A DNA stretch of 64,000 bases from Lumbricus terrestris. Taxonomy: Eukaryota; Annelida; Clitellata; Crassiclitellata; Lumbricidae. Shown here in pieces: positions 1 through 64,000 of this stretch. Where the stretch lies: the NCBI GenBank assembly GCA_949752735.1, contig OX457042.1, positions 58,875,797 to 58,939,796 of the forward strand, read 5' to 3'. Below the pieces are notes generated by a model, which made no database searches, was not told the DNA's origin, and saw nothing but the letters and a program-made list of their open reading frames with translations. The translations under genes and the position numbers were made by a program. How positions within the stretch are numbered: the first letter of the stretch is position 1; every line of letters begins with the position of its first letter.

Positions 1-296
1 GACATTATCTAAAATCTCGAGCACCACATCAGTAGTTATCGTGACTTTCGTCTTTGCCCCGTTGATTGACATACCATATTCTCCGGCAGCACTTTCAATG
101 CGTTTCCAGAGTTCTTGTAGTTCTTCCGGTGTTGTGGCTATAAGGACGATATCATCAACGTATCTGTGGCTACTGATGTTTTATTCCGACAATCCCAAAT
201 CTACAGGCAAATCCCACAAGTGCCTCGTGCATTAGGCTACATGCTCTGCTAGAATGTTAAACAAGCATGGGGAGAGGTTGCATCCTTGTCGAACTC
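1..296 (-). mobile_element. LINE reverse-transcriptase fragment upstream of gene A last exon
   Basis: The minus strand encodes a non-LTR reverse-transcriptase piece with a YVDDIVL catalytic motif followed by TTPEELQE and GMSINGAKTKV. It is the same element as 38872-39759 and ends at the same base of the flanking sequence: both are followed by AATAACT and then GCAGTCAATT. It is cut off by the window edge. Because the junction is shared, this insertion predates the split of copies A and C. No intact frame remains, so it is a relic. Confidence 0.85.
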
Positions 297-365
297 AATA
301 ACTAGCAGTCAATTATTATTTGCGTATTGGTAATTATTTTGTTCTCTATTTTGTTCTTATTCTAG

Positions 366-1483
366 TCGTGTGTGCGGTTTCCATCAGCTTTACTCAGAGA
401 ATCAAGAAACAAGAAAATAGATATCCGTATGTGCGTGGAATTACTAAGCTGAGAAATGAAATCTACATACTCTTTGTATCGTCTTCTTTTACTCCTTCTC
501 CTGTAATTCATGTAGTTGAAGATCAGAATCCATTTAATTGGCAAAAAGAAATCGATTTAACAGGGATTAGATATCCCGATGACATTGGATCCAATGAAAG
601 GAAAAATTGTCTATACGTCACTGAATATGATGAGAAATGCGTATGGAAGATAACAAGAGAAGAAGATGGCGGACACAAAATCATTGAATGGCTTAAACTT
701 GATTATAAACCACGTAGCATGTCACTGTCGACTGATGGTCGGTTCTTGGCTTTCAATAATTTATCGGCCTCTCTGTTGATCTACGGATCAGACGCAGAAC
801 TCATTCGATCCATTCAGTTACCGGTACCAACAGACACCAGGCAACCTGTTCACGCAGTGGAAACAGCCATCGGGAATTTCATCATTCTGAGTGTGTCGTA
901 TGAGTTTGAAATGAAAAGGTTGAGCGTTGAATTGAGCAGAGATAGACAGATGGCCAATCGTCGTTTTATTCCTTCAAATGAAACACAACTGATTGGTCCG
1001 TCAATCGATTCAGAGGATCGCGTGTTTGTGGCTGACTATGGGAATGATGTGGTGATTAAATGGAGACCAGATGGATTATGTAACGTCGGAGGACAAAATT
1101 ATGATTGGATACAAGAGGATGGAGAGAGTGACTCGCGTGTTTCGAGTACAGAAGCGATTTTTCCGAAATGGTGCATCAGCGAATTGACCAGAGATGGAAA
1201 GATGATCATCCGTCGCTTTATTCCCTCAAATGAAGCACAGCAACTGAATCATCTTTCGTATCTCTCACTCGATTCAGAGGATCGCGTGTTTGTGGCTGAC
1301 TCTCATAATGATAAAGTGATTCTCTTTGATTCCGATCTAACATGGAATAGAATTCTTATTCCAACCGGAGACAAAGAAGAAGCGTGGATGCGGAATCCAA
1401 ATAGATTGTGTTACGATGAAGAAAAGAAACAACTGATCGTCGGAGGATTTCAAGCTGACGTTTACTCTATAAGTTTGAAATAA
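366..1483 (+). CDS. Gene A, last exon: NHL-like beta-propeller domain (gene partial)
   Basis: This exon encodes about 370 residues of a beta-propeller-like domain and ends at TAA 1481-1483. Blade-like repeats carry motifs such as DSEDRVFVAD, NDKVILFDSD and LCYDEEKKQLIVGG, which resemble NHL repeats (a protein or RNA binding fold). A pyrimidine tract ending in CTAG at 365 gives the start used here. A second acceptor, CATCAG ending at 387, is also in frame with the alternative upstream donor. The frame is open upstream of the acceptor, but the conserved acceptors argue against a separate start codon. Compared with copy B it holds one additional repeat segment. Inside that segment it has lost about 8 residues (the YDEEKKQLI part). 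Exons 1-5 of this copy lie left of the window. Function is inferred; I do not recognise a named gene. Confidence 0.8.
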
Positions 1484-1484
1484 A
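1479..1484 (+). promoter_or_regulatory. AATAAA overlapping the stop codon of gene A
   Basis: AATAAA contains the TAA stop. The same overlap is found at the ends of copies B (16146-16151) and C (40939-40944). It could be a polyadenylation signal giving a very short 3' UTR, or simply conserved coding sequence (Lys-stop-ACT). Confidence 0.35.
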
Positions 1485-3268
1485 CTCACATTTTGCCCAA
1501 ATCGTCCCTCGATAATGAGCTACTAATTCCATTGTTTAATTTGAATATTTAGCAGATAATTATAAGCACTGCCGTTTTTAAGGTTCTACGAAAGTCGGTG
1601 CAAAAAGCTACCACTGGGCGCGTGCCGGTTGATCAGCCGTTTATTGGCCAATACTAGACCATGTGCATTGTGCAGCGTGCATTAGGTCTATAATAGGCTA
1701 TGTGCATCATTAAGAAATTGATGTCTAACACTGGTCTAGTAAATTGGCGCGTATAGAACTGGGTGTAGGCTACCCGTAGCTGTAATTACCATATCCGTAC
1801 CCGTGAAATGCGTACCCAAACGTACCCGACCCACAGTACGTTGAAACTCGCAGACGCGGGTGAACTCTCTGTCTCTAGTTTTGACGTGAATCTTTGGACT
1901 TTGGTACTGAGACAAATTGTCGCCTTCGCGTATCTCCACTTTTGTGAATTCCGAGATAATCGAGGTTAAAAAATAATTTAGGCCCATGAACATCATACAC
2001 AAAATATCATATTAAAATGTCAACAGCAGGGACAGTCGTGTTAGTGAATTGTAAACAATTCATTTAAAAATATGAAGTTTGAAAATTGCTTTTAAGACAT
2101 TAATTTTGTGAATTTCTTTATAAAATGGACTTAATGCAGATGCATTTTGTGCCATTTATGGGTTATAATCCGCGGTCTGTAGGTTTATTAATGCTAAGCA
2201 AGAACACAGTAACTGACATTTTCCATATTTACGAGCAAAAATATTTAAAATTATTTTTCAAAAGAAATGATTGATTCTTTCTACATTTGTTAGTGTAATG
2301 CGGAAAAGAATAGGATTTTTTCTACTTGGTAGGAAACAATTTGGTCTTTTGAGTTGATCTCAGAAGTCAGAACTAGGTTTTTGCAGATACGTGGTTCTTG
2401 CTTATGAGGGCAGAATATAGACCTTTTCACGCGCGAAATATTATTAATCTTTCATGATATCAGGTTGTGCATATTTAATTAGGTAGGGCAAAAGAAATGT
2501 TGTGTAGGACCGTTCGTGTATTGTTTACCGTTGAAATTCTTTAATTTAAAATGAATTCCTTCTATTTATCTTTGAATACGGAAGTCAGGGAGAGTTATTT
2601 ATTCAAGCTTGGTAGTGTTGGTTTGCAAGTTGACGTTGTTTACCCACACATTGAGGAAATGGATGCATCGAAGTGGGTCACGACGCACGCTACTCGACCG
2701 GGTAAGAGTTGTGATTATAATGTTATGTAAATTGTTTGTTGTTCCCAATCATATTGATGTAAGCCCAAAATGTGATGCTTGATCACCGTCTTGGTGGACA
2801 ATCTAAAGATTTTGTTATAGCCTACAGGATCTTTGCTCAAAATGTCAATGGTTATCAGAAAATTTTAATTTGCATTACATGCATGGTATAATTATAGTCA
2901 AGATCAGGGCCAGCCTCAAACACAGGCAAAACAGGCAGTTGCCTGGGGCGCAACATCTGGGGCACCATTTCTCCAAAAATATGTTTGACAGTTTTAGATT
3001 TGTAATTTCTTGGCCAGTTTTTCAATTCCAACAATTATTTTAATTTTTAAGACATTTCCAGAGTTTAGTCCACTAACAACAGTATCGTGGAATTCTAGTA
3101 TCTACCAAAATAGTGCAGGCCACCTGTTTTGTTAGTAGTCAAGAATAATTATATAATTATATATACACTGAAGATATAAGTATTCTGTGATAATGTATTC
3201 CTGTAAATTGTTTGAACTGCATAATTGTTCACTGTAACCGGTTGCGGTTTTGTCAAATGGATTGTTGA
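1484..3268. other. Intergenic A-B; duplicated downstream flank at 1731-2040
   Basis: Positions 1731-2040 match the sequence downstream of gene C (about 40992-41350), including GGTCTAGTA, AACTGGGTGTAGGCTAC and CCCGTGAAATGCGTACCC. The flank was therefore duplicated together with the gene. The remainder is AT-rich with no exon I can support. I searched it for copies of exons 1 and 2 of genes C/D and saw none. Confidence 0.6.
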
Positions 3269-4289
3269 TTAACCCTCAGATTACCAGAATTTTTTTGATA
3301 CACTGAGTACCAGTGGGGTCAAAAATGACCCCAACACAATTTTTTCAATAAATTCCTTGTTTTTTGCATTTTTATTAATTGCCAAAAAACAAATAGTAGT
3401 AAAGCAATTGGAACATGTTAGGCTGTTGAAATGAATTAAATTTTTCATAGTTATAGGTATGTTTTAATGTTCAAAGTGTTCGAGTATTCAATGTCCGAAA
3501 CTAGCATAGAAAATATCCGGTCATTGCACTGTTACAGTTTACAGTTCATGCATGTATACTGGGCATGTTCCTTGCACACATTGCATGTACAGGCTGCACA
3601 GATTATGCTGGCCTTTTTTATCCTTTTCCCTTGGACAAATGGAACATCGTGCACGTTTCTTCGACAGGGTTGGAGACGACATCGTGAACATTCTCAGCAT
3701 CTGATCAGCGGTGTCTACAACACACCTTCATTGAATTGTAGTCCATAATAATGACTGGCTTCTTTGATGGAATATTGTTGTTTATCTCTACCTGACTGTG
3801 CATGCTGCTGAGCAGGACTACAGCTTTTCCTTTCTTTGGACAGTACGACACCAGTGCTGCATCGTCATGGAAGCCAAAAAAGGAAGTGAGGGCTTCGCGA
3901 CCTTTATGCCTTTCTGTTGGGCTTCGTAATTGTGGTGATTTGTCGGGATAAATGTGTATATAAATTATTATCTAACACAGATTTTATTCAGATAATACTA
4001 TAGAAAGGATTTATAAATTATAATTATGAATTATTTCAAAGGATACCATTGAAAGTATTCAAAAAAGCTATTGGGGTCAAAAATGACCCCACTGGTTCTC
4101 AATGCTATAAAAGATTGCCAGCGCCCTCTGGTGATAAACAAGGGAAATATTAATTGATATTTCGATAGAGACTAGGTACATCTTGAAAGTCACAAATTTT
4201 TAATAAATTTGCACTAACAGATTTTGCGCAGTGTACAGTCAAAGTAGGCTTGGGGTCATTTTTGACCCCACTGGTACTCGCAGGGTTAA
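3269..4289 (-). mobile_element. piggyBac-type element, internally deleted, with TTAA ends
   Basis: The ends are TTAA followed by CCCTCAGATTACCAG on the left, and ACTGGTACTCGCAGGG followed by TTAA on the right, with subterminal GGGGTCAAAAATGACCCC-type palindromes on both sides. TTAA target duplication and CCC/GGG termini are hallmarks of piggyBac. The interior on the minus strand holds a decayed C-terminal transposase region (separate entry). At about 1 kb it is too short to be autonomous. Confidence 0.85.
3545..3960 (-). pseudogene. Decayed piggyBac transposase C-terminus
   Basis: On the minus strand, across at least two frames, one can read the piggyBac signature GGVDTVDQ-like (here GVVDTADQML) preceded by a PVIIMDYN-like stretch. 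After it comes a cysteine-rich C-terminal tail with CSICP, CAAC and CKEH-type spacing, matching the C-terminal zinc-binding domain of piggyBac transposases. Frameshifts separate the pieces and the DDD catalytic core is missing, so it cannot be active. Confidence 0.75.
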
Positions 4290-5579
4290 ATTAAAGATTT
4301 ATTTATTAATAAAAACAGGCCTAAGTTGAGTGTAATGCTCTCACCATAGTTTTTAAACTTTTGTGTTGCGACATGGGGTGGACAGTGCAGTGGGGTTCAA
4401 AAGGCTCCATATGTATGGTTTGTCTGGGGTGCCAAATGCAAGCTTTGCCTGGAGAGCCAAATGTTTGCTTTGTCTGGGGTGCCATTTTGACTAGTGCTGA
4501 CCTAGGTCCAAATATCTGTATAGTGATTGATTTCTTTTTCCAGACTGGGAGAGGTGTGTTCACACATTGCTGCTGTGCTGTTCAAGATTGAGACCGCCGC
4601 AATACTGCATTACAACCAGAAGTCGTGTACATCTAAGCCGTTCCAGTGGAACCAATCTTTTATCAGATGAGTACATGTAAGTCTTTGAAGTGTGATTATT
4701 TGCACGTTTGTCATAGAGCACATAGGTTTTGTGTCACCTTTTCATACTTGCTATGTCATCTTTGAGGGTCTGAGATGCTATGTGTAATTTTCAGATACAT
4801 TGAAAAAATTTATTGTGTACTTGGTCACATTGGATCCTTGAGCTGTAATGCCATGGCAGCAGTCGCACAACAATTGAATGTTCCAAGAAGTGTTAATTAC
4901 CGATATGTTTAGTTTATTCACCAGAAATGTAGAAGGAACAAGAGAAAATTTTAGTTAAAGACAGTGAGATACAAAACTAGCATGCATAAGATGATCAATT
5001 CTGTACATGTAATCTCATTAGGCACTTTTGTTCAATAGAACTGCTTACACTTAATTTGGAGGAATGCTCACAGGACGAAACGTTTTGATTTCGGTATTAT
5101 GAGCACAATCACAAATATGTTTCAATTAAAAAACTTACTCTTGCACATATACATGTAGCAAGCTACTTAATGAACGATTCAAATCTTAAAATTGACAATT
5201 GGCTTTTTGCTGTGCTAGAGTAGGGATCGAGCGCCTCTGAGTAGTCCCTTAGACAGGCGCTCTATAAATACTTCAGTGAGTGACATCCATTATCGTGCTG
5301 CAATGTTAACGTTGCATGCTTTTAACCTTTATCATCCCAGATACTGAAATCGTTATTCTATCACTTCAGAATTTCACTTTGTTAGAGTTTACCGCCTAAT
5401 TAGAGGCAATCAGTGAAAAAAAAATTAAAAAAATTAGTTGATGTAAGAATTATGCATATGTTCCCAAAGTGGAACGTTGGGTCACTTTGACTAGTAAAAC
5501 ATCATGCATGTGTAAAAATGTAACTTTATCCAAATGATGCAGATATACAATTTTGTAAAAGCTGTGATTCACAAAGGTT
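4290..5579. other. Intergenic A-B, no gene seen; SINE-tail fragment at 5221-5290
   Basis: Positions 5221-5290 carry the fragment GAGCGCCTCTGAGTAGTCC...CTATAAATACTTCAGTGAG. It is followed by GACATCC and a stretch matching the sequence just upstream of the F-box exon in copies C (23740-23860) and D (46918-47175). The segment 5339-7206 is thus extra DNA in copy B relative to C and D. Exon 2 would be expected just left of here but is not found. Confidence 0.5.
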
Positions 5580-6510
5580 AATACCCCACCTCTACCCTAA
5601 CTTTTACCCATCCCACCCCATACCCACCCATTCACCCAGCCCCACCCTTCCATCCCAACCCACCCCATAAAATGCTCAAGATATGAAATTTATGAAAAAT
5701 ATTGTTTGAATTTGTTTTCAAACCGTTCCTACTGCGCCATTACCCTAACCGACCGCATCCCACAAAAGCCCCACTTCAGTCCCCAGTCCTAACTCCGCCA
5801 CCCCATCCCACCTTCCCCAAATTCGCCCCTCACACAGACCACCTGTCTGAAGTAATTGTTTGGTTTCTCGGCCAACCATCCTCCTCACTTTGAATGCACC
5901 CGCTTCAGTTCAACCCCACACCTCTACCGTCCAACCCTAACCCACCTCCACACAATTTCGGCCAACTCCACCCCACTCCCACCCCTACGCTCCGCCCCAT
6001 TCTGCAAAATGCTCAATATGTGAAATTCATAAAAAATTATGATTCACTTGTTTTCACTTTGACCCTTTCTTCCCACTTTGACCCCACTCGGCGCACTACA
6101 ACCTCATATTCCAACCGCCCTCACCACACCCCACACTGCCCCACCCCGCCCCATCCCCACCGCAACCCGCCCCACTTCGCACCCCTCTTAAACAGCCCAT
6201 TCGTCTGAGCAAATTTCTGTTTTTCGTCCAACACTTCTTCCCACTTCGCCCCATCCGGCTCACTTCAGCCCATACCCGTTAGTCAACCGTTCGACCCCGC
6301 CCCACCCCGCCTCCATCCCAAGTCAGGCATATCCCACCCCTATATCCCACCCCTCCATGCCGCCCCACCCCGCAAAAGATTCAACATATGAACGTCATAA
6401 CAAAGATAATGTTTCACATTTGTTTCACCTTGGTCCCACCGCATCTTGCCCCGGCCCCATCCCACCAATACCCATCTCATCCTCACCATACCCTGCCCCC
6501 ACACAACCCA
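5580..6510. repeat. Pyrimidine-rich tandem repeat, about 370-bp unit, about 3 copies
   Basis: The strand is dominated by CCCCACC/CCCATCC strings, interrupted about every 370 bp by a related AT-rich segment (near 5670, 6005 and 6370) beginning CAAAATGCTCAA or similar and leading into TTTCAAACCG or TTTCACTTTG. The open frames here (5702-6208, 6340-6566) are low-complexity Pro/His/Thr translations and not genes. Confidence 0.75.
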
Positions 6511-6812
6511 CCCTGCGGGAAAACGGAACAATAATATGGGTTAATCAGAACTCAAATTTACGTTGAAACAATCATGCCACAGAGAGCCAAACGCACTGTT
6601 CAAACTGCCATAACCCCAAGACAATAATCACAGTAATAAAAATAATAATAAATAGGCCTAATAATAACAATATTAGGCGCACTAATACTTCTACTAATAT
6701 TAATGATAGAATTCATATTCATATTGGAATTACAATTACTATCAATGTAAATTTTGGAGCGAGCAGGGCAAATTTCAGTATAACGCAAAAATATTGATAC
6801 AACTAGTGAGAG

Positions 6813-7189
6813 TGACCCAACGTTCCCAAAGTGGAACATGTGTAAAATCAGCTGCGTCGCTCACTCATAAGGCACTACCATTAAAAACATTTTACCATAA
6901 GTAGGCACAATAGACACAAGTCGGCCCAAATAGACGATAAAAGCAATTAATTATCATGCATTTGCAACCTAAAATGATTTAAAATATGTATTATCATAAA
7001 TGTCATTTTTTTGACAAAATGGCATCAAAATAATTATTTTATTTAGCTGCAACAGACTTGAAATAAAAGTAAATAAACATGCCCCCATCTTTGGACGAGT
7101 AAATGAACATGTATTAGATGACTTACAGTAGGTTTTATCGTCCCTCCAGATTGTTTCAAAATATGTTCCACTTTGGGAACGTTGGGTCA
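6813..7189. mobile_element. MITE with inverted ends next to the gene B F-box acceptor
   Basis: The left end TGACCCAACGTTCCC and right end GGGAACGTTGGGTCA are inverted repeats, each continuing into AAAGTGGAACAT or its complement. A lone copy of the same end sits at about 5452-5484. The target duplication is unclear. The right end lies only 17 bp before the F-box exon, so it has replaced the normal polypyrimidine tract of that acceptor. Confidence 0.65.
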
Positions 7190-7206
7190 ATAAAGGTTAA
7201 TTCCAG

Positions 7207-7393
7207 TTGTATGATCTTCCATTGGAGATGTTGGACATGATATTGCAAAAGTCTTATCTGCATTGGATATTGAATCCACCAACAAAGCAAAGAGACGAAG
7301 ATGTTATCAGATCCCTTATGTCAGTCGACGTTTGCTTCAATCAAAGAATCACCAGAAAACGGTTCAAGAGGGCAATCTGGCGACACTTGAAAG
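7207..7393 (+). CDS. Gene B, F-box-like exon (exon 3 equivalent)
   Basis: This 187-bp exon starts in phase 0 after TTCCAG and ends TTGAAAG before GTAAGG (phase 1). The translation begins LYDLPLEMLDMIL and continues with SLMSVDVCFNQRI and RFKRAIW. That is the F-box pattern: LP..ml..Il, then a helix with a conserved CFN, then basic aromatic residues. F-boxes bind Skp1 and recruit substrates to SCF ubiquitin ligases. The match is by eye and the domain is divergent. The acceptor's upstream tract has been replaced by a MITE, and no exons 1-2 were found for this copy, so splicing of this copy is uncertain. Confidence 0.75.
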
Positions 7394-7589
7394 GTAAGGT
7401 TTCTTCTAAGCAATGTTACAATTGTACAACTTAGTTCTCTCGATCATTCTCAAGACTTGCACAAGCGTTTTGAGACAAAAACAATCTTAAAACGTTGAGA
7501 GTGTCATTACTGTCCCCATAAATTATTATGGTTACCTATCAATGGTGCCTTTTAAAGTAAGCCTACCTCAAGAGCATCCCTCAGGCTAC

Positions 7590-7830
7590 ATGGACGAAAA
7601 CATTTTCCGTGGATAGGTCTCTTCTCTGCTATTTACAGGAAAACAAACAGTATCATAAGTTCCATGATAAAATGTTTCCTGACAAAATATCCCCGACGTG
7701 ATGATACGGACAAAATGTCGCAGTGACACAATTTCGCCTGCCAAAATGTCGTGGACAGGAGGTCGTGGATAAAGTGTCTTAGACAAAATGTCGGGGTCAA
7801 AATCATAATGTCGTGGACAAAAAATGGCTC
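7590..7830. repeat. Degenerate GGACAAAATGTCG array in gene B intron
   Basis: There are about ten irregular units of the type GTGGACAAAATGTC spaced 15-25 bp apart. They are the same kind of unit as the arms of the foldback element at 52654-55096 in the equivalent intron of copy D. No opposing arm is visible, so this is likely a solo arm or remnant. Confidence 0.6.
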
Positions 7831-8348
7831 ATACAACAAATGTCTTAGGGCAAATGGCATCAATCTATGCGAAGATTGAAGTATACACACACGAGAAGAT
7901 AGAGTATGTCAGCTGACCAGAATAAAAAAAGCTGCGCATCAGACAAAGTTTTTAGAAAGTACACTACACTACAGTATGCACAAACGATCAATGGACATTA
8001 AAAAGAAATGAAACGCAGAAGTGAACATTGACTGACGAGAAGAGTAAGGAAGAAACACGAATAGATATCTTATGCTATAGTAGCTTCCTTTCAGTAACAG
8101 TGCATGAAGAATTGACAGGAGACCTGAGTGTGGTATTTGCGGACAGTGAGCGCCTTCTGTTTTCAAGTTGCAGATATCCGTTACTTCGTTTCTAATTCTA
8201 ATTCCATTCTGTTTTCTATTCTGTCACCAGAATTTCTATTCACTACAAAGTTCTGACAATAAATTTCGCTACTGATTGAAATTTTCTCATGTAGACTAAC
8301 ATAGATGTGATGTCATTCAAAGGATATGATGGTTTAAATGTCTTTCAG

Positions 8349-8636
8349 ATTTCTATAGAAAAACCAAGAAGCGATCAACAATCATTAGAAACAATAGAAA
8401 TTATCTTTTAGAAAATATTCAACCAAATGATGAGTTAATCGCTTCGCTGTTGTCTCTAAACTGCTTAACGCAAGAACAAAGTCACTTCATCCAACGACAG
8501 AATTCAACACAAGATAAGAACGCAGAGCTTTTGTTTATCTTGGAATCGTTTGACGAAAAACGATTTTCAAATTTCGTCAAATGTCTTCGACGAACCAACC
8601 AGAAGACAGTGACAAGGATAATGGAAAATGGAGGAG
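8349..8636 (+). CDS. Gene B, CARD exon (exon 4)
   Basis: The exon follows TGTCTTTCAG and ends GGAGGAG before GTGAAA. It is phase 1 on both sides, so the G of the previous exon plus AT makes Asp. A basic linker (KTKKRS) leads into NRNYLLENIQPNDELI, then LTQEQSHFIQ, KNAELLFILESF and FSNFVKCLRRTNQKTV. These reproduce helices 1-6 of a caspase-recruitment domain (LLENI..., LT.EE...I, ...LL..L, F..F...L). CARDs mediate homotypic assembly in apoptosis and innate immune signalling. Length of about 90 residues is typical. All three visible copies are open and well conserved. Confidence 0.82.
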
Positions 8637-8689
8637 GTGAAAGTATCAACTTTATCTCTCACTCGAGTGCAATCATCGAAATTTTTCAA

Positions 8690-9605
8690 GTTTACATTGA
8701 CCAGCAGTCCAGCACCTGTCCTTGAAAGAACACAATCATATCGATATCTAAAAAATGTCAAAAGATCTAGGAATTCTCAAACGCATTTGGAATCCTCCCA
8801 CAACAGATCAGAACCTCATTCTACTATTATCTCATACATCCATACGTATCCTACCGCAATATAGTGTGGGCCTCTGCATTTAAGTCAAACCTCTCTAAAC
8901 TTCTTGTCCTCCAAAAACGTGTAATACGATTTGCTGCAGCACACACAAAAACAGAATCCTTGCGCCTTAAAAATACTAAAATCAGATCAGATAAGGCAAT
9001 TACAAATTGGGATATTAATGCGCCGATATATTATTCATAATCAACTACCTGTTCCCCATAGAGATTATTTGAAGTTCAGTAAGCTTACTGAATACTGATA
9101 TTCAAGATAGTTGCTTGAGAAATAGGTATATTGACCTTTCCCACATGTATAAACCTACACCCTATGCCCGCACTATTACAAGGCTTAGATCTACATCTAT
9201 TAAATAATTATTGGACCAAGACCCTAGTATTCCGCCTGGTATTTGCTCCCTGCCGTCTTCGTTTACTCAAACGAGAGTTTTCTGCCGACATCCAATAAAG
9301 AATTTAAACCTCTAAAATTCTGGGGAGATACTGTTAATTCACCTTAATATGGGAGCGTGCAGTTGTTTCCGTATATGTCACTGCACTCTCCTAACTCATC
9401 TTTTGTTTGTATTATTATGATAATTCAGAATTTATTATTCGTGAAGCTGCTTCATTTACCATTCGGTCGTGCGGTATATTCCTAAACCAATGCTCTCAGG
9501 TGGCCCTGCTCCTTTGGGTTCCCTGGGTAAGCCGACAAATTATACAACTGATTTATGTATTATTTGTAATGAATGTGTTGGTTGCCGAATAAAAAAGTAA
9601 AATGA
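8690..9605 (+). mobile_element. LINE 3' fragment in gene B intron 4
   Basis: Broken frames spell the C-terminus of a non-LTR retrotransposon ORF2: LIHPYVSYRNIVWAS, then LLVLQKRVIRF. A 3' tail follows, reading towards CGAATAAAAAAG at about 9587. The 5' part is missing, as usual for LINE insertions. Multiple stops show it is dead. Confidence 0.75.
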
Positions 9606-9987
9606 TATGTTAAAGATCTGGGACAAACATAATTTTCTCAAAAAATAATGATAATATGAATAATAAAAAATAATAATAAAAAAATATAATAATAGTCTAA
9701 TAATAATAACAACAACATAATAATACTATAAACTATATTAATTAATATAAATAATATTATTACATAACTATTATTAATATTATTATGTAATGAAAACTAG
9801 GTCATCGTTTGACAGTTGTAACTGGAAACCAACTCAAAACCACGCACCTTTTCCAACGTCTCTCAATTTGTATGCAAAGATAAAGCGCCGTTGCATTTCG
9901 AGGCACATTCACACGGTTGTTCTGTGATGAGGACCGCTAACTAGAGAAAAAAAAATTCGTGCTGTTTCTTTTAAAAATTTTATATTT
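9606..9987. other. AT-rich intronic sequence
   Basis: Imperfect AATAAT runs (9640-9790) and unremarkable intron sequence. No exon or element ends recognised. Confidence 0.5.
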
Positions 9988-9992
9988 AATAA

Positions 9993-10027
<35 letters not shown>

Positions 10028-10057
10028 AATAATAATAATAATCATAATAAAAATAAC

Positions 10058-10112
<55 letters not shown>

Positions 10113-10142
10113 GTAGTAGCAGTAGTAGTAGAAGTAGTAGTT

Positions 10143-10231
<89 letters not shown>
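9988..10231. repeat. Compound microsatellite (ATG)n-(AAT)n-(AGT)n
   Basis: Three trinucleotide runs lie head to tail: GAT repeats to about 10026, AAT/TAA repeats to about 10110, then AGT repeats to 10231. The AGT run resumes at 12769 after the hAT-like insertion. Long Asn, Ser, Tyr or Val frames across it are translation artefacts. Confidence 0.95.
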
Positions 10232-12768
10232 CAGGGGCGGATCCAGGGGGCCAATCCGGCCATGGCTCCCATTCTAAATCTCCATGGGACGTGCCCCCCA
10301 TCCATGCTCGCCCAAAAGATTTTTTGGCAGGGAGTCAGTCATGGCCAGGAGAAGTAATATATAAATGTAATTAAAATCTAAGCCTCTCACACAATTGCAT
10401 TGTCTTAATATATAAAGCAATGAAAAGAAACAATCTTTCAACAGCATCCGACTATGATTTAAATTTTATGGCATACAATGTTTGTTATTCGTGGATATAT
10501 TCTTTAGTATAATGTAAAAATATTAACACTGATAAACACAATTATAACTAATAACAACTAACTATTATTTACAAAGCAAGTTAGCACTAAAAACAGTATT
10601 AGGGATTTTTTCCCAGATGTAAAAAATTTAAGGGGCAAAATTTTTTAAGTTTTGAATTTAGTCTAGATGTGCAAGAAACTGCAGTGAATGATCACACATG
10701 TTTACTTCTTGTTCTTATTTATTCCTTACTATGTTTCATTCAGTGGTTGGAAGTATTTTATTTACTGTAGTCTTAAAAATAATATAATAGGGTGAGGTCT
10801 ACTCATACTTTAACTTGGAATTATTTAGCATTGTGTGCTTCCTATTATAAATACATAAACACTTTTTAAAATACTTTTGTTTGCCATTAATAACAGCTAA
10901 TAGAGCATTGTTGCATGCTGTATGCACTAGCCCTACAATAACTATTATTCACTATTATTATTTATGGGGAAAGCAGTGGCGGCGCCAGGATTTCAGTTTT
11001 GTGGGGTTAAAGAGGGTAAATCGTCCAAAAATTTTATTTTTACATGGGAAAAAATGAATGACCTTTTTTAGGGGTTTAGCCCCCTCAAGCCCCCTAGCGC
11101 CGTCACTAGGGGAAAGTCTCTGGTTATGGCCCTTAGCCACGCATAACATACATCCATAACATAGCCATAATGTCATGGATATATATATATATATATATTT
11201 ATATATTTATATAAATATAATATATATAATTAATTATATATAATATTATATAATTATACAGTCTACCAAGAAACATTTGCAATGCAACTTTGTCAACCAA
11301 CTGTCCATTGCCAGTGTGTGCCTTCACTTCAATCTGAGACTCAAATGTAAGCTTCTCGCACAATTGCATTGGGAAATAAAAACTTTGCAAACCACTTTCA
11401 CGAACAAGAGTTTGATCTATGCTTCTAAAAAAAACTTAATGTACCTATTTGCTTATTCCTGGCCCCTTTTTCTACAAATTTCTTGTGACAGTTTAAAAAT
11501 CGAATGTTCTAGCAATAATAATATTATTATACTCAAAGTTTTCAAAGGTCAACCTGGCCAAATCAACAAGATGTGAATGAGATATTGTAGCCCTTCAAAT
11601 ATTTAAATCTATCATTTTGTTTTTGCTAAATGATCTCTTTGCAGAAGCTACCACTGATGGAATATGCAAAAAACAGAAACACTTTGATTGCACGCTCCTC
11701 CTAGCCCCTGAAAATGTATGGCCAATTTCTTAATCTGTGCGTTCTTGGGGGCTTAGCCCCATAGCCCTGATAAATTCCGCCCATGCCTATAAGAGTGCAT
11801 TTCTTGTATGCTATACTGTGTATACTGAATTTTTTTTAGCAATCTGATACAATCCTGTTAAAATGAGTGTAACTTACTCTTAATATTTGCACAAATACTA
11901 TTTTTGTTCAACTGAATGACGTCTCTCCAGCGCTATCTTTCAAATTTGAAACTGTCAAATTTCAAACTGTTTTGGTTCTGTTGTTTGAACACCTGAACAC
12001 CTAGTAAAACAACATCATTACTACATGACTTTAAGATTTTGGACCCCACAATTTATTAGTTCTTGGCTGGTTTGTGTACCATTTGTTATTATTTAACTGC
12101 AAAGTGTGTCCTGGTCAGCAATTCATGACCATCTTAGGAAACATGAATAAGCTAATTCTAGTGCAGAAAAGTCAGCTCATGTAATATAATTATACTCATG
12201 TCTGAAGTTATTCACTATAATAACCCAGCAACAGCAGAACTGAGCTGCTGGACTCGATACATGCAGATATTATTAATATTGTATATATTACCGTAATATT
12301 GTGTTGTATATATTTTTATCAGTACTGAACAAATTGAGTAATTTTGCTAAAATGACATCTCACAAGGGCACTGTTGCAGTGTGGAAACTTAAAAAAAAAC
12401 TATTTTTGAATTATAGCCCTCTAGAGTCTATATTTATTGAGATCTTACGGCACTCCTATTAGCACTGAAAAGAACAGCTATTTTGCTAAGATAACAGCTT
12501 AAAATGCTACCATTGCAATGTGAAAATTCAAAAAGTTTCTGGTGGGAGGGGCGTATTCCCTCCCCACACTCCTCCCCCATCACTCTCGGCGCTATACGCG
12601 CCTCATGATTGTCCTCCAGACAGTCAATAATCTACACCTCCAGAAACCTCAATCACCACATAGGAGGGACTAAATTAAACTCTGGTTTCGGTCAAACGAC
12701 TAAAAAAAGGCCGACCCAAGCCCAAATTTTTTTGGCCCCCCCTTCGAAAATTCCTGGATCCGCTCCTG
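10232..12768. mobile_element. Non-autonomous hAT-like element inserted in an AGT microsatellite
   Basis: It begins CAGGGGCGGATCCAGG and ends CCTGGATCCGCTCCTG, an inverted repeat typical of hAT. It is flanked by GTAGTAGT on both sides. The 8-bp duplication falls inside the AGT repeat, so it cannot be proved independently, but the termini are clear. No transposase frame survives in 2.5 kb. A smaller MITE is nested at 10974-11108. Confidence 0.82.
10974..11108. mobile_element. 135-bp hAT-type MITE nested in the larger element
   Basis: The left end CAGTGGCGGCGCCAGG and right end CTAGCGCCGTCACTA are inverted repeats. A perfect 8-bp duplication, GGGGAAAG, flanks it (10966-10973 and 11109-11116). 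The family also occurs at 21507-21776. Confidence 0.9.
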
Positions 12769-13042
12769 GTAGTAGTAGTAGTAGTAGGTTTGATGCGACA
12801 GAGTTGGACGAAGCTTTGCTGTTCCATAATATGATGTCACTAAATGTGCTCTGAAAATATAGTTTATATTTCTTTACGAAAATGTTCTTATCACTTCGTG
12901 TTCAAATTATGCACAACTTAGTTTGTGTGACGTGTTTTCACCCCAAAAAGTAGTCTTTTAGCATAACTAAAGTTATCGAAACATAATTATGTCTAAGCAT
13001 GTTAACAGGGAATTAATTTCAAAACATTGCTTTTGCTTATAG

Positions 13043-13390
13043 GAGCAACAAAAATTGAACTGCAAAGTCGTGGTGTAAATTGTACAGCGTCAATTGAGTC
13101 ACAGATGCTTCATAAGAAAATCGAAGATTTGCAAAACGGAACCAAATCATGGTCACATAAAACTTGTAAACTCATCAGTCAACGGAAGGAAGAAGCAATA
13201 GAAATTCTCAGCTCTCAACTGGAGAAACAGACTGTGGTCGTTTGGATTTGGTGTCGTTCGCAAGCAGCCCTTCAATATATTCAGAAGTTGTACGAATCGA
13301 ATAAGCTGAGAGATGTCTTATTTGAAAGTATTCAAACTCCTCTTTCAACGGTGATCAACATCGATACGAATCAATTCAAGAGAACCATTG
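13043..13390 (+). CDS. Gene B, alpha/beta domain exon (exon 5)
   Basis: The exon starts after GCTTATAG with GA completing a Gly codon (phase 1). A polar, Lys/Glu-rich segment (LHKKIEDLQ..., likely helical or coiled coil) leads to the strand VVVWIWCRS, the helix ALQYIQKLYESNKLRDVLF and the strand TVINID. This beta-alpha-beta pattern is reminiscent of small domains following death folds in invertebrate proteins and faintly of the TRADD N-terminal domain. I cannot confirm either. The 3' end is ambiguous: ATTG before GCAAGT (GC donor, phase 1, used here) or GGCAA before GTATTT (phase 2, ending 13394). Both rejoin the propeller exon in frame. If unspliced, a stop follows at 13402. Confidence 0.72.
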
Positions 13391-13504
13391 GCAAGTATTT
13401 CTGAAAGCCATTCTCATAATGGAAATATGGAACATGCAATCAATATCACATAGAAACTTAGATTGATTAGTAAATGATTAAGTCATATACTAAGTGAGTC
13501 AGCG

Positions 13505-13690
13505 CTTGTTTATACGAGGGTAGAGTGGTCGACTTGCAACGCGGAGGGTACGGGTTCCATCCCCCGTCCGAATGTAGGGACCTAAAGTGAGTCTTCGCTC
13601 ACAATTGCTATGCAATATAATTGCAGTTACGCCGTCTGAGTCTCATAAGGAGGTCGATATCAAATTTCAGTTGTGTTGTACTGTATAAGT
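13505..13690 (+). mobile_element. tRNA-derived SINE, type 1 (gene B intron 5)
   Basis: A box A-like GGTAGAGTGG and box B-like GGTTCCATCCCC about 30 bp apart are followed by a non-tRNA body (CTCACAATTGCTATGCA...). It matches the SINE at 38058-38265 in the same intron of gene C. Flanking intron sequence also aligns, so it is one ancestral insertion carried by both copies. Confidence 0.75.
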
Positions 13691-13999
13691 TATGGACAGT
13701 TATTTGTTTTATTTTCGTAAAGCTACTTAATTTGTATTGAATTTGGGAATTCTGTTTGAATTAAGACATTGTTTGGAACCACAAAGTGGGGTGGAACTTT
13801 GGATGGTAAGTATAAAAATGGTACACGTGGAAAAGGCAGACAGGCAACAAGATCTTAAGAGACTTGCAGTGATACGAAAAGTATAAAAGATGCTTACACA
13901 CATCGAGGAGCAGATAATATAATAAGAAATGTTATGAAACACATAGTCTTAGTAGCCAACTCAATTCTATTTCCTACTGCACGTATTACAGTCCTAGAA

Positions 14000-14813
14000 G
14001 GGCACCCCATCAAAAGGGCGCCCGACAAAAGGGCGCCGACAAAACGGCGCCGACAAAACGGCGCCGACAAAAGGGCGCCCGACATAAGGGCGGCGCTCTT
14101 AAATGAAATAGCATCGATGAAGAGTCGGCCTATAAGTGTTAATATTATGAGCAAATAAGCAGGTCAACGCGACAAAGAGCAATTACTACTAAACTATTTC
14201 ACACATGATGTTTGTGGAAACCCAATATGCTCCGATGATCTGGAAGAGGTGCTAAAATAAACAAATCAGGTGCAGAAAGCGGTAACATGAGAGGTTGGAA
14301 AGTTTGTTACCACGTGATATGAGCCTCATATAAAAGCAAACGAAGCAGGGCAGGTCTACCGTTTGGAAATTTTCTTAACTTTCGTTAACCTTTCCATTCG
14401 ACATTGAAACATTATAATTGCCGAGTGTTAAGAACTTTTCGACTTTAACGACATTGAACCATTAGGCTAACAAATTATTTGCCGTAGACTACTGTAACAG
14501 TAGTTTTAACTTTTTAATCAGATTCCTAGTTTTAACAACTTTTCAAACTCTCAATAAATTCCTTGTTTGCATTTCACAAATAATTTTTTGCCTTCCAAAT
14601 CTCGTTAAAACATGAGGTCATATATGTAGTGGTGGCTCACTTGTCGTTTTCAAATCATTTATTTCATCCGCGATATCTTTCACGATAATATTTCTTTTAA
14701 GAGCGCCGCCCTTATGTCGGCGCCCTTTTGTCGGCGCCCTTTTGTCGGCGCCTTTTTGTCGGCGCCCTTTTGTCGGCGCCCTTTTGTCGGGCGCCCTTTT
14801 GACGGGTCACCCC
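14000..14813. mobile_element. Foldback element with GGCGCCCGACAAAA arrays as inverted arms
   Basis: The left arm (14000-14100) is about six units of AAAAGGGCGCCGAC. The right arm (14700-14813) is the reverse complement, about seven units. Termini are GGGCACCCCATC and the complement GGGTGACCCGTC. Possible diverged 9-bp target duplication: GTCCTAGAA / CTAATAGAA. The 600-bp centre has no gene. Arms made of short tandem units mark it as a foldback type, not a standard MITE. Confidence 0.8.
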
Positions 14814-14854
14814 TAATAGAAACATACGGCACGAAAATTTAAACCATTTGACGT

Positions 14855-15063
14855 GGGACGCCGTGGTGCAGTGGAAGGTTCTGCACATTGTGACCGAAGG
14901 GTCGAAAGTTAGAATCTGCCTCAATCCACTACGCAGCGAACTTAGACATTGGACACCCACAATTGTCAGTGAGGAGGAAAGCAACGGGAGACCATCTCAT
15001 CATCCAATCCTCCTAGAGGCATAAAGCCAATGAAAATGTTCTCCGGCAGAGAACTTATCATCA

Positions 15064-15094
<31 letters not shown>

Positions 15095-15145
15095 GTCATC
15101 ATCATCATCATCATCATCGTCATCATCATCATCATCATCATCATT
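14855..15145 (+). mobile_element. tRNA-derived SINE, type 2, with ATC-repeat tail (gene B intron 5)
   Basis: The head GCCGTGGTGCAGTGG (box A-like) and a degenerate box B are followed by TGACCGAAGGGTCG, CTCAATCCACTACG and a body ending in a long CAT/ATC microsatellite (15065-15143). It matches 38600-38830 in the same intron of gene C, with box B GGTTCGAATC intact there. This is a shared ancestral insertion. Confidence 0.8.
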
Positions 15146-15260
15146 CACTCATTTAGTTATAAGCCAGATAAACTGTGCAAAAGATAGTTAATAATTAGCC
15201 GTCAATTATTTGCGTAATAGTTCTGATTATTATTTTTCTCTATTTTCTTCTTTATTCCAG

Positions 15261-16150
15261 TCGTGTGTGTGTTTTCCATCAGTTTTACTCAGAGAATCAA
15301 TATAAAAGAAAATGAGGATCTGCGTAGAGTGACTAAGCTGCGAAACGAAATCTACATACTCTTTGTATCGTCTTCTCTTTCTGCTCGTCTTCATGAAATT
15401 CATGTCTTTGAAGATCAAAATCCATTTCAGTTGCAAAAGATAATCGATTTAACAGATATTATATTTCCCAGAGACATTGGATCCAACGAAATTGAAAATT
15501 GTCTCTACGTCACTGAATATCATGAGAGAAGCGTCTGGAAGATAACAAGAGAAGAAGATGACGGACACAAAATCATTAAATGGCTGACAACTGATTATCT
15601 ACCACGAAGTATGTCAGTGTCGAATGATGGTCAGTTCCTGGCTCTCAATGATTTGTGGACCTCTCTGATGATCTACGGATCAAACGCAGAAATTGTTCGT
15701 TTAATTCAGTTACCAACCGACATCAAGGTTCCTCTTCACGCAGTGGAAACATCCTTCGGGAATTTCATCATACTTCATTGGTGGATACAAAGGAAGGGAG
15801 ATGTTGAGTCCTACGAGGGGGAGAGTGTGAAGAAGGGGGGCATATGCGAAATGAGCAGAGATGGACAGTTGATCATCCGTCGTTTTATTCCTTCAAATGA
15901 AGCACACCAACTGAATGATCCAAACTATTTCTCAATCGATTCGGAGGATCGAGTGTTTGTGACTGACGCAAGTAATAATAGAGTGATTCTGTTTGATTCC
16001 GATCTTGGATGGAATAGAATTCTTATTCCAACAGGAGAGAAAGAAGAAACGTGGATACGAAGGCCAAATAGATTATGTTACGACGCAGAAAAGAAACAAC
16101 TGATCGTAGCAGGAAATCAAGTTAATGTTTATTCTATAAGTTGGAAATAA
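15261..16150 (+). CDS. Gene B, last exon: NHL-like beta-propeller domain
   Basis: The exon begins after TTTATTCCAG (phase 1) and ends at TAA 16148-16150, encoding about 296 residues. Motifs: KLRNEIYILF, NCLYVTEYHERSVWKI, SMSVSNDGQFLALND, IRRFIPSNEAHQL, DSEDRVFVTD, NNRVILFDSD and NRLCYDAEKKQLIV. It is about 75 residues shorter than the equivalents in A and C because it lacks one repeat segment, which in those copies looks like an internal duplication. It may therefore represent the ancestral blade number. The alternative acceptor (CATCAG, exon from 15283) is equally in frame with the GT donor of exon 5. Confidence 0.82.
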
Positions 16151-16151
16151 A
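16146..16151 (+). promoter_or_regulatory. AATAAA overlapping the stop codon of gene B
   Basis: Same overlap as in copies A and C. A possible polyadenylation signal. Confidence 0.35.
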
Positions 16152-16689
16152 CTCACTTCCGTCTAAGCCAGGCTGCTAATTTCATCAACATACTTTAGCA
16201 TTTAGCAGATAAGCCTATATAAGAGTAATTGAGCCTAAATGTCTGAAACAGTCTCTTATTTTGATTTTTTTTGCATCCGTCACACTGTATAAATTGTGAT
16301 GTAGCCTATCTAGGAATTTATAAAGCACCTCTCACTGTGACAGCGCACAGTGTCATCAATACATTATTATTACGTAAATCTCCAATGGCCATTTTTTAAA
16401 TTAGTCATAGCCTAAGATTGAGTCGCACGTACAGAACTATTCGAAAGTTGTAGGCCTACGCGTGGTTCAGCATTAAACTAACGTTTAAAAAACTATTATG
16501 CGCGTACAACATAGGAAACTGTAAGTTGGTTTTATACGAATGGTATACGAATGCGTGTTTCATATCAGGTATCGGTTTTCTTATTATAAATATTGTGAGT
16601 TTATGACATTTAAATTTAATTAAGGCACATAACTATTTTTACATAAAAATAGGCTTCACGCCATAGTCTAATATAATTATAGGCTATTT
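16152..16689. other. Intergenic B-C, no gene seen
   Basis: AT-rich unique-looking sequence with several TAGGCCTA-type words. No exon or transposon ends recognised. Confidence 0.4.
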
Positions 16690-17560
16690 TTTTCAATTCA
16701 ATATTTTCATTTCATTTATTGACAACCATACAGAGCAACAATCGAATCACATGAAGCATCAAAAAAACAAAGCTAGCAAAAACTAGTGGGCAGAGATACC
16801 ATGATGACGATGGTCATTAGGTTGCTTTATGGAGTTGTCTTGACATAGGATATTACGAGACAAAACAACATAAGAAATAAACAGAAAACACCTTAACTAG
16901 ACAGTAAACACCTTAGCTAAAAGCACACTCGACGATCATAGGGCCTTAAAATAGACGAAAATAAGAGGCACACAATTACTGGATGGTAGGGATACTGCAC
17001 TAGTGGTAGGAGTTGAATCTAACCTAAGTCTACACCAAACTAATTCAGAGTTATCGATGAGTAGTAAGCTTACTTAATAGTTTAACAATTAAATGACTCA
17101 GTGATAAGAAATAAAGATTAGCCAAGGTGTCCCAGACTAATTTATTGTTATTGTCGAGTATCAGGGCACGCAGTTGTAACTTAAAGAGTCAAAGATCAGG
17201 TTGCAATCTGATGGGAAGGAGAATCTCGTTCCATGATTGAGCCCCACTTTATATAACAGAGGAGCGTCTGGTTTGGTGGGGGTGTATAGGGCAAGTGGCA
17301 GGAGTCAGCGTATATAGTATGATACGGATGCACCTCATTCGTATGGAGGAAGAAATTCTTAAAAACAGAAGGTAATATGCCATGAAAATATCTAAACATG
17401 AATAATTCGCTTAGGCTGTCTGAATTTGCCTAATTTGGTAAACATTGAGAAACATTATCGGAATTTAGATTCAGTCGATGTCCCATAGCATAGCGCATGT
17501 TTCCTACATATCGAATTGCTCGCTTTTGGAGCTTAACCCTATGACGCACACCTGGGCTCC
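16690..17560 (-). mobile_element. LINE 3' fragment, minus strand
   Basis: The minus strand reads LQKRAIRYVGN, then FMFRYFHGILPSVF and IKWGSIMERDSP, the C-terminal region of a non-LTR ORF2, in broken frames. A 3' tail extends to about 16690. Truncated and inactive. Confidence 0.7.
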
Positions 17561-17741
17561 ATTGAATATCTCTATTGCTAAAAATTGTAAAAATCTGAAA
17601 TAATTCGAATTCCTCAACAATTCATCCCCCAGATGCCCGGATAAGTTGGAAGACTGTAGCATCCTTGGTTCATTGGGGAAAAATTGGGTAAGACATCTAC
17701 TTTTCAAGAAATGTCTTTTAGCATTTTTTCATTTCTTTATT

Positions 17742-18775
17742 TTAACCCTCAAATGACCAACTGGGGTCCTGGGGGACCCCAGCACCGTTTCGACTCGTGT
17801 AACTTTTTTGCCAGCAAAAATTTTTTAACGGCCTTTTATGAATTTGTCACGTGGACATCGCTAACTGTTTACGTCTAATTAAATCCGGTTTAACTTTTAC
17901 GGTTATTTTTAAAATATGAAATATCTCGTGGGTCCCCGCGCTTTATGATGATTTTTCACATGGAACCGAGATGAAAAGATATTATGACAGCGAAAATTGG
18001 TCTAGTAGGATTTAGTGTATGTATGTATATATGCATGTATGTATGTATGTATGTATGTATGTATGTATGTATGTATGTATGTATGTATGTATGTATGTAT
18101 GTATGTATGTATGTATGTATGTATGTATGTATGTATGTATGTATGTATGTATGTATGTATGTATGTATGTATGTATGTATGTGTGTGTGTGTGTGTGTAT
18201 GTATGTATGAATGTATGTATGTATTGCATGCATCTATAAATACATACATTCATACCTGCATGCATACTTGTGTGTATGTGTGTGTCTGTGCATGTATGTA
18301 CGTTTGTATGTATGCATGTATTTATGTACATACCTAGTTGCATGCACTATAGAACTACATGCTAACAGACGGGGTGTAATGGCAGAGGGATAATGTCCTA
18401 CGGAGGTAATGGTGGGGGCAATGACAGGGTAATGGGTTGGGGGGGGGGGGTAATGTTCTATACTCCTTTTAGATCCATGCCAAAAACATAGTCGTACTTC
18501 TCCGCTATGGCTTATCCCGCATGCTAACTGCTTTGTAAGGCGTCCTTGTAAGGGACGGCTGTGTTACTGCGCTATATAAATTGACCTGATTATTGTTGTT
18601 ATTATTATTACTAACTCACAGAAACTACTGACATTGCTTATTTACGCAAGTTACATATGTTACCACTAACAATATGGACGCATCAAGCAATGAACGCGTT
18701 ATTAATTATTGGGGTCCCACGGGACCCCAGTTGGTCATATTAAGGTGCAAAATATGTTGGTCGCATGAGGGTTAA
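17742..18775. mobile_element. piggyBac-type non-autonomous element with TTAA ends
   Basis: The left end is TTAACCCTCAAATGACCAAC and the right end is GGTCGCATGAGGGTTAA. Inner GGGGTCC...GGACCCC palindromes sit beside the ACCAACTGG / CCAGTTGGT words. TTAA duplication fits piggyBac. The interior is non-coding: an ATGT microsatellite and a short LINE-tail-like stretch (18540-18605, CGCTATATAAATTGACC followed by ATT repeats). Confidence 0.8.
18014..18230. repeat. (ATGT)n microsatellite
   Basis: About 40 units of GTAT with a GT-rich end at 18181-18198. The overlapping Met-Tyr-Val-Cys and Ile-His-Thr frames are artefacts. Confidence 0.97.
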
Positions 18776-19909
18776 GATCTATACGACGACGGTCATTACT
18801 TTTTTTTAGCCAGGAACGCTCGTGAGAACGCTATAGCCTAATATTGATGATATGTTTAGACCTACATGTAGGCTATGTAGGCCGATGTAGGCCTACGTCA
18901 CTCACTAACAAAGAAATAAAATATTCATAAATAGGTAATTGCATGATTATTCACCACTCACCAGTCAGTGAGTGTGTGTTTAAAGGTCAGTGTATAGTGT
19001 ATACGGTACGCAAATACGCAAAGTAACGCATAAACTGAGACAGTGACACATTATACGGATCCCATGGTATTTTTTCAATTTATTTGTGCGTCCATCCACA
19101 ATTTCGGTGCGTCCATGGACGCACCCCCTTTATTTTTGTGCGTCCGGGGTCTAAATTTGTGGGTCCCGGACGCACAGACGCGTACTAACGGAATCACTGA
19201 TTGTAAGTATAGGCCAAACCATTGTTCAACTTTATTGATCCAATGAACTTCATATCGCTATCTTTAATATAACGTTTAAATAAGCACAGTAGGCCTAGCC
19301 TACCATCACAATGTATGACTTCTTCAAATCTTCATCAGTCGAGATAATATTATAAGTAGACCTTGTCGGGCAAAGTGCAACTCAAGCCGAGATAATCGAA
19401 GCGTGTTGATCCAGATAAGTGTTAAGCTACAGAGTTCAGAGCGCACGAACCTATCAGGTCATTTCGAATTCGCCTGCTGTGCGTAATGAAGCATAACAAT
19501 ATTTCAAATAGGCCTATACATTGTAGCCTACATTATCGACCTTTAGTTTACAATTTTGACTGTTTGCTGACATTGAAGCGTTATTTTGTGATTAAAGGCT
19601 AGTTTTGAGGCAACTATTAGCCTATCTCACAAAACGCCTACAGTCAGGCGGGACCTGCGTTTTAAAGTTGGGTAAGTTAGGTAAGTAGCCTGCATGCTAT
19701 TAATGCTAGCAAATGTTTAAGACGAACAAAATGGATAGATATCTAAAAAAGTTGCAGTCGCGTACCGAACCGTACCTATATAGTATGATTTGGGTATCTA
19801 CATTGGTCTGCTCTACGATATAAACAAAATTAACCCACTAAGGAAGAGCCACGCGAGTGATGACCGGCACTCTACCTTCCGATGCAGCATTTAAATTAAT
19901 TCGTTCCGA
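18776..19909. other. Intergenic B-C, no gene seen
   Basis: Contains a local cluster of GTGCGTCCATGGACGCAC-like palindromes (19085-19185) that could be a decayed MITE, plus several TAGGCCTA words. No coding exon supported. Confidence 0.4.
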
Positions 19910-20620
19910 TTATTATTTACACAGCGACTCTTCAAGAGACCTACTCAGAGGCACTCCCAAACCAGCCACTGCTAAATAAAGTAAGGTATGATCGACTGAT
20001 AAAAAGCAGGCTGCAGGCGTGTTTAGCCTATGCACCAACCGCAAGGGTAATGACCCACAGCCGAAAAGGATATCGGCGCAGGTTAATAGAAGTGTGAACT
20101 CGCCGAACCAACAGATCCCCCCGGACGCGGTGCGAGGCAGGAGACAGGTTGAAAATATCAGACAAGTATGTTTGAGCGCAAGTAGAAAGTCATCGCCAGA
20201 CAAGCGAGGCAACTCGAAAAGATATGAGTTGAGAAACAGGGAGCCAGTGAAGAAAGTAACACACATAAGCAGAAACAAGGCATATTTAGGAAGGCTGCTG
20301 AACGAAGAACTCGATTAAGGCTCCAATAATTGGGCGACATGATCGAGTGCTTTGGTTTAATTATTATTCCAAATGGCAGACCTGCGAGTACCAAACTGCA
20401 ATGATCAAATATTCTACTAGTGATAGAGGCATGCGCAAGAGCAGCATTGGCATTACGAGAGAGGGATCTTGAGACAACGCGAACCTGGAGAGGCTAGCAG
20501 TAGCATCTACGATGGACCAATTTGATATGCTGCGAGAAATTGAGCTCTGGATCTAAAGTGATTCCGAACGCTTGCACAGTGAAAGAGAAAGAAATACTTT
20601 GAAAATTCGCGGCACGGAGA
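19910..20620 (-). mobile_element. LINE (CR1/L2-like) C-terminal fragment, minus strand
   Basis: The minus strand shows FGITLDPELNFSQHI, then RSLSRNANAALAHASITSRI and LVLAGLP, and further on LNRVLRSAA. This is the order seen in the region after the polymerase domain of CR1/L2 elements, but in several frames. It is a relic in the B-C interval. Confidence 0.65.
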
Positions 20621-20899
20621 TAGCTTAATTCTATATAGCGACCTGTTTAGAACCTTGCAAAGTAACGAATTCATGTTTGAACATTTTCTTAATCAATAAC
20701 CAAATGTTCTCAATAAAGTTTACTATTTTACTTCTATGTCTGAGCTTAGAAGCCTACTCTAAACCTTTTGTTAGGACTAATTCTCATAATTTTTTATGTA
20801 ATGCGTTGACTCCGTAGTGCCCGCACTTGGAACGACAGTTACATTACTGTAAACCTTAGTGCTATGACTACAATCTGTTTAAGTGGGAGAATAACATAA

Positions 20900-21184
20900 T
20901 AATTATGTTCAGGTCAAAAAACAAAGGAGCGCTCAAAGGATGCTCAAAGGTTTCTTTCTAAAAATAGATGTCAACCAATTTACAGCCTGTGTTATTGACC
21001 CAGTGAAGTAGAACCTAGCCTATATTTTTCATATTATTTGTGCCTATTGTTTTTAATAAGTGGCCAATGGCCATACTATGTTAAACGTTCTTAAGATATC
21101 GACGTTTTTAATCATAACAGAATCGCTCGGTAAATCAAAAACTGTAAAAGACACACCTTGAATTTATTTCAGCAAACGATCGCT
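20900..21184 (+). other. Duplicated 5' flank of gene C (promoter candidate region)
   Basis: Aligns with about 45020-45314 upstream of gene D (shared GCTCAAAGG, CTAAAAATAG, TTAAACGTTCTTAAGA and GACGTTTTTAATCATA). As C and D are recent duplicates, similarity alone does not prove a promoter. I see no convincing TATA box or initiator. Confidence 0.35.
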
Positions 21185-21284
21185 ATGGGAGCCAATACAG
21201 GAAAATACTTGCGAAACAAAAGCGGAAGTAATCGTAAACACTGGAATTCTGATTTGCAATTTGCTTCAAGTTCCATAAATAGAG
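21185..21284 (+). CDS. Gene C, exon 1 (basic N-terminus)
   Basis: ATG at 21185 opens 33 codons ending AGAG before GTCAGT (phase 1). The peptide starts MGANTGKYLRNKSG and contains RKHWNSDL. Copy D has the same-length exon at 45315 with MKRCTAGKDF, RKRRNPDL and the same donor. Sequence and frame agreement with the next exon (phase 1) support it. The frame is open just upstream and, in C only, a TTTATTTCAG precedes it. It could therefore be an internal exon, but the equivalent AG is absent in D, which favours a start here. Confidence 0.6.
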
Positions 21285-21506
21285 GTCAGTGGAAAGAAAC
21301 GAATATTCTTTAAACGGACTGCTAGAAGACCTCCGTCAGATTTCTCATAACTATTTTTGTCCCTTAATCTAACCTCCACTACGCTTACACCACCTCTGCT
21401 AATATACTTTCCACTCACGACTGAAAACCAAACTCTTTACAATCCCGATTTCACCATTGCACGACCACACCACCACCGAATAGGCCTATAAATAAAATTT
21501 AATAAC

Positions 21507-21776
21507 CAGTGGCGGCGCTAAGGGGGCTGGGGGGGCTAAGCCCCCCTACAAAAGGTTCAGCCCCCCTAAAAAATGGACATCCGATTTATTTTTACATTGA
21601 AATATCCAAGATTTTCGGTTCGATAAAAAAGGTCGCCAGAAATTTTTGTGGCGAAAATAGAAAATTTTCATGAAATTTCGGTCAATGACTAAAAAAAAAA
21701 AAAGTCGTCAGAAATTTTTGCGGCGAAAATTTCGGGGCTCAGCCCCCCCGAAATTCAAATCCTGGCGCCGGCACTG
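21507..21776. mobile_element. 270-bp hAT-type MITE in gene C intron 1
   Basis: It starts CAGTGGCGGCGCTAAGG and ends CCTGGCGCCGGCACTG. A perfect 8-bp duplication, TTAATAAC, flanks it (21499-21506 and 21777-21784). Same family as 10974-11108. Confidence 0.92.
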
Positions 21777-21949
21777 TTAATAACAGTAATGAATAGTATA
21801 GTAAAAATATGTAGGCCTAACTAATAAGTGTGAAGCATCCTGGTAATGAATCATTTTCTAGTTAGGATACGTAGCTTATTGTGATTCGACTTGAAGCGAC
21901 TATATGCTAAAGGAGTCATCAGGTTTGATTAGATCAGTTTAGATGTTCA

Positions 21950-22277
21950 CTGTTTGCACTGTTGGAGTGCCGCAGGAATCTGTCCTTGAAACCTTACTAT
22001 TTATCGTCTTTACTTCCCCAATCAGTCGTATTGCTAACCACTTTTGAGTCAAATTCCAGCAGTAGGCCTAATATGCGGATGATACCCAGCTCCATATTGT
22101 TTTGTCACATACTGATCAGTCTTGCAAACTTAAACTTGAAGAGTGTCTTTCATCTATGTACTCCTGGTTTTGTTTCAATGGTTTGACCATAAACCCTGAC
22201 AACTCTGAGGCAATTTTGTTCGGGTCACGCCAGCGCCTGCGCTCTTTCTCTTCACTTTCCAATATCGACCTCATCGG
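21950..22277 (+). mobile_element. LINE reverse-transcriptase fragment
   Basis: The plus strand reads VGVPQESVLETLLF, then YADDTQLHIVLSHTDQSCK and FNGLTINPDNSEAILFGS. This is the GVPQGSVLGP...YADDTQL block of CR1/L2-type polymerases, with a stop and frameshift between. It is broken on the right by the MITE fragment at 22278. Confidence 0.8.
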
Positions 22278-22556
22278 TGTCACGAAATAAAGTATTCCCC
22301 CTCGTATGATGAGAAGTTGAATAAACCACTTCTGCGTATATTTATTTTTGCACATTAACTTCTATCTGATGTGCTTTGAACATAGAAACTAACAGGTATG
22401 TTTATTCGTACTAGATAATTTTGTTAGCTCCGGTTTTAGAGCACTTAGCACTTAGCGTTTTAATGCTGTTGCATTTGGAGCACCTAAGAACATTTTAGAG
22501 TCAATAAATAAATTCGACTTGCCTTGCTTTGAACATTGCTTAGGACACTTAAAATA
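22278..22556. mobile_element. Truncated MITE, same family as 33921-34369
   Basis: It begins TGTCACGAAATAAAGTATTC and aligns with the first half or more of the complete element at 33921, including CTAACAGGTATGTTTATTC and the AGAGTCA..AATAAATTCGA stretch. It lacks the right end. Confidence 0.75.
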
Positions 22557-22844
22557 ACTGCATTGTATTGTATATAAGCATTTATAAAGCGCCTCTTACA
22601 GACTAACTTACAGCTATTTAGAGGCGCTCTAAGCGTGACACCTCCGAGGCAGCTAGAAAGACTTCAAGCAGCGAAGGGTTGAAGATGACACGCCCCAATA
22701 AGATCTTACTACGGATAGTGAGAGGCAGGCCATTCCACATAGAAGGGCTCCCAATGTTGGGAAACTGGATAAATGGATAAATGGATAAATTCTTACGATG
22801 AAACATTTAGATAACTTTTTTCAATAATTATATTTATTTAGTAG

Positions 22845-22912
22845 AAGAACATAAAAGCCTACCGAATGGAGAAATTGAGACGAATGCAACTACGACTACA
22901 AGTCATACTGCG
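22845..22912 (+). CDS. Gene C, exon 2 (short linker)
   Basis: This 68-bp exon lies between TTTAGTAG and GTAAGATT, phase 1 in and phase 0 out. It reads EHKSLPNGEIETNATTTTSHTA. Copy D (46517-46584) has the same length and EERKRLRNGEIEEN-type sequence. The phases fit exon 1 (1) and the F-box exon (0). The acceptor could be 3 bp earlier without changing frame. Low-complexity Thr-rich linker; no domain. Confidence 0.68.
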
Positions 22913-23734
22913 GTAAGATTGTTCAATTAATTTTTCTAAAGCAACTGATTTTAAGGTAGTAACCAGGTTAATAGCTCGATCAACTCGATTGTCTTATTTG
23001 ACTGATGCTTTTTTATATAGGCTATATCTTTTATGTTTAGGCTATGTATCGTCGTTGGAATAGAGTCTCTTCAAGTTCCCTACTCAGAGGCACCTTCCGG
23101 ATCTCCTGGCACCTTCAAGTCACCGAACCCAACGTTCACTACACAACCGCGCCTTGTATATCAAAGACTGAAGCACGGCACAATAGTCGAGGGGTGACAA
23201 TGACTTTTAGTCCGGTGGCACAAACGGAAGCAAGGGTTACCAAGTCCCCATTTGTAGATGAAGGCAATGGACATAAAGTCAGGCCCAGAGCGATTAATTA
23301 ACGTTTAGCTGCAGTTACAAAATAACTGTGTGTAAATTTCTCTTCCAGTTATGGCATTTCGGGAACGTATGTACTAGGCCTAAATGTATTATAAACTGTA
23401 TAGCAGCATACAACGTAAAACAGGTTCCTATAATTAAGAAATTCTAAATTAACTGGTGATGGACCGTGTCTTACCAAGCTTTGGTCATGTCTCGAGTTAT
23501 ATGCTGGAAACACGGGAGTCCCAGAAGCTCTGTTGCTCCTCGGGTATCTAAGAACACCGCCTCTCAGTCAGATGGGGTGCTTCTTGTTCCAATCGCACGA
23601 ACTTAAAATGTGCAGAATTGACCCTTTTAGACTGTGGGCCAAGTTGTCTGTTATGGGCTTACACAGGAGCTCCGAAAGTCTTCCTGGGGCTCTAATAGTG
23701 GAATTTTTTATTCCACTCAGAACTCTAGATTTTC

Positions 23735-23817
23735 CCTGCTAGACTCTGGAGCGTCTTTGAGTAGTACACTTGGAGAAACACTATAGAAATTCTTGAATGA
23801 ATGAATGAATGAATGAC
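23735..23817 (+). mobile_element. SINE-tail fragment ending in GAATGAAT repeats
   Basis: GGAGCGTCTTTGAGTAGTACACTTGGAGAAACACTATAG followed by TTCTTGAATGAATG. The same fragment in the same position lies upstream of the F-box exon in copy D (46918-47128) and, more degenerate, in copy B (5221-5290). It is thus an old shared insertion. Confidence 0.65.
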
Positions 23818-23869
23818 ATCCGAGTTCGTCTTCCATGATTGTCAACGTTCCATGTTTTTTTTATTACAG

Positions 23870-24056
23870 TTGTATGATCTTCCAATGGAGATCTTGGACA
23901 TGATCTTGCGAAAGTCTTATCTGCATTGGATATTGAATTCATCAACAGAGCAGAGAGATGAAGAAGTCATCAGGTCTCTGTCGTCAGTCGACTTTTGCTT
24001 TAATCGAAGAATTAACAGAAAACGGTTCAAGAGAGCAATCTGGCGTTTCTTGAAAG
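23870..24056 (+). CDS. Gene C, F-box-like exon (exon 3)
   Basis: A 187-bp exon after TTTATTACAG, ending TTGAAAG before GTAAGG (phase 0 in, phase 1 out). It reads LYDLPMEILDMILRKSYLHW, then SLSSVDFCFNRRI and RFKRAIWRFLK. The leading LP.EILDMI and the second helix with CFNRRI match the F-box pattern. Known F-box proteins dock on Skp1 in SCF ubiquitin ligases; here that role is inferred from sequence only. All three visible copies are the same length and open. Confidence 0.78.
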
Positions 24057-24937
24057 GTAAGGTTCTTTAAAAAGTATTGTGACAGTTGTCCGAATTTGTT
24101 CGCTCGACCTCAAGACTTGCGCATAAATTTTTTAAGCAAATATAATCTCAAAACCTTGTTAAGGTTAGCTAACAACGACGCATTTTAAGTACCTCACAAT
24201 AGCACAGCCTTCAGGCTACTTGCACATAAAATTTCTCGTGGACAGGTCGGGTAACTTGCTTCCACCGTTCTTGTACATAAAGTTATGTGGCTCTTTATTA
24301 TCCCCTCTGATTTATCTTCTTTTCAGATTTCGATTTAAAATAGCCTAGTGTGCGACCACCAACTTTTGTCTTTTCAAACGTATTCGCTTTTTCTTTTCGT
24401 TTTTGTGTCCAAAATTTGTGTTTATATTCCATCGTTATGAAATAAATAATCATTAAATGATTTGTTCATACTTATGATTGAAATCGAACAATGCATAATA
24501 ATTTAGCAGAAGAGCGTTCTGAGACGTACGTTGACGTGTTAGGTGGCAAATACTGATAACTAAGGTAGGCCTAATGGGCAGTTGCCTGATAGTTAAGTAG
24601 GCTAGTTCTTGTAATGTGACAGTAATATCAGGCTATAATAATTATTATGTAAAACTCAATAAATCATAAACTTTGCATAGACTAAGTCACATTATAAGTG
24701 ATTATAGCCTGGGCCCGCAGTCCGCAATCAGCATAATTATGAAAAGCTTAAATTTAGTGTAGCCTAGGCCTTCTACGGGTCCCTAAAAGTCTCCGGGCTC
24801 CTGGGCATTTGCCCTCTTGCCCCCCCCTCTCGGCGGGCCTGATATAAGAGAGAAACTTTCATGAAGACCCGGAGTTAGTGCTTCAAATGTCCATCATTGA
24901 TTGTTGATGCAGTTTTCCCTCGTTAGTTGGTTACTGG

Positions 24938-25435
24938 TAGGGCTGCCAACTCTTGATTTCGCCATTCCGGGACGTCCGCAGTCACTAGGCCTATATATAT
25001 ATATATTATATATGTATATATTATATATATATATGGCATCTGTACCAATTTACACTGTCCAGTGTGTCCACATAGCCTATATTGCATCCATGTAATATAG
25101 ACACAAAGTCATGGAAAAATCAACACGGCATCTCTCAAAATGCATTACAACGGACTTATGGTAGGTCTGCATAGGACACAAAGTGTCAGAGGTTTGTAAA
25201 GTTTTCAAGACTTGAACCCAGCGCTGGCAACATTCGAAGTTCAGCCAACAACGCTAGGTTTAACAACACAGAACGCAAAATCATCACACAACTTGCCGAG
25301 TTTAGTGTTCAAAATGACAACATTAATTTTTTTCTACCACAAATTTCCGGACAATTTGAGATCAATCCGGGACACGGGACGCACAGGGCCGATACCGGTA
25401 CTGTCCCGGCGAAACCGGGACGGTTGGCAGCCCTA
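24938..25435. mobile_element. 498-bp hAT-like non-autonomous element in gene C intron 3
   Basis: It starts TAGGGCTGCCAAC and ends GTTGGCAGCCCTA, flanked by a perfect 8-bp duplication GTTACTGG (24930-24937 and 25436-25443). The subterminal CCGGGAC / GTCCCGG words are also inverted. No coding capacity. Confidence 0.93.
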
Positions 25436-25833
25436 GTTACTGGTATTCCAGTTGAAATCCGTAAGTAGCCTACATGTAATTTGATCATCCGTTATACTCT
25501 CCAACAAAAGTTATTATATTGCCATAATTATTGTACTGTGTCAGTGGGGCAGATAAAGATGATTAAAAATCTTATTTTGTAATGAAACTGCGAATTTATG
25601 CAAAGCCTACACGACACTAGCATCCTTTGTGTCACATTGCATGAAATTGGATATGGTAGACCCATTAGTCATAGGCCAGACATATTGGCGTAAATGCTTT
25701 CTTTTCTTAAAATTGAAAAAAAACTCAATTCAGTCATCAACGGCTTCTATTCGGTTTCTATTTCGATTTCTGTTTTTCTGCCAGCAATTCTGACATAAAT
25801 ATTTCGCTAAATTATAAAAGATTCTCTGATATA

Positions 25834-28230
25834 CTGCCGTGCTAAGCAAAATGACAGCGACTCAGTTTTTTTCCGTTTTTGAGTTAGCACTTGTTTTCAC
25901 ATCCTGACAACATATTCTATCATATCTGGAAGCAAGGAAATGGTATCTGTACAGGAATACAGAAAAAAGGAAATGAAATTAACAGTAACTCAATTGAGGT
26001 ATCATGGTGCTAAGCAAAAACGAGGCAACTAGAGTTACTGTCTTCTTGCTTAGTATCCGATGCATGTATTTTGATGGCCGACCGACCTACAGATAGTTCA
26101 ATATCGCAGCTTCCAATTAACTTAGAATCACCATCTTGGTGTTAAAACAGATACATTTAAGGTCAATGATTCCAATGGAACCATCCCAAATTTCCCCATG
26201 GCCTCAATAGCGGCCATTTTCCAAAATGGCCGACCAAAAAATGGATTTGTCAATATCTCGACTTTCAGTTCACTTGGAATTGTCATCTTGGTGTCAAGAC
26301 ATACATATTAAGGGTCAATGATTGCAATGGAGTCATCAAATATTTACCATGACCTTAATAGCGGCCATTTTCCAAAATGGCCAACCTAAAAGGATGGTTT
26401 TGTCAATTATCTCGGCTTTCAGTTCACTTGGAATCTTTATCGTACTGTTCAAGCATACGCATTTAAGAGCAAAGATTCCAAAAGGACTATAACAAAGTTC
26501 CCCATGGTGTCAATGGCAGCCATTTTCCAAAATGGCGACCAATATAGGAATATATCAATATTTTAGCTTCAAATTCCCTTATAATCATTATGTTGGCGTA
26601 TAAACATATGTATTTTAGGGCAATGGATCTATTCTAGCAATGGAGCCTTCGCAAATTTTCCCATCGTTTCAATGACAGCCATTTTACAAAAAAGGCCGAC
26701 CCAAAGATAGGAATTCACTCCAAGTTTACGCAATCTTTCGCCATAATTTAAGAGTTCCTGGGGCTTTGGAATACTTACCATTTAATATGTTTGTTTAGAC
26801 ACGAATATGACGATTCTAAGTAGACTGAAAGTTCTGATATTGATAATTTGGTATTTTGGTCGGCCATTTTGAAAATGACCGACGTTGAGGTTATGGGAAA
26901 AGTCTGCCATGGACCTTTTGAAGCCTTTGCCCCTACATTTGGATATTTAGACACCAAGATGACGATTCTAAGTGAATTAAATGCTGAGAAATTAGCAAAT
27001 TCCAGTTTAGTCGGCCATTTTGAAAAATGGCCGCTGTGACAATAGGAAGTTTTAGATGGCCCTATTGGAATCCTTGCCCATTCAAATGTATGTTTAGGCA
27101 CCAGGATGACGATTCTAAGTGAAATAGAGGATGAGATCTCTAAAAATATGTTGATTGGCCAGCCATTTTGAAAAATGGCTGCCATTGGGGCCAGATTGAA
27201 AATCTGCGATGGCCCTATAATTGACAAGTCTTTTTCTTAGGACTTGTTTGTGGTATGTGCCAAATTTTATGCAAAGTGAACATTTTCTCACCAGTCTGCG
27301 GCACTATAATGAAGACTTAGGCTATTGCTTTCTTGCTAAGCAGCAAGCCGATATTCAATGCTTCTATACTAACCCGTTGGAGGTGAGGTGGGGTGTGACA
27401 CACCCCAGAGGCATTCTACTTTAAATTTTTAGCGAAAAACATGGAGCCAGTTCTAATTATTTTTTTCTACCTTCGTGAATATGAAATACGGACACTTTAT
27501 CACAATTTCAGGTAATATGAATGAACAGTTGTTTTTATTTTGTTGCATAGCCTATTTAAAGAAAATTGCATTTTTCGTATACAAACAGTTATACATGTTG
27601 ATTTTATCAGCCATGATTTGGCATGCGAGTGTACCTTGAACACGTCAATTCTGTGCTGGCATTGAGAAGGCTGACGACAATGATGGCTAAAACATTTTAT
27701 GTTGTATTAAAAATATATATTATGGTTATTCGTGCATTTGATAATGTTGCACACATAAGGACCCAAACTTGCATGGGTTAAGTACACATTGGATGGGTTC
27801 ACCTTCTGGCCATCTAATAAGCATTGAAAGCAGATATTTGTTCGTGGTAATCGTCTGTTTAGTTGATTATTGATCATAGAAGAATAGTTTAACTCAACTT
27901 AGTATTTTCCATTTGATATCGCGGCTTGAAAATAAAAATATGTATTGGGGTTTGTCAAACCCCACCTCACCTCTGGCGTTACAAATCGTCACCTCACCTC
28001 CAAAAGGCTAAGCAAAAAAGACAGTGACTCATTCTTATACAATTTTTACTCAAATTTCACTAAAAACGAGTTTATTTCCTAAATTCACAAGTTTAGTTAT
28101 GACTGTTTGCAAAAATTCAGAAAGATTGAAGTATTATTTCTGGTTGGATTAAACCGATTTCTTCTTTGTCGTTTTACGCGGAATCACCTTTTTTGAGTTA
28201 GACCTACTGTCTTCTTGCTTAGCACGGCAG
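25834..28230. mobile_element. TIR element with TA flanks holding a large internal repeat array
   Basis: It begins CTGCCGTGCTAAGCAA and ends TTGCTTAGCACGGCAG, with TA on each side. Related CTAAGCAA/TTGCTTAG words recur inside (near 26010, 27330 and 28007), suggesting repeated terminal modules or nested insertions. The centre carries the 26090-27225 array. No transposase is recognisable. A TA duplication suggests the Tc1/mariner class but is weak evidence by itself. Confidence 0.65.
26090..27225. repeat. Inverted array of about 150-bp units with GGCCATTTTCCAAAATGGCC cores
   Basis: About four units run in one orientation to about 26690 (each with TTCACTTGGAAT..ATCTTGG and GCGGCCATTTT), then about three to four run reversed to 27225. 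The 150-aa open frame on the minus strand (26775-27227) is simply this repeat translated. The core is itself palindromic. Confidence 0.8.
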
Positions 28231-28232
28231 TA

Positions 28233-29086
28233 TCTATGATATATTTCTCAAAGTTTGTCCTTCCATTTGTGTGTATGTATGTATGTCCGGATGTCCGGAT
28301 GTATTTTCACACTTCGTCCCAGAAAACCAAAATTTCACGGGTGGCTTACCGGTGGAGGTCAGAGTTAGTGGTGGGGTGTTGTGGGGAAGGGGGTGGGGTG
28401 GGGTGGGGGTGGGGTGGTGGAAGGTGGGGTGGTGGGGGGGAGAAATTTGGAGGGAAATGTTTTTCCCCGAAAACCAAAATTTCACGGGTGGCGTACAGGT
28501 GGAGGTCAGAGTTAGTGGTGGCGTGTTGTGGGGGTGGGGAGGTGGGGTGGGGGAGGTGTCGAGTGGGAGGTGTAGGGGTGGGCCTGGTGGATGGTGGGGG
28601 GGGAGAAATTTGGGTGAAATTTTTTCCCCGAAAAGTAAAATTTCACGGGTGGCGTACCGGTGGAGGTCAGAGTTAGTGGTGGCGTGTTGTTGAGAGGGGG
28701 ATAGAGGGAAGAAATTTTGGGGGGGAATTTTTTTTCCCCGAAAAACAAAATTTCACGTGTGGCGTACCGGTGGAGGTCGGAGTTAGTGGTGGCGTGTTGT
28801 GAAGGGGTGGGGAGAGGTCTGGGGGAAAATTTTGGGGGGATTTTTTCCCTGAAAACCAAAATTTCACGGGTGGCGTACCGGTGGAGGTCGGAGTTAGTGG
28901 TGGCGTATTGTGGAGGTGGGGGAGAGTGGGAAAAATTTGGGGGGGAGCAAATTTGCCGCCCGAAAACCGAAATTTCTCGGGTGGCATACCGGTGGAGGTT
29001 GGAGTGGTGGGGTGTGGTGTGGTGAGGTTGTGGCCGGAGTGGGTCGAATCCTAAATTTCCCGGGCAACGCCGGGTACCTCACCTAG
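28233..29086 (+). mobile_element. Helitron-like element with a G-rich minisatellite interior
   Basis: It starts TCTATGATATATTTCTC after an A and ends with hairpin CCCGGGCAACGCCGGG, then CTAG before a T. This is the Helitron pattern: TC...hairpin...CTAG between A and T, no inverted ends. The interior has about six units of roughly 110-140 bp sharing AAATTTCACGGGTGGCGTAC and GGTGGAGGTCAGAGTTAGTGG. A minus-strand relative lies at 53705-54627. Non-autonomous. Open frames through it are repeat artefacts. Confidence 0.8.
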
Positions 29087-29143
29087 TAGACTAATAAAGC
29101 TGTGATGTTATTCTATGGTAATGATGGTTTTCATGTCTTTTAG

Positions 29144-29431
29144 ATTTCTATGGAAAAACCAAGAACAGATCTGCAATCATAAGAAACAACAGAAACTATC
29201 TCCTAGAAAATATTCAACCGAATGAGGAGTTAATCGCTTCTATGTTGTATCACAACTGTATAACACAAGAACAAAATCACTTCATCCAACGACAGAATTC
29301 AACACAAGATAAGAGCGCAGAGCTTCTGTTCGTAGTGGAATCTTTCGACGAAACAAAGTTTTCAAATTTCGTCAAATGTCTTCGACAAACCAACCAGAAG
29401 ACAGTGACACGAATCATAGAAAATGGAGGAG
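29144..29431 (+). CDS. Gene C, CARD exon (exon 4)
   Basis: The exon lies after GTCTTTTAG and ends GGAGGAG before GTGAAA (288 bp, phase 1 both sides). It reads basic linker KTKNRS, then NRNYLLENIQPNEELI, CITQEQNHFIQ, SAELLFVVESF and FSNFVKCLRQTNQKTV. Six-helix CARD pattern of the usual length. A Helitron-like element ends only 57 bp upstream, yet the acceptor and its pyrimidine tract are preserved. CARDs polymerise through like-with-like contacts; the partner is unknown. Confidence 0.83.
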
Positions 29432-29593
29432 GTGAAAAGTCTAAACTTTATTTAAAGACCAATGATTTGCACATAACACATTCTTCATAATAATAATAGT
29501 AATAATAATGATGACTGGAACTTTTAGCGTGACACAATCGAACAAATCGTGGCCGCTCCAGACGACACTAGCTATGTACTGAAGTTTATATTA

Positions 29594-29644
<51 letters not shown>

Positions 29645-29645
29645 A
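29594..29645. repeat. (TTA)n microsatellite
   Basis: ATTATT run after exon 4 of gene C. It is followed at 29690-29750 by a fragment of the AGAGGCGCTCCC SINE-type sequence in reverse orientation. Confidence 0.9.
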
Positions 29646-29814
29646 TTATTTTCATTCTTGCTATTAATTTGTTTGTATGTGCACTTGTTATAGCGCCCCA
29701 TCAAGCTATCTCTGTACTCAGAGGCGCTCCCGACTGCAGAGCGGACACTGCAACGGAGTTTCACGCCGAAGCGCTGAGCAATTGCGAGTGAAGGACTTGC
29801 CCAAGTTCCCGACG

Positions 29815-30760
29815 TGGCGAAGTGAGGTGGAAAGAGAGGAAAGGAGGGAGCGGGAGCGGGAGAAAGAGGGAGGAGGGAGCGGACGGGATGGAGAGAGAGA
29901 GGGGAAGGATCGAGGAAGGGGAGGGACGGAAGGGAGTGAGGGAGGAAAGGAGAAGGAGGATGTAGGGAGGCAGGGGAAGGGATGTGCCGGATGGAGGAGA
30001 GGGGAAGGGGAGGAGAGGGGACGGCAGAGAAGGGAAGGAGGAAGGAGAGTTGGGGAGGAGAGGGGAGGGGTAAAGGGGTAAATCTTCTTGACAAAAAAAG
30101 ACATATTTGCAATCGATTTAGATTTCAATTTGTTGCACATCCGTCCGTCGATTTCCATTCGAATGCGGTCGTGTTTTTATGGCGCATATCCGCCCGTGTT
30201 CTTGTAGCACATAATATTATGTTGCTGTCGGTTTATACAAAATCAAGGATCTGGGAAACATTCACCACTTGCTTTCAAATTTACACACAACGTTCAATTC
30301 GAATTCGAGCGATGCGTGTTTTATGCTTTTCTGGAAAAACACAACTTTGCATTCAATTCGAGCTATTTCAACTTGTTTGCATTCGAATGCGGCCATGTTT
30401 TTATGGCGCTTATCCGCGCGTGTTCTAATAGCGCATATATCTATGTAGCTATCCGGAAGGGAGGGGTTGAGGGAGAAAGGGAGGGAGAGGAAGCGGGATG
30501 AAGAAGTAGGGAGGGAGCGGACGGGATGGAGGGAGGGAGGGATGCAGGGAGGCAGGGAAAGAGAGGGGAGGGAGGGAGTAGAGGGGAAGTGCGAGGGGAA
30601 GGGGGAAAAGGAGATAGAGGAGGAGGGGAGGGGGAAAGGGAGGGGGAGGTGAGGGGAGTGAAGGGAGGGGAGGGGGAGAGGAGGGATGGGAGGCAGGAGA
30701 GGAGGAAGGGGAGGAGGAAGGGGAGGAGGAAGGGAAGGGGAGGGGGAGGGAGTCTTTTCA
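29815..30760. repeat. Two purine-rich GGGAGGA tracts flanking a duplicated segment
   Basis: Tracts at 29818-30080 and 30455-30755 are almost pure G/A and share GGGAGCGGACGGGATGGAG. Between them a roughly 200-bp unit occurs twice (GCATTCGAATGCGG...GTTTTTATGGCGC at about 30160 and 30380). The long Pro/Ser or Gly/Glu/Arg frames here are artefacts. Such mirror-type purine tracts can form triplex DNA, but that is only a possibility. Confidence 0.8.
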
Positions 30761-30829
30761 ACAATCCAACCTGTTACCTGCGTAGTTAGGACCACTGTGT
30801 TATAGTAATACCACTTACTCGCAATATGT

Positions 30830-30935
30830 TCTACCAGGGGTTTTGTCCTACCCTGGGGGAATTATCCCGGGGATTTTGGTCCGGGGAGTTTGTCCGGGGT
30901 GTTTTTGTCTAGGGGGAAATGTCCGTGCCCCGAGG
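30830..30935. repeat. Short GGGG.TTTTGTCC array
   Basis: About six degenerate units like GGGGATTTTGGTCC or GGGGAGTTTGTCC, similar to the arms of the foldback element at 52654-55096. Possible solo arm. Confidence 0.5.
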
Positions 30936-31138
30936 TTTAACATCGAATTCCTTTCCTGACTCTTCTTGCCACTCATTTTTTCGGCCGGGAACAAAACAAT
31001 AATCATCTACAAGTTGTTTATCTCAAACATCCAATAAAACAGTTAAGTTTTGTGCAACTTTGCTCCATTTACCTCAAAGACTCTGATTTCTTTGCTGCTC
31101 TTTGATCTTTATCATAACGTGTTACGTTCATTGTGAGG

Positions 31139-31375
31139 GGTGGTCAGTAGCTCAGTGGTCGTTAAACTGAGTGTCATCCACGCAACCCGGGTTCGAGCCT
31201 CATTCAGGGCATTAATTTATTAAAGTTTCTGTTAACTGCCAGTGACGCTTTTCTGTTGTGTTGTTTGACTCGGGTTAGGCCGAAAATAAGATACTCCCTT
31301 CCACTTCTAGCTTGGCCGATCCTGGAGTAATCCAGCACTTAGGCCATTAGTGTTAAGTTACCGATCCCACTGCTG
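31139..31375 (+). mobile_element. tRNA-derived SINE, type 3
   Basis: Box A TAGCTCAGTGG (31148-31158) and box B GGTTCGAGCC (31190-31199) have tRNA-like spacing, but there is no acceptor-stem pairing. A non-tRNA body continues to about 31375. Probably a SINE and not a functional tRNA. Confidence 0.65.
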
Positions 31376-31405
31376 TAAAGCCGACCTGCGTGCCATGCTA
31401 TAGTG

Positions 31406-32391
31406 CAGCGTTTCCCAAACTTTCTTGGCCACGAAACCCTTCACGTCGTAATATTTTCTGGCGGAACCCCAATCTCAACTAAACGCATTGAATCATGCGG
31501 AACTCACGGGAAGCAAAGACTACCAATAATTATAGGCGTATACATACCTACATACATTAAATTTTAGAATGTTTATTTTTCTTACAATATCATGAAAGAT
31601 TAAATTGCACGGTTAAAAACTACAATTTGTGAATCCTACTGAGTGTAGCCTATGGCATGTATACCCTACATGAGGTTAGAATGTGAAGGTTAATTGGAAT
31701 TCTGCTTCATTCGTTATAGGTTCGTAATCTCAGTTAGAATAGTTGGCTGCTTTTCACCTTCATTGAATGGTTTCGTATCCTATTATCGCAATTCATGAAA
31801 AGAAAGCATTGAACCAAGTTCGCTTTCAGGTCGTGAAAATGATTTGCAATTTCTGAACGATGGTTTCCTCGGGAACCATTAAAAATCGTGTGAGTTTGGA
31901 AAGCGTTCCACGTTTCTAATTGAATAAAAGAGGGTAGAACCCTAGCTAGCGTAGGCCTACGTAGAAGTCACTCAATTTTGGCAAATTTCACACAAACAAA
32001 TTAAAATCACTATTTGTTGCTATTGCTACAAGATTAGACTTGGCGATTCTTTTTAAACTTGTGTTTTACGGTGCACACGCTAGTTTCGTCAAGATAACGT
32101 TAACAAAGATGACTGCGTCTCTGTTCAGACTAAGACCTAAAGCTCTGACCTACAGTCAGCAGTGATGTCCAAGCTTATACAAACTACATAATAGGCTAAT
32201 TATTGGATTGCTAATAATCATTGAAAGTCGGGTGAGGACAAAAGACGATTGACGCTAGTTTCAAACTTCCAGTGCATTTTCAAAAGCTGCTTGAACTGTT
32301 GTATTGCAGTAAAATTTCTCAAAAAAATTTCCTTTTTCTCAACTTCTCGCGAAACCCTTGGGTTCCACGGAACCCAGTTTGGGAAACGCTG
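31406..32391. mobile_element. 986-bp hAT-like non-autonomous element in gene C intron 4
   Basis: It starts CAGCGTTTCCCAAACTT and ends AGTTTGGGAAACGCTG. A perfect 8-bp duplication, CTATAGTG, flanks it (31398-31405 and 32392-32399). The adjoining GAAACCC / GGGTTCC words are also inverted. No transposase frame. Confidence 0.95.
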
Positions 32392-32879
32392 CTATAGTGG
32401 GCCATATTTCGTGTAACCTATACCTGTAATCATTCTGCGGTTTGTCAGATTGAGTCATTATAGATTATTATTATTATTATTGTCGAAATAAATATATCCG
32501 TGCATTTGCGTGTTGGGCCCTTTAGTAGGGTGGAGTGAAAAAAAAAATTCTTTCCTTTTTAGAAGCTAGACTATTTAAAATGTGCCAAATGTCCATAGTA
32601 ACAATCCTGCCAAATGATATTATTTTCTGACAACTGCTTGATCGCCCTTCACCCAATTGAAATAACTGGCATTGTAACCATTGAAGTGGGCCTATAAATG
32701 AAGCATTTCGACGATGCCAAAGGTATTGTCCATTATGTGCCATTAGGTCCCGTTTGCAAAATGGTGTTGGGGGAGTTTCTCACTTCCAATCGATCAGTGG
32801 GTCCCTGGACATGAAAAATCACCGAGGTGCTTGTCTGCCATGACGCCACGAATGACGTAATTGACAAATCCAATATGGC

Positions 32880-33250
32880 CGCCGCCGGCCATATCGGAAA
32901 ATTCATATTCTTTATTTCTTGCAGTATATGCACGTGTAATACCTCTAATGGTACTGATTTAGGTGTGTAGAATTCATTTATGATATTGCTTTTGTCATCA
33001 GGGGTCATCTTGAGGTCGCAAGGTCATGGTCAAGGTCATTTTCCCATCTTTTTCTTTCATTTTCCATTTCTTTCAGCTTATGAACGCGTAATACCTTTAA
33101 TTGTACAAATTCCTAGATGTCGAATTCATTTCTGATATTGGTTTTTCATCAAAGGTCATCTTAAGGTTATAGAGGTCAAGGTCAAAGACACTGAGTTTCA
33201 TATTTTTCATTTATTACGGCTTATGCACGCGTAATACCTCTAATGTTACT
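32880..33250. repeat. About 2.5 tandem copies of a roughly 150-bp unit
   Basis: Units share CGTAATACCTCTAATG, GAATTCATTTATGATATTG and CATCAAAGGTCATCTT-type words, with AGGTCAAGGTCA strings. Inside the hAT-like element; no coding. Confidence 0.75.
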
Positions 33251-33310
33251 GAATCCTCCGATTATAATATTATGTCAGCGGCATGGAGCCGTCACAGATC
33301 CTGAAAAACG

Positions 33311-34440
33311 GTGGTGACGTTCATCATTCGCTTATATGTTCCAACGTGGTTCGCCATAAAAGCCCAGTCATCATGCAAAGATGGAGCTAGGCAGATGCTC
33401 GTCACCAGATGCTCGTCAAGTCACGATATCTCAGCCCTAAGCACAAGAAGATCGTCGACCCCGTCATTCATCGCAACGCTTACTTCGCTCACCCGGAGAA
33501 TTCCCTCTTAGCCATGATGACGGACCATCGACCACACATAGGCCTACATGTACGTGAGCTGGGCCTGCGACGAGTGATGAAGGCCAGAGCTGAAGCAGGT
33601 CCCAATGGACAAATACGGAGATTCAAGGTTCCCGCAAAACTCAACTTCAACGCCGTGGAACGGTGGAATACTTCGACATGATCGACTGGGCAGTCTGCCC
33701 TATCTCGGAGCCTCCCGTAATCAAGGCAATGACAGACACTGAACTCAGGGATCTCATCACGATGGAGGTGACTCCAACAGTCACCTTCCCAAAATTCCCC
33801 AGCCACACGCAGGCTGTGGAAAGACACGTGAAGCTGGTGACCGAGCGTTAGCTGTTTGTGGACAGAAATCGCGAGATGGCTTCATCCGTGCACGCGTCGC
33901 TTCTCGACAGCTAATGCCGATGTCACGAAATAGAGTATCCCCCGTATTAATTGTATCCCCCCAAATTACAAAAAGTCGAAAAAACCGCTTCCGCGTGTAT
34001 TTTCTTTTGCAAATTTATTTATATCTGCTTTGTCTTGAACAATGACACTAACAGGTATGTTTATTCCTACTAGATAATTTGTTTTGCCCTGTTTTAGAGC
34101 ACTTAAAACATTTAAAACACTTAAGAACACTCAGAGTCACTAAATAAATTCGAGTTCCCTTTATCCGAGCAATGCTTATGACACTTAGAACAATTAGAGT
34201 CACTTTAAATTTTGATTACAGCATAAATTTTTTTATCATGCTCATTTTTCAAAAAAGGGGATAGAATGGTTTATCCCACCGGATAGTATAGACCGGTTAA
34301 TTCCATCCTGGGGATAGATTAATTCATCCTCCCGGATAGCTTTCATGGGGGATACTCCGTTTCGTGTCACCGACGTTCGAGTCAAAATGTGACTTCTCTC
34401 ACTTCACCTTGTAACTGTTTGCGACTTTGAAATCAAAGAT
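33311..34440 (+). pseudogene. Decayed orphan protein family, split by a MITE
   Basis: Three frames give FIIRLYVPTWFAIKAQSSCKDG, DPVIHRNAYFAHPENSLLAM, VPAKLNFNAVE, YFDMIDWAVCPISEPPVI and FPSHTQAVERHVKLVTE. These belong to an uncharacterised family I recognise from many invertebrate genomes as repeated, transposon-associated proteins (function unknown). The frame is cut at RQLMP by the MITE 33921-34369 and resumes TFESK just after it. Several frameshifts also occur, so it is dead. Confidence 0.7.
33921..34369. mobile_element. 449-bp MITE nested in the orphan pseudogene
   Basis: The left end TGTCACGAAATAGAGTATCC and right end GGATACTCCGTTTCGTGTCA are inverted repeats. The flanks share CCGA (33917-33920 and 34370-34373), a likely 4-bp duplication. 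Removing the element rejoins the pseudogene reading frame. A truncated relative is at 22278-22556. Confidence 0.85.
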
Positions 34441-34975
34441 ACTGTAATAATCAAGGCATCTGATTGCATTAAGATGACTATTAACTAGTTGACTACCTTA
34501 CCTAGACTGTGGACTGTGGACAGTGTGGAGTGTAGATAGACTCTGTAGAGTGTATACCATAACCTACCTATATCGTTCTGATGTCGCTTAGTAATGCAAA
34601 AATAAAAAGTTGCGAAGGGCGATCAAAACATTAATCAGAAATGTTGTAATTTTTACACAGTGTTCTATTGATCTATTGGCACCTTTTGACATATCTAGCT
34701 AATTGAAATTCAGAAAAAAAATTTTTTTTGCCATTTTCACTCCACCCTACCCTTTAGCCTGCTATTATTCATGAATTGGCCGCTATGAATACCCTAATAA
34801 GTAATAATGACATTTTATTTGAAGAGCGTGATACTAATTCGTGCTCAAATTAGACAAAGCTTAATTTCGTTAACGTGTCTTCATCGTACAAATTATTATT
34901 TTAGGTTCAACTGAAGTTATCGAAACCTATGTCTGAGTAGTTTGCTGAAAAGTATTTTCAAAACATTGCTTTTAG

Positions 34976-35332
34976 GTACAACAAAAATTGAACTGCAATT
35001 TCGAGGTGCAAAGCGTACAGCGTTAACAATTGTTATTGAATCAAACCTGCTTCATCAGAAAATCGAAGATCTTCGAAGTAAAACAAAACCACGGTCACAT
35101 CAAACTGACAAAGTCATCAGTCAACTGAAGGACGTAGGAATAGAAATCCTCAACTCTCACTTGGATAGACAGACTGTGTTTGTTTGGATCTGGTGTCGTT
35201 CACAATCAGCCCTTCAACATATTCAGAAGTTGTATGAATCGAATGAGCTGAGAGATGTTTTCGTTGAAACTTTTCAAACTCCGATTTCAATGGTGATAAG
35301 AGTCGATAGAAATCAATTCAAGAAAACCATTG
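34976..35332 (+). CDS. Gene C, alpha/beta domain exon (exon 5)
   Basis: The exon starts after GCTTTTAG with GT completing a Gly codon. A Lys/Arg-rich helical region (LHQKIEDLRSK) is followed by strand VFVWIWCRS, helix ALQHIQKLYESNELRDVF and strand MVIRVD. It shares the ambiguous 3' end GGCAAGTATTT with copy B: GC donor at ATTG (used here) or GT donor at GGCAA (ending 35336). Both give a total coding length divisible by three with exon 6. The domain is not firmly assigned; a TRADD-N-like fold is a guess from the beta-alpha-beta pattern. Confidence 0.73.
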
Positions 35333-35521
35333 GCAAGTATTTCTGAACGCTTTCGTCATAAAGAAAAATATCTGGAACATGAAATCAACACCTCAAGGGA
35401 TCTTTGATTATTAATTAGTAAAATGATTAAGTCAGCGCGTGTTAACATGATCAGCAGTATGGATGCTGAAGTGGATAATCCCTAAATGTAGGCCTATGTG
35501 AATACCGATTAGTAGGGGAAG

Positions 35522-36493
35522 TAGGGGCGAAACGGACCCCGTAACGCATTTCTGGTTTTAAGACACCATAAAAGTGTTAAGACACCATAAAAGTGCATAA
35601 CGGGCACAAATTTGTTTCTACTCGTAGCTTAAAAAGTAACATAGCCATAGCCAAGGGCAACACAAATCTAATTGCATCCCTTTTTGACCTGAAGATATTT
35701 AAAATTCAAAAATTAAGTAGCAATGGACCATCTTGCCCCCCACTCTGGGACAAGTCGGACCAGTCTAATATATCATGCCCTCGAATTAGGCTTTCAGATT
35801 AGGATGTTCTGAGCACATATAGAGTAATATTTTCATGCACAAATATGATAATCTAATAAAGTAAAATTATGAGAATAAAGCAGAAGCTTATACTGGACTA
35901 CATTTGCAAATTTTAGGTTACGTTAGTGGTCCATCTTGCCCCCATGGTGGAGCAAGATTGACCACCGAAATCATGTCTTCGCGTTAATTGTTATTATCTA
36001 TATCTACTTGTATAAGAAAGGATGTGGTTATGTATGTGACTTTGTACAGAATGCACGCTCACAGTTTTTGAGCTTTTCACTCAAAACCTTCACTACTGTG
36101 TCCGTCTCGGCATCGGACACTCAGCGGAGGGAATCTCTGCCACCATGGGGGCCAGGGTGGGGGCAAAAGCCATCATTTTCCCTGTTAGCACGTTTCTTTC
36201 GGTCCCAGGAGGGAGGAGAAGTGGAGGGTGGTTGAGGGTTGGAACGGGGCTGTCGTGGGGTTGTGGCCGGAGCGGGTCGAATCCTAATTTTTCCGGGCAA
36301 CGCCGGTTACCCCAGCTAGTGATGATGTATATTCGATTGTATATTGTTGCAGCAACAAAAGCCTAATAATTAATTAACATTAAAATTTTGAGATCGGATG
36401 AAAAAAGTCGAACTACACGAAAAACTCACAAACGGGCAAGATGGATCACCGAGTCCGTCTTGCCACGTCGGTGATTGGTCCGACTCGTCCCTA
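35522..36493. mobile_element. Candidate MITE with TAGGGGCGAAACGGACC ends
   Basis: The left end TAGGGGCGAAACGGACC and right end GGTCCGACTCGTCCCTA are imperfect inverted repeats (13 of 17). Inner words on the theme CCATCTTGCCCC/GGGCAAGATGG recur. No clear target duplication seen. A Helitron-type 3' end lies inside. Confidence 0.5.
36130..36319 (+). mobile_element. Helitron-like 3' end
   Basis: TGTGGCCGGAGCGGGTCGAATCC is shared with the end of 28233-29086 and is followed by CCGGGCAACGCCGG and CTAG before T at 36316-36319. The 5' boundary is not determined. Confidence 0.65.
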
Positions 36494-36504
36494 TCATCAT
36501 CATT

Positions 36505-37690
36505 CGTCGCCTACTCCACCAATGGGAGCGTTGCACAATGAGTTAATCAAGTTTCTCCAACGTGTCCGATTCTCAGCCACAGTGATGGCCATGTTCACAT
36601 CCATACCCAGCCCAGTTAAGTCTTTATTTATCATCCCGAGTCACGTTGTGCTGGGTCTTCCTCTAGGGCGCTTCCAGGAAGGTGGAGCCTGCGCCAGCAG
36701 TGCCTGTCTAGAGTCTGAGTCTGCTGGCTCTCGAGCGATGTGCCCAAGCAACCCCAGACGTCTCCGTCTAATAAAACCGCATACCGTTGTTTGTCCAGTT
36801 CTGTTGTAGACCACCTCGTTGGTGATGAAGTCGGACCACTTGATGCCGCATAAGGCCATCAAGCACTTAGTGCCAAAGGCGTCTAGGCGCAGCTGATCCC
36901 GCCTACCGAATGACCATGTTTCAGAGCCGTAAAGAAGAACTGGCATGATATATGAGTTGAACAATCGTATCTTGGTGCTGAGGCTGATACGAGTGGATCA
37001 GATGTTATTTTTTATGGCTCCAAACGCTCCGCTTGCCATTCCCAGGCGTCTTGAGATCTCCGCGGTGCTGCGACAGGACTCATGAGTGAGCATGCCCAAA
37101 TAGTTGAAGCCCTCAACACACTCGACCGCCTCCCCCTCTACCATGATGTCCGGAGGTCGCGGTAGGAAATCGCTCAGACTCTGCACCTTTGTTTTCTGCC
37201 AGTTGACGTGTAGACCCAACTCTGATGCCTCTTCCTCGAAGATTGTAAGGGTTGATGCCAACAAAACATAAATTTGGGCCAGTAGAGACACATCATCGGC
37301 AAAATCAAAGTCAGTAAATGCAACTTTGCCGATATCAGCTCCAGGCATAGCCCTGGCAACTGTCCTTCCCACAACTCTATCCATGGCCACGTCAAACATG
37401 TCCGGAGCTAGGATACAGCCTTGTCGAACCCCCGACCTAATCCGAAACCAGCCACTGGTACCTCCCTCACAGCGAACACAGCTGAGGGTGTCCGTATAGA
37501 GACCACGGAAGAGAAGGATCAGCTTATCAGGGATACCGGCGATCTTCAAAAGCTTGTAGAGTGCGTCGCGGTCAATTGAGTCAAATGCTGCTATCAGGTC
37601 AACGTAAGCAGCGTAAAGAGGCTGTCTGGACTCTTTCCTCTTCTGGGCAAGAAGGTTTAGAGTGAGGACCAGGCCGACTACATAAGGTAT
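36505..37690 (-). mobile_element. LINE reverse transcriptase, minus strand, 5'-truncated
   Basis: One minus frame from about 37690 down to a stop near 36510 reads YAAYVDLIAAFDSIDR, SGVRQGCILAPDMFD, FADDVSLLAQ (catalytic F-ADD box), FNYLGMLTHE, VLLYGSETW, RRRLGLLGHIAR and WKRPRGRPST. This covers palm, thumb and C-terminal tail of a non-LTR polymerase. Only two in-frame TGA stops interrupt it (near 36996 and 36638), so it is fairly young. Endonuclease and N-terminal parts are missing. Confidence 0.88.
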
Positions 37691-38057
37691 AAACATTTCA
37701 CCAATAAAAGATTAAAATCTACCAATATTGAATCCGTTAATACAGCAGAAAAGGGTGTTTAACAGAATATAGGCTACTTGAGTCAAAAACCTGTCACAAT
37801 GTGCAATTGAAAACTTAGCAAATAACTGACTCCCGAAAATAGAATCGGATAGGTCGAAAATCAAGTTTTCATGATAAAAAACGAAAAAATATCTTTTTGG
37901 TCGTTTTATTTGGACGAATCATCAAAGCTCCGACAGTATTACAGTAATTAAAGTTCATTCGGAAGGTGGCGATAATTATCATAGATAAGCTACCTTAAAT
38001 TGATGGGATCCATCATACCTCTAGGGTTCATCTCGCCCCTAGTTCCTCGTAAGTCGT
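37691..38057. other. Gene C intron 5, nothing recognised
   Basis: AT-rich intron sequence between the LINE and the SINE; no element ends or exons seen. Confidence 0.4.
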
Positions 38058-38265
38058 GAGACACGGTGGCTGATTGGTTAGAGTGGTCGGACTGAAACGC
38101 GGAGAGTACGGGTTCGATTCCCGTCCGAGGATGTTGCTGTGGGGAACCTAGAGCAAGTCCTTCACTCACAATACTATTGCTACGCAGTTGCACCGTCGTG
38201 GCGTGTGTGCACTTTCAGATTTGTAAGGATGTCTATATCAATATTTCAGTTGTATTGTATACGTC
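38058..38265 (+). mobile_element. tRNA-derived SINE, type 1 (gene C intron 5)
   Basis: Box A TGGCTGATTGG (38067-38077) and box B GGTTCGATTC (38111-38120), then body CAAGTCCTTCACTCACAA..GCTACGCAGTTG. Flanks align with the copy B insertion at 13505-13690. Confidence 0.82.
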
Positions 38266-38599
38266 TGAAAATTATTGTTTGCTATATTATCGTAAAGCTA
38301 CTTAATTTTTATTTGGGTATACTTTCTGGAGTGAAATTAAGATATTGGATGGAACCATAAAGTCGGTAAATAATTATATAGATGGGAAAAGTCAGATAGG
38401 CAATAAGAGACTTGGAGTGACATGGAAAGTATTAAAGATGCTTAGACAGAGCGACGAGCAACTTATATTAAATAAATTTTAAAAATATAATGAAGAACAT
38501 AGTTACAAATCCTATGATCTAAGTAACCAACTCCATTCTATTTCCTATTGTATCATATAGAAATATTAAGGCACAATTTAAAGTGGCCAATTATTATTC

Positions 38600-38830
38600 G
38601 TGGACACGGTGGTGCAATGGTGAGTTTGGCCCCTTGTGACCGAAGGGTCGCAGGTTCGAATCTATCTCAATCCACTGCGTAGCGACATCGGAGAAGTTGT
38701 TCACCCACATATTGTCAGCGAGGAAGGCAACGCGAAACAGCCTCACTTATCTCATCCCCTATAGGTATAGGCCTGAGAACCTGCTTTCGGGCAGTGAAAT
38801 CATCATCATTATCGTCGTCGTCGTCATTCA
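38600..38830 (+). mobile_element. tRNA-derived SINE, type 2 (gene C intron 5)
   Basis: Box A TGGTGCAATGG (38610-38620) and box B GGTTCGAATC (38653-38662), body TCTCAATCCACTGCG...GCGAGGAAGGCAACG, tail ATCATC/GTC repeats. Shared with copy B at 14855-15145, including flanking bases after the tail. Confidence 0.85.
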
Positions 38831-38871
38831 TTTTCAAGACAAATGAACTGCAGAAAAGAAAGCTAATAACT

Positions 38872-39759
38872 GTAACGTAATGTAAAATGTAATGTAAAAT
38901 CGCCATCGTCGCTTCGTGACGGTTGACTACACGAACGAATCAACACTACCCAGCATGTTTGTCCCCACGAAGCCGGCCCATTGAGAAACGTTGTCGAACC
39001 ACGAAATCCACGGTCTACCTCGTCCTCGTCATCCCTTCACTTCGAGACCTGTCATCAAACTGCCCTCGATGTTGTCATGAGGTTGTCTTGTGATGTGGTC
39101 AAAATATCTAAGTTTTCTCGCCTTGGTTTGAGCCTACCGCTCTGGCCCCTGCTGATTTGAACACCTGTTCATATGTTACCATGTTTGTCCAGGAGATCTT
39201 TTCGGATGCACTTCTTCTCGAATGCCTGATTACGGTTTTCTTCCTCCTTCTTCATCGTCCAGACCTCACATCCGAACGTCGCCACTCATCAACCGTAATT
39301 TGATGTTGTTGCCGATGGACTTATTTGTCCATGGCTTTGTCAGTTTGACCACAACCGTCATCCCCCATGCCAACCTTGACTTTACGTCACTCTTACAATT
39401 TGCATCTTTGGTGACTCTAATCCCTAAGTAGACAAAAGAATTTACTTGTTCCAATCTTTCGGTATTAACTAAAATCTTGAGCACCTCATCAGTAGTTATC
39501 ATGACTTTCGACTTTGCCCCGTTGATTGACATACCGTACTCTCCTGCAGCACTTTCAATGCGTTTCCCGACTTCTTGCAGTTCTTCCGGTGTTGTGGCCA
39601 TAAGGACGATATCATCAGCGTATCTGTGGTTACTGATGGTTTTTCCGCCAATCATAAATCCACCGGCAAATCTCACTAGTGTCTTATGCATTACTTGCTC
39701 AGCTAAAATGTTAAACAAGCATGGGGGGAGGTTGCATCCTTGTCGATTCTGTCGAACTC
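38872..39759 (-). mobile_element. LINE fragment with target duplication, shared with gene A
   Basis: The minus strand reads RQGCNLPPCLFNILAE, HRYADDIVLMATTPEELQE, GMSINGAKSKVM and VNSFVYLGIRV, then a degraded C-terminus with GRGRPWISWFDNVSQWAGF. Flanked by AATAACT at 38865-38871 and 39760-39766. 5'-truncated at the right-hand side. The identical right junction occurs at position 296 before gene A. Copy B has the uninterrupted target (TTAATAATTAGCCGTCAATT region). Confidence 0.88.
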
Positions 39760-39828
39760 AATAACTAGCAGTCAATTATTATTTGCGTGTTGGTAATTAT
39801 ATTGTTCTCTATTGTGTTCTTATTCTAG

Positions 39829-40943
39829 TCATGTGTGCGGTTTCCATCAGTTTTACTCAGATAATCAAGACACAGATAATTAGAGATCTGTCTGTGCGTG
39901 GAATGACTAAGCTGCAAAACGAAATCTACATACTCTTTGCATCATCTTCTCGTCCTCATGTAATTCATGTCTTTGAGGATCAAAATCCATTTCAGTTTCA
40001 AAAAGAAATGGAATTAACAGAGATTGAAATTCCGGATGAATTTCTATCCAATGAGAAGGAAAATTGTCTATACATCACTGATAATCTTGAGAAATGCGTC
40101 TGGAAGATAGCAAGAGAAGAAGATGGCGGACACAAACTCATTAAATGGCTTATAATTGATTATAAACCACGTAGTATGTCAGTGACGACTGATGGTCAGT
40201 TCTTGGTTCTCTGCGATAAATCGTCCTCTCTGATGATCTACGGATCAGACGCAGAATGTATTCGATCGATTCAGTTACCAAAAGACATCAAGGATCCTGT
40301 TCACGCAGTGGAAACAACCATCGGGAATTTCATCATTCTGAGTCTGTCGTATGAGTTTGAAATGAAAAGGTTGGGCATCAGAGAATTGATCAGAGATGGA
40401 CAGATTCGTCGTTTTATTCCATCAAATGAAGCACAACTGATTGGTCCGTCAATCGATTCAGATGCTGACCATGGGAATGATGGGGTGATAAAATGGCGGC
40501 CAGATGCATTGTGTTACGATGAAGAAAAGAAACAACTGATCGTCGGAGGACAATACTATGATTGGACGCAAGAGGATGGAAAGAATGATTCGAGTGATTC
40601 GAGTAAGAATGTGATTTCAACGAAATGGTGCATCAGCGAATTGAGCAGAGATGGACAGATGGTCATTCGTCGTTTTATTCCTTCAAATGAAGCACAACGA
40701 CTGGCTCGTCCTTTATATTTCTCAATCGATTTAGATAATCAAGTATTTGTGGTTGACACGGGGAATGACAGAGTGATTCTCTTTGATTCCGATCTTAGAT
40801 GGAATAGAATAATTATTCCAACCGGAGAGAAAGAAGAAGAGAGGATCCGCTATGCAAACAGATTGTATTACGATGAAGAAAAGAAACAACTGATCGTCGG
40901 AGGAGAACAGCAAGTTCATGTTTACTCAATAAGTTGGAAATAA
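39829..40943 (+). CDS. Gene C, last exon: NHL-like beta-propeller domain
   Basis: The exon follows TCTTATTCTAG and ends at TAA 40941-40943, about 371 residues. Motifs: KLQNEIYILF, NCLYITDNLEKCVWKI, SMSVTTDGQFLVL, GNFIILSLSYEFEMKRL, two copies of RRFIPSNEAQ and two of CYDEEKKQLIVGG-type (the second YYDEEKK). The internal duplication matches copy A. Here the first DSEDRVFVAD motif has shrunk to DSDADHG by an in-frame deletion of about 5 residues. With exons 1-5 the predicted protein is about 704 aa (or 698 with the alternative junction). The propeller would be the ligand- or partner-binding end. Confidence 0.83.
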
Positions 40944-40944
40944 A
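40939..40944 (+). promoter_or_regulatory. AATAAA overlapping the stop codon of gene C
   Basis: Third instance of the same overlap. A possible polyadenylation signal. Confidence 0.35.
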
Positions 40945-43900
40945 CTCAAATTTTTGCGAAAATATTCCCTAAGAAATTTATATCGAACAGTCTGGTCTAG
41001 TACCTTGGTGCGTATAAAACTGGGTGTAGGCTACTCGTACCTGTAATGACCCTATCAGTACCCGTGAAATGCGTACCCAACACTACCAGACCCACAGTAG
41101 GCCTACGTTGAAACTCGCAGGCACCGGTGAACCTCAGTCTCTAGTTTTGACGTGAATTTTTGGACTTTGGTACTGAAACAAAGCGTCGCCTGAGAATTAT
41201 CTTCGCGTGTCTCCACTTTTGTGAATTCGTAGATAATCGAGGTTAAAGTTTTGGAAAATTTTTACGGAAAAAATTAACTTAGGCCAATAAACATCAGACA
41301 CAAACATCAAATTAAAATATAAACATCATTGACAGTCGCGCTAGTGAGTCGTAAACAATTCATTTTAAAATATTAATTTTTTTTAAAATTTGAGACATTT
41401 GCGAAATTTTTTATAAAATGGACTCAAATAAATTGCACGTTATCCTCACGAAAAAACGCAGTAATGAAAAAAGAGCAAAACACAATAATTTGCGAGTTTG
41501 TTCGTTTCAATTTTCGCGAATTTAACACTATTTTTCATTTAAAAAAGCGTTTTTATTTGAATGAAACACTCTAAGTCTCTAAGTCTCAGAGAATGCGTTT
41601 TAATAGCCTATCGAGACAATGCAATAATTTCAAAACTGCGGCGATGAAAATGATTACGATAATGATGATAATAATATTTTGTTTGGCGGTTTATTTTTAT
41701 ACCTTAGAAATTTAGAATTTATCATGAGAATTGTAGACAGTTCTGGTTTGTCCATAAGCGAGTTTTATTTCTATATAAAAGTAATAAATTTTAAGGGTAT
41801 TGACTGTCACGAGTTCTTTTTGAGTATGGTCAGTTATACCCCGCCGGTTAGGACGGGGGGTTTATAAAGCAATTCAGAAGCCAGTGTAAATTAAAGCAGT
41901 TATTATTTAGCCAACAAAATAAACGATAAGCTCCCGTGAATAACACGGTTTAGTCGATAGTTGATAACACAATCAAATCCGATGTTATTTAACTACCCCA
42001 GACCTCGACCGATTCCCGACCCAGGTTTCCCTCTTTCCCAACAATTCCGGTTATGACTCACGGTTTGCTGAACGTTCAAGGTTCCTTAGGTGGGACCGTT
42101 TTCTCTGGGACAGCTTTCGCTTCCGAAGATTCACTGCGTCATTATGTCGTTTCGGTTTCAAGATGCTCTTGAAGACCAACGTTTTCTTGCGTCGAGAGAC
42201 CTGTTGCACCGACGACCAACGTTTTGGTCCGTCCTGTCTCCGACTCGTCTGTAGTTCGTCTCCCAATCGACTTGTCTCCAGCTCGTCTCAACGCAGACTG
42301 AATATCCGTTGCCTTCCACTCCTTGACGTTGCTTCGTCGCCCATTCTTTTGGACGGCCCTTCCCTTTGGACCCCTCGGTCACCGTGTATCGACCCAGCGT
42401 ACCTAGGGCCTGCGTACCCATCGCCGCCTAATTTGTATAGTTTATGCCTAAGGGAAACACGAAGCGTCTCAATAGACGTATTAAAAGTCACTGTAGCATT
42501 AAAAAATAGACGTATTAAAAGTCACTGTACATAGCATTAAAAGAAATCCTTCCTACCCGGAGGTGTCTGCAGCGTACATTGAACTAAATCTACATAATAT
42601 GTAGAAATAGTGTATAAATTTATTATATTATATACACTATTTCTAACCATCTACGAGCTGTCTAAATATATCCCCTTGCCCGTATATCGAGCTACGCTTG
42701 AATGAACAGGCCATTATTATTTTTGGCATCATTATAATTGCAATTGAATTTTAAAGTTTCATATTATTCTTCAATCTCCATGATCATATGAAGTAATGCA
42801 TAAAATTAATGTGAAAGTTGAATGATAAGTCTTGATTTCATCATCCGGTTTTTCTGCTGTTTCTCATTCCTGAAAAAGAAATAACAACAGATTAAGGGTT
42901 CAGAGGATATATCAAACGAGATGATGGTCAACTTTGTCAAACGCTTTGAACCAATGTTGATGAACTCCGTTTGTGTTACCCATTATACCCAATTATTGAA
43001 TCACAAAATAGAACATTATATTCATGTTAGTCGGGTCAATCTACGAAATAACTTCGATGAACCCCCCAAAATTGCAAGAAACCCTTTTATGATGATTTTA
43101 TGGTGTATTAGGTCTGGTAAGGAACATACTAGAAGTTGCATGAAATCTGACCACGGCAAGTAGTCTAATTTTGGCAGGAAAAAAGATGACCGCCAATTGG
43201 ACCAGGGATGGAATCTGGAAATGACACTGTTAGAAGCAAATCATGCAACAATTTGCTAACATGCATTTCTAAACTAATTTGACCCTCTTGAGCGCGAAAA
43301 TCGTGGTTAGCAAGCTTGCTTTTTAACGGTTGAATTGGAAAACAAGATGGCGACCAAACTGGCGGCCTCTTGCTTCAGAGAGCTGTAAGTCCGGTATTGT
43401 ATGTCATAGAAGCACGATTTTGTAATTTAAATTAAGATGTTATTGTTAGGGTTCTAGGCATGCAATGGAATCAAAGACACATAGGCTACTATTATGTAGC
43501 ACTGGAAGAAAACCAAAATGGCGGGAAAATGGCGGAATTTCACAGACATGCAAATGCGTTTGCTAAAAGTGTAAAATATTATTCCACGAAACCATGACAC
43601 TAACTGACATTTCATTTGATGGCATTAACCTTCCGGAAGGCAACATTGTAGGCATTTTGGTTTTGAACAGATATGGCGATTAGGGTAATTGGTCTCATAG
43701 ACCATGGACCTACATGAATAGTGTTCGGCAGCTAGGACTCTCCGTAATTTAGCCTACTCGCCGTAATGTGGAACAAAATGCTGTCATATATTATGAGAGT
43801 GAGATGTCAATGCATCAATCCTGTTCTGAAGTACAGACCTTCGAACGTTTTGAGATCGTCGGTACTGACTGCAGTGCTGAAATTTCTTTAAACTGATTGC

Positions 43901-45314
43901 TCTATTTTTACCATAAAGCTGTGAGAACGCTATCTCTAAGCCTGAAGTCTACAGTTTCCAGTTTCACATAAATTATGCCAAAAGCGCCAGTCAGTGCGTA
44001 GAGTGTGGGAAAATAAGTGCATGGACGCCCCTTACCTTTTCAAAAGAAGAGCACTGACGCTTCTTATCTTTCCAGGCTGTGCTGGTCAATAAATGGCAGG
44101 ACGGCATTCAGATTTAAAAATAAGTGCATGGACGCCGTCCATGACCGTCCAGCCACACTTTAAGCCCTGACGCCACTGTCCAATATATTCATTACTTGCC
44201 ATTGTGTTCTAATTTGAAATTACGTCATTATATCAGGAAAAAGTCACTTTGTGACTTAGCTGCAAGACATAGTTAGCAAAAAAATATATTTCTAAGTCGA
44301 GTCGAGTCGAGTAAACAATGATCGACTCGACTCGACTTGGCAAAACCCACGACAGACTCGACTTGCAAGTCGATCGAGTCGACGATTTTTCGATCGATTC
44401 GACTTGGCCGAGTTACGATCGACTCGATCGATCAACTCGATCGACTGCGGGATTAGGTTGGTCAAATGACTTCCCGCGACCTGCCGTAGCGCCGTCAGCC
44501 CGCCACTAGATGTAGATGACATGCAATGCTAACTTACAGGGAACTGTCGAATAAGCATGATGCCGTGTTTTTAGGTCAACCGAGTAATCGTCTCATTAGA
44601 AAGACATTTCGCACTTCTTCAACCCTAACCTTTACTAGCCATAGCAACAAACTACTCAGGATAAAAAAGACAACGAGTCTTTGAAGATTTAACCTCGTGA
44701 GCAGAAAGGTATAAACATCGCCAAAATATACAGTCTAAAACCAAGATTTCCCTGGTAAAATCTATCCAATCGCAAGAAGTAGACCAAATAATCGTGATTG
44801 TAATCTCCAAACCTCTAAAGCGCCACTCCAGTTTGTTCACGAGCACGTCAATAATTATGCACTATTAAAGGCAAACTCTTGTAACACACATTTGCTGCAA
44901 GACCAACTATGAATCCAAAATGTGTCCGACTACCGACTAGAGAGTGTCAACCGTAGGCTAAACCTTCTTCTTTCTAGTGCTATGACAACAAACTATTTAC
45001 GAGTGAGAAAGCCAAATAATCAGGCGCAACAAAAAAGATTCGCCGATGATGCTCAAAGGTCCCTTCTAAAAATAGGCGCCAATCAATTTACATCCCTCCA
45101 AATTCACGCAACGACAAAGTAGGACTTAGTCTATAGTAAGCATACTCGTATAATTATTAGTCTCATGTTAATAAGTGGCCAGCCATAGGCCTACTGTTAA
45201 ACGTTCTTAAGACTTCAACGTTTTTAATCATAGCAGAATCACTCATTAAAGCGGAAACTGTTGAATAAAATGCTCAACTTGAATAGGCCTATGTTATTTC
45301 CGCAAACGAACGCC
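40944..45314. other. Intergenic C-D, no gene supported
   Basis: 40992-41350 duplicates the flank after gene A. 42596-42655 is a short hairpin (GTAGAAATAGTGTATA and its complement). 44295-44450 is a cluster of GTCGA/TCGAC words (separate entry). 42030-42430 has GC-richer sequence with overlapping frames on both strands that I cannot assign. About 45020-45314 matches the 5' flank of gene C. Confidence 0.5.
44295..44455. repeat. TCGA-rich palindromic simple repeat
   Basis: Many overlapping GAGTCGA / TCGACTC / CGATCGA words on both strands. Translated frames are Arg/Ser/Asp-rich artefacts. Could fold into alternative hairpins. Confidence 0.75.
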
Positions 45315-45414
45315 ATGAAAAGATGCACTGCAGGAAAAGACTTTGAGAACGAAAGCGAAAGTCATCGCAAACGGCGGAATCCTGATTTGCGATCTTCTTC
45401 ACGTTGTAAAAGAA
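45315..45414 (+). CDS. Gene D, exon 1 (basic N-terminus)
   Basis: ATG at 45315 opens 33 codons, MKRCTAGKDFENESES then RKRRNPDLRSSS, ending AGAA before GTCAGT (phase 1). Same length, frame and donor as gene C exon 1, with substitutions and one-codon shifts. Strongly basic in the middle (HRKRRN), which might act as a nuclear-localisation or phospholipid-binding patch; that is speculation. No TTTCAG precedes it, unlike C. Confidence 0.6.
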
Positions 45415-46072
45415 GTCAGTAGAAAGATTCACTATTATTATTTAAACGAACTTCCCAGACACACAGCCAAGTTGCTCATCCTCGATCCTATCTCGCCCCT
45501 TAATCTAGCATCTCCACCTTGGACCTCTGCTACACACTACCACCAACGACTGAAAACCGAACTCTTTTGGTCCGATTATACATTTGCACTACCACACCCA
45601 GCGCTTACAGTGTGCTTGGACGGTCATAGACGACGTCTAGGCACTTATTTTAAAATCTGAAAACCGTATTGCCACTTATTTGGCACAGCATGGAAATGTA
45701 AGTAGTGTCTAGACGCTTCTTTTTGCAGGTCTACACTTTATGCACGGAACACACCACCACCACCACCGTCATTACTGATTATACCACTGTAGCACAACGC
45801 TGCCTCACAGGTTTGACCTCACCGGGTTTTGACCTGACATAGGAACGAAGAAGGGAGTTTGACCATTATGGTTTTGATCTCGTATAGCGGCATTGCATTA
45901 TAAACTGGTCTCACTGAAGTGACTTCTGTGTCAGTGGCGGCGCCAGACACTTTTTGTAGACAGAGCATAATTATCCAGGAGAGTCATACAAGCAACCAGG
46001 GCAGAGGGCGTGGTCGGTGTAGGCCTACTACCGTAACTGGCTACAGTCTGGCTTAGGCTTATATAAGTCGCC

Positions 46073-46319
46073 CTGGTCGTTGCTCTGCCAGAAGTTTTCC
46101 TTAACGGAGCATTTCCCTGCCAGAATATTTCTCTTCAAGTTGAAGAACTTTGTTCTGGCAGAATTGTTGCCCTGCCAGAATTTTGTCGGGCATAATTATT
46201 GTTTCGTTCTGTTCCCGTCCGTCCGCACTCAGAGAGCGCACGGACGAACGGGAACAGTAAGAAACAATAAAACCCGAACAAATTATGACAGGCACAAATT
46301 CTGGCAAGGCAACGACCAG
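46073..46319. mobile_element. Palindromic MITE, 247 bp
   Basis: The left end CTGGTCGTTGCTCTGCCAGAA and right end TTCTGGCAAGGCAACGACCAG are inverted, and the rest also folds (CCGTCCG...CGGACG in the centre). No target duplication identified. Located in gene D intron 1. Confidence 0.7.
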
Positions 46320-46516
46320 TGGAAATACTTTTTACCATGGACGCTCCTCTTCTGTGTAGGCCGGTGCTGAGAAATTCTCGAACATCTACAATACATAGAC
46401 CCTGCATTAAGCTACATTGCAACGCTTCAAAATAAATGTTGGAAACGGAGAAATATAGAACGCATCTGTCGATCAAAATATCTAAATAATTTATTTTCAA
46501 TGTTTTTATTTTAAAG

Positions 46517-46584
46517 AAGAACGAAAAAGATTGCGGAATGGAGAAATAGAAGAGAATGCAACTCCGTCTACAAGCCATACTGCG
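46517..46584 (+). CDS. Gene D, exon 2 (short linker)
   Basis: 68 bp between TTTTAAAG and GTAAGATT, reading ERKRLRNGEIEENATPSTSH then Thr-Ala. Same length and phases (1 in, 0 out) as gene C exon 2; the NGEIE core is conserved. No domain. Confidence 0.68.
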
Positions 46585-46917
46585 GTAAGATTGTGCCAAT
46601 AATTTATCTAAAATAAACAAGGTAGGCCTAGGTGCCTCTTATAGTAACGAGTTTAATAACATGATCAACTTGATAGTCTTATTTCAAACGGCCTATGACT
46701 GATGATTTGTGTATGAACGAGGGTAGTGTTGAGAGATGAGAATGACCTTTAGGCCAGACGCACGTATGGCGAGTCTAGTCGCTGTCGACTGTTTCCTTAG
46801 TTTCAGCGCCAGAAGAGTTGCGTTGTCTGCTACTTGTTAGACTACGCTCGCACTTTTCATTCGGCGGATATCAGTTCGGTATCTTACTGGCGCATTTTTT
46901 CCATTCAAAACTGTTGT

Positions 46918-47128
46918 ATTGCTGTGCTAGAGTGGGCAGCGCCTCTGAGTAGTCCTCTTGGAAAGACAGTATAGGAGTTATTGAATGAATGAATGAATGA
47001 ATGAACGAATAAATGAATGAATGAATGGATGAATGGATGAATGAATTGATGAGTGAATGAATGAATGAATGGGTGAATGAATGAATGAATGAATGAATGA
47101 ATGAATGAATGAATGAATGAATGAATGA
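46918..47128 (+). mobile_element. SINE-tail fragment with (GAAT)n microsatellite
   Basis: CTGTGCTAGAGTGGGCAGCGCCTCTGAGTAGTCC, then CTATAGGAGTTATTGAATGAATG repeats for about 150 bp. It occupies the same place before the F-box exon as in gene C. Met-Asn-Glu and Ser-Phe-Ile-His frames here are artefacts. Confidence 0.75.
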
Positions 47129-47179
47129 GTGAACCCAATGTCGTCTTCCGGTGTTAATGTTTCATTTTTTTTATTGCAG

Positions 47180-47366
47180 TTGTATGATCTTCCACTGGAG
47201 ATGTTGGACATGATCTTGCAAAAGTCTTATCTGCATTGGATATTGTATTCGCCAATGACGCATAGAGACGAAGATGTTATCAGATCCCTTATATCAGTTG
47301 ACGTTTGCTTCAATCGAAGAATCAACAGAAAACGGTTCAAGAGGTCAATCTGGCGTTACTTGAAAG
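47180..47366 (+). CDS. Gene D, F-box-like exon (exon 3) with GC donor
   Basis: 187 bp after TTTATTGCAG, reading LYDLPLEMLDMILQKSYLHW, SLISVDVCFNRRI and RFKRSIWRYLK. Phase 0 in, phase 1 out. The donor is TTGAAAG before GCAAGG, where B and C have GTAAGG: a GT-to-GC change. GC-AG introns are a known minor functional class and the surrounding AAG/GC-AAG context is the permissive one. The exon is otherwise intact. Confidence 0.75.
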
Positions 47367-48015
47367 GCAAGGTTCTTTCCCGGGATTCATGTCCACCTTG
47401 ATTCTCACTGTCACAAATAAATATCCTGACAACTTTCACCGTGTCATTATCGTCCCAATGCATAGAATTATGGTTACCTTCTAACTGTGCATTTTGAGCA
47501 GGCTTCTATAATATAACAGGGTTTACGGTGGTTCAGGAGACTCGTGATCTGTGTGAGAACCACCACTTTTACAATGTTTTAGAAACCTATCTGCCCTAAC
47601 TTGACCTTGAAGTTTATAAGTGTCTCCACCGACACTGTCTCTTCGCTCAGCTCATTCCAGGCCCTCACTGTTCTGCTGCTAAAAACACTGGACAACACAC
47701 AAATTGCCTTCCAAATGAAAATGGCAAATCTTTACTAATTTTGAGGTGCTGAACACGAATATGATAGTAAAATTTGTCGATTGGCTCTAGTTTATGAGAT
47801 ACAGAGATGGTTACGTACAAATGTCTCACTACACATTGAATCGACCTACATATGTGGGTAACCATAAATTTCTCAACACTGTATTTCAAACTACATGTAC
47901 ATAATAGCAGCACACAATTATGTGACATATTGCATCCCCCTGCCATGCACCCCCTACCCCGTGTGCAAGAAATTTTCCAAAGTACATGTAGTTGAGAGAC
48001 GAGAAACTGGGCAAT
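47367..48015. other. Gene D intron 3, no feature assigned
   Basis: Possible decayed transposon sequence at 47560-47830, but I cannot name it. Confidence 0.35.
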
Positions 48016-49390
48016 GCCCTTTGCTGTTCCAATTGCTTGGAGAGAACCAAGCAATCACACAAAATGACTGCTACTTCTGCATGGTTCCACCTCCTTCTGC
48101 AGGCATGATAAGGAAAGAGAAGCGGCCAATAGGTTACCCAAATATCCCATCTGCAATCCGGCCCGTTCCGCAGGCAAAGGAATTCCCGTTCCGGATCCAC
48201 GGAAAGGATTTTTCATCGATTCAGACTATGAGGAGAGAAGCAACGTGACTTCAAGTTCTCCGCAGCCTTCGACCCACACAATCTCACCCAAGGTGAACTG
48301 AACGATCTTGATCGTGACCTGGACCTATCCAAGACCAAGTCAGAGCTACTTAGATGAAGACTTAAAAGAAAGGAATTGTCTCCAGGAAAGTGCTTGAGTG
48401 ACATCGTCATGGGCAGTTTGAGAATAATTTCACCAAGGAAGATGACCTTGTCTTCTGCACCAATATAGATTGTCTGTTGAATGCCCTCAGAATCAAACAT
48501 GACCTTCAAGAATGAATACTACTCAAAGTACTCATAGACTCCACAAAATTGAGTCTCAAAAAGGTGCTGCATTGATTAAGACCAATATCCATCCTTTCTG
48601 TTCGGACACGCTGTCCTTATGAAGGAAAACTACGACAACCTAAAACACCTGTTGAATTCTGTTCACTAGAGCAGGTATGGATGGCATCTCTGTAGTGACT
48701 TGAAGGTTTACTGGCTGTCTTGGTGAGTCTGCAGCTTGGATATAGGCTACAAAATACTGTTCCAGTAAGGACTTCGCACTAAGTGTGGAGAAACTGGCCT
48801 GAGAAGAAATATCTGGGCGTCAGTAAGAAGTAGGCTATGTGCAACACCTAGCAAAAGTTGAAACCCAGAAAATCCTGCTACTGTCGCTACACATCAAACT
48901 TAGTGTGATGAAGAACGTCATAAAATTCATGCACAGGACTGGATCAGCTTTCAAATACTTGGCTGTCAAATTCCCTGACGAAGCAAACATTAAAGAGGAA
49001 ATTGTTTTGGGGTACTTAGACCAGTCAGCCATCTAGAGATGAAATGTTCGACAACCTGCTTCAGGGTGGCGAGAAACAAGCTTGGAACGCATTTCATTTG
49101 GTGGTAACTAACTTCCTCTGAGATGTCAGGACAGAAAACTACAAGGATTTGGTCGAGGACATGTTGTCTATGATTCCATGTAGCCTATCGCAAATTTGGC
49201 TATGATGTGTCTTAAAGATTCACTTCTCCAAACCCACGTGGAGTTTCTACCCGACAACTGCGGCATGGATATAATGACTGTTGAGGACGGTGAACGAATT
49301 CAAGAAAACATTGCTGCCATGGAAGAACGATATATGGAAACTTCCATGTTGGGTGGCTACAGGTCTACTATGTGGGGCGCAGTGGTGTAG
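48016..49390 (+). pseudogene. Decayed orphan transposon-associated protein
   Basis: Pieces in several frames read QNDCYFCMVPPPSAGM, KRPIGYPNIPSAIRPVP, DLDLSKTKSELL, LLSLHIKLSVMKNVIKFMHR, FKYLAVKFPDEANI, LPDNCGMDI and GERIQENIAAMEERYMET. This is a widespread uncharacterised invertebrate family with CxxC (CYFC) and LHIKLGLMKN-type signatures. Order is preserved over about 1.35 kb but frameshifts and stops are frequent. Function unknown; repeated genomic occurrence suggests a mobile origin. Confidence 0.7.
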
Positions 49391-49560
49391 GGGTATTTTC
49401 GGTGCCTTGGAGTCGAAAGGTTTTGGGTGTCAATCCACCTCACCACCGCGAAGGGACCCTGAGCAAGTATACTTCACTCGCAATTGCTCATGCACGTCAT
49501 GAAACTGTGATTTAGTGTCCGCGCTGTAATCGGGAGCGCTTCGGACTAGTTTTTTAAGAG
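49370..49560 (+). mobile_element. Possible degenerate tRNA-derived SINE
   Basis: GCGCAGTGGTGTAGGGG and GGGTGTCAATCC resemble degraded box A and B, followed by AAGTATACTTCACTCGCAATTGCT, close to the type 1 SINE body. Boundaries uncertain. Confidence 0.45.
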
Positions 49561-49829
49561 GCGGCATAGCAAGTGTTCATACATACATATAGGCCTACTT
49601 GCATGCTCGCCAGACCTAATCCTGAGCAGTCATACAGGAGACAATGGGAAGTAGAAGCGAAAATTTACTGGTACAAATGTTATATAATATATGCATTGTT
49701 CTATTTATAGAAACTCTTGACGATTTCAGAGAAACTGGAGCCAATTCTTTAATTTCATTGTCATATTCGTGTCCAGCACCCTAGAATCTGTAAGAAATTG
49801 CAAATTTCATGTCAGAGGCAAGACTTTTA

Positions 49830-51730
49830 TGAAAATTTGTTGTCTAGTGAAATCTTTGCTTGATGGCACCCTCGGATTTTCTGAATATTTTATATTGGTG
49901 TCCTCTTAAACCTCTATTGTCAGCCAATTGAAAAAATCTTGAGTATGGTGTTATTTCTTTGTGTGTCATCAGCTTGTAAGTCTCAATCAAATCTCCTCTG
50001 CATCTTCGCTTTTCCAGTGTTGTCAATCCACATTTTAATAATCTTTCTTCATATGTTAAAGTTCCATATCCTCTTATCACCTGCTTATCTTCCTGTGTGT
50101 ATGGACTCCATGCCTGAACCAGTGTTGTGCGTTACTCGTTACTAGTAACGCGTTACTAGTAACTAGTTACTTTTTGAGGTAACTATTACAGTAACTAGTT
50201 ACTTTTCGGAAAAAGTAATTAGTTACAGTAACTAATTACTGTTACCAGGTAACGATAACTAAAACAACAATAGTTACTTTTCGTTACTCTCCGTGGAACA
50301 GGCCATTGTTTATTGCCACAACCAATTCAAACATTTTGTCTGCTTTCTTGGTCACTCAGCTCAAACAAAGCCTAAGGGTTTAAGACACTGGATCGTCTGC
50401 TAATTAAACAACCTGACAATTGAAGTAATATGACGGATGGCTGGGCACCACTGACCACATGCAGAGCGATCGAAGCTAATTACAGGTGTAAGCTTATTTG
50501 ATGTATGGTCGGCGTTGGGTTACGGATGGGCGAGTGTGAACATTATTTGAACATGAGCCTATAGTATAGATACACAAAACTTAACCAGGTGCCACTCATG
50601 GCACTCGTACAGTTGAAATCGAGTTCGATATTTTGACACCTTGATAGGCTTGGCATGAATAGGCTGATCGAATAGGCCAATAGGACATATACTTTTAATC
50701 TATCTAGATGTTTATGGATAAAAAAATTGAGGATAGGGTTGGACGTGTTTATTTGTGGCTTGTGATCTTGGAACCATTAATAGATCAGATACTACACAAT
50801 ATACGAATTGCAACAGGCGTGCAAGCAGGTTTGTATCACTTAATTGGTCTATGTTTGGGTATTGGAAGGCGGATGATATTAACATAGCGGATAGACCCCA
50901 TCTCCCCAAACCACATACTCAAAATATTTTCTTTAAAAGTAGAGGCCTAGGCATTGCTAATGGGTGGCACTTTTGGCCGCAAATCTCTAGTTACTTTTCG
51001 CAGTCCAGTAACTAGTTACTGTAACTGATTACTTTTAAAAAGTAACTAGCCAACACTGGCCTGAACACAGTAAGTGAGGTCTGACTAGAGTTTTAAATAA
51101 CTTCAGGATGATGTTTTTTCTCTGCTGACCACTGTTCTTTTTATGTGTCCCAGAACCTTGTTTGCTTTGTTCGCTGCTTCTCTGCATTGGCTTGATGGCT
51201 TTGCACTTTTGTGTATTATGACTCCAAGATCTTTTTCCTCATCTGTTGTTCTTGATTTCCTGTCTCCCATTCCATATTCAAACCCCATGTTCTTTCTTCC
51301 CAAGGCATGTGCATCACTGCACATTTATCTACATTGAACAGCATATTCCAGTCTTCGGACCACTTGTACAGTCTTTCCAAGTTATTTCTTAGGGCGTTGG
51401 CTTCCTCCTCGTTGTTCACCTTTGCGCATAGTTTTGTGTCGTCAGCAAACTTAGAGATTTTGGAGACAATTCCTTCATCTATTATAATATCATTGATAAA
51501 AAGTACAAATAGCAGTGGCCCTAAGACCGACCCCTGTGGTACTCCACTTGTAACATCTATCCAGCTTGAGTTTCTGCCCATTACTCGAACTTGTTGTCTC
51601 CTCCCTTTTAACCAGTTGGTGACCCAGTTCAGTAGACACCCTTCTATACCTCATAAGAGCGCCGACTTTAGGTTTCACGCACCCAAACTTTCCCGTGGAT
51701 ACTTCGGGTAACTCCGCATTCACCAATCTT
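49830..51730 (-). mobile_element. CR1-like LINE fragment, minus strand, split by a hAT element
   Basis: The right part (51730 down to 51059) reads WIDVTSGVPQGSVLGPLLF, ISKFADDTKLCAKV, WNMLFNVDKCAVMH and KDLGVIIHKSAKPSSQC. The left part (50119 down to 49844) reads GYGTLTYEERLLKCGLTTLE and RRCRGDLIETYKLM. These are consecutive sections of one CR1-type ORF2, separated by the hAT element 50120-51058. Frameshifts make it inactive. Confidence 0.87.
50120..51058. mobile_element. 939-bp hAT-like non-autonomous element
   Basis: It starts CAGTGTTGTGCGTTACT and ends AGTAACTAGCCAACACTG. A perfect 8-bp duplication, GCCTGAAC, flanks it (50112-50119 and 51059-51066). Subterminal regions are dense in GTTACT/AGTAAC. 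It interrupts a CR1-like LINE whose halves join across one copy of the duplication. Confidence 0.96.
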
Positions 51731-52653
51731 GTCCATTATTTTGTGGCGAGAGCGTAGAGGTAAGTATCTTTCAATTTATTTCGAAGGACAAGAAAATAAT
51801 CATTAGGCCTCCTCGTGCGGTCTTCCTACGCCTGTAGCGGTATATGTCCGTTTTGTGACAAATCATTCGATATAACTATGAACTATCGGAAACGCACGAT
51901 ATCATCCTGAAGTAGGCACCACCGCTGGCAAGGATCGAGCATTGTCTCCGGTTCCTTGATACGCGTCCAGGTCTCCCCTGCTCATTGCAGGAAAACAAAT
52001 ATCATTATAAAATACTCGAATGTCTTAAACAGCCAAGGTTTCGCGAACATCTCGAAGTTGATGTTTCAAAATCCTCGCCTTAGGCAAATGCAGTCTCTCT
52101 GTTTAAGTGGTTGCTGTCTGCTGGAATTCCATAATATACCCACCAGAAATCTAGTTTGGAAATCCGTCCTCTACAGCAACCAGCCGATCAGAGCATTGTG
52201 TCATTGGGGCAGAGAAGAATTAAACGATAATTCAGAATCATATTTATTATTTTCTAATGAAACTACGGATTGTGCATAATATGCATTTTCATCACATGAG
52301 TAATAGTGCATGAAAATTGATAGGCTTATTGCATTTGAAATTAGTGGGTCGGGCATAAGTATTGTCTTGAATGCCTTCTATATTCAGGGTGAATCAAATT
52401 TTATTTCATCGCTTCGGTCATAAAAGATTTCTATTACGGTATCTGAAAAGTTTTTGCCTTTTTTGGACTGGGAGCGCCTCTGATTGGATTTATTGCACGG
52501 GTGCTATCTAAATTCTTGAAATGAATGAATGAATTAACTCTGTTTCTATTTCAGTTTTCGTTCCGTAACCGTCCGTTTTCTAATCGTTTCTATTAGATCA
52601 CCGAAACCAAAAATTTGTGTTGTAAGCTAACAGATCTGTGATGTCACTTAAAG
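51731..52653. other. Gene D intron 3, SINE-tail at 52460-52535, otherwise nothing recognised
   Basis: GGGAGCGCCTCTGATTGG..CTATCTAAATTCTTGAAATGAATG is another member of the SINE-tail group. The last 60 bases (AGATCTGTGATGTCACTTAAAG) align with the intron end before the CARD exon in B and C. Confidence 0.5.
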
Positions 52654-53109
52654 ACGTGGACGGATAAATTGTTCCCGGACAAACAGTCCCCGGACAAACA
52701 GTCCCCGGACAAACAGTCCCTGGACAAGAAGTCCCCGAATCAAATTCCGTGGACAAAAAGTCCACGGATGAAATGTCCCCGGACAAAAGTCCCAGCTTAA
52801 AATGTCCCTTGGAAAAAGGGTAGGCTACCTATAGGTCCCAGCGCATGGGGTGCCTATACCGGCAAGAAGAGTTTAACTGACAGAGCTTTCCAAATGTACG
52901 TGACTGTTTTATTGTTTGTGAATAGAACTAAATATTTTTTAATAATCAACCAATAATTTCAAACTGCAGTTTGGCTCACAAGATTCTGCTAAACATACTA
53001 TTATCAATTATATTTTAAATCTTGCCTCACGTTAGGAAGGTACAAGTTAATCAAGGAGCTTAGACAGTTTTCATAGCATCTGTCTTCCTTTTACCATAAT
53101 AGGCATAAC

Positions 53110-53610
53110 CTTACTCTATCAAGGAGGTTAAGAGAAAGCAACTAAATGCAATGAGGAGGATGAGGATTAATAGGAAACTTACATATGCGGCTGAAGGCAA
53201 GAATCAGAATAGAAGGGTGTACTGAGAGCCTGGAAAGTTGGGTAGAGAAATGAGAAAAGGATGTCGGTTGTCACCTTTACTACTCAACATCTACGCAGAA
53301 GAACTGGTTAGAGAGGAATACTCTAGATGATTTAAAAAAGAGGATAAAGGTCGGAGGAAGATGGATCAAGGCGCTAAGGTTTGCGGATGACCAGGCAACG
53401 ATGGAGTGATGTCAGAAAGGCCTCCAAGATACGATGGCCAGACTGAACACAATATGCAACGAATATCTAACGCGAATAAATATAAAGAAGACAAAAGTTC
53501 TGAAGATAAGTAAAGGAAAGGAAATGAAAATCAATATTCATATAGGCCTAGAAGAAAACAAATAGAAACAAGTGAAGGAATTCGCTATTTTTTAATTTCC
53601 AAACATGCCG
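53110..53610 (+). mobile_element. LINE reverse-transcriptase fragment inside the foldback element
   Basis: The plus strand shows GREMRKGCRLSPLLLNIYAEE and then RWIKALRFADDQATM, i.e. the RQGCPLSPLLFN and FADD blocks of a non-LTR polymerase in shifted frames. Truncated at both ends. Confidence 0.7.
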
Positions 53611-53704
53611 TTTCCTCTAACATTAGCATCTACAGCCAGACAGATTGGCGCCTTTTTATGGCTGCCGCAGTGCCGCTACTTAATTTTTTAAAACCTTATT
53701 ATTA

Positions 53705-54627
53705 CTGGCTTTAAAACCCTGCTTCGCCCGGGTTTCGTCAATTTTTCCCCCAAATTTCCCCCACCCCTCCCCACCCCTTCACAACACGCCACCACTAACT
53801 CCGACCTCCACCGGTACGCCACCCGTGAAATTTTGGTTTTCGGGGAAAAAATCCCCCCGAAATTTTCCCTCCACACCCACATTCCGCAACACGCCACCAC
53901 TAACTCCGACCTTCACCGGTACGCCACCCGTGAAATTTTGGTTTTCGGGGAACATATTTTCGACCCCCAAATTTCTCACACCCATCCCTCCCTCACCCCT
54001 ACACAACACGCCACCACTAACTCCGACCTCCACCGGTACGCCACCCGTGAAATTTTGGTTTTCGGGGGAAAATAATTTTCCCCCAAAATTTTCCCCACCC
54101 CCTTCTTCATCCCTCCACAGCACGCCACCACTAACTCTGACCTCCACCGGTACGCCACCCGTGATATTTTGGTTTTCGGGAAAACATTTCCCCCAAAATT
54201 TCTCCTTCCCACCACCCCACCTTCCACCCCCTCCACCACACCCTCCCCCGACCCCACCCAACCCCACCCCACCCCTTCCCCACAACATGCCACCACTAAC
54301 TCTGACCTCCACCGGTACGCCACCCGTGAAATTTTTTTGTGGGACGAAGTGTCAAAATAAATCCGGACATCCATCCGGACATACAAACGGAAGGAGTCAA
54401 GGCCGTAGCTAGCGGGGTGTTTGAACACCCCCCCGAAATGGAAAATGTGAAAAATAATATAATGTATTTACGAGCATATGACGTAAAAACCATGAAATAA
54501 AACCATGAAAACACCCCCCGAAATGAAAAAATGTAGTTTTTGGGAAGGGAAATTGGTGAAACACCCTCCGAAATAAAATCCTGTTTACGGCTTTCGGAAG
54601 GACAAACTTTGAGAAATATATTAAAGA
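53705..54627 (-). mobile_element. Helitron-like element, minus strand
   Basis: Read on the minus strand it begins TCTTTAATATATTTCTC after A and ends with hairpin CCCGGGCGAAGCAGGG and CCAG before T (CTAG expected). The interior has about five units with CACGGGTGGCGTACCGG and GTTAGTGGTGGCGTG, as in 28233-29086. A MITE interrupts it at 54396-54594 near the 5' end. Confidence 0.78.
54396..54594. mobile_element. 199-bp MITE inside the Helitron-like element
   Basis: Perfect 8-bp flanks CGGAAGGA (54388-54395 and 54595-54602). Ends GTCAAGGCCGTAGCTAGCGG and CTGTTTACGGCTTT are imperfectly inverted. Removing it restores the Helitron 5' region CGGAAGGACAAACTTTGAG. Confidence 0.85.
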
Positions 54628-55131
54628 TACTTTGTTATTATTTCTGTGTTTTATTTTACATTTTTGATATGTAACCGGGTGCAGTGTGTCACCAGGAATT
54701 GTCTGATTTTAAATTAAACGAATATAGCCTACATATTTGTTTAATCGGAAATACACTGGATTAAAACATTTAGAAAGGTTCTTACATGTAGGTCTAATTA
54801 TACTGACAATGAATTTTTTGCACAAATAACTGTTAACTCGTGAAGGAAAGTGTGATTTTTTGTTCTTTAAAGGGACTCTTTGTCCAGGAACTTTTGTCTA
54901 GGGGCATTTTTTCCGGGAACATTTTGTCCTGGGACTTTTTGTTCCTGGACATTTTATCCGGGGACATTTTATCCGGAAACTTTTGTCCGGTGACTTTCTT
55001 TCCGGAGACATTTTGCTGGGGATTTTTTGTCCAGTGACATTTTGTTCGGGACATTTTGTCCATGGGACATTATGTCCGGGGCATTTTTCCTAGCACCATT
55101 CAAAGGTAATGATGGTTTAAATGTCTTTCAG

Positions 55132-55416
55132 ATTTCTGTCAAAAAACCAGGAAAAGATCTGCAATTATTAACAACAGAAATTATCTCTTAGAAAATATTC
55201 AACCAAATGATGACCTGATCGCATCGCTGTTGTATCACAACTGCATAACACAAGAACAAAGTCAACTCATCCGACGACAGAGTTCGGATCGAAATAAGAA
55301 CGACAGGCTTTTGTACGTCACGAGATCCTTTGATGAGGTGAAGTTTTCAAATTTTGTCAACTGTCTTCGACAAAACAACCAGAAGACAGTGGCAAAGATC
55401 ATGGAATACGGAGGAG
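55132..55416 (+). CDS. Gene D, CARD exon (exon 4)
   Basis: The exon lies after GTCTTTCAG and ends GGAGGAG before GTGCAA; 285 bp, one codon shorter than B and C. It reads NRNYLLENIQPNDDLI, CITQEQSQLIRRQSS, NDRLLYVTRSF and FSNFVNCLRQNNQKTV. The CARD helices are conserved, with more substitutions in helix 3 and 4 (SSDRNKNDR) than between B and C. The exon sits 36 bp after a foldback element, with its acceptor intact. Confidence 0.82.
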
Positions 55417-56265
55417 GTGCAAAGTATAAACTTTACATACAGGCCTGAACTCAACATGATTTGCTTTATGATAGCTGGGGTACTAGTAGCAGTTGTAGTA
55501 GTAGCAGTAGTTATCCATGTTAGGCAATCTAATCACACTTGCCGTAGATCTACAGTCATGATTAAAGAATGCCGGTTTAGCGCCGTTTAAACAAAAATTG
55601 ACAGGGTTGTCGGTATGCTCTATTTACCCATGTAAAGGTGGTTCTAGGACGATTGATCTTTACTAGTGGTAATTACGACATTTCTCTTTCATCATTAGTT
55701 AATAAATTGCAATCGTCGGCAGTAAGCCCCTATCAGGATCATTAACCAATAAATGAGGTAAACATTGGCGGATTTCGCTAAAATGTTCACGGTCAATATT
55801 GAAAGTCAGTCTCGCGAGATGTTTGGTAAACCAGAAAACAGGGTTGGAGGCGCGGTTTGAACAATTATAATTGTTGTCTGGTACCGTAGGGCCTTTGTAG
55901 GCATTTTAATAAAGCTTGCATTATTTGACCAAAACTTGCTCATTTAAGCAGGTGACACAGTTGAATAGCAACATCCAATAGTAAGCCTATTATAATACTG
56001 GAGGTATAATTCAATGAGTGGTACACATGGCTACAATTTAATAGTCCGATGGGCGCATGAAAACTCGATCTTTCATGGCGAATTTTAACTTTGAAAACAT
56101 AGACCTACGGTACTCATTGAGCCATTATTTCAGAGCAAATATTGACACTACCTGCATTCAAAGTCATTTTTCTTCAACTAAATTATTTGAATATAAAAGT
56201 TCTAATTGCAGATATTTAAAGTAGACATGTTTTTCAATACAAATACAGGTACATCGTAAGACGAT
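55417..56265. other. Gene D intron 4, nothing recognised
   Basis: Short AGT/GTA-rich stretch at 55480-55515, otherwise unremarkable AT-rich sequence. Confidence 0.4.
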
Positions 56266-56274
56266 ATTTCATAT

Positions 56275-59200
56275 GGTGTCACGACAACTCGTCTACCGAC
56301 AACTCGTCTAACGACAAGTGGTCTCCGGACAATTCGTCTACGACAACTGGTCTACGACAACTGGTCTACGACAACTGGTCTACGACAACTGGTCTACACA
56401 CAACTCGTACACGACAAAACGTTCATTGGGAATTCTTTAGTCAATGGCTGTTGCCGCTCAAAGAGAAGCTGGATTGAATAAAGGAAGTCTTTATAAAGCG
56501 AAAATCGACTAATGAAACCCTCGATGCAAAAAAGTAGAACGACGAAATGAACGAATTGATAAAAGTAATGCTTATAAAGTTTATGATGGCTTCATTAAAT
56601 GATCGCGTTGCTGAATAAATCCAGTTTCTGTTTCACCTATATAAAATCTTCATCTCGCTTCGATTTCAGAAATAAAGAAACCATCCAGCTTCCATTTCTT
56701 AAGCTTTCTTCTCATTAATCCAGCTTCTATTTCAGATCTATAAATACACTCATACAGCTTCCATTTCGTAAGCGTCTTAATTCACCCAGCTTCTATTTCT
56801 TAGGCGTTCTTCTAATTAATCCAGCTCCTATTTCAGATCTATAAATACACTCATCCAGCTTCCATTCTTAAGCGATTTAATTCATCCAGCTTCTATTTCT
56901 TAAGCGTTCTTCTCATTAATCCAGCTCCTATTTCAGATCTATAAATGCTTTAATCCAGCTTCCATTCTTAAGCGATTTAATTCATCCAGCTTCTATTTCT
57001 TAAGCGTTCTTCTAATTAATCCAGCACCTATTTCAGATCTATAAATGCCTTAATCCAGCTTCCATTTTTAAGCGACTTATTCATCCAGCTTCTATTTCTT
57101 AAGCGATCTTCTAATTAATCCAGCTTCTATTTCAGATCTATAAATACACTCATCCAGCTTCCATTTCTTAAGCGTTTTACGTCAATTCCTCTTCTATTTC
57201 AGATATACTACCTTCATCCAGCTTCCATTTCTTAAGCGTCTTAATTCATCCAGCTTCTATTTCTTAAGCGTTCTTCTCATTAATCCAGCTCCTATTTCAG
57301 ATCTATAAATGCTTTGATCCAGCTTCCATTTCTTTAGCGTTCTTCTCAATAATCCAGCTCCTATTTCAGATCTATAAATGCCTTAGTCCAGCTTCCATTT
57401 CTTAAGCCTTCGATCATTCATCCAGCTTCTATTTCAGACGTATTTTCTGTTCTACTCAAAATGACGCTGGGTTGATTAAGCTATTATTATTTAAATTGGA
57501 TATGGATTGATAAAAATAACGCTACTTGAAACAGAAGGTGGAGTGATGGAAAATGTCCTAGCTTAAATTATTCCATCGTCTACTTCAGCTATGAAAAATG
57601 GTGTTTTACTTAAAATGGAAGCTGTACTGATGAAATATAATTGTTATCTGTATGGAAGTTGGATTGATAAATACAATTGTTGCTATTTAAATAGAAGCTT
57701 GCCTAACGAACCAAATGAAATTTTGCATAATTGGAACTGGATTACTCCAGTGTTATTTTTTTATCAATATATCTCCAATTTAACCGGGAATGATTTTATC
57801 AATCCAGCGTCCATTTGAGTAGAACAGAATTTGTCTAAATCCGACTTCTATTTAAAGACAATTCTCTTCATCAGTCCATCTTGTGTACCACCAACAGAAG
57901 TTAGGACACACGAAACAATCGCGTTGGTAAATAGAAGCTGGATTGATGAAAATACTTCAATATTAAATAGAAGCCTGATTTAGAAGACTATTGCGTCTAA
58001 AATTGAAGCTTTTTTCATGAGAACAATTTCATTTGAAACAGAAGTTGAGCTGGATGGATGAAAATTTTCTTGCTTAACTTGAAGCTGGATTGATAAAAAT
58101 CTTCTTGCTAAAATTGGAGCTGGATCGCTGAAAATAACGTTTGAGTGACGGAAACCGGAATAAGTATTTTTATACCTGAAATAGAAGCTGGATTGATGAA
58201 AATATTTTAATCCGTAAATTCGAGCTGGACGGATAAAAATGTTCTTGCTTAAATTTGAGCCTGGTTGGTGAATGTTTCTTCGTATATTGGGATTGAATTG
58301 ATGAAAATAACTGTTGGTTGAACAGAGGCTGGAATTATGAAAATATCGCTTGAGAAATGAAAACTGGATTAAGATATTTTATGACTGAAATGCAAGCTGG
58401 CATGATGAAACAATAGCCTGAGAAATGGAATCTGGAAGAAGATTCCTTATAGGTGAAATAGAAGCTTGATTGACGAAAATAACGCTTGAGAATTGGAAGC
58501 AGGACTTATGATAAAACGGTTGTGAAATAAAATTGGATTAAGGCATTTTTATATCTTAAATGGAAGCTGGATCAAGGTAATTTTATATCTGAAATAGGAG
58601 CTGGATTAATGATAAAACGCCTGAGTAATTGAAGCTGCAATAAGATTTTTTATGTCTTCAATCTTCAATTGAAGCTGGATGAAGGTATATTTATATCTGA
58701 AATAGAAGATGGATCGATGAAAAATGCATGATTGATAGACGTTTGATAAAAGAAAGCTGGACAAACGTTTTTTCAGCTGAAATAGAAGCTGGATGCATGT
58801 TGAAACACATGAATGAAAATTAACAGTCCAGTTTCCAATTATCAAGCGTTATATTCGTCAATCCAGCTTCCATTTCACCTATAAGGAATCTTCATCCAGC
58901 TTCCCTTGTCCATGCGTTTTTTATTAATCCAGCTTCCACTTCACATATAAAATATCTTAATTCAGCTTCCACTTCTCAGCTTTATCATTACGCAGATGAA
59001 AAATACCTTAATCCAGCGTTCATTACTCAAGCGCTTTTCAATAATCCAGCTTCCACTTCACATATAAAAAATCTTAAACCAGCTTCCATTTTAGATATAA
59101 AAATACCCTAATCCAGCTTCCATTTCCGATATAGAAATATCTTAATCCAGCTTCCATTTCTCGTGCATTATTTTCGTCAATCCATGTTGTCTTTCAGATA

Positions 59201-61229
59201 TAGCATTCCTTCATCATGCTTCCATTTCTAATGTGTTATCTTCATCAACCAGCTTCTTTGTCAAGTATAAAAACACCTTTATTCTGCTTTTATTTTCTAA
59301 GCGTGTACTTCGTTAATCCAGCTTCGATTTCACCTATTATGTCCATCATCCAGCTTCAATTTCTTATGCGTTTAATGCATTAATCCGGCTTCTATTTCAC
59401 CTGTAAGAGAACCTTCCTCCAACTTCCATTTCACCCATAAATACCTTTCATCCAGCTTCCATTTAGGAAGCGTTCAGGTCACAAATCCAGCTTGTATTTC
59501 ACCTGTAAAAGGACCTTTATCCAGGCTTTATTTCTCAAGTATTCGAGTATGCATTTTTACTTTTCAACAATCCAGATTCTATTCATCAAAAATTTCGTCT
59601 CATCAGTCCAGCTTCTATTTGAAATAATTTCTTTTTCAATCCAACTTATGTTTTAAAAACAATAATTATTTTTCGTCAATCCATGTCCAATATGAGTTAG
59701 AACATTTTCATCAATCCAGTTCCAATTTAAAGCAAGAACATTTTCATCAATCCAGCTTCCATTTAGGTTACAATGAGTCTGTATGAATCCGACATTTATT
59801 TTGCGAGAATTCTTTTCATCAATAATGCTGGAAAAAGCTTAAGAAATGGAAGCTGGATGAGTGTAATTATATATCTGAAATAGAAGCTGGATGAATGAAC
59901 GAACGCTTAAGAAATGGAAGCTGGATTAAGGCATTTGTAGATCTGAAATAGGAGCCGGATTAATGAGAAGAACGCTAAAGAAATGGAAGCTGGATGAAGT
60001 TATTATATACCTGAAATAGAAGCGGAATTGAAGAAAAACGCAAAAGAAATGGAAGCTGGATGAAGTTATTATATACCTGAAATAGAAGCGGAATTGATGA
60101 AAAACGCTAAAGAAATGGAAGCTGGATGAAGGTATAATATATCAGAAATAGTAGCTGAATTTATGAGAAGAACGCTTAAGAAATGGAAGCTGAATGAGTG
60201 TATTCTATATCTGAAATAGGAGCTGGATTAATGAGAAGAACGCTTAAGAAAGGGAACATGGATTAAGGCATTTATATACCTCAAATAGAAGCTGGATTAA
60301 TGAGAAGAACGCTTAAGAAATGGAAGCTGGATCAAGGCACTTAAAGATCTGATATAGAAGCGGAATTGACGAAAAACGCTAAAAAATGGAAGCCGGATGA
60401 ATATATGAGAAATAGTAGCTGAATTTATGAGAAGAACGCTTAGGAAATAGAAGCTGGATGAATTAAAAACGCTTAAGAAATGGAAGCTGGATGAATTAAA
60501 AAAACTAAAGAAATAGAAGCTGGATTAAGGCATTTATAGATCTGAAATAGGAGCTGGATGAATGGAAAACGCTTAAGAAATGGAAGCTGGATGAAGGTAT
60601 AATATATCTGAAATAGAAGCGGAATTGACGAAAAACGCTAAAGAAATGGAAGCTGGATGAATTAAAAACGCTTAAGAAATGGAAGCTGGATGAGTGCATT
60701 TGTCTATCTGAAATAGTAGCTGGATTAATGAAAAGAACGCTAAAAAATAGAAGCTGGATGAATGATCGAACGCTTAAGAAATAGAAGCTGGAGGAAGGTA
60801 TTATATATTTGAAATAGAAGTTGGATGAATGATAATTGTGTTTACCAGTGCGATCATTTCGTGAAGCCACTTTAAAATTCACTTGCATTATTTTCATCAT
60901 TTCTGCTTCGTTAAAAGGACGTGCATTTCGTCGGTTTGTTTTTCCATTGAGGGTTTCATTAGTCGATTTTCGCTTTATAAGGAGTTCTTTTAATCAATAC
61001 AGCTTCCCTTTCAGCGCCAACAGCCATTGACTAAAAAATTCCCAGTGAACGTTTTGTCGTGTGCGAGTTGCGTGTGGACCATTATTTTGTCTGTAGACCA
61101 GTTGTCGTAGACCAGTTGTCGTAGACCAGTTGTCGTAGACCAGTTGTCGTAGACCAGTTGTCGTAGACGAATTGTCTGGAGACCAGTTGTCGGTAGACGA
61201 GTTGTCGGTAGACCAGTTGTCGTGGAACC
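56275..61229. mobile_element. Giant foldback element, 4.95 kb, array-built inverted arms
   Basis: It starts GGTGTCACGACAAC and ends GTTGTCGTGGAACC, flanked by a perfect 9-bp duplication ATTTCATAT (56266-56274 and 61230-61238). Outer arms are 14-bp units TCTACGACAACTGG (56275-56410) and the inverse (61060-61229). Next come inverted GAATTCTTTAGTCAATGGCTG and GCGAAAATCGACTAATGAAACCCTC segments, then long arrays of TCCAGCTTCCATTTC units whose orientation flips near 57460, 58835 and 59820. No transposase found. Confidence 0.93.
56640..60835. repeat. TCCAGCTTC / GAAGCTGGA arrays forming a near-palindrome
   Basis: The basic unit of about 30-35 bp is TCCAGCTTCCATTTCTTAAGCG or TCCAGCTTCTATTTCAGATCTATAAAT. 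Forward at 56640-57440, reverse at about 57900-58800, forward at 58820-59800, reverse at 59830-60835. Units nearest the outside are most regular, those at the centre most diverged. Fills the body of the foldback element. Confidence 0.9.
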
Positions 61230-61370
61230 ATTTCATATTTGTTACTTCTCTCGCCTATTATTTTTAACTTATAGCGCAGTATTTAGTTAGCGACAAGCGA
61301 CTGGTTATGGATCCCTGGCATCACAATGGATAAAATAGTCATTTAGAATTTGTAAATAGCCTACCTGAAC

Positions 61371-61941
61371 AATGGTTGCACTTGCTCCCTTGTCTCGTCT
61401 CGCCTTGATTATGCTAATGCGATTTTTGTTGACATTTCAGACTATGAGTTACATAGGCTGCAACGCATCAAAAATTCCTTAGCTCGGGTTGTGCTGCGCG
61501 TCCCACTACGATCAAGTTCTTCAGTTTTGCTTCATCAGCTGCATTGGCTTCCTGTCGAGTTCAGAATTAAATTCAAATTGGCCTGTTTAACCTACAAATC
61601 CCTCTCTACCGGAACACCTCCCTACCTTCAGTCACTGCTTACTCCTTACATTCCTCCTCGTTGCCTGCGATCATCAAACATGGGTCTTTTAGTTGAACCT
61701 CGATGCAGAACTGTTATGGGCTCGCGTGCATTCCATGCCTCTGCTCCCAAAGAATGGAATCTACTTCCACTCTCTCTTCGTTGCTCAAATTCACTCCCTA
61801 CCTTCAAAAAATGGCTCAAAACTCACTATTTCTCTTTGGCTTTCAAGCACATGGACCTTTAACTGAATCTTCCTCTTGTGGCTAACTATCCGCGCCTCAG
61901 ATTCACACTTTGGTGTGACCTTGCGCGCGTTATAAATTTAT

Positions 61942-62019
<78 letters not shown>

Positions 62020-62020
62020 G
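61371..62020 (+). mobile_element. CR1/L2-like LINE 3' end with (TAA)n tail
   Basis: The plus strand reads SRLDYANAIFVDISDYELHR, then LHQLHWLPVEFRIKFKLACL, TGTPPYLQSLLTPYIPPR, AFHASAPKEWNLLPLSLR and FKKWLKTHYF: the C-terminus of a CR1/L2-type ORF2. The 3' end runs into a TAA microsatellite (61942-62019). Nearly intact locally but 5'-truncated. Confidence 0.88.
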
Positions 62021-62233
62021 GCTAATAATAGTAATAGTAATATTTCAAAAGCGTGATATTAGTTCTTTGTGAATAGCCTATGCCCAGTTTCAATTCTTGT
62101 TTAAATTAGACTTCGTTACGGTGACGTGCATTCAACCAAAGATATAGCCTATTATTTTTAGTTTAGCTGAAGTTACCGAAAACATGTCTGAGTACGTTTT
62201 GTTGGCATTTGAAAACATTGTTTTTGCTGTCAG

Positions 62234-62581
62234 GTGCAACCAAAATTGAATTGCAGAGCCATGGTGCAGATCGTACAGCGTTAATGGAATCACATCAGCT
62301 CCATCAAAAAATCGAAGATCTTCGACGCGGAACCAAATCTTGGTCGCATCAAACTAATAAACCCAAGAGTCAACTGAGGGAAGAAGATATGGAAATTCTG
62401 AATTCTCAATTGGACAGAAGGACTGTGGTCGTTTGGATTTGGTGTCGTTCACAATCAGCCCTTCAACATATTCAGAAGTTTTATGAATCGAATCAACTGA
62501 GAGATGTATTCTTTGACAATATTCAAACTCCGCTTTCAACGGTGATCAACATCGATAGGAATCAATTCAAGAAAACCATTG
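62234..62581 (+). CDS. Gene D, alpha/beta domain exon (exon 5)
   Basis: The exon lies after TTTTTGCTGTCAG with GT completing Gly (phase 1). Basic helical part LHQKIEDLRRGT, then strand VVVWIWCRS, helix ALQHIQKFYESNQLRDVFF and strand TVINID. The 3' end shows GGCAAGTGCTTG, so the GC donor context GCAAGT is conserved, whereas the alternative GT site changes from GTATTT to GTGCTT. The propeller exon of this gene should lie right of the window. Confidence 0.73.
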
Positions 62582-64000
62582 GCAAGTGCTTGCGAGCGCC
62601 CTCGTCATAAATGAGATCTAAAACATACAATCAACCTCACATAAGTTAATAATTATTAAATGAATACGTGGGCAATGGTTAGGATGATCAGTAGCCTGTT
62701 GAAGTGGACAAACCGTTAATGTAGACATTATCTGAATAGTGTTAGTCGGGGCAAGTATTTGTTATAGCCTATAATCGCGAAGGTAGGGGAGAATGTCCTG
62801 CATTGGGACAATTTTTACATTTTAAGGCATATAATCTGTGTTAGCTGTAGTACATGTATATTGTTGATATAGTCCGAAACAGCAACGTTTCATGAACCGA
62901 AAATGATTTTATTGTAATTTTATCACAAGAATAAAGCCAAAATCTTTAGAATTTTTCTTTGTGAAAAAATGTGTCCCAATCCAGGTCATGGCGACCTGCA
63001 TTGGGAGAACGCATGTGGAGCATTGGGACAAACAACAGATCTGGCTCTAGTCATATCTAGTAGAGTATAATAGATCATATTCCAGTTGACAATATCTAAA
63101 TGAGTGGTTAGAGTAGATTAAACAATAATATTATCAAAAATTTAACCAATGCGAACAAGCTTCCAATGACCCATGTAATCCTAATAGAAAATAGCCTTAC
63201 GGGTCAATTTAAAGTGAGTGCAACGTAACATATATTTACCCTTCCTGATAGCATTCTGATGCACACAATATACAGTAAAACCATCTAAGTTTAATTTCAT
63301 AGGATGAATTTCCTGCATTTGGGATAGTCCCAATGCAGGCCATGTGCGCATGTCCCAATGCAGGCCATCAATGGCCAGGGCACTAGGCCTACTTTTGAGA
63401 TAATAAAAACTCAATGAATTATCCCCAAATTTCACCATATGCTTTGCAATATATACTGTTTACTTGTAGTTTAAGCTAATTTAGCACTGGGCATTTAATG
63501 CAGTGGTTGAGACTGAGTGAGTAAAAAAATTTATTTCCACCCCTAAAATTAAAAATTCCAATATCTCTGTAAAACGTTTTCCTTATTGCAGGGTAAGATG
63601 TATGATCATTCCCCCACATCAAATACGTACCCTGGTTATTTTCACACGCGATAATTATAGAGACGACTTCTGTACCACCACTGTCCCAATGCAGGACCTG
63701 TCCCAAACCTGGACATTCTCCCCCTACTTAAATTGTAGGCCTATTTGGCCCTGGGGTTAAATGAATACATTGGACAAAGTGGAATTCGAAGGAAAATGCG
63801 TACAAGACATTTGGAACAGGCGAATAGGCAACAAGAAATTCGCAGTGATATGGAAAGTATTAAAGAAATTCCGACACAAAAACGGGTAAGAAATGCTGAG
63901 ACATCATGCTGGCGGTGGTGGGGCCGAACCTGAGTCGAAAAATGAACTGGCACAAACTTCTGATCAACACTGAGAAAACGAAATCATGGACCTGCTGCAG
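62582..64000. other. Gene D intron 5 (to window end)
   Basis: Holds the MITE 62783-63727. The sequence at about 63760-63880 (AGGCAACAAGAAATTCGCAGTGATATGGAAAGTATTAAAG) aligns with 13830-13900 in B and 38390-38450 in C, confirming that this is the same intron. Confidence 0.6.
62783..63727. mobile_element. MITE with GTAGGGGAGAATGTCC ends
   Basis: The left end GTAGGGGAGAATGTCCTGC and right end GGACATTCTCCCCCTAC are inverted. The interior repeats CCCAATGCAGG/CCTGCATTGGG words several times. Target duplication unclear. Confidence 0.75.

Follow-up and report, generated by a model that had tools for sequence, protein, structure and literature searches.

An earthworm gene family joining a conserved helical domain and CARD to a divergent NHL-type propeller: candidate cytosolic sensors

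The 64,000-nucleotide window analyzed here, from Lumbricus terrestris, contains four tandem plus-strand copies (U0 to U3) of a gene that belongs to a large family. Read from the exons, the encoded protein appears to run in the order short N-terminal tail, conserved helical domain (the second domain, about 62 residues), CARD, RRM-like domain and an NHL-type propeller encoded by one exon. We give about even chances to the interpretation that the family consists of cytosolic sensors in which the signalling half is conserved and the propeller changes, and that it is a CARD/NHL variant of the Death-fold–TRADD-N–propeller expansions. Neither a signal peptide nor a membrane segment was seen on reading of the sequence, and no Rfam family was found in the window at gathering scores.

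The first-pass annotation described the four copies as sharing exon order, lengths and phases. The order stands, and exon junctions are phase-compatible across copies. Similar lengths are found for the second-domain exon (187 nt in all three copies), the CARD exon (285-288 nt) and the alpha/beta exon (348-357 nt), but not for the propeller exon (1118, 890 and 1115 nt). Positions 366 and 62581 are exact exon ends, being the propeller acceptor of U0 and the alpha/beta donor of U3, respectively. U1 extends over 7207-16150 with four exons, U2 over 21185-40943 with six and U3 over 45315-62581 with five, all on the plus strand. U2 is the most complete copy, its six exons joining in consistent phase into an open frame of 705 residues. 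Only the propeller exon of U0 falls inside the window; its CARD and alpha/beta exons precede the window start by about 12 kb and 3 kb, and no second-domain exon was found for it in the 20 kb upstream of the window. Exons 1 and 1b were not detectable in U1. Exon 1b was recognized by its conservation between copies and brings exon 1 into phase with the second-domain exon; in U3, joining these two exons directly would break the frame. The features are as follows.

366..1483, plus strand: U0 last exon, NHL-type propeller, 372 aa, internal duplication (913-1057 versus 1165-1321)
7207..7393, plus strand: U1 second-domain exon (F-box-like in the first-pass annotation), 187 nt
8349..8636, plus strand: U1 CARD exon, Pfam CARD E 9.8e-9
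13043..13390, plus strand: U1 alpha/beta exon (RRM-like), donor G^GCAAGT
15261..16150, plus strand: U1 propeller exon, 296 aa, internal duplication not found, Pfam NHL E 2.2e-4
21185..21284, plus strand: U2 exon 1 with ATG, conserved in U3
22842..22912, plus strand: U2 exon 1b, bridging the phases of exon 1 and the second-domain exon
23870..24056, plus strand: U2 second-domain exon
29144..29431, plus strand: U2 CARD exon, Pfam CARD E 4e-7
34976..35332, plus strand: U2 alpha/beta exon, donor G^GCAAGT
39829..40943, plus strand: U2 propeller exon, internal duplication (40375-40437 versus 40630-40698), NHL below cut-off
45315..45414, plus strand: U3 exon 1 with ATG
46517..46584, plus strand: U3 exon 1b
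47180..47366, plus strand: U3 second-domain exon, donor G^GCAAGG
55132..55416, plus strand: U3 CARD exon, Pfam CARD E 1.9e-7
62234..62581, plus strand: U3 alpha/beta exon, donor G^GCAAGT; the U3 propeller exon would fall past the window end

That these copies are part of a large family is borne out by the genome, which encodes at least 150 exons each of the second-domain, CARD and alpha/beta kinds; all of the best 150 scored matches pass for each kind. Family matches lie mostly on one chromosome, and the gene order is kept in 189 of 219 neighbouring exon-match steps (2.1 Mb), compared with a mean of 55 and a maximum of 82 in 2000 shuffles. The exon arrangement is not due to chance. Relatives of the family are present in other sources, and two of their proteins span the same exon joins. 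Constraint drops along the protein, omega being about 0.3 for the second domain and the CARD, 0.5 for the alpha/beta exon and about 0.8 for the propeller. The propeller estimate (0.78) has a bootstrap range of 0.57-1.07, so that relaxed constraint fits it as well as diversifying selection does.

The CARD assignment holds in all three window copies, which score 35.6, 30.4 and 31.5 bits against a Pfam cut-off of 23.9; among proteins of relatives, P0001 and P0003 reach 25.2 and 24.0 bits. The proposed propeller is likewise upheld as NHL-type, since two of the three window exons exceed the Pfam cut-off of 20 (23.5 and 21.5 bits) and the third scores 14.1. P0002 is above this cut-off, and P0001 and P0004 are below it. 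When the genome was searched with the NHL profile, 30 matches were listed and none of them lay in the window. NHL-type repeats are supported, with a weak NHL signal. The propeller profile also matches the NHL propellers of TRIM71, Brat and Thin in PDB, mainly via one repeat stretch, and we place weight on Thin and TRIM71 because each has a stretch that passes on its own. Matches to designed 'Pizza' NHL chains were set aside as inflated by repeated stretches of about 6.7 bits each. Two of the three window propellers, those of U0 and U2, contain an internal duplication.

The domain between the CARD and the propeller, previously described only as alpha-beta, can be refined by structure prediction to an RRM-like fold similar to TRADD-N. 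The predicted model has the two-layer strand-helix-strand-strand-helix-strand arrangement of RRM-like folds, and the domain sits between a Death-fold domain (CARD) and a variable domain (propeller), as TRADD-N does. We call it TRADD-N-like by predicted fold only, as several unrelated ferredoxin-like chains score as high as TRADD-N, which makes this likeness one of a common fold. TRADD-N identity by sequence was rejected as proof. No TRADD-N family stood among the 25 listed of 54 Pfam families matching 70 alpha/beta members, no TRADD-N entry was obtained in a PDB sequence search with alpha/beta members, and hhalign scores against human TRADD fell inside the null, with 24 and 23 of 100 nulls reaching the observed score. 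The 32 genomic copies inspected do not carry the TRADD-N turn signature, a tiny residue followed by Ser (occasionally Cys) at the beta2-beta3 turn; the turn residue is Thr in 28 of 32, Ser in three and Ala in one, mostly after Gln or Arg. A 70-row alignment was left out of this count because its register is unreliable. Strong-looking PDB matches to CFA/I fimbrial fusions were sums of repeated stretches of 7 bits each.

Other explanations concern what the second domain and the propeller do. The F-box named in the first-pass annotation is not shown; Pfam lists no F-box family for any of the three window copies (HMMER filters drop most matches above E 0.1), and with the F-box not established the ubiquitination step has no support. 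We consider it unlikely that the second-domain exon is a divergent F-box and the protein a substrate receptor in an SCF ubiquitin ligase, with a propeller that would pick targets and a CARD that would cluster the ligase or be regulated by it. An F-box would fit the LPxExLDxIL motif of the first helix, the three helices of a low-confidence predicted model (pLDDT 60, pTM 0.31, too poor for a structure search) and the best match among relatives, Pfam F-box-like_2 at E 0.056 in P0125 (two of 17 rows matched), and propellers read substrates in known SCF receptors. Against this, a profile of 41 second-domain sequences scored 15.2 in hhalign against seven F-boxes over 12 columns only, with four of 100 column-shuffled profiles scoring higher, and the PDB sequence search with the second domain returned no F-box entry. 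A family acting in RNA or stress responses, with a propeller that binds RNA or host proteins and a CARD that links it to apoptosis during development or regeneration and not to the sensing of pathogens, is slightly less likely still: the propeller profile does match TRIM71, Brat and Thin, and TRIM71 and Brat bind RNA, but many diverging copies with a weakly constrained propeller are unlike the TRIM-NHL regulators, which are conserved.

It is also conceivable, if distinctly improbable, that only one or a few of the genes work and that the majority of copies are duplicates of these in decay, spread by mobile-element-aided duplication and having no repertoire function. Retroelement fragments in introns, the missing exons 1 and 1b of U1, a CARD exon split between two frames in the next copy downstream and stops in some scored exons are consistent with decay. 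However, splice sites are kept, omega is near 0.3 for the second domain and CARD as noted above, and 149 of 150 second-domain, 146 of 150 CARD and 146 of 150 alpha/beta exons are stop-free, although these are the best-scored rows, which favour intact copies and under-count decayed ones. Under neutral drift at 0.15 substitutions per site, about 9% of alpha/beta and 0.1% of propeller exons would be expected to be stop-free. Finally, the protein could end with the alpha/beta exon, at an in-frame stop shortly downstream, and the propeller exon could be part of a separate gene. Read-through past the alpha/beta donor does meet a stop, four codons on in U1 and U2 and later in U3, and P0003 terminates five residues past this exon. 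We find this barely credible, as 27 of 32 exons have GC at the donor position and the remaining five have GT exactly there, the propeller exon follows in order in 50 of 58 cases, and in P0001 the CARD exon runs into the propeller exon at the propeller acceptor.

If the proteins are cytosolic sensors, the propeller would bind a ligand, which may be of microbial or viral origin, derived from damage, or a host protein that has been modified. The TRADD-N-like domain may restrain the CARD and propeller until ligand binding frees the CARD for homotypic assembly with a CARD adaptor or caspase, and this assembly would start inflammatory or death signalling. Copies would differ in propeller target and share a common output. 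Pfam lists no nucleotide-binding domain in the 705-residue U2 protein (filters drop most matches above E 0.1), and such a switch would have to be unusual. The CARD and propeller exons both have phase 1 at the junction concerned, and splicing one directly to the other, the arrangement seen in a protein from one relative, would yield an additional form that lacks the switch domain. With somewhat less than even confidence, we suggest that the family is a repertoire of cytosolic sensors of a class not described before, concentrated in one chromosome region. It would combine a conserved output half (new helical domain and CARD) and a TRADD-N-like switch with NHL propellers that have come to differ between neighbours as internal segments were duplicated or lost, and skipping of the switch exon would yield a second output form.

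Invertebrates have no antibodies, and how they recognize many threats is a standing question on which this family would bear. Were the proteins sensors, at least 100 of their genes would stand in known order within a few megabases, their signalling half constant and their propeller changing, and the size of the repertoire, its copy-number variation among individuals and the exchange of segments would be directly measurable. NHL propellers with a CARD would then join the known designs of Death-fold, RRM-like and propeller domains.

The claim that no described protein has this domain order is partly retained: none was found described in the literature searched, but the same plan is known from DED–TRADD-N–WD40 propeller expansions (PMC8195603). 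In the NCOA6 clade of amphioxus these have the order DED–TRADD-N–linker–WD40 propeller (Kaur et al. 2021, PMC8195603), the propellers vary in repeat number, and the authors think that recombination diversifies them. The likeness lies in a Death-fold domain followed by an RRM-like domain and a propeller, and in large expansion, which is lineage-specific in the NCOA6 clade (PMC8195603) and may be so here. The earthworm proteins differ in having a CARD instead of a DED, NHL-type instead of WD40 repeats, an extra helical domain before the CARD and no sequence-level TRADD-N match. TRADD-N expansions are reported to reach 357 proteins in the sponge Amphimedon, mostly with other C-terminal parts, and 13-129 in amphioxus (PMC8195603), so that at least 150 exons of three kinds are not new by size alone. 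DEDD2-clade expansions of echinoderms and other marine invertebrates, usually with a DED and in 18-23 copies in echinoderms, share a constant part of Death-fold and TRADD-N with a variable flank (PMC8195603).

TRIM-NHL proteins (TRIM71, Brat, Thin) resemble the family in their C-terminal NHL-type repeats, with a CARD here in place of RING/B-box, neither of which Pfam lists in the U2 protein under the same filters. Apaf-1 and NOD-like receptors, a type that forms large families in invertebrates, share a CARD and a C-terminal repeat sensor, but unlike them the U2 protein has no NB-ARC or NACHT domain listed by Pfam. As a sensor repertoire, the family would be comparable in scale to large invertebrate NOD-like receptor sets. 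Among natural CARD chains, the PDB sequence search placed those of NOD1 nearest, as weak matches (E 0.29) exceeded by a designed chain at E 0.0031.

Comparison of the window copies at the DNA and protein level indicates that the gene consists of six exons: exon 1, which carries the start codon, exon 1b, a 187 nt exon for the second domain (described as F-box-like in the first-pass annotation), a CARD exon, an exon for an RRM-like alpha/beta domain, and a single large exon for the NHL-type propeller. In U2, the third of the four tandem copies (U0 to U3), the six exons join into a protein of 705 residues with no internal stops. Exon 1b was detected by conservation only, and its inclusion brings exon 1 into phase with the second-domain exon. 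The introns, approximately 0.6-7.8 kb long as judged from the exon coordinates, have phases 1, 0, 1, 1 and 1 along the gene; the CARD and alpha/beta exons are each of phase 1 at both ends, so that gain or skipping of either keeps the frame. Together with the CARD domains, this gene structure suggests an animal source.

The copies differ in completeness. The first five exons of U3 are as in U2, and this copy is known through its alpha/beta exon, as the downstream flank consists partly of N. U1 has the last four exons, with neither exon 1 nor exon 1b found in a scan of 114 kb. U0 has the CARD, alpha/beta and propeller exons, the first two lying outside the window, approximately 12 kb and 3 kb before its start, and no second-domain exon was found in the 20 kb upstream. 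A further copy lies downstream:

Next downstream gene copy (genome coordinates)
58950971-58967776 (loci L075-L076): exon 1, exon 1b, second domain, CARD exon split over two frames, alpha/beta

Some of U1, U0 and this downstream copy may be damaged genes.

The first-pass annotation described these genes as a tandem family, and a count across the full genome (1.056 Gb in 331 contigs), searched exon by exon, bears this out on a much larger scale. All 150 scored candidates match for each of the second-domain (333 candidates), CARD (550) and alpha/beta (344) exons, and the propeller exon gave at least 221 matches from 111 scored of 1472 candidates; all four counts are lower bounds, i.e. at least 150 copies of each of the first three exons. 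Most of the matches listed lie at approximately 42-61 Mb of the 61.7 Mb contig that contains the window (C8), in blocks and on both strands. The window itself occupies 58,875,797-58,939,796 of C8. We examined exon order on the plus strand of C8 between 57.85 and 59.95 Mb, using 220 listed positions (56 second-domain, 51 CARD, 58 alpha/beta and 55 propeller) with one start per propeller, later match pieces being dropped, including one at 58.204 Mb that has no listed first piece. Of the 219 neighbouring pairs, 189 keep the gene order (second domain, CARD, alpha/beta, propeller, then the following gene), whereas 2000 shuffled runs averaged 54.8 and never exceeded 82; the region contains 38 full chains. 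Each exon list comprises the best matches only, and gaps in the order are therefore expected.

Second-domain and alpha/beta exons form a second cluster on another contig (C10, 6.3-9.2 Mb), with no CARD or propeller match there among those listed; these may be copies that have diverged, or may carry another set of domains. Many CARD matches of 67-77% identity, with few second-domain or alpha/beta exons among the matches listed, were also observed at approximately 41.8-43.4 Mb of C8 and may represent a second branch whose domain content differs.

At the end of the alpha/beta exon the donor is of the GC type. It was compared over 32 such exons from loci L009-L073, those of the window among them: 26 have G^GCAAGT, one has T^GCAAGT, and the remaining five have a GT donor at the identical position (GTAAGT in four, GTAAGC in one). 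All 10 propeller acceptors counted end in TAG. The simplest reading is that the alpha/beta-to-propeller junction is a real splice site. The second-domain exon of U3 (window 47180-47373) likewise uses a donor of the GC type, G^GCAAGG; two of the 26 loci counted have such a donor after the second-domain exon.

A search of 5.8 billion proteins returned four relatives of the joined U2 protein. One, P0003 (368 aa, contig of 1408 nt), spans exon 1, exon 1b, the second domain, CARD and alpha/beta; another, P0001 (531 aa, contig of 1884 nt), spans the second domain, CARD and propeller without the alpha/beta exon. Read by eye, their exon boundaries match those of the window genes with no intron-like residues between. 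Given window introns of approximately 0.6-7.8 kb, the simplest reading of both contigs is that they are cDNA, or else intronless copies. P0003 stops five residues past the alpha/beta exon, and the alpha/beta-propeller junction is therefore absent from it. Its C-terminal tail resembles neither the propeller start nor a donor read-through, and possibly points to an alternative last exon and to a form that lacks the propeller. Profiles of the alpha/beta and second domains matched 145 proteins among 262 candidates and 12 of 13 candidates, respectively, mostly short reading frames.

Of the matches, which were selected by score and so favour intact copies, 4 of 150 for alpha/beta, 1 of 150 for the second domain and 4 of 150 for CARD contain stops, as do five of the propeller matches listed. 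At a neutral divergence of 0.15, the expected stop-free share is approximately 25% for the second domain, 10% for CARD, 9% for alpha/beta and 0.1% for the propeller. Pooled over three pairs of window copies, omega is 0.32 for the second domain (bootstrap 95% 0.15-0.71), 0.28 for CARD (0.16-0.48), 0.50 for alpha/beta (0.33-0.80) and 0.78 for the propeller (0.57-1.07), with ranges that overlap between neighbouring domains. Medians over genome loci, after removal of partial and duplicate sequences and of pairs with dS outside 0.05-1.5, are 0.32 (n=29), 0.34 (n=17) and 0.55 (n=32) for the first three domains. Within the propeller, dN approximately equals dS over the first half and is lower relative to dS in the last NHL part.

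In U0 and U2, the propeller exon contains stretches of 31-75 nt repeated at a spacing of 252-264 nt, with one additional pair 354 nt apart in U2; the U1 propeller has no repeated stretch of at least 30 nt. The implied unit of approximately 84-88 codons exceeds a typical single NHL blade, and could represent one blade or two. Most other listed propeller matches align to the query in two pieces that omit the same middle stretch, and the longer form is therefore rarer.

The most likely reading of these patterns is a protein in which the RRM-like domain links a conserved output half (second domain and CARD) to a weakly constrained propeller. By analogy with systems containing TRADD-N, an RRM-like domain that the alpha/beta exon resembles in predicted fold, sensing would fall to the propeller and signalling to the CARD. 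In the account of Kaur and colleagues (PMC8195603), TRADD-N is located where constant and variable parts meet and is proposed to keep its neighbours inactive until a signal comes; DED–TRADD-N–WD40 propeller expansions are described there from amphioxus, and other expansions from echinoderms and a sponge. The domain plan is a variant on an already described design, with an unusual CARD/NHL pairing, second domain and array size; literature searches on combinations of these domains, read as titles and abstract openings and covering mostly papers outside subscription, gave no description of CARD together with an NHL propeller.

Introns of U2 and U3 carry mobile-element remains:

Reverse transcriptase fragments (Pfam RVT_1; window coordinates)
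37001-37711, minus strand, E 2e-16
39269-39757, minus strand, E 2e-15, just upstream of the U2 propeller exon
51219-51650, minus strand, E 1e-13

A fragment resembling that at 39269-39757 lies upstream of the U0 propeller exon (window 4-177), suggesting that the insertion is older than that duplication. Long simple repeats with open frames on both strands (window 17975-18346 and 9909-10357) were rejected as genes. Judged from reading frames, what appears to be one G-rich/C-rich minisatellite precedes the CARD exon of U2 (window 28197-29078) and that of U3 (53684-54467), with the orientation reversed between the two.
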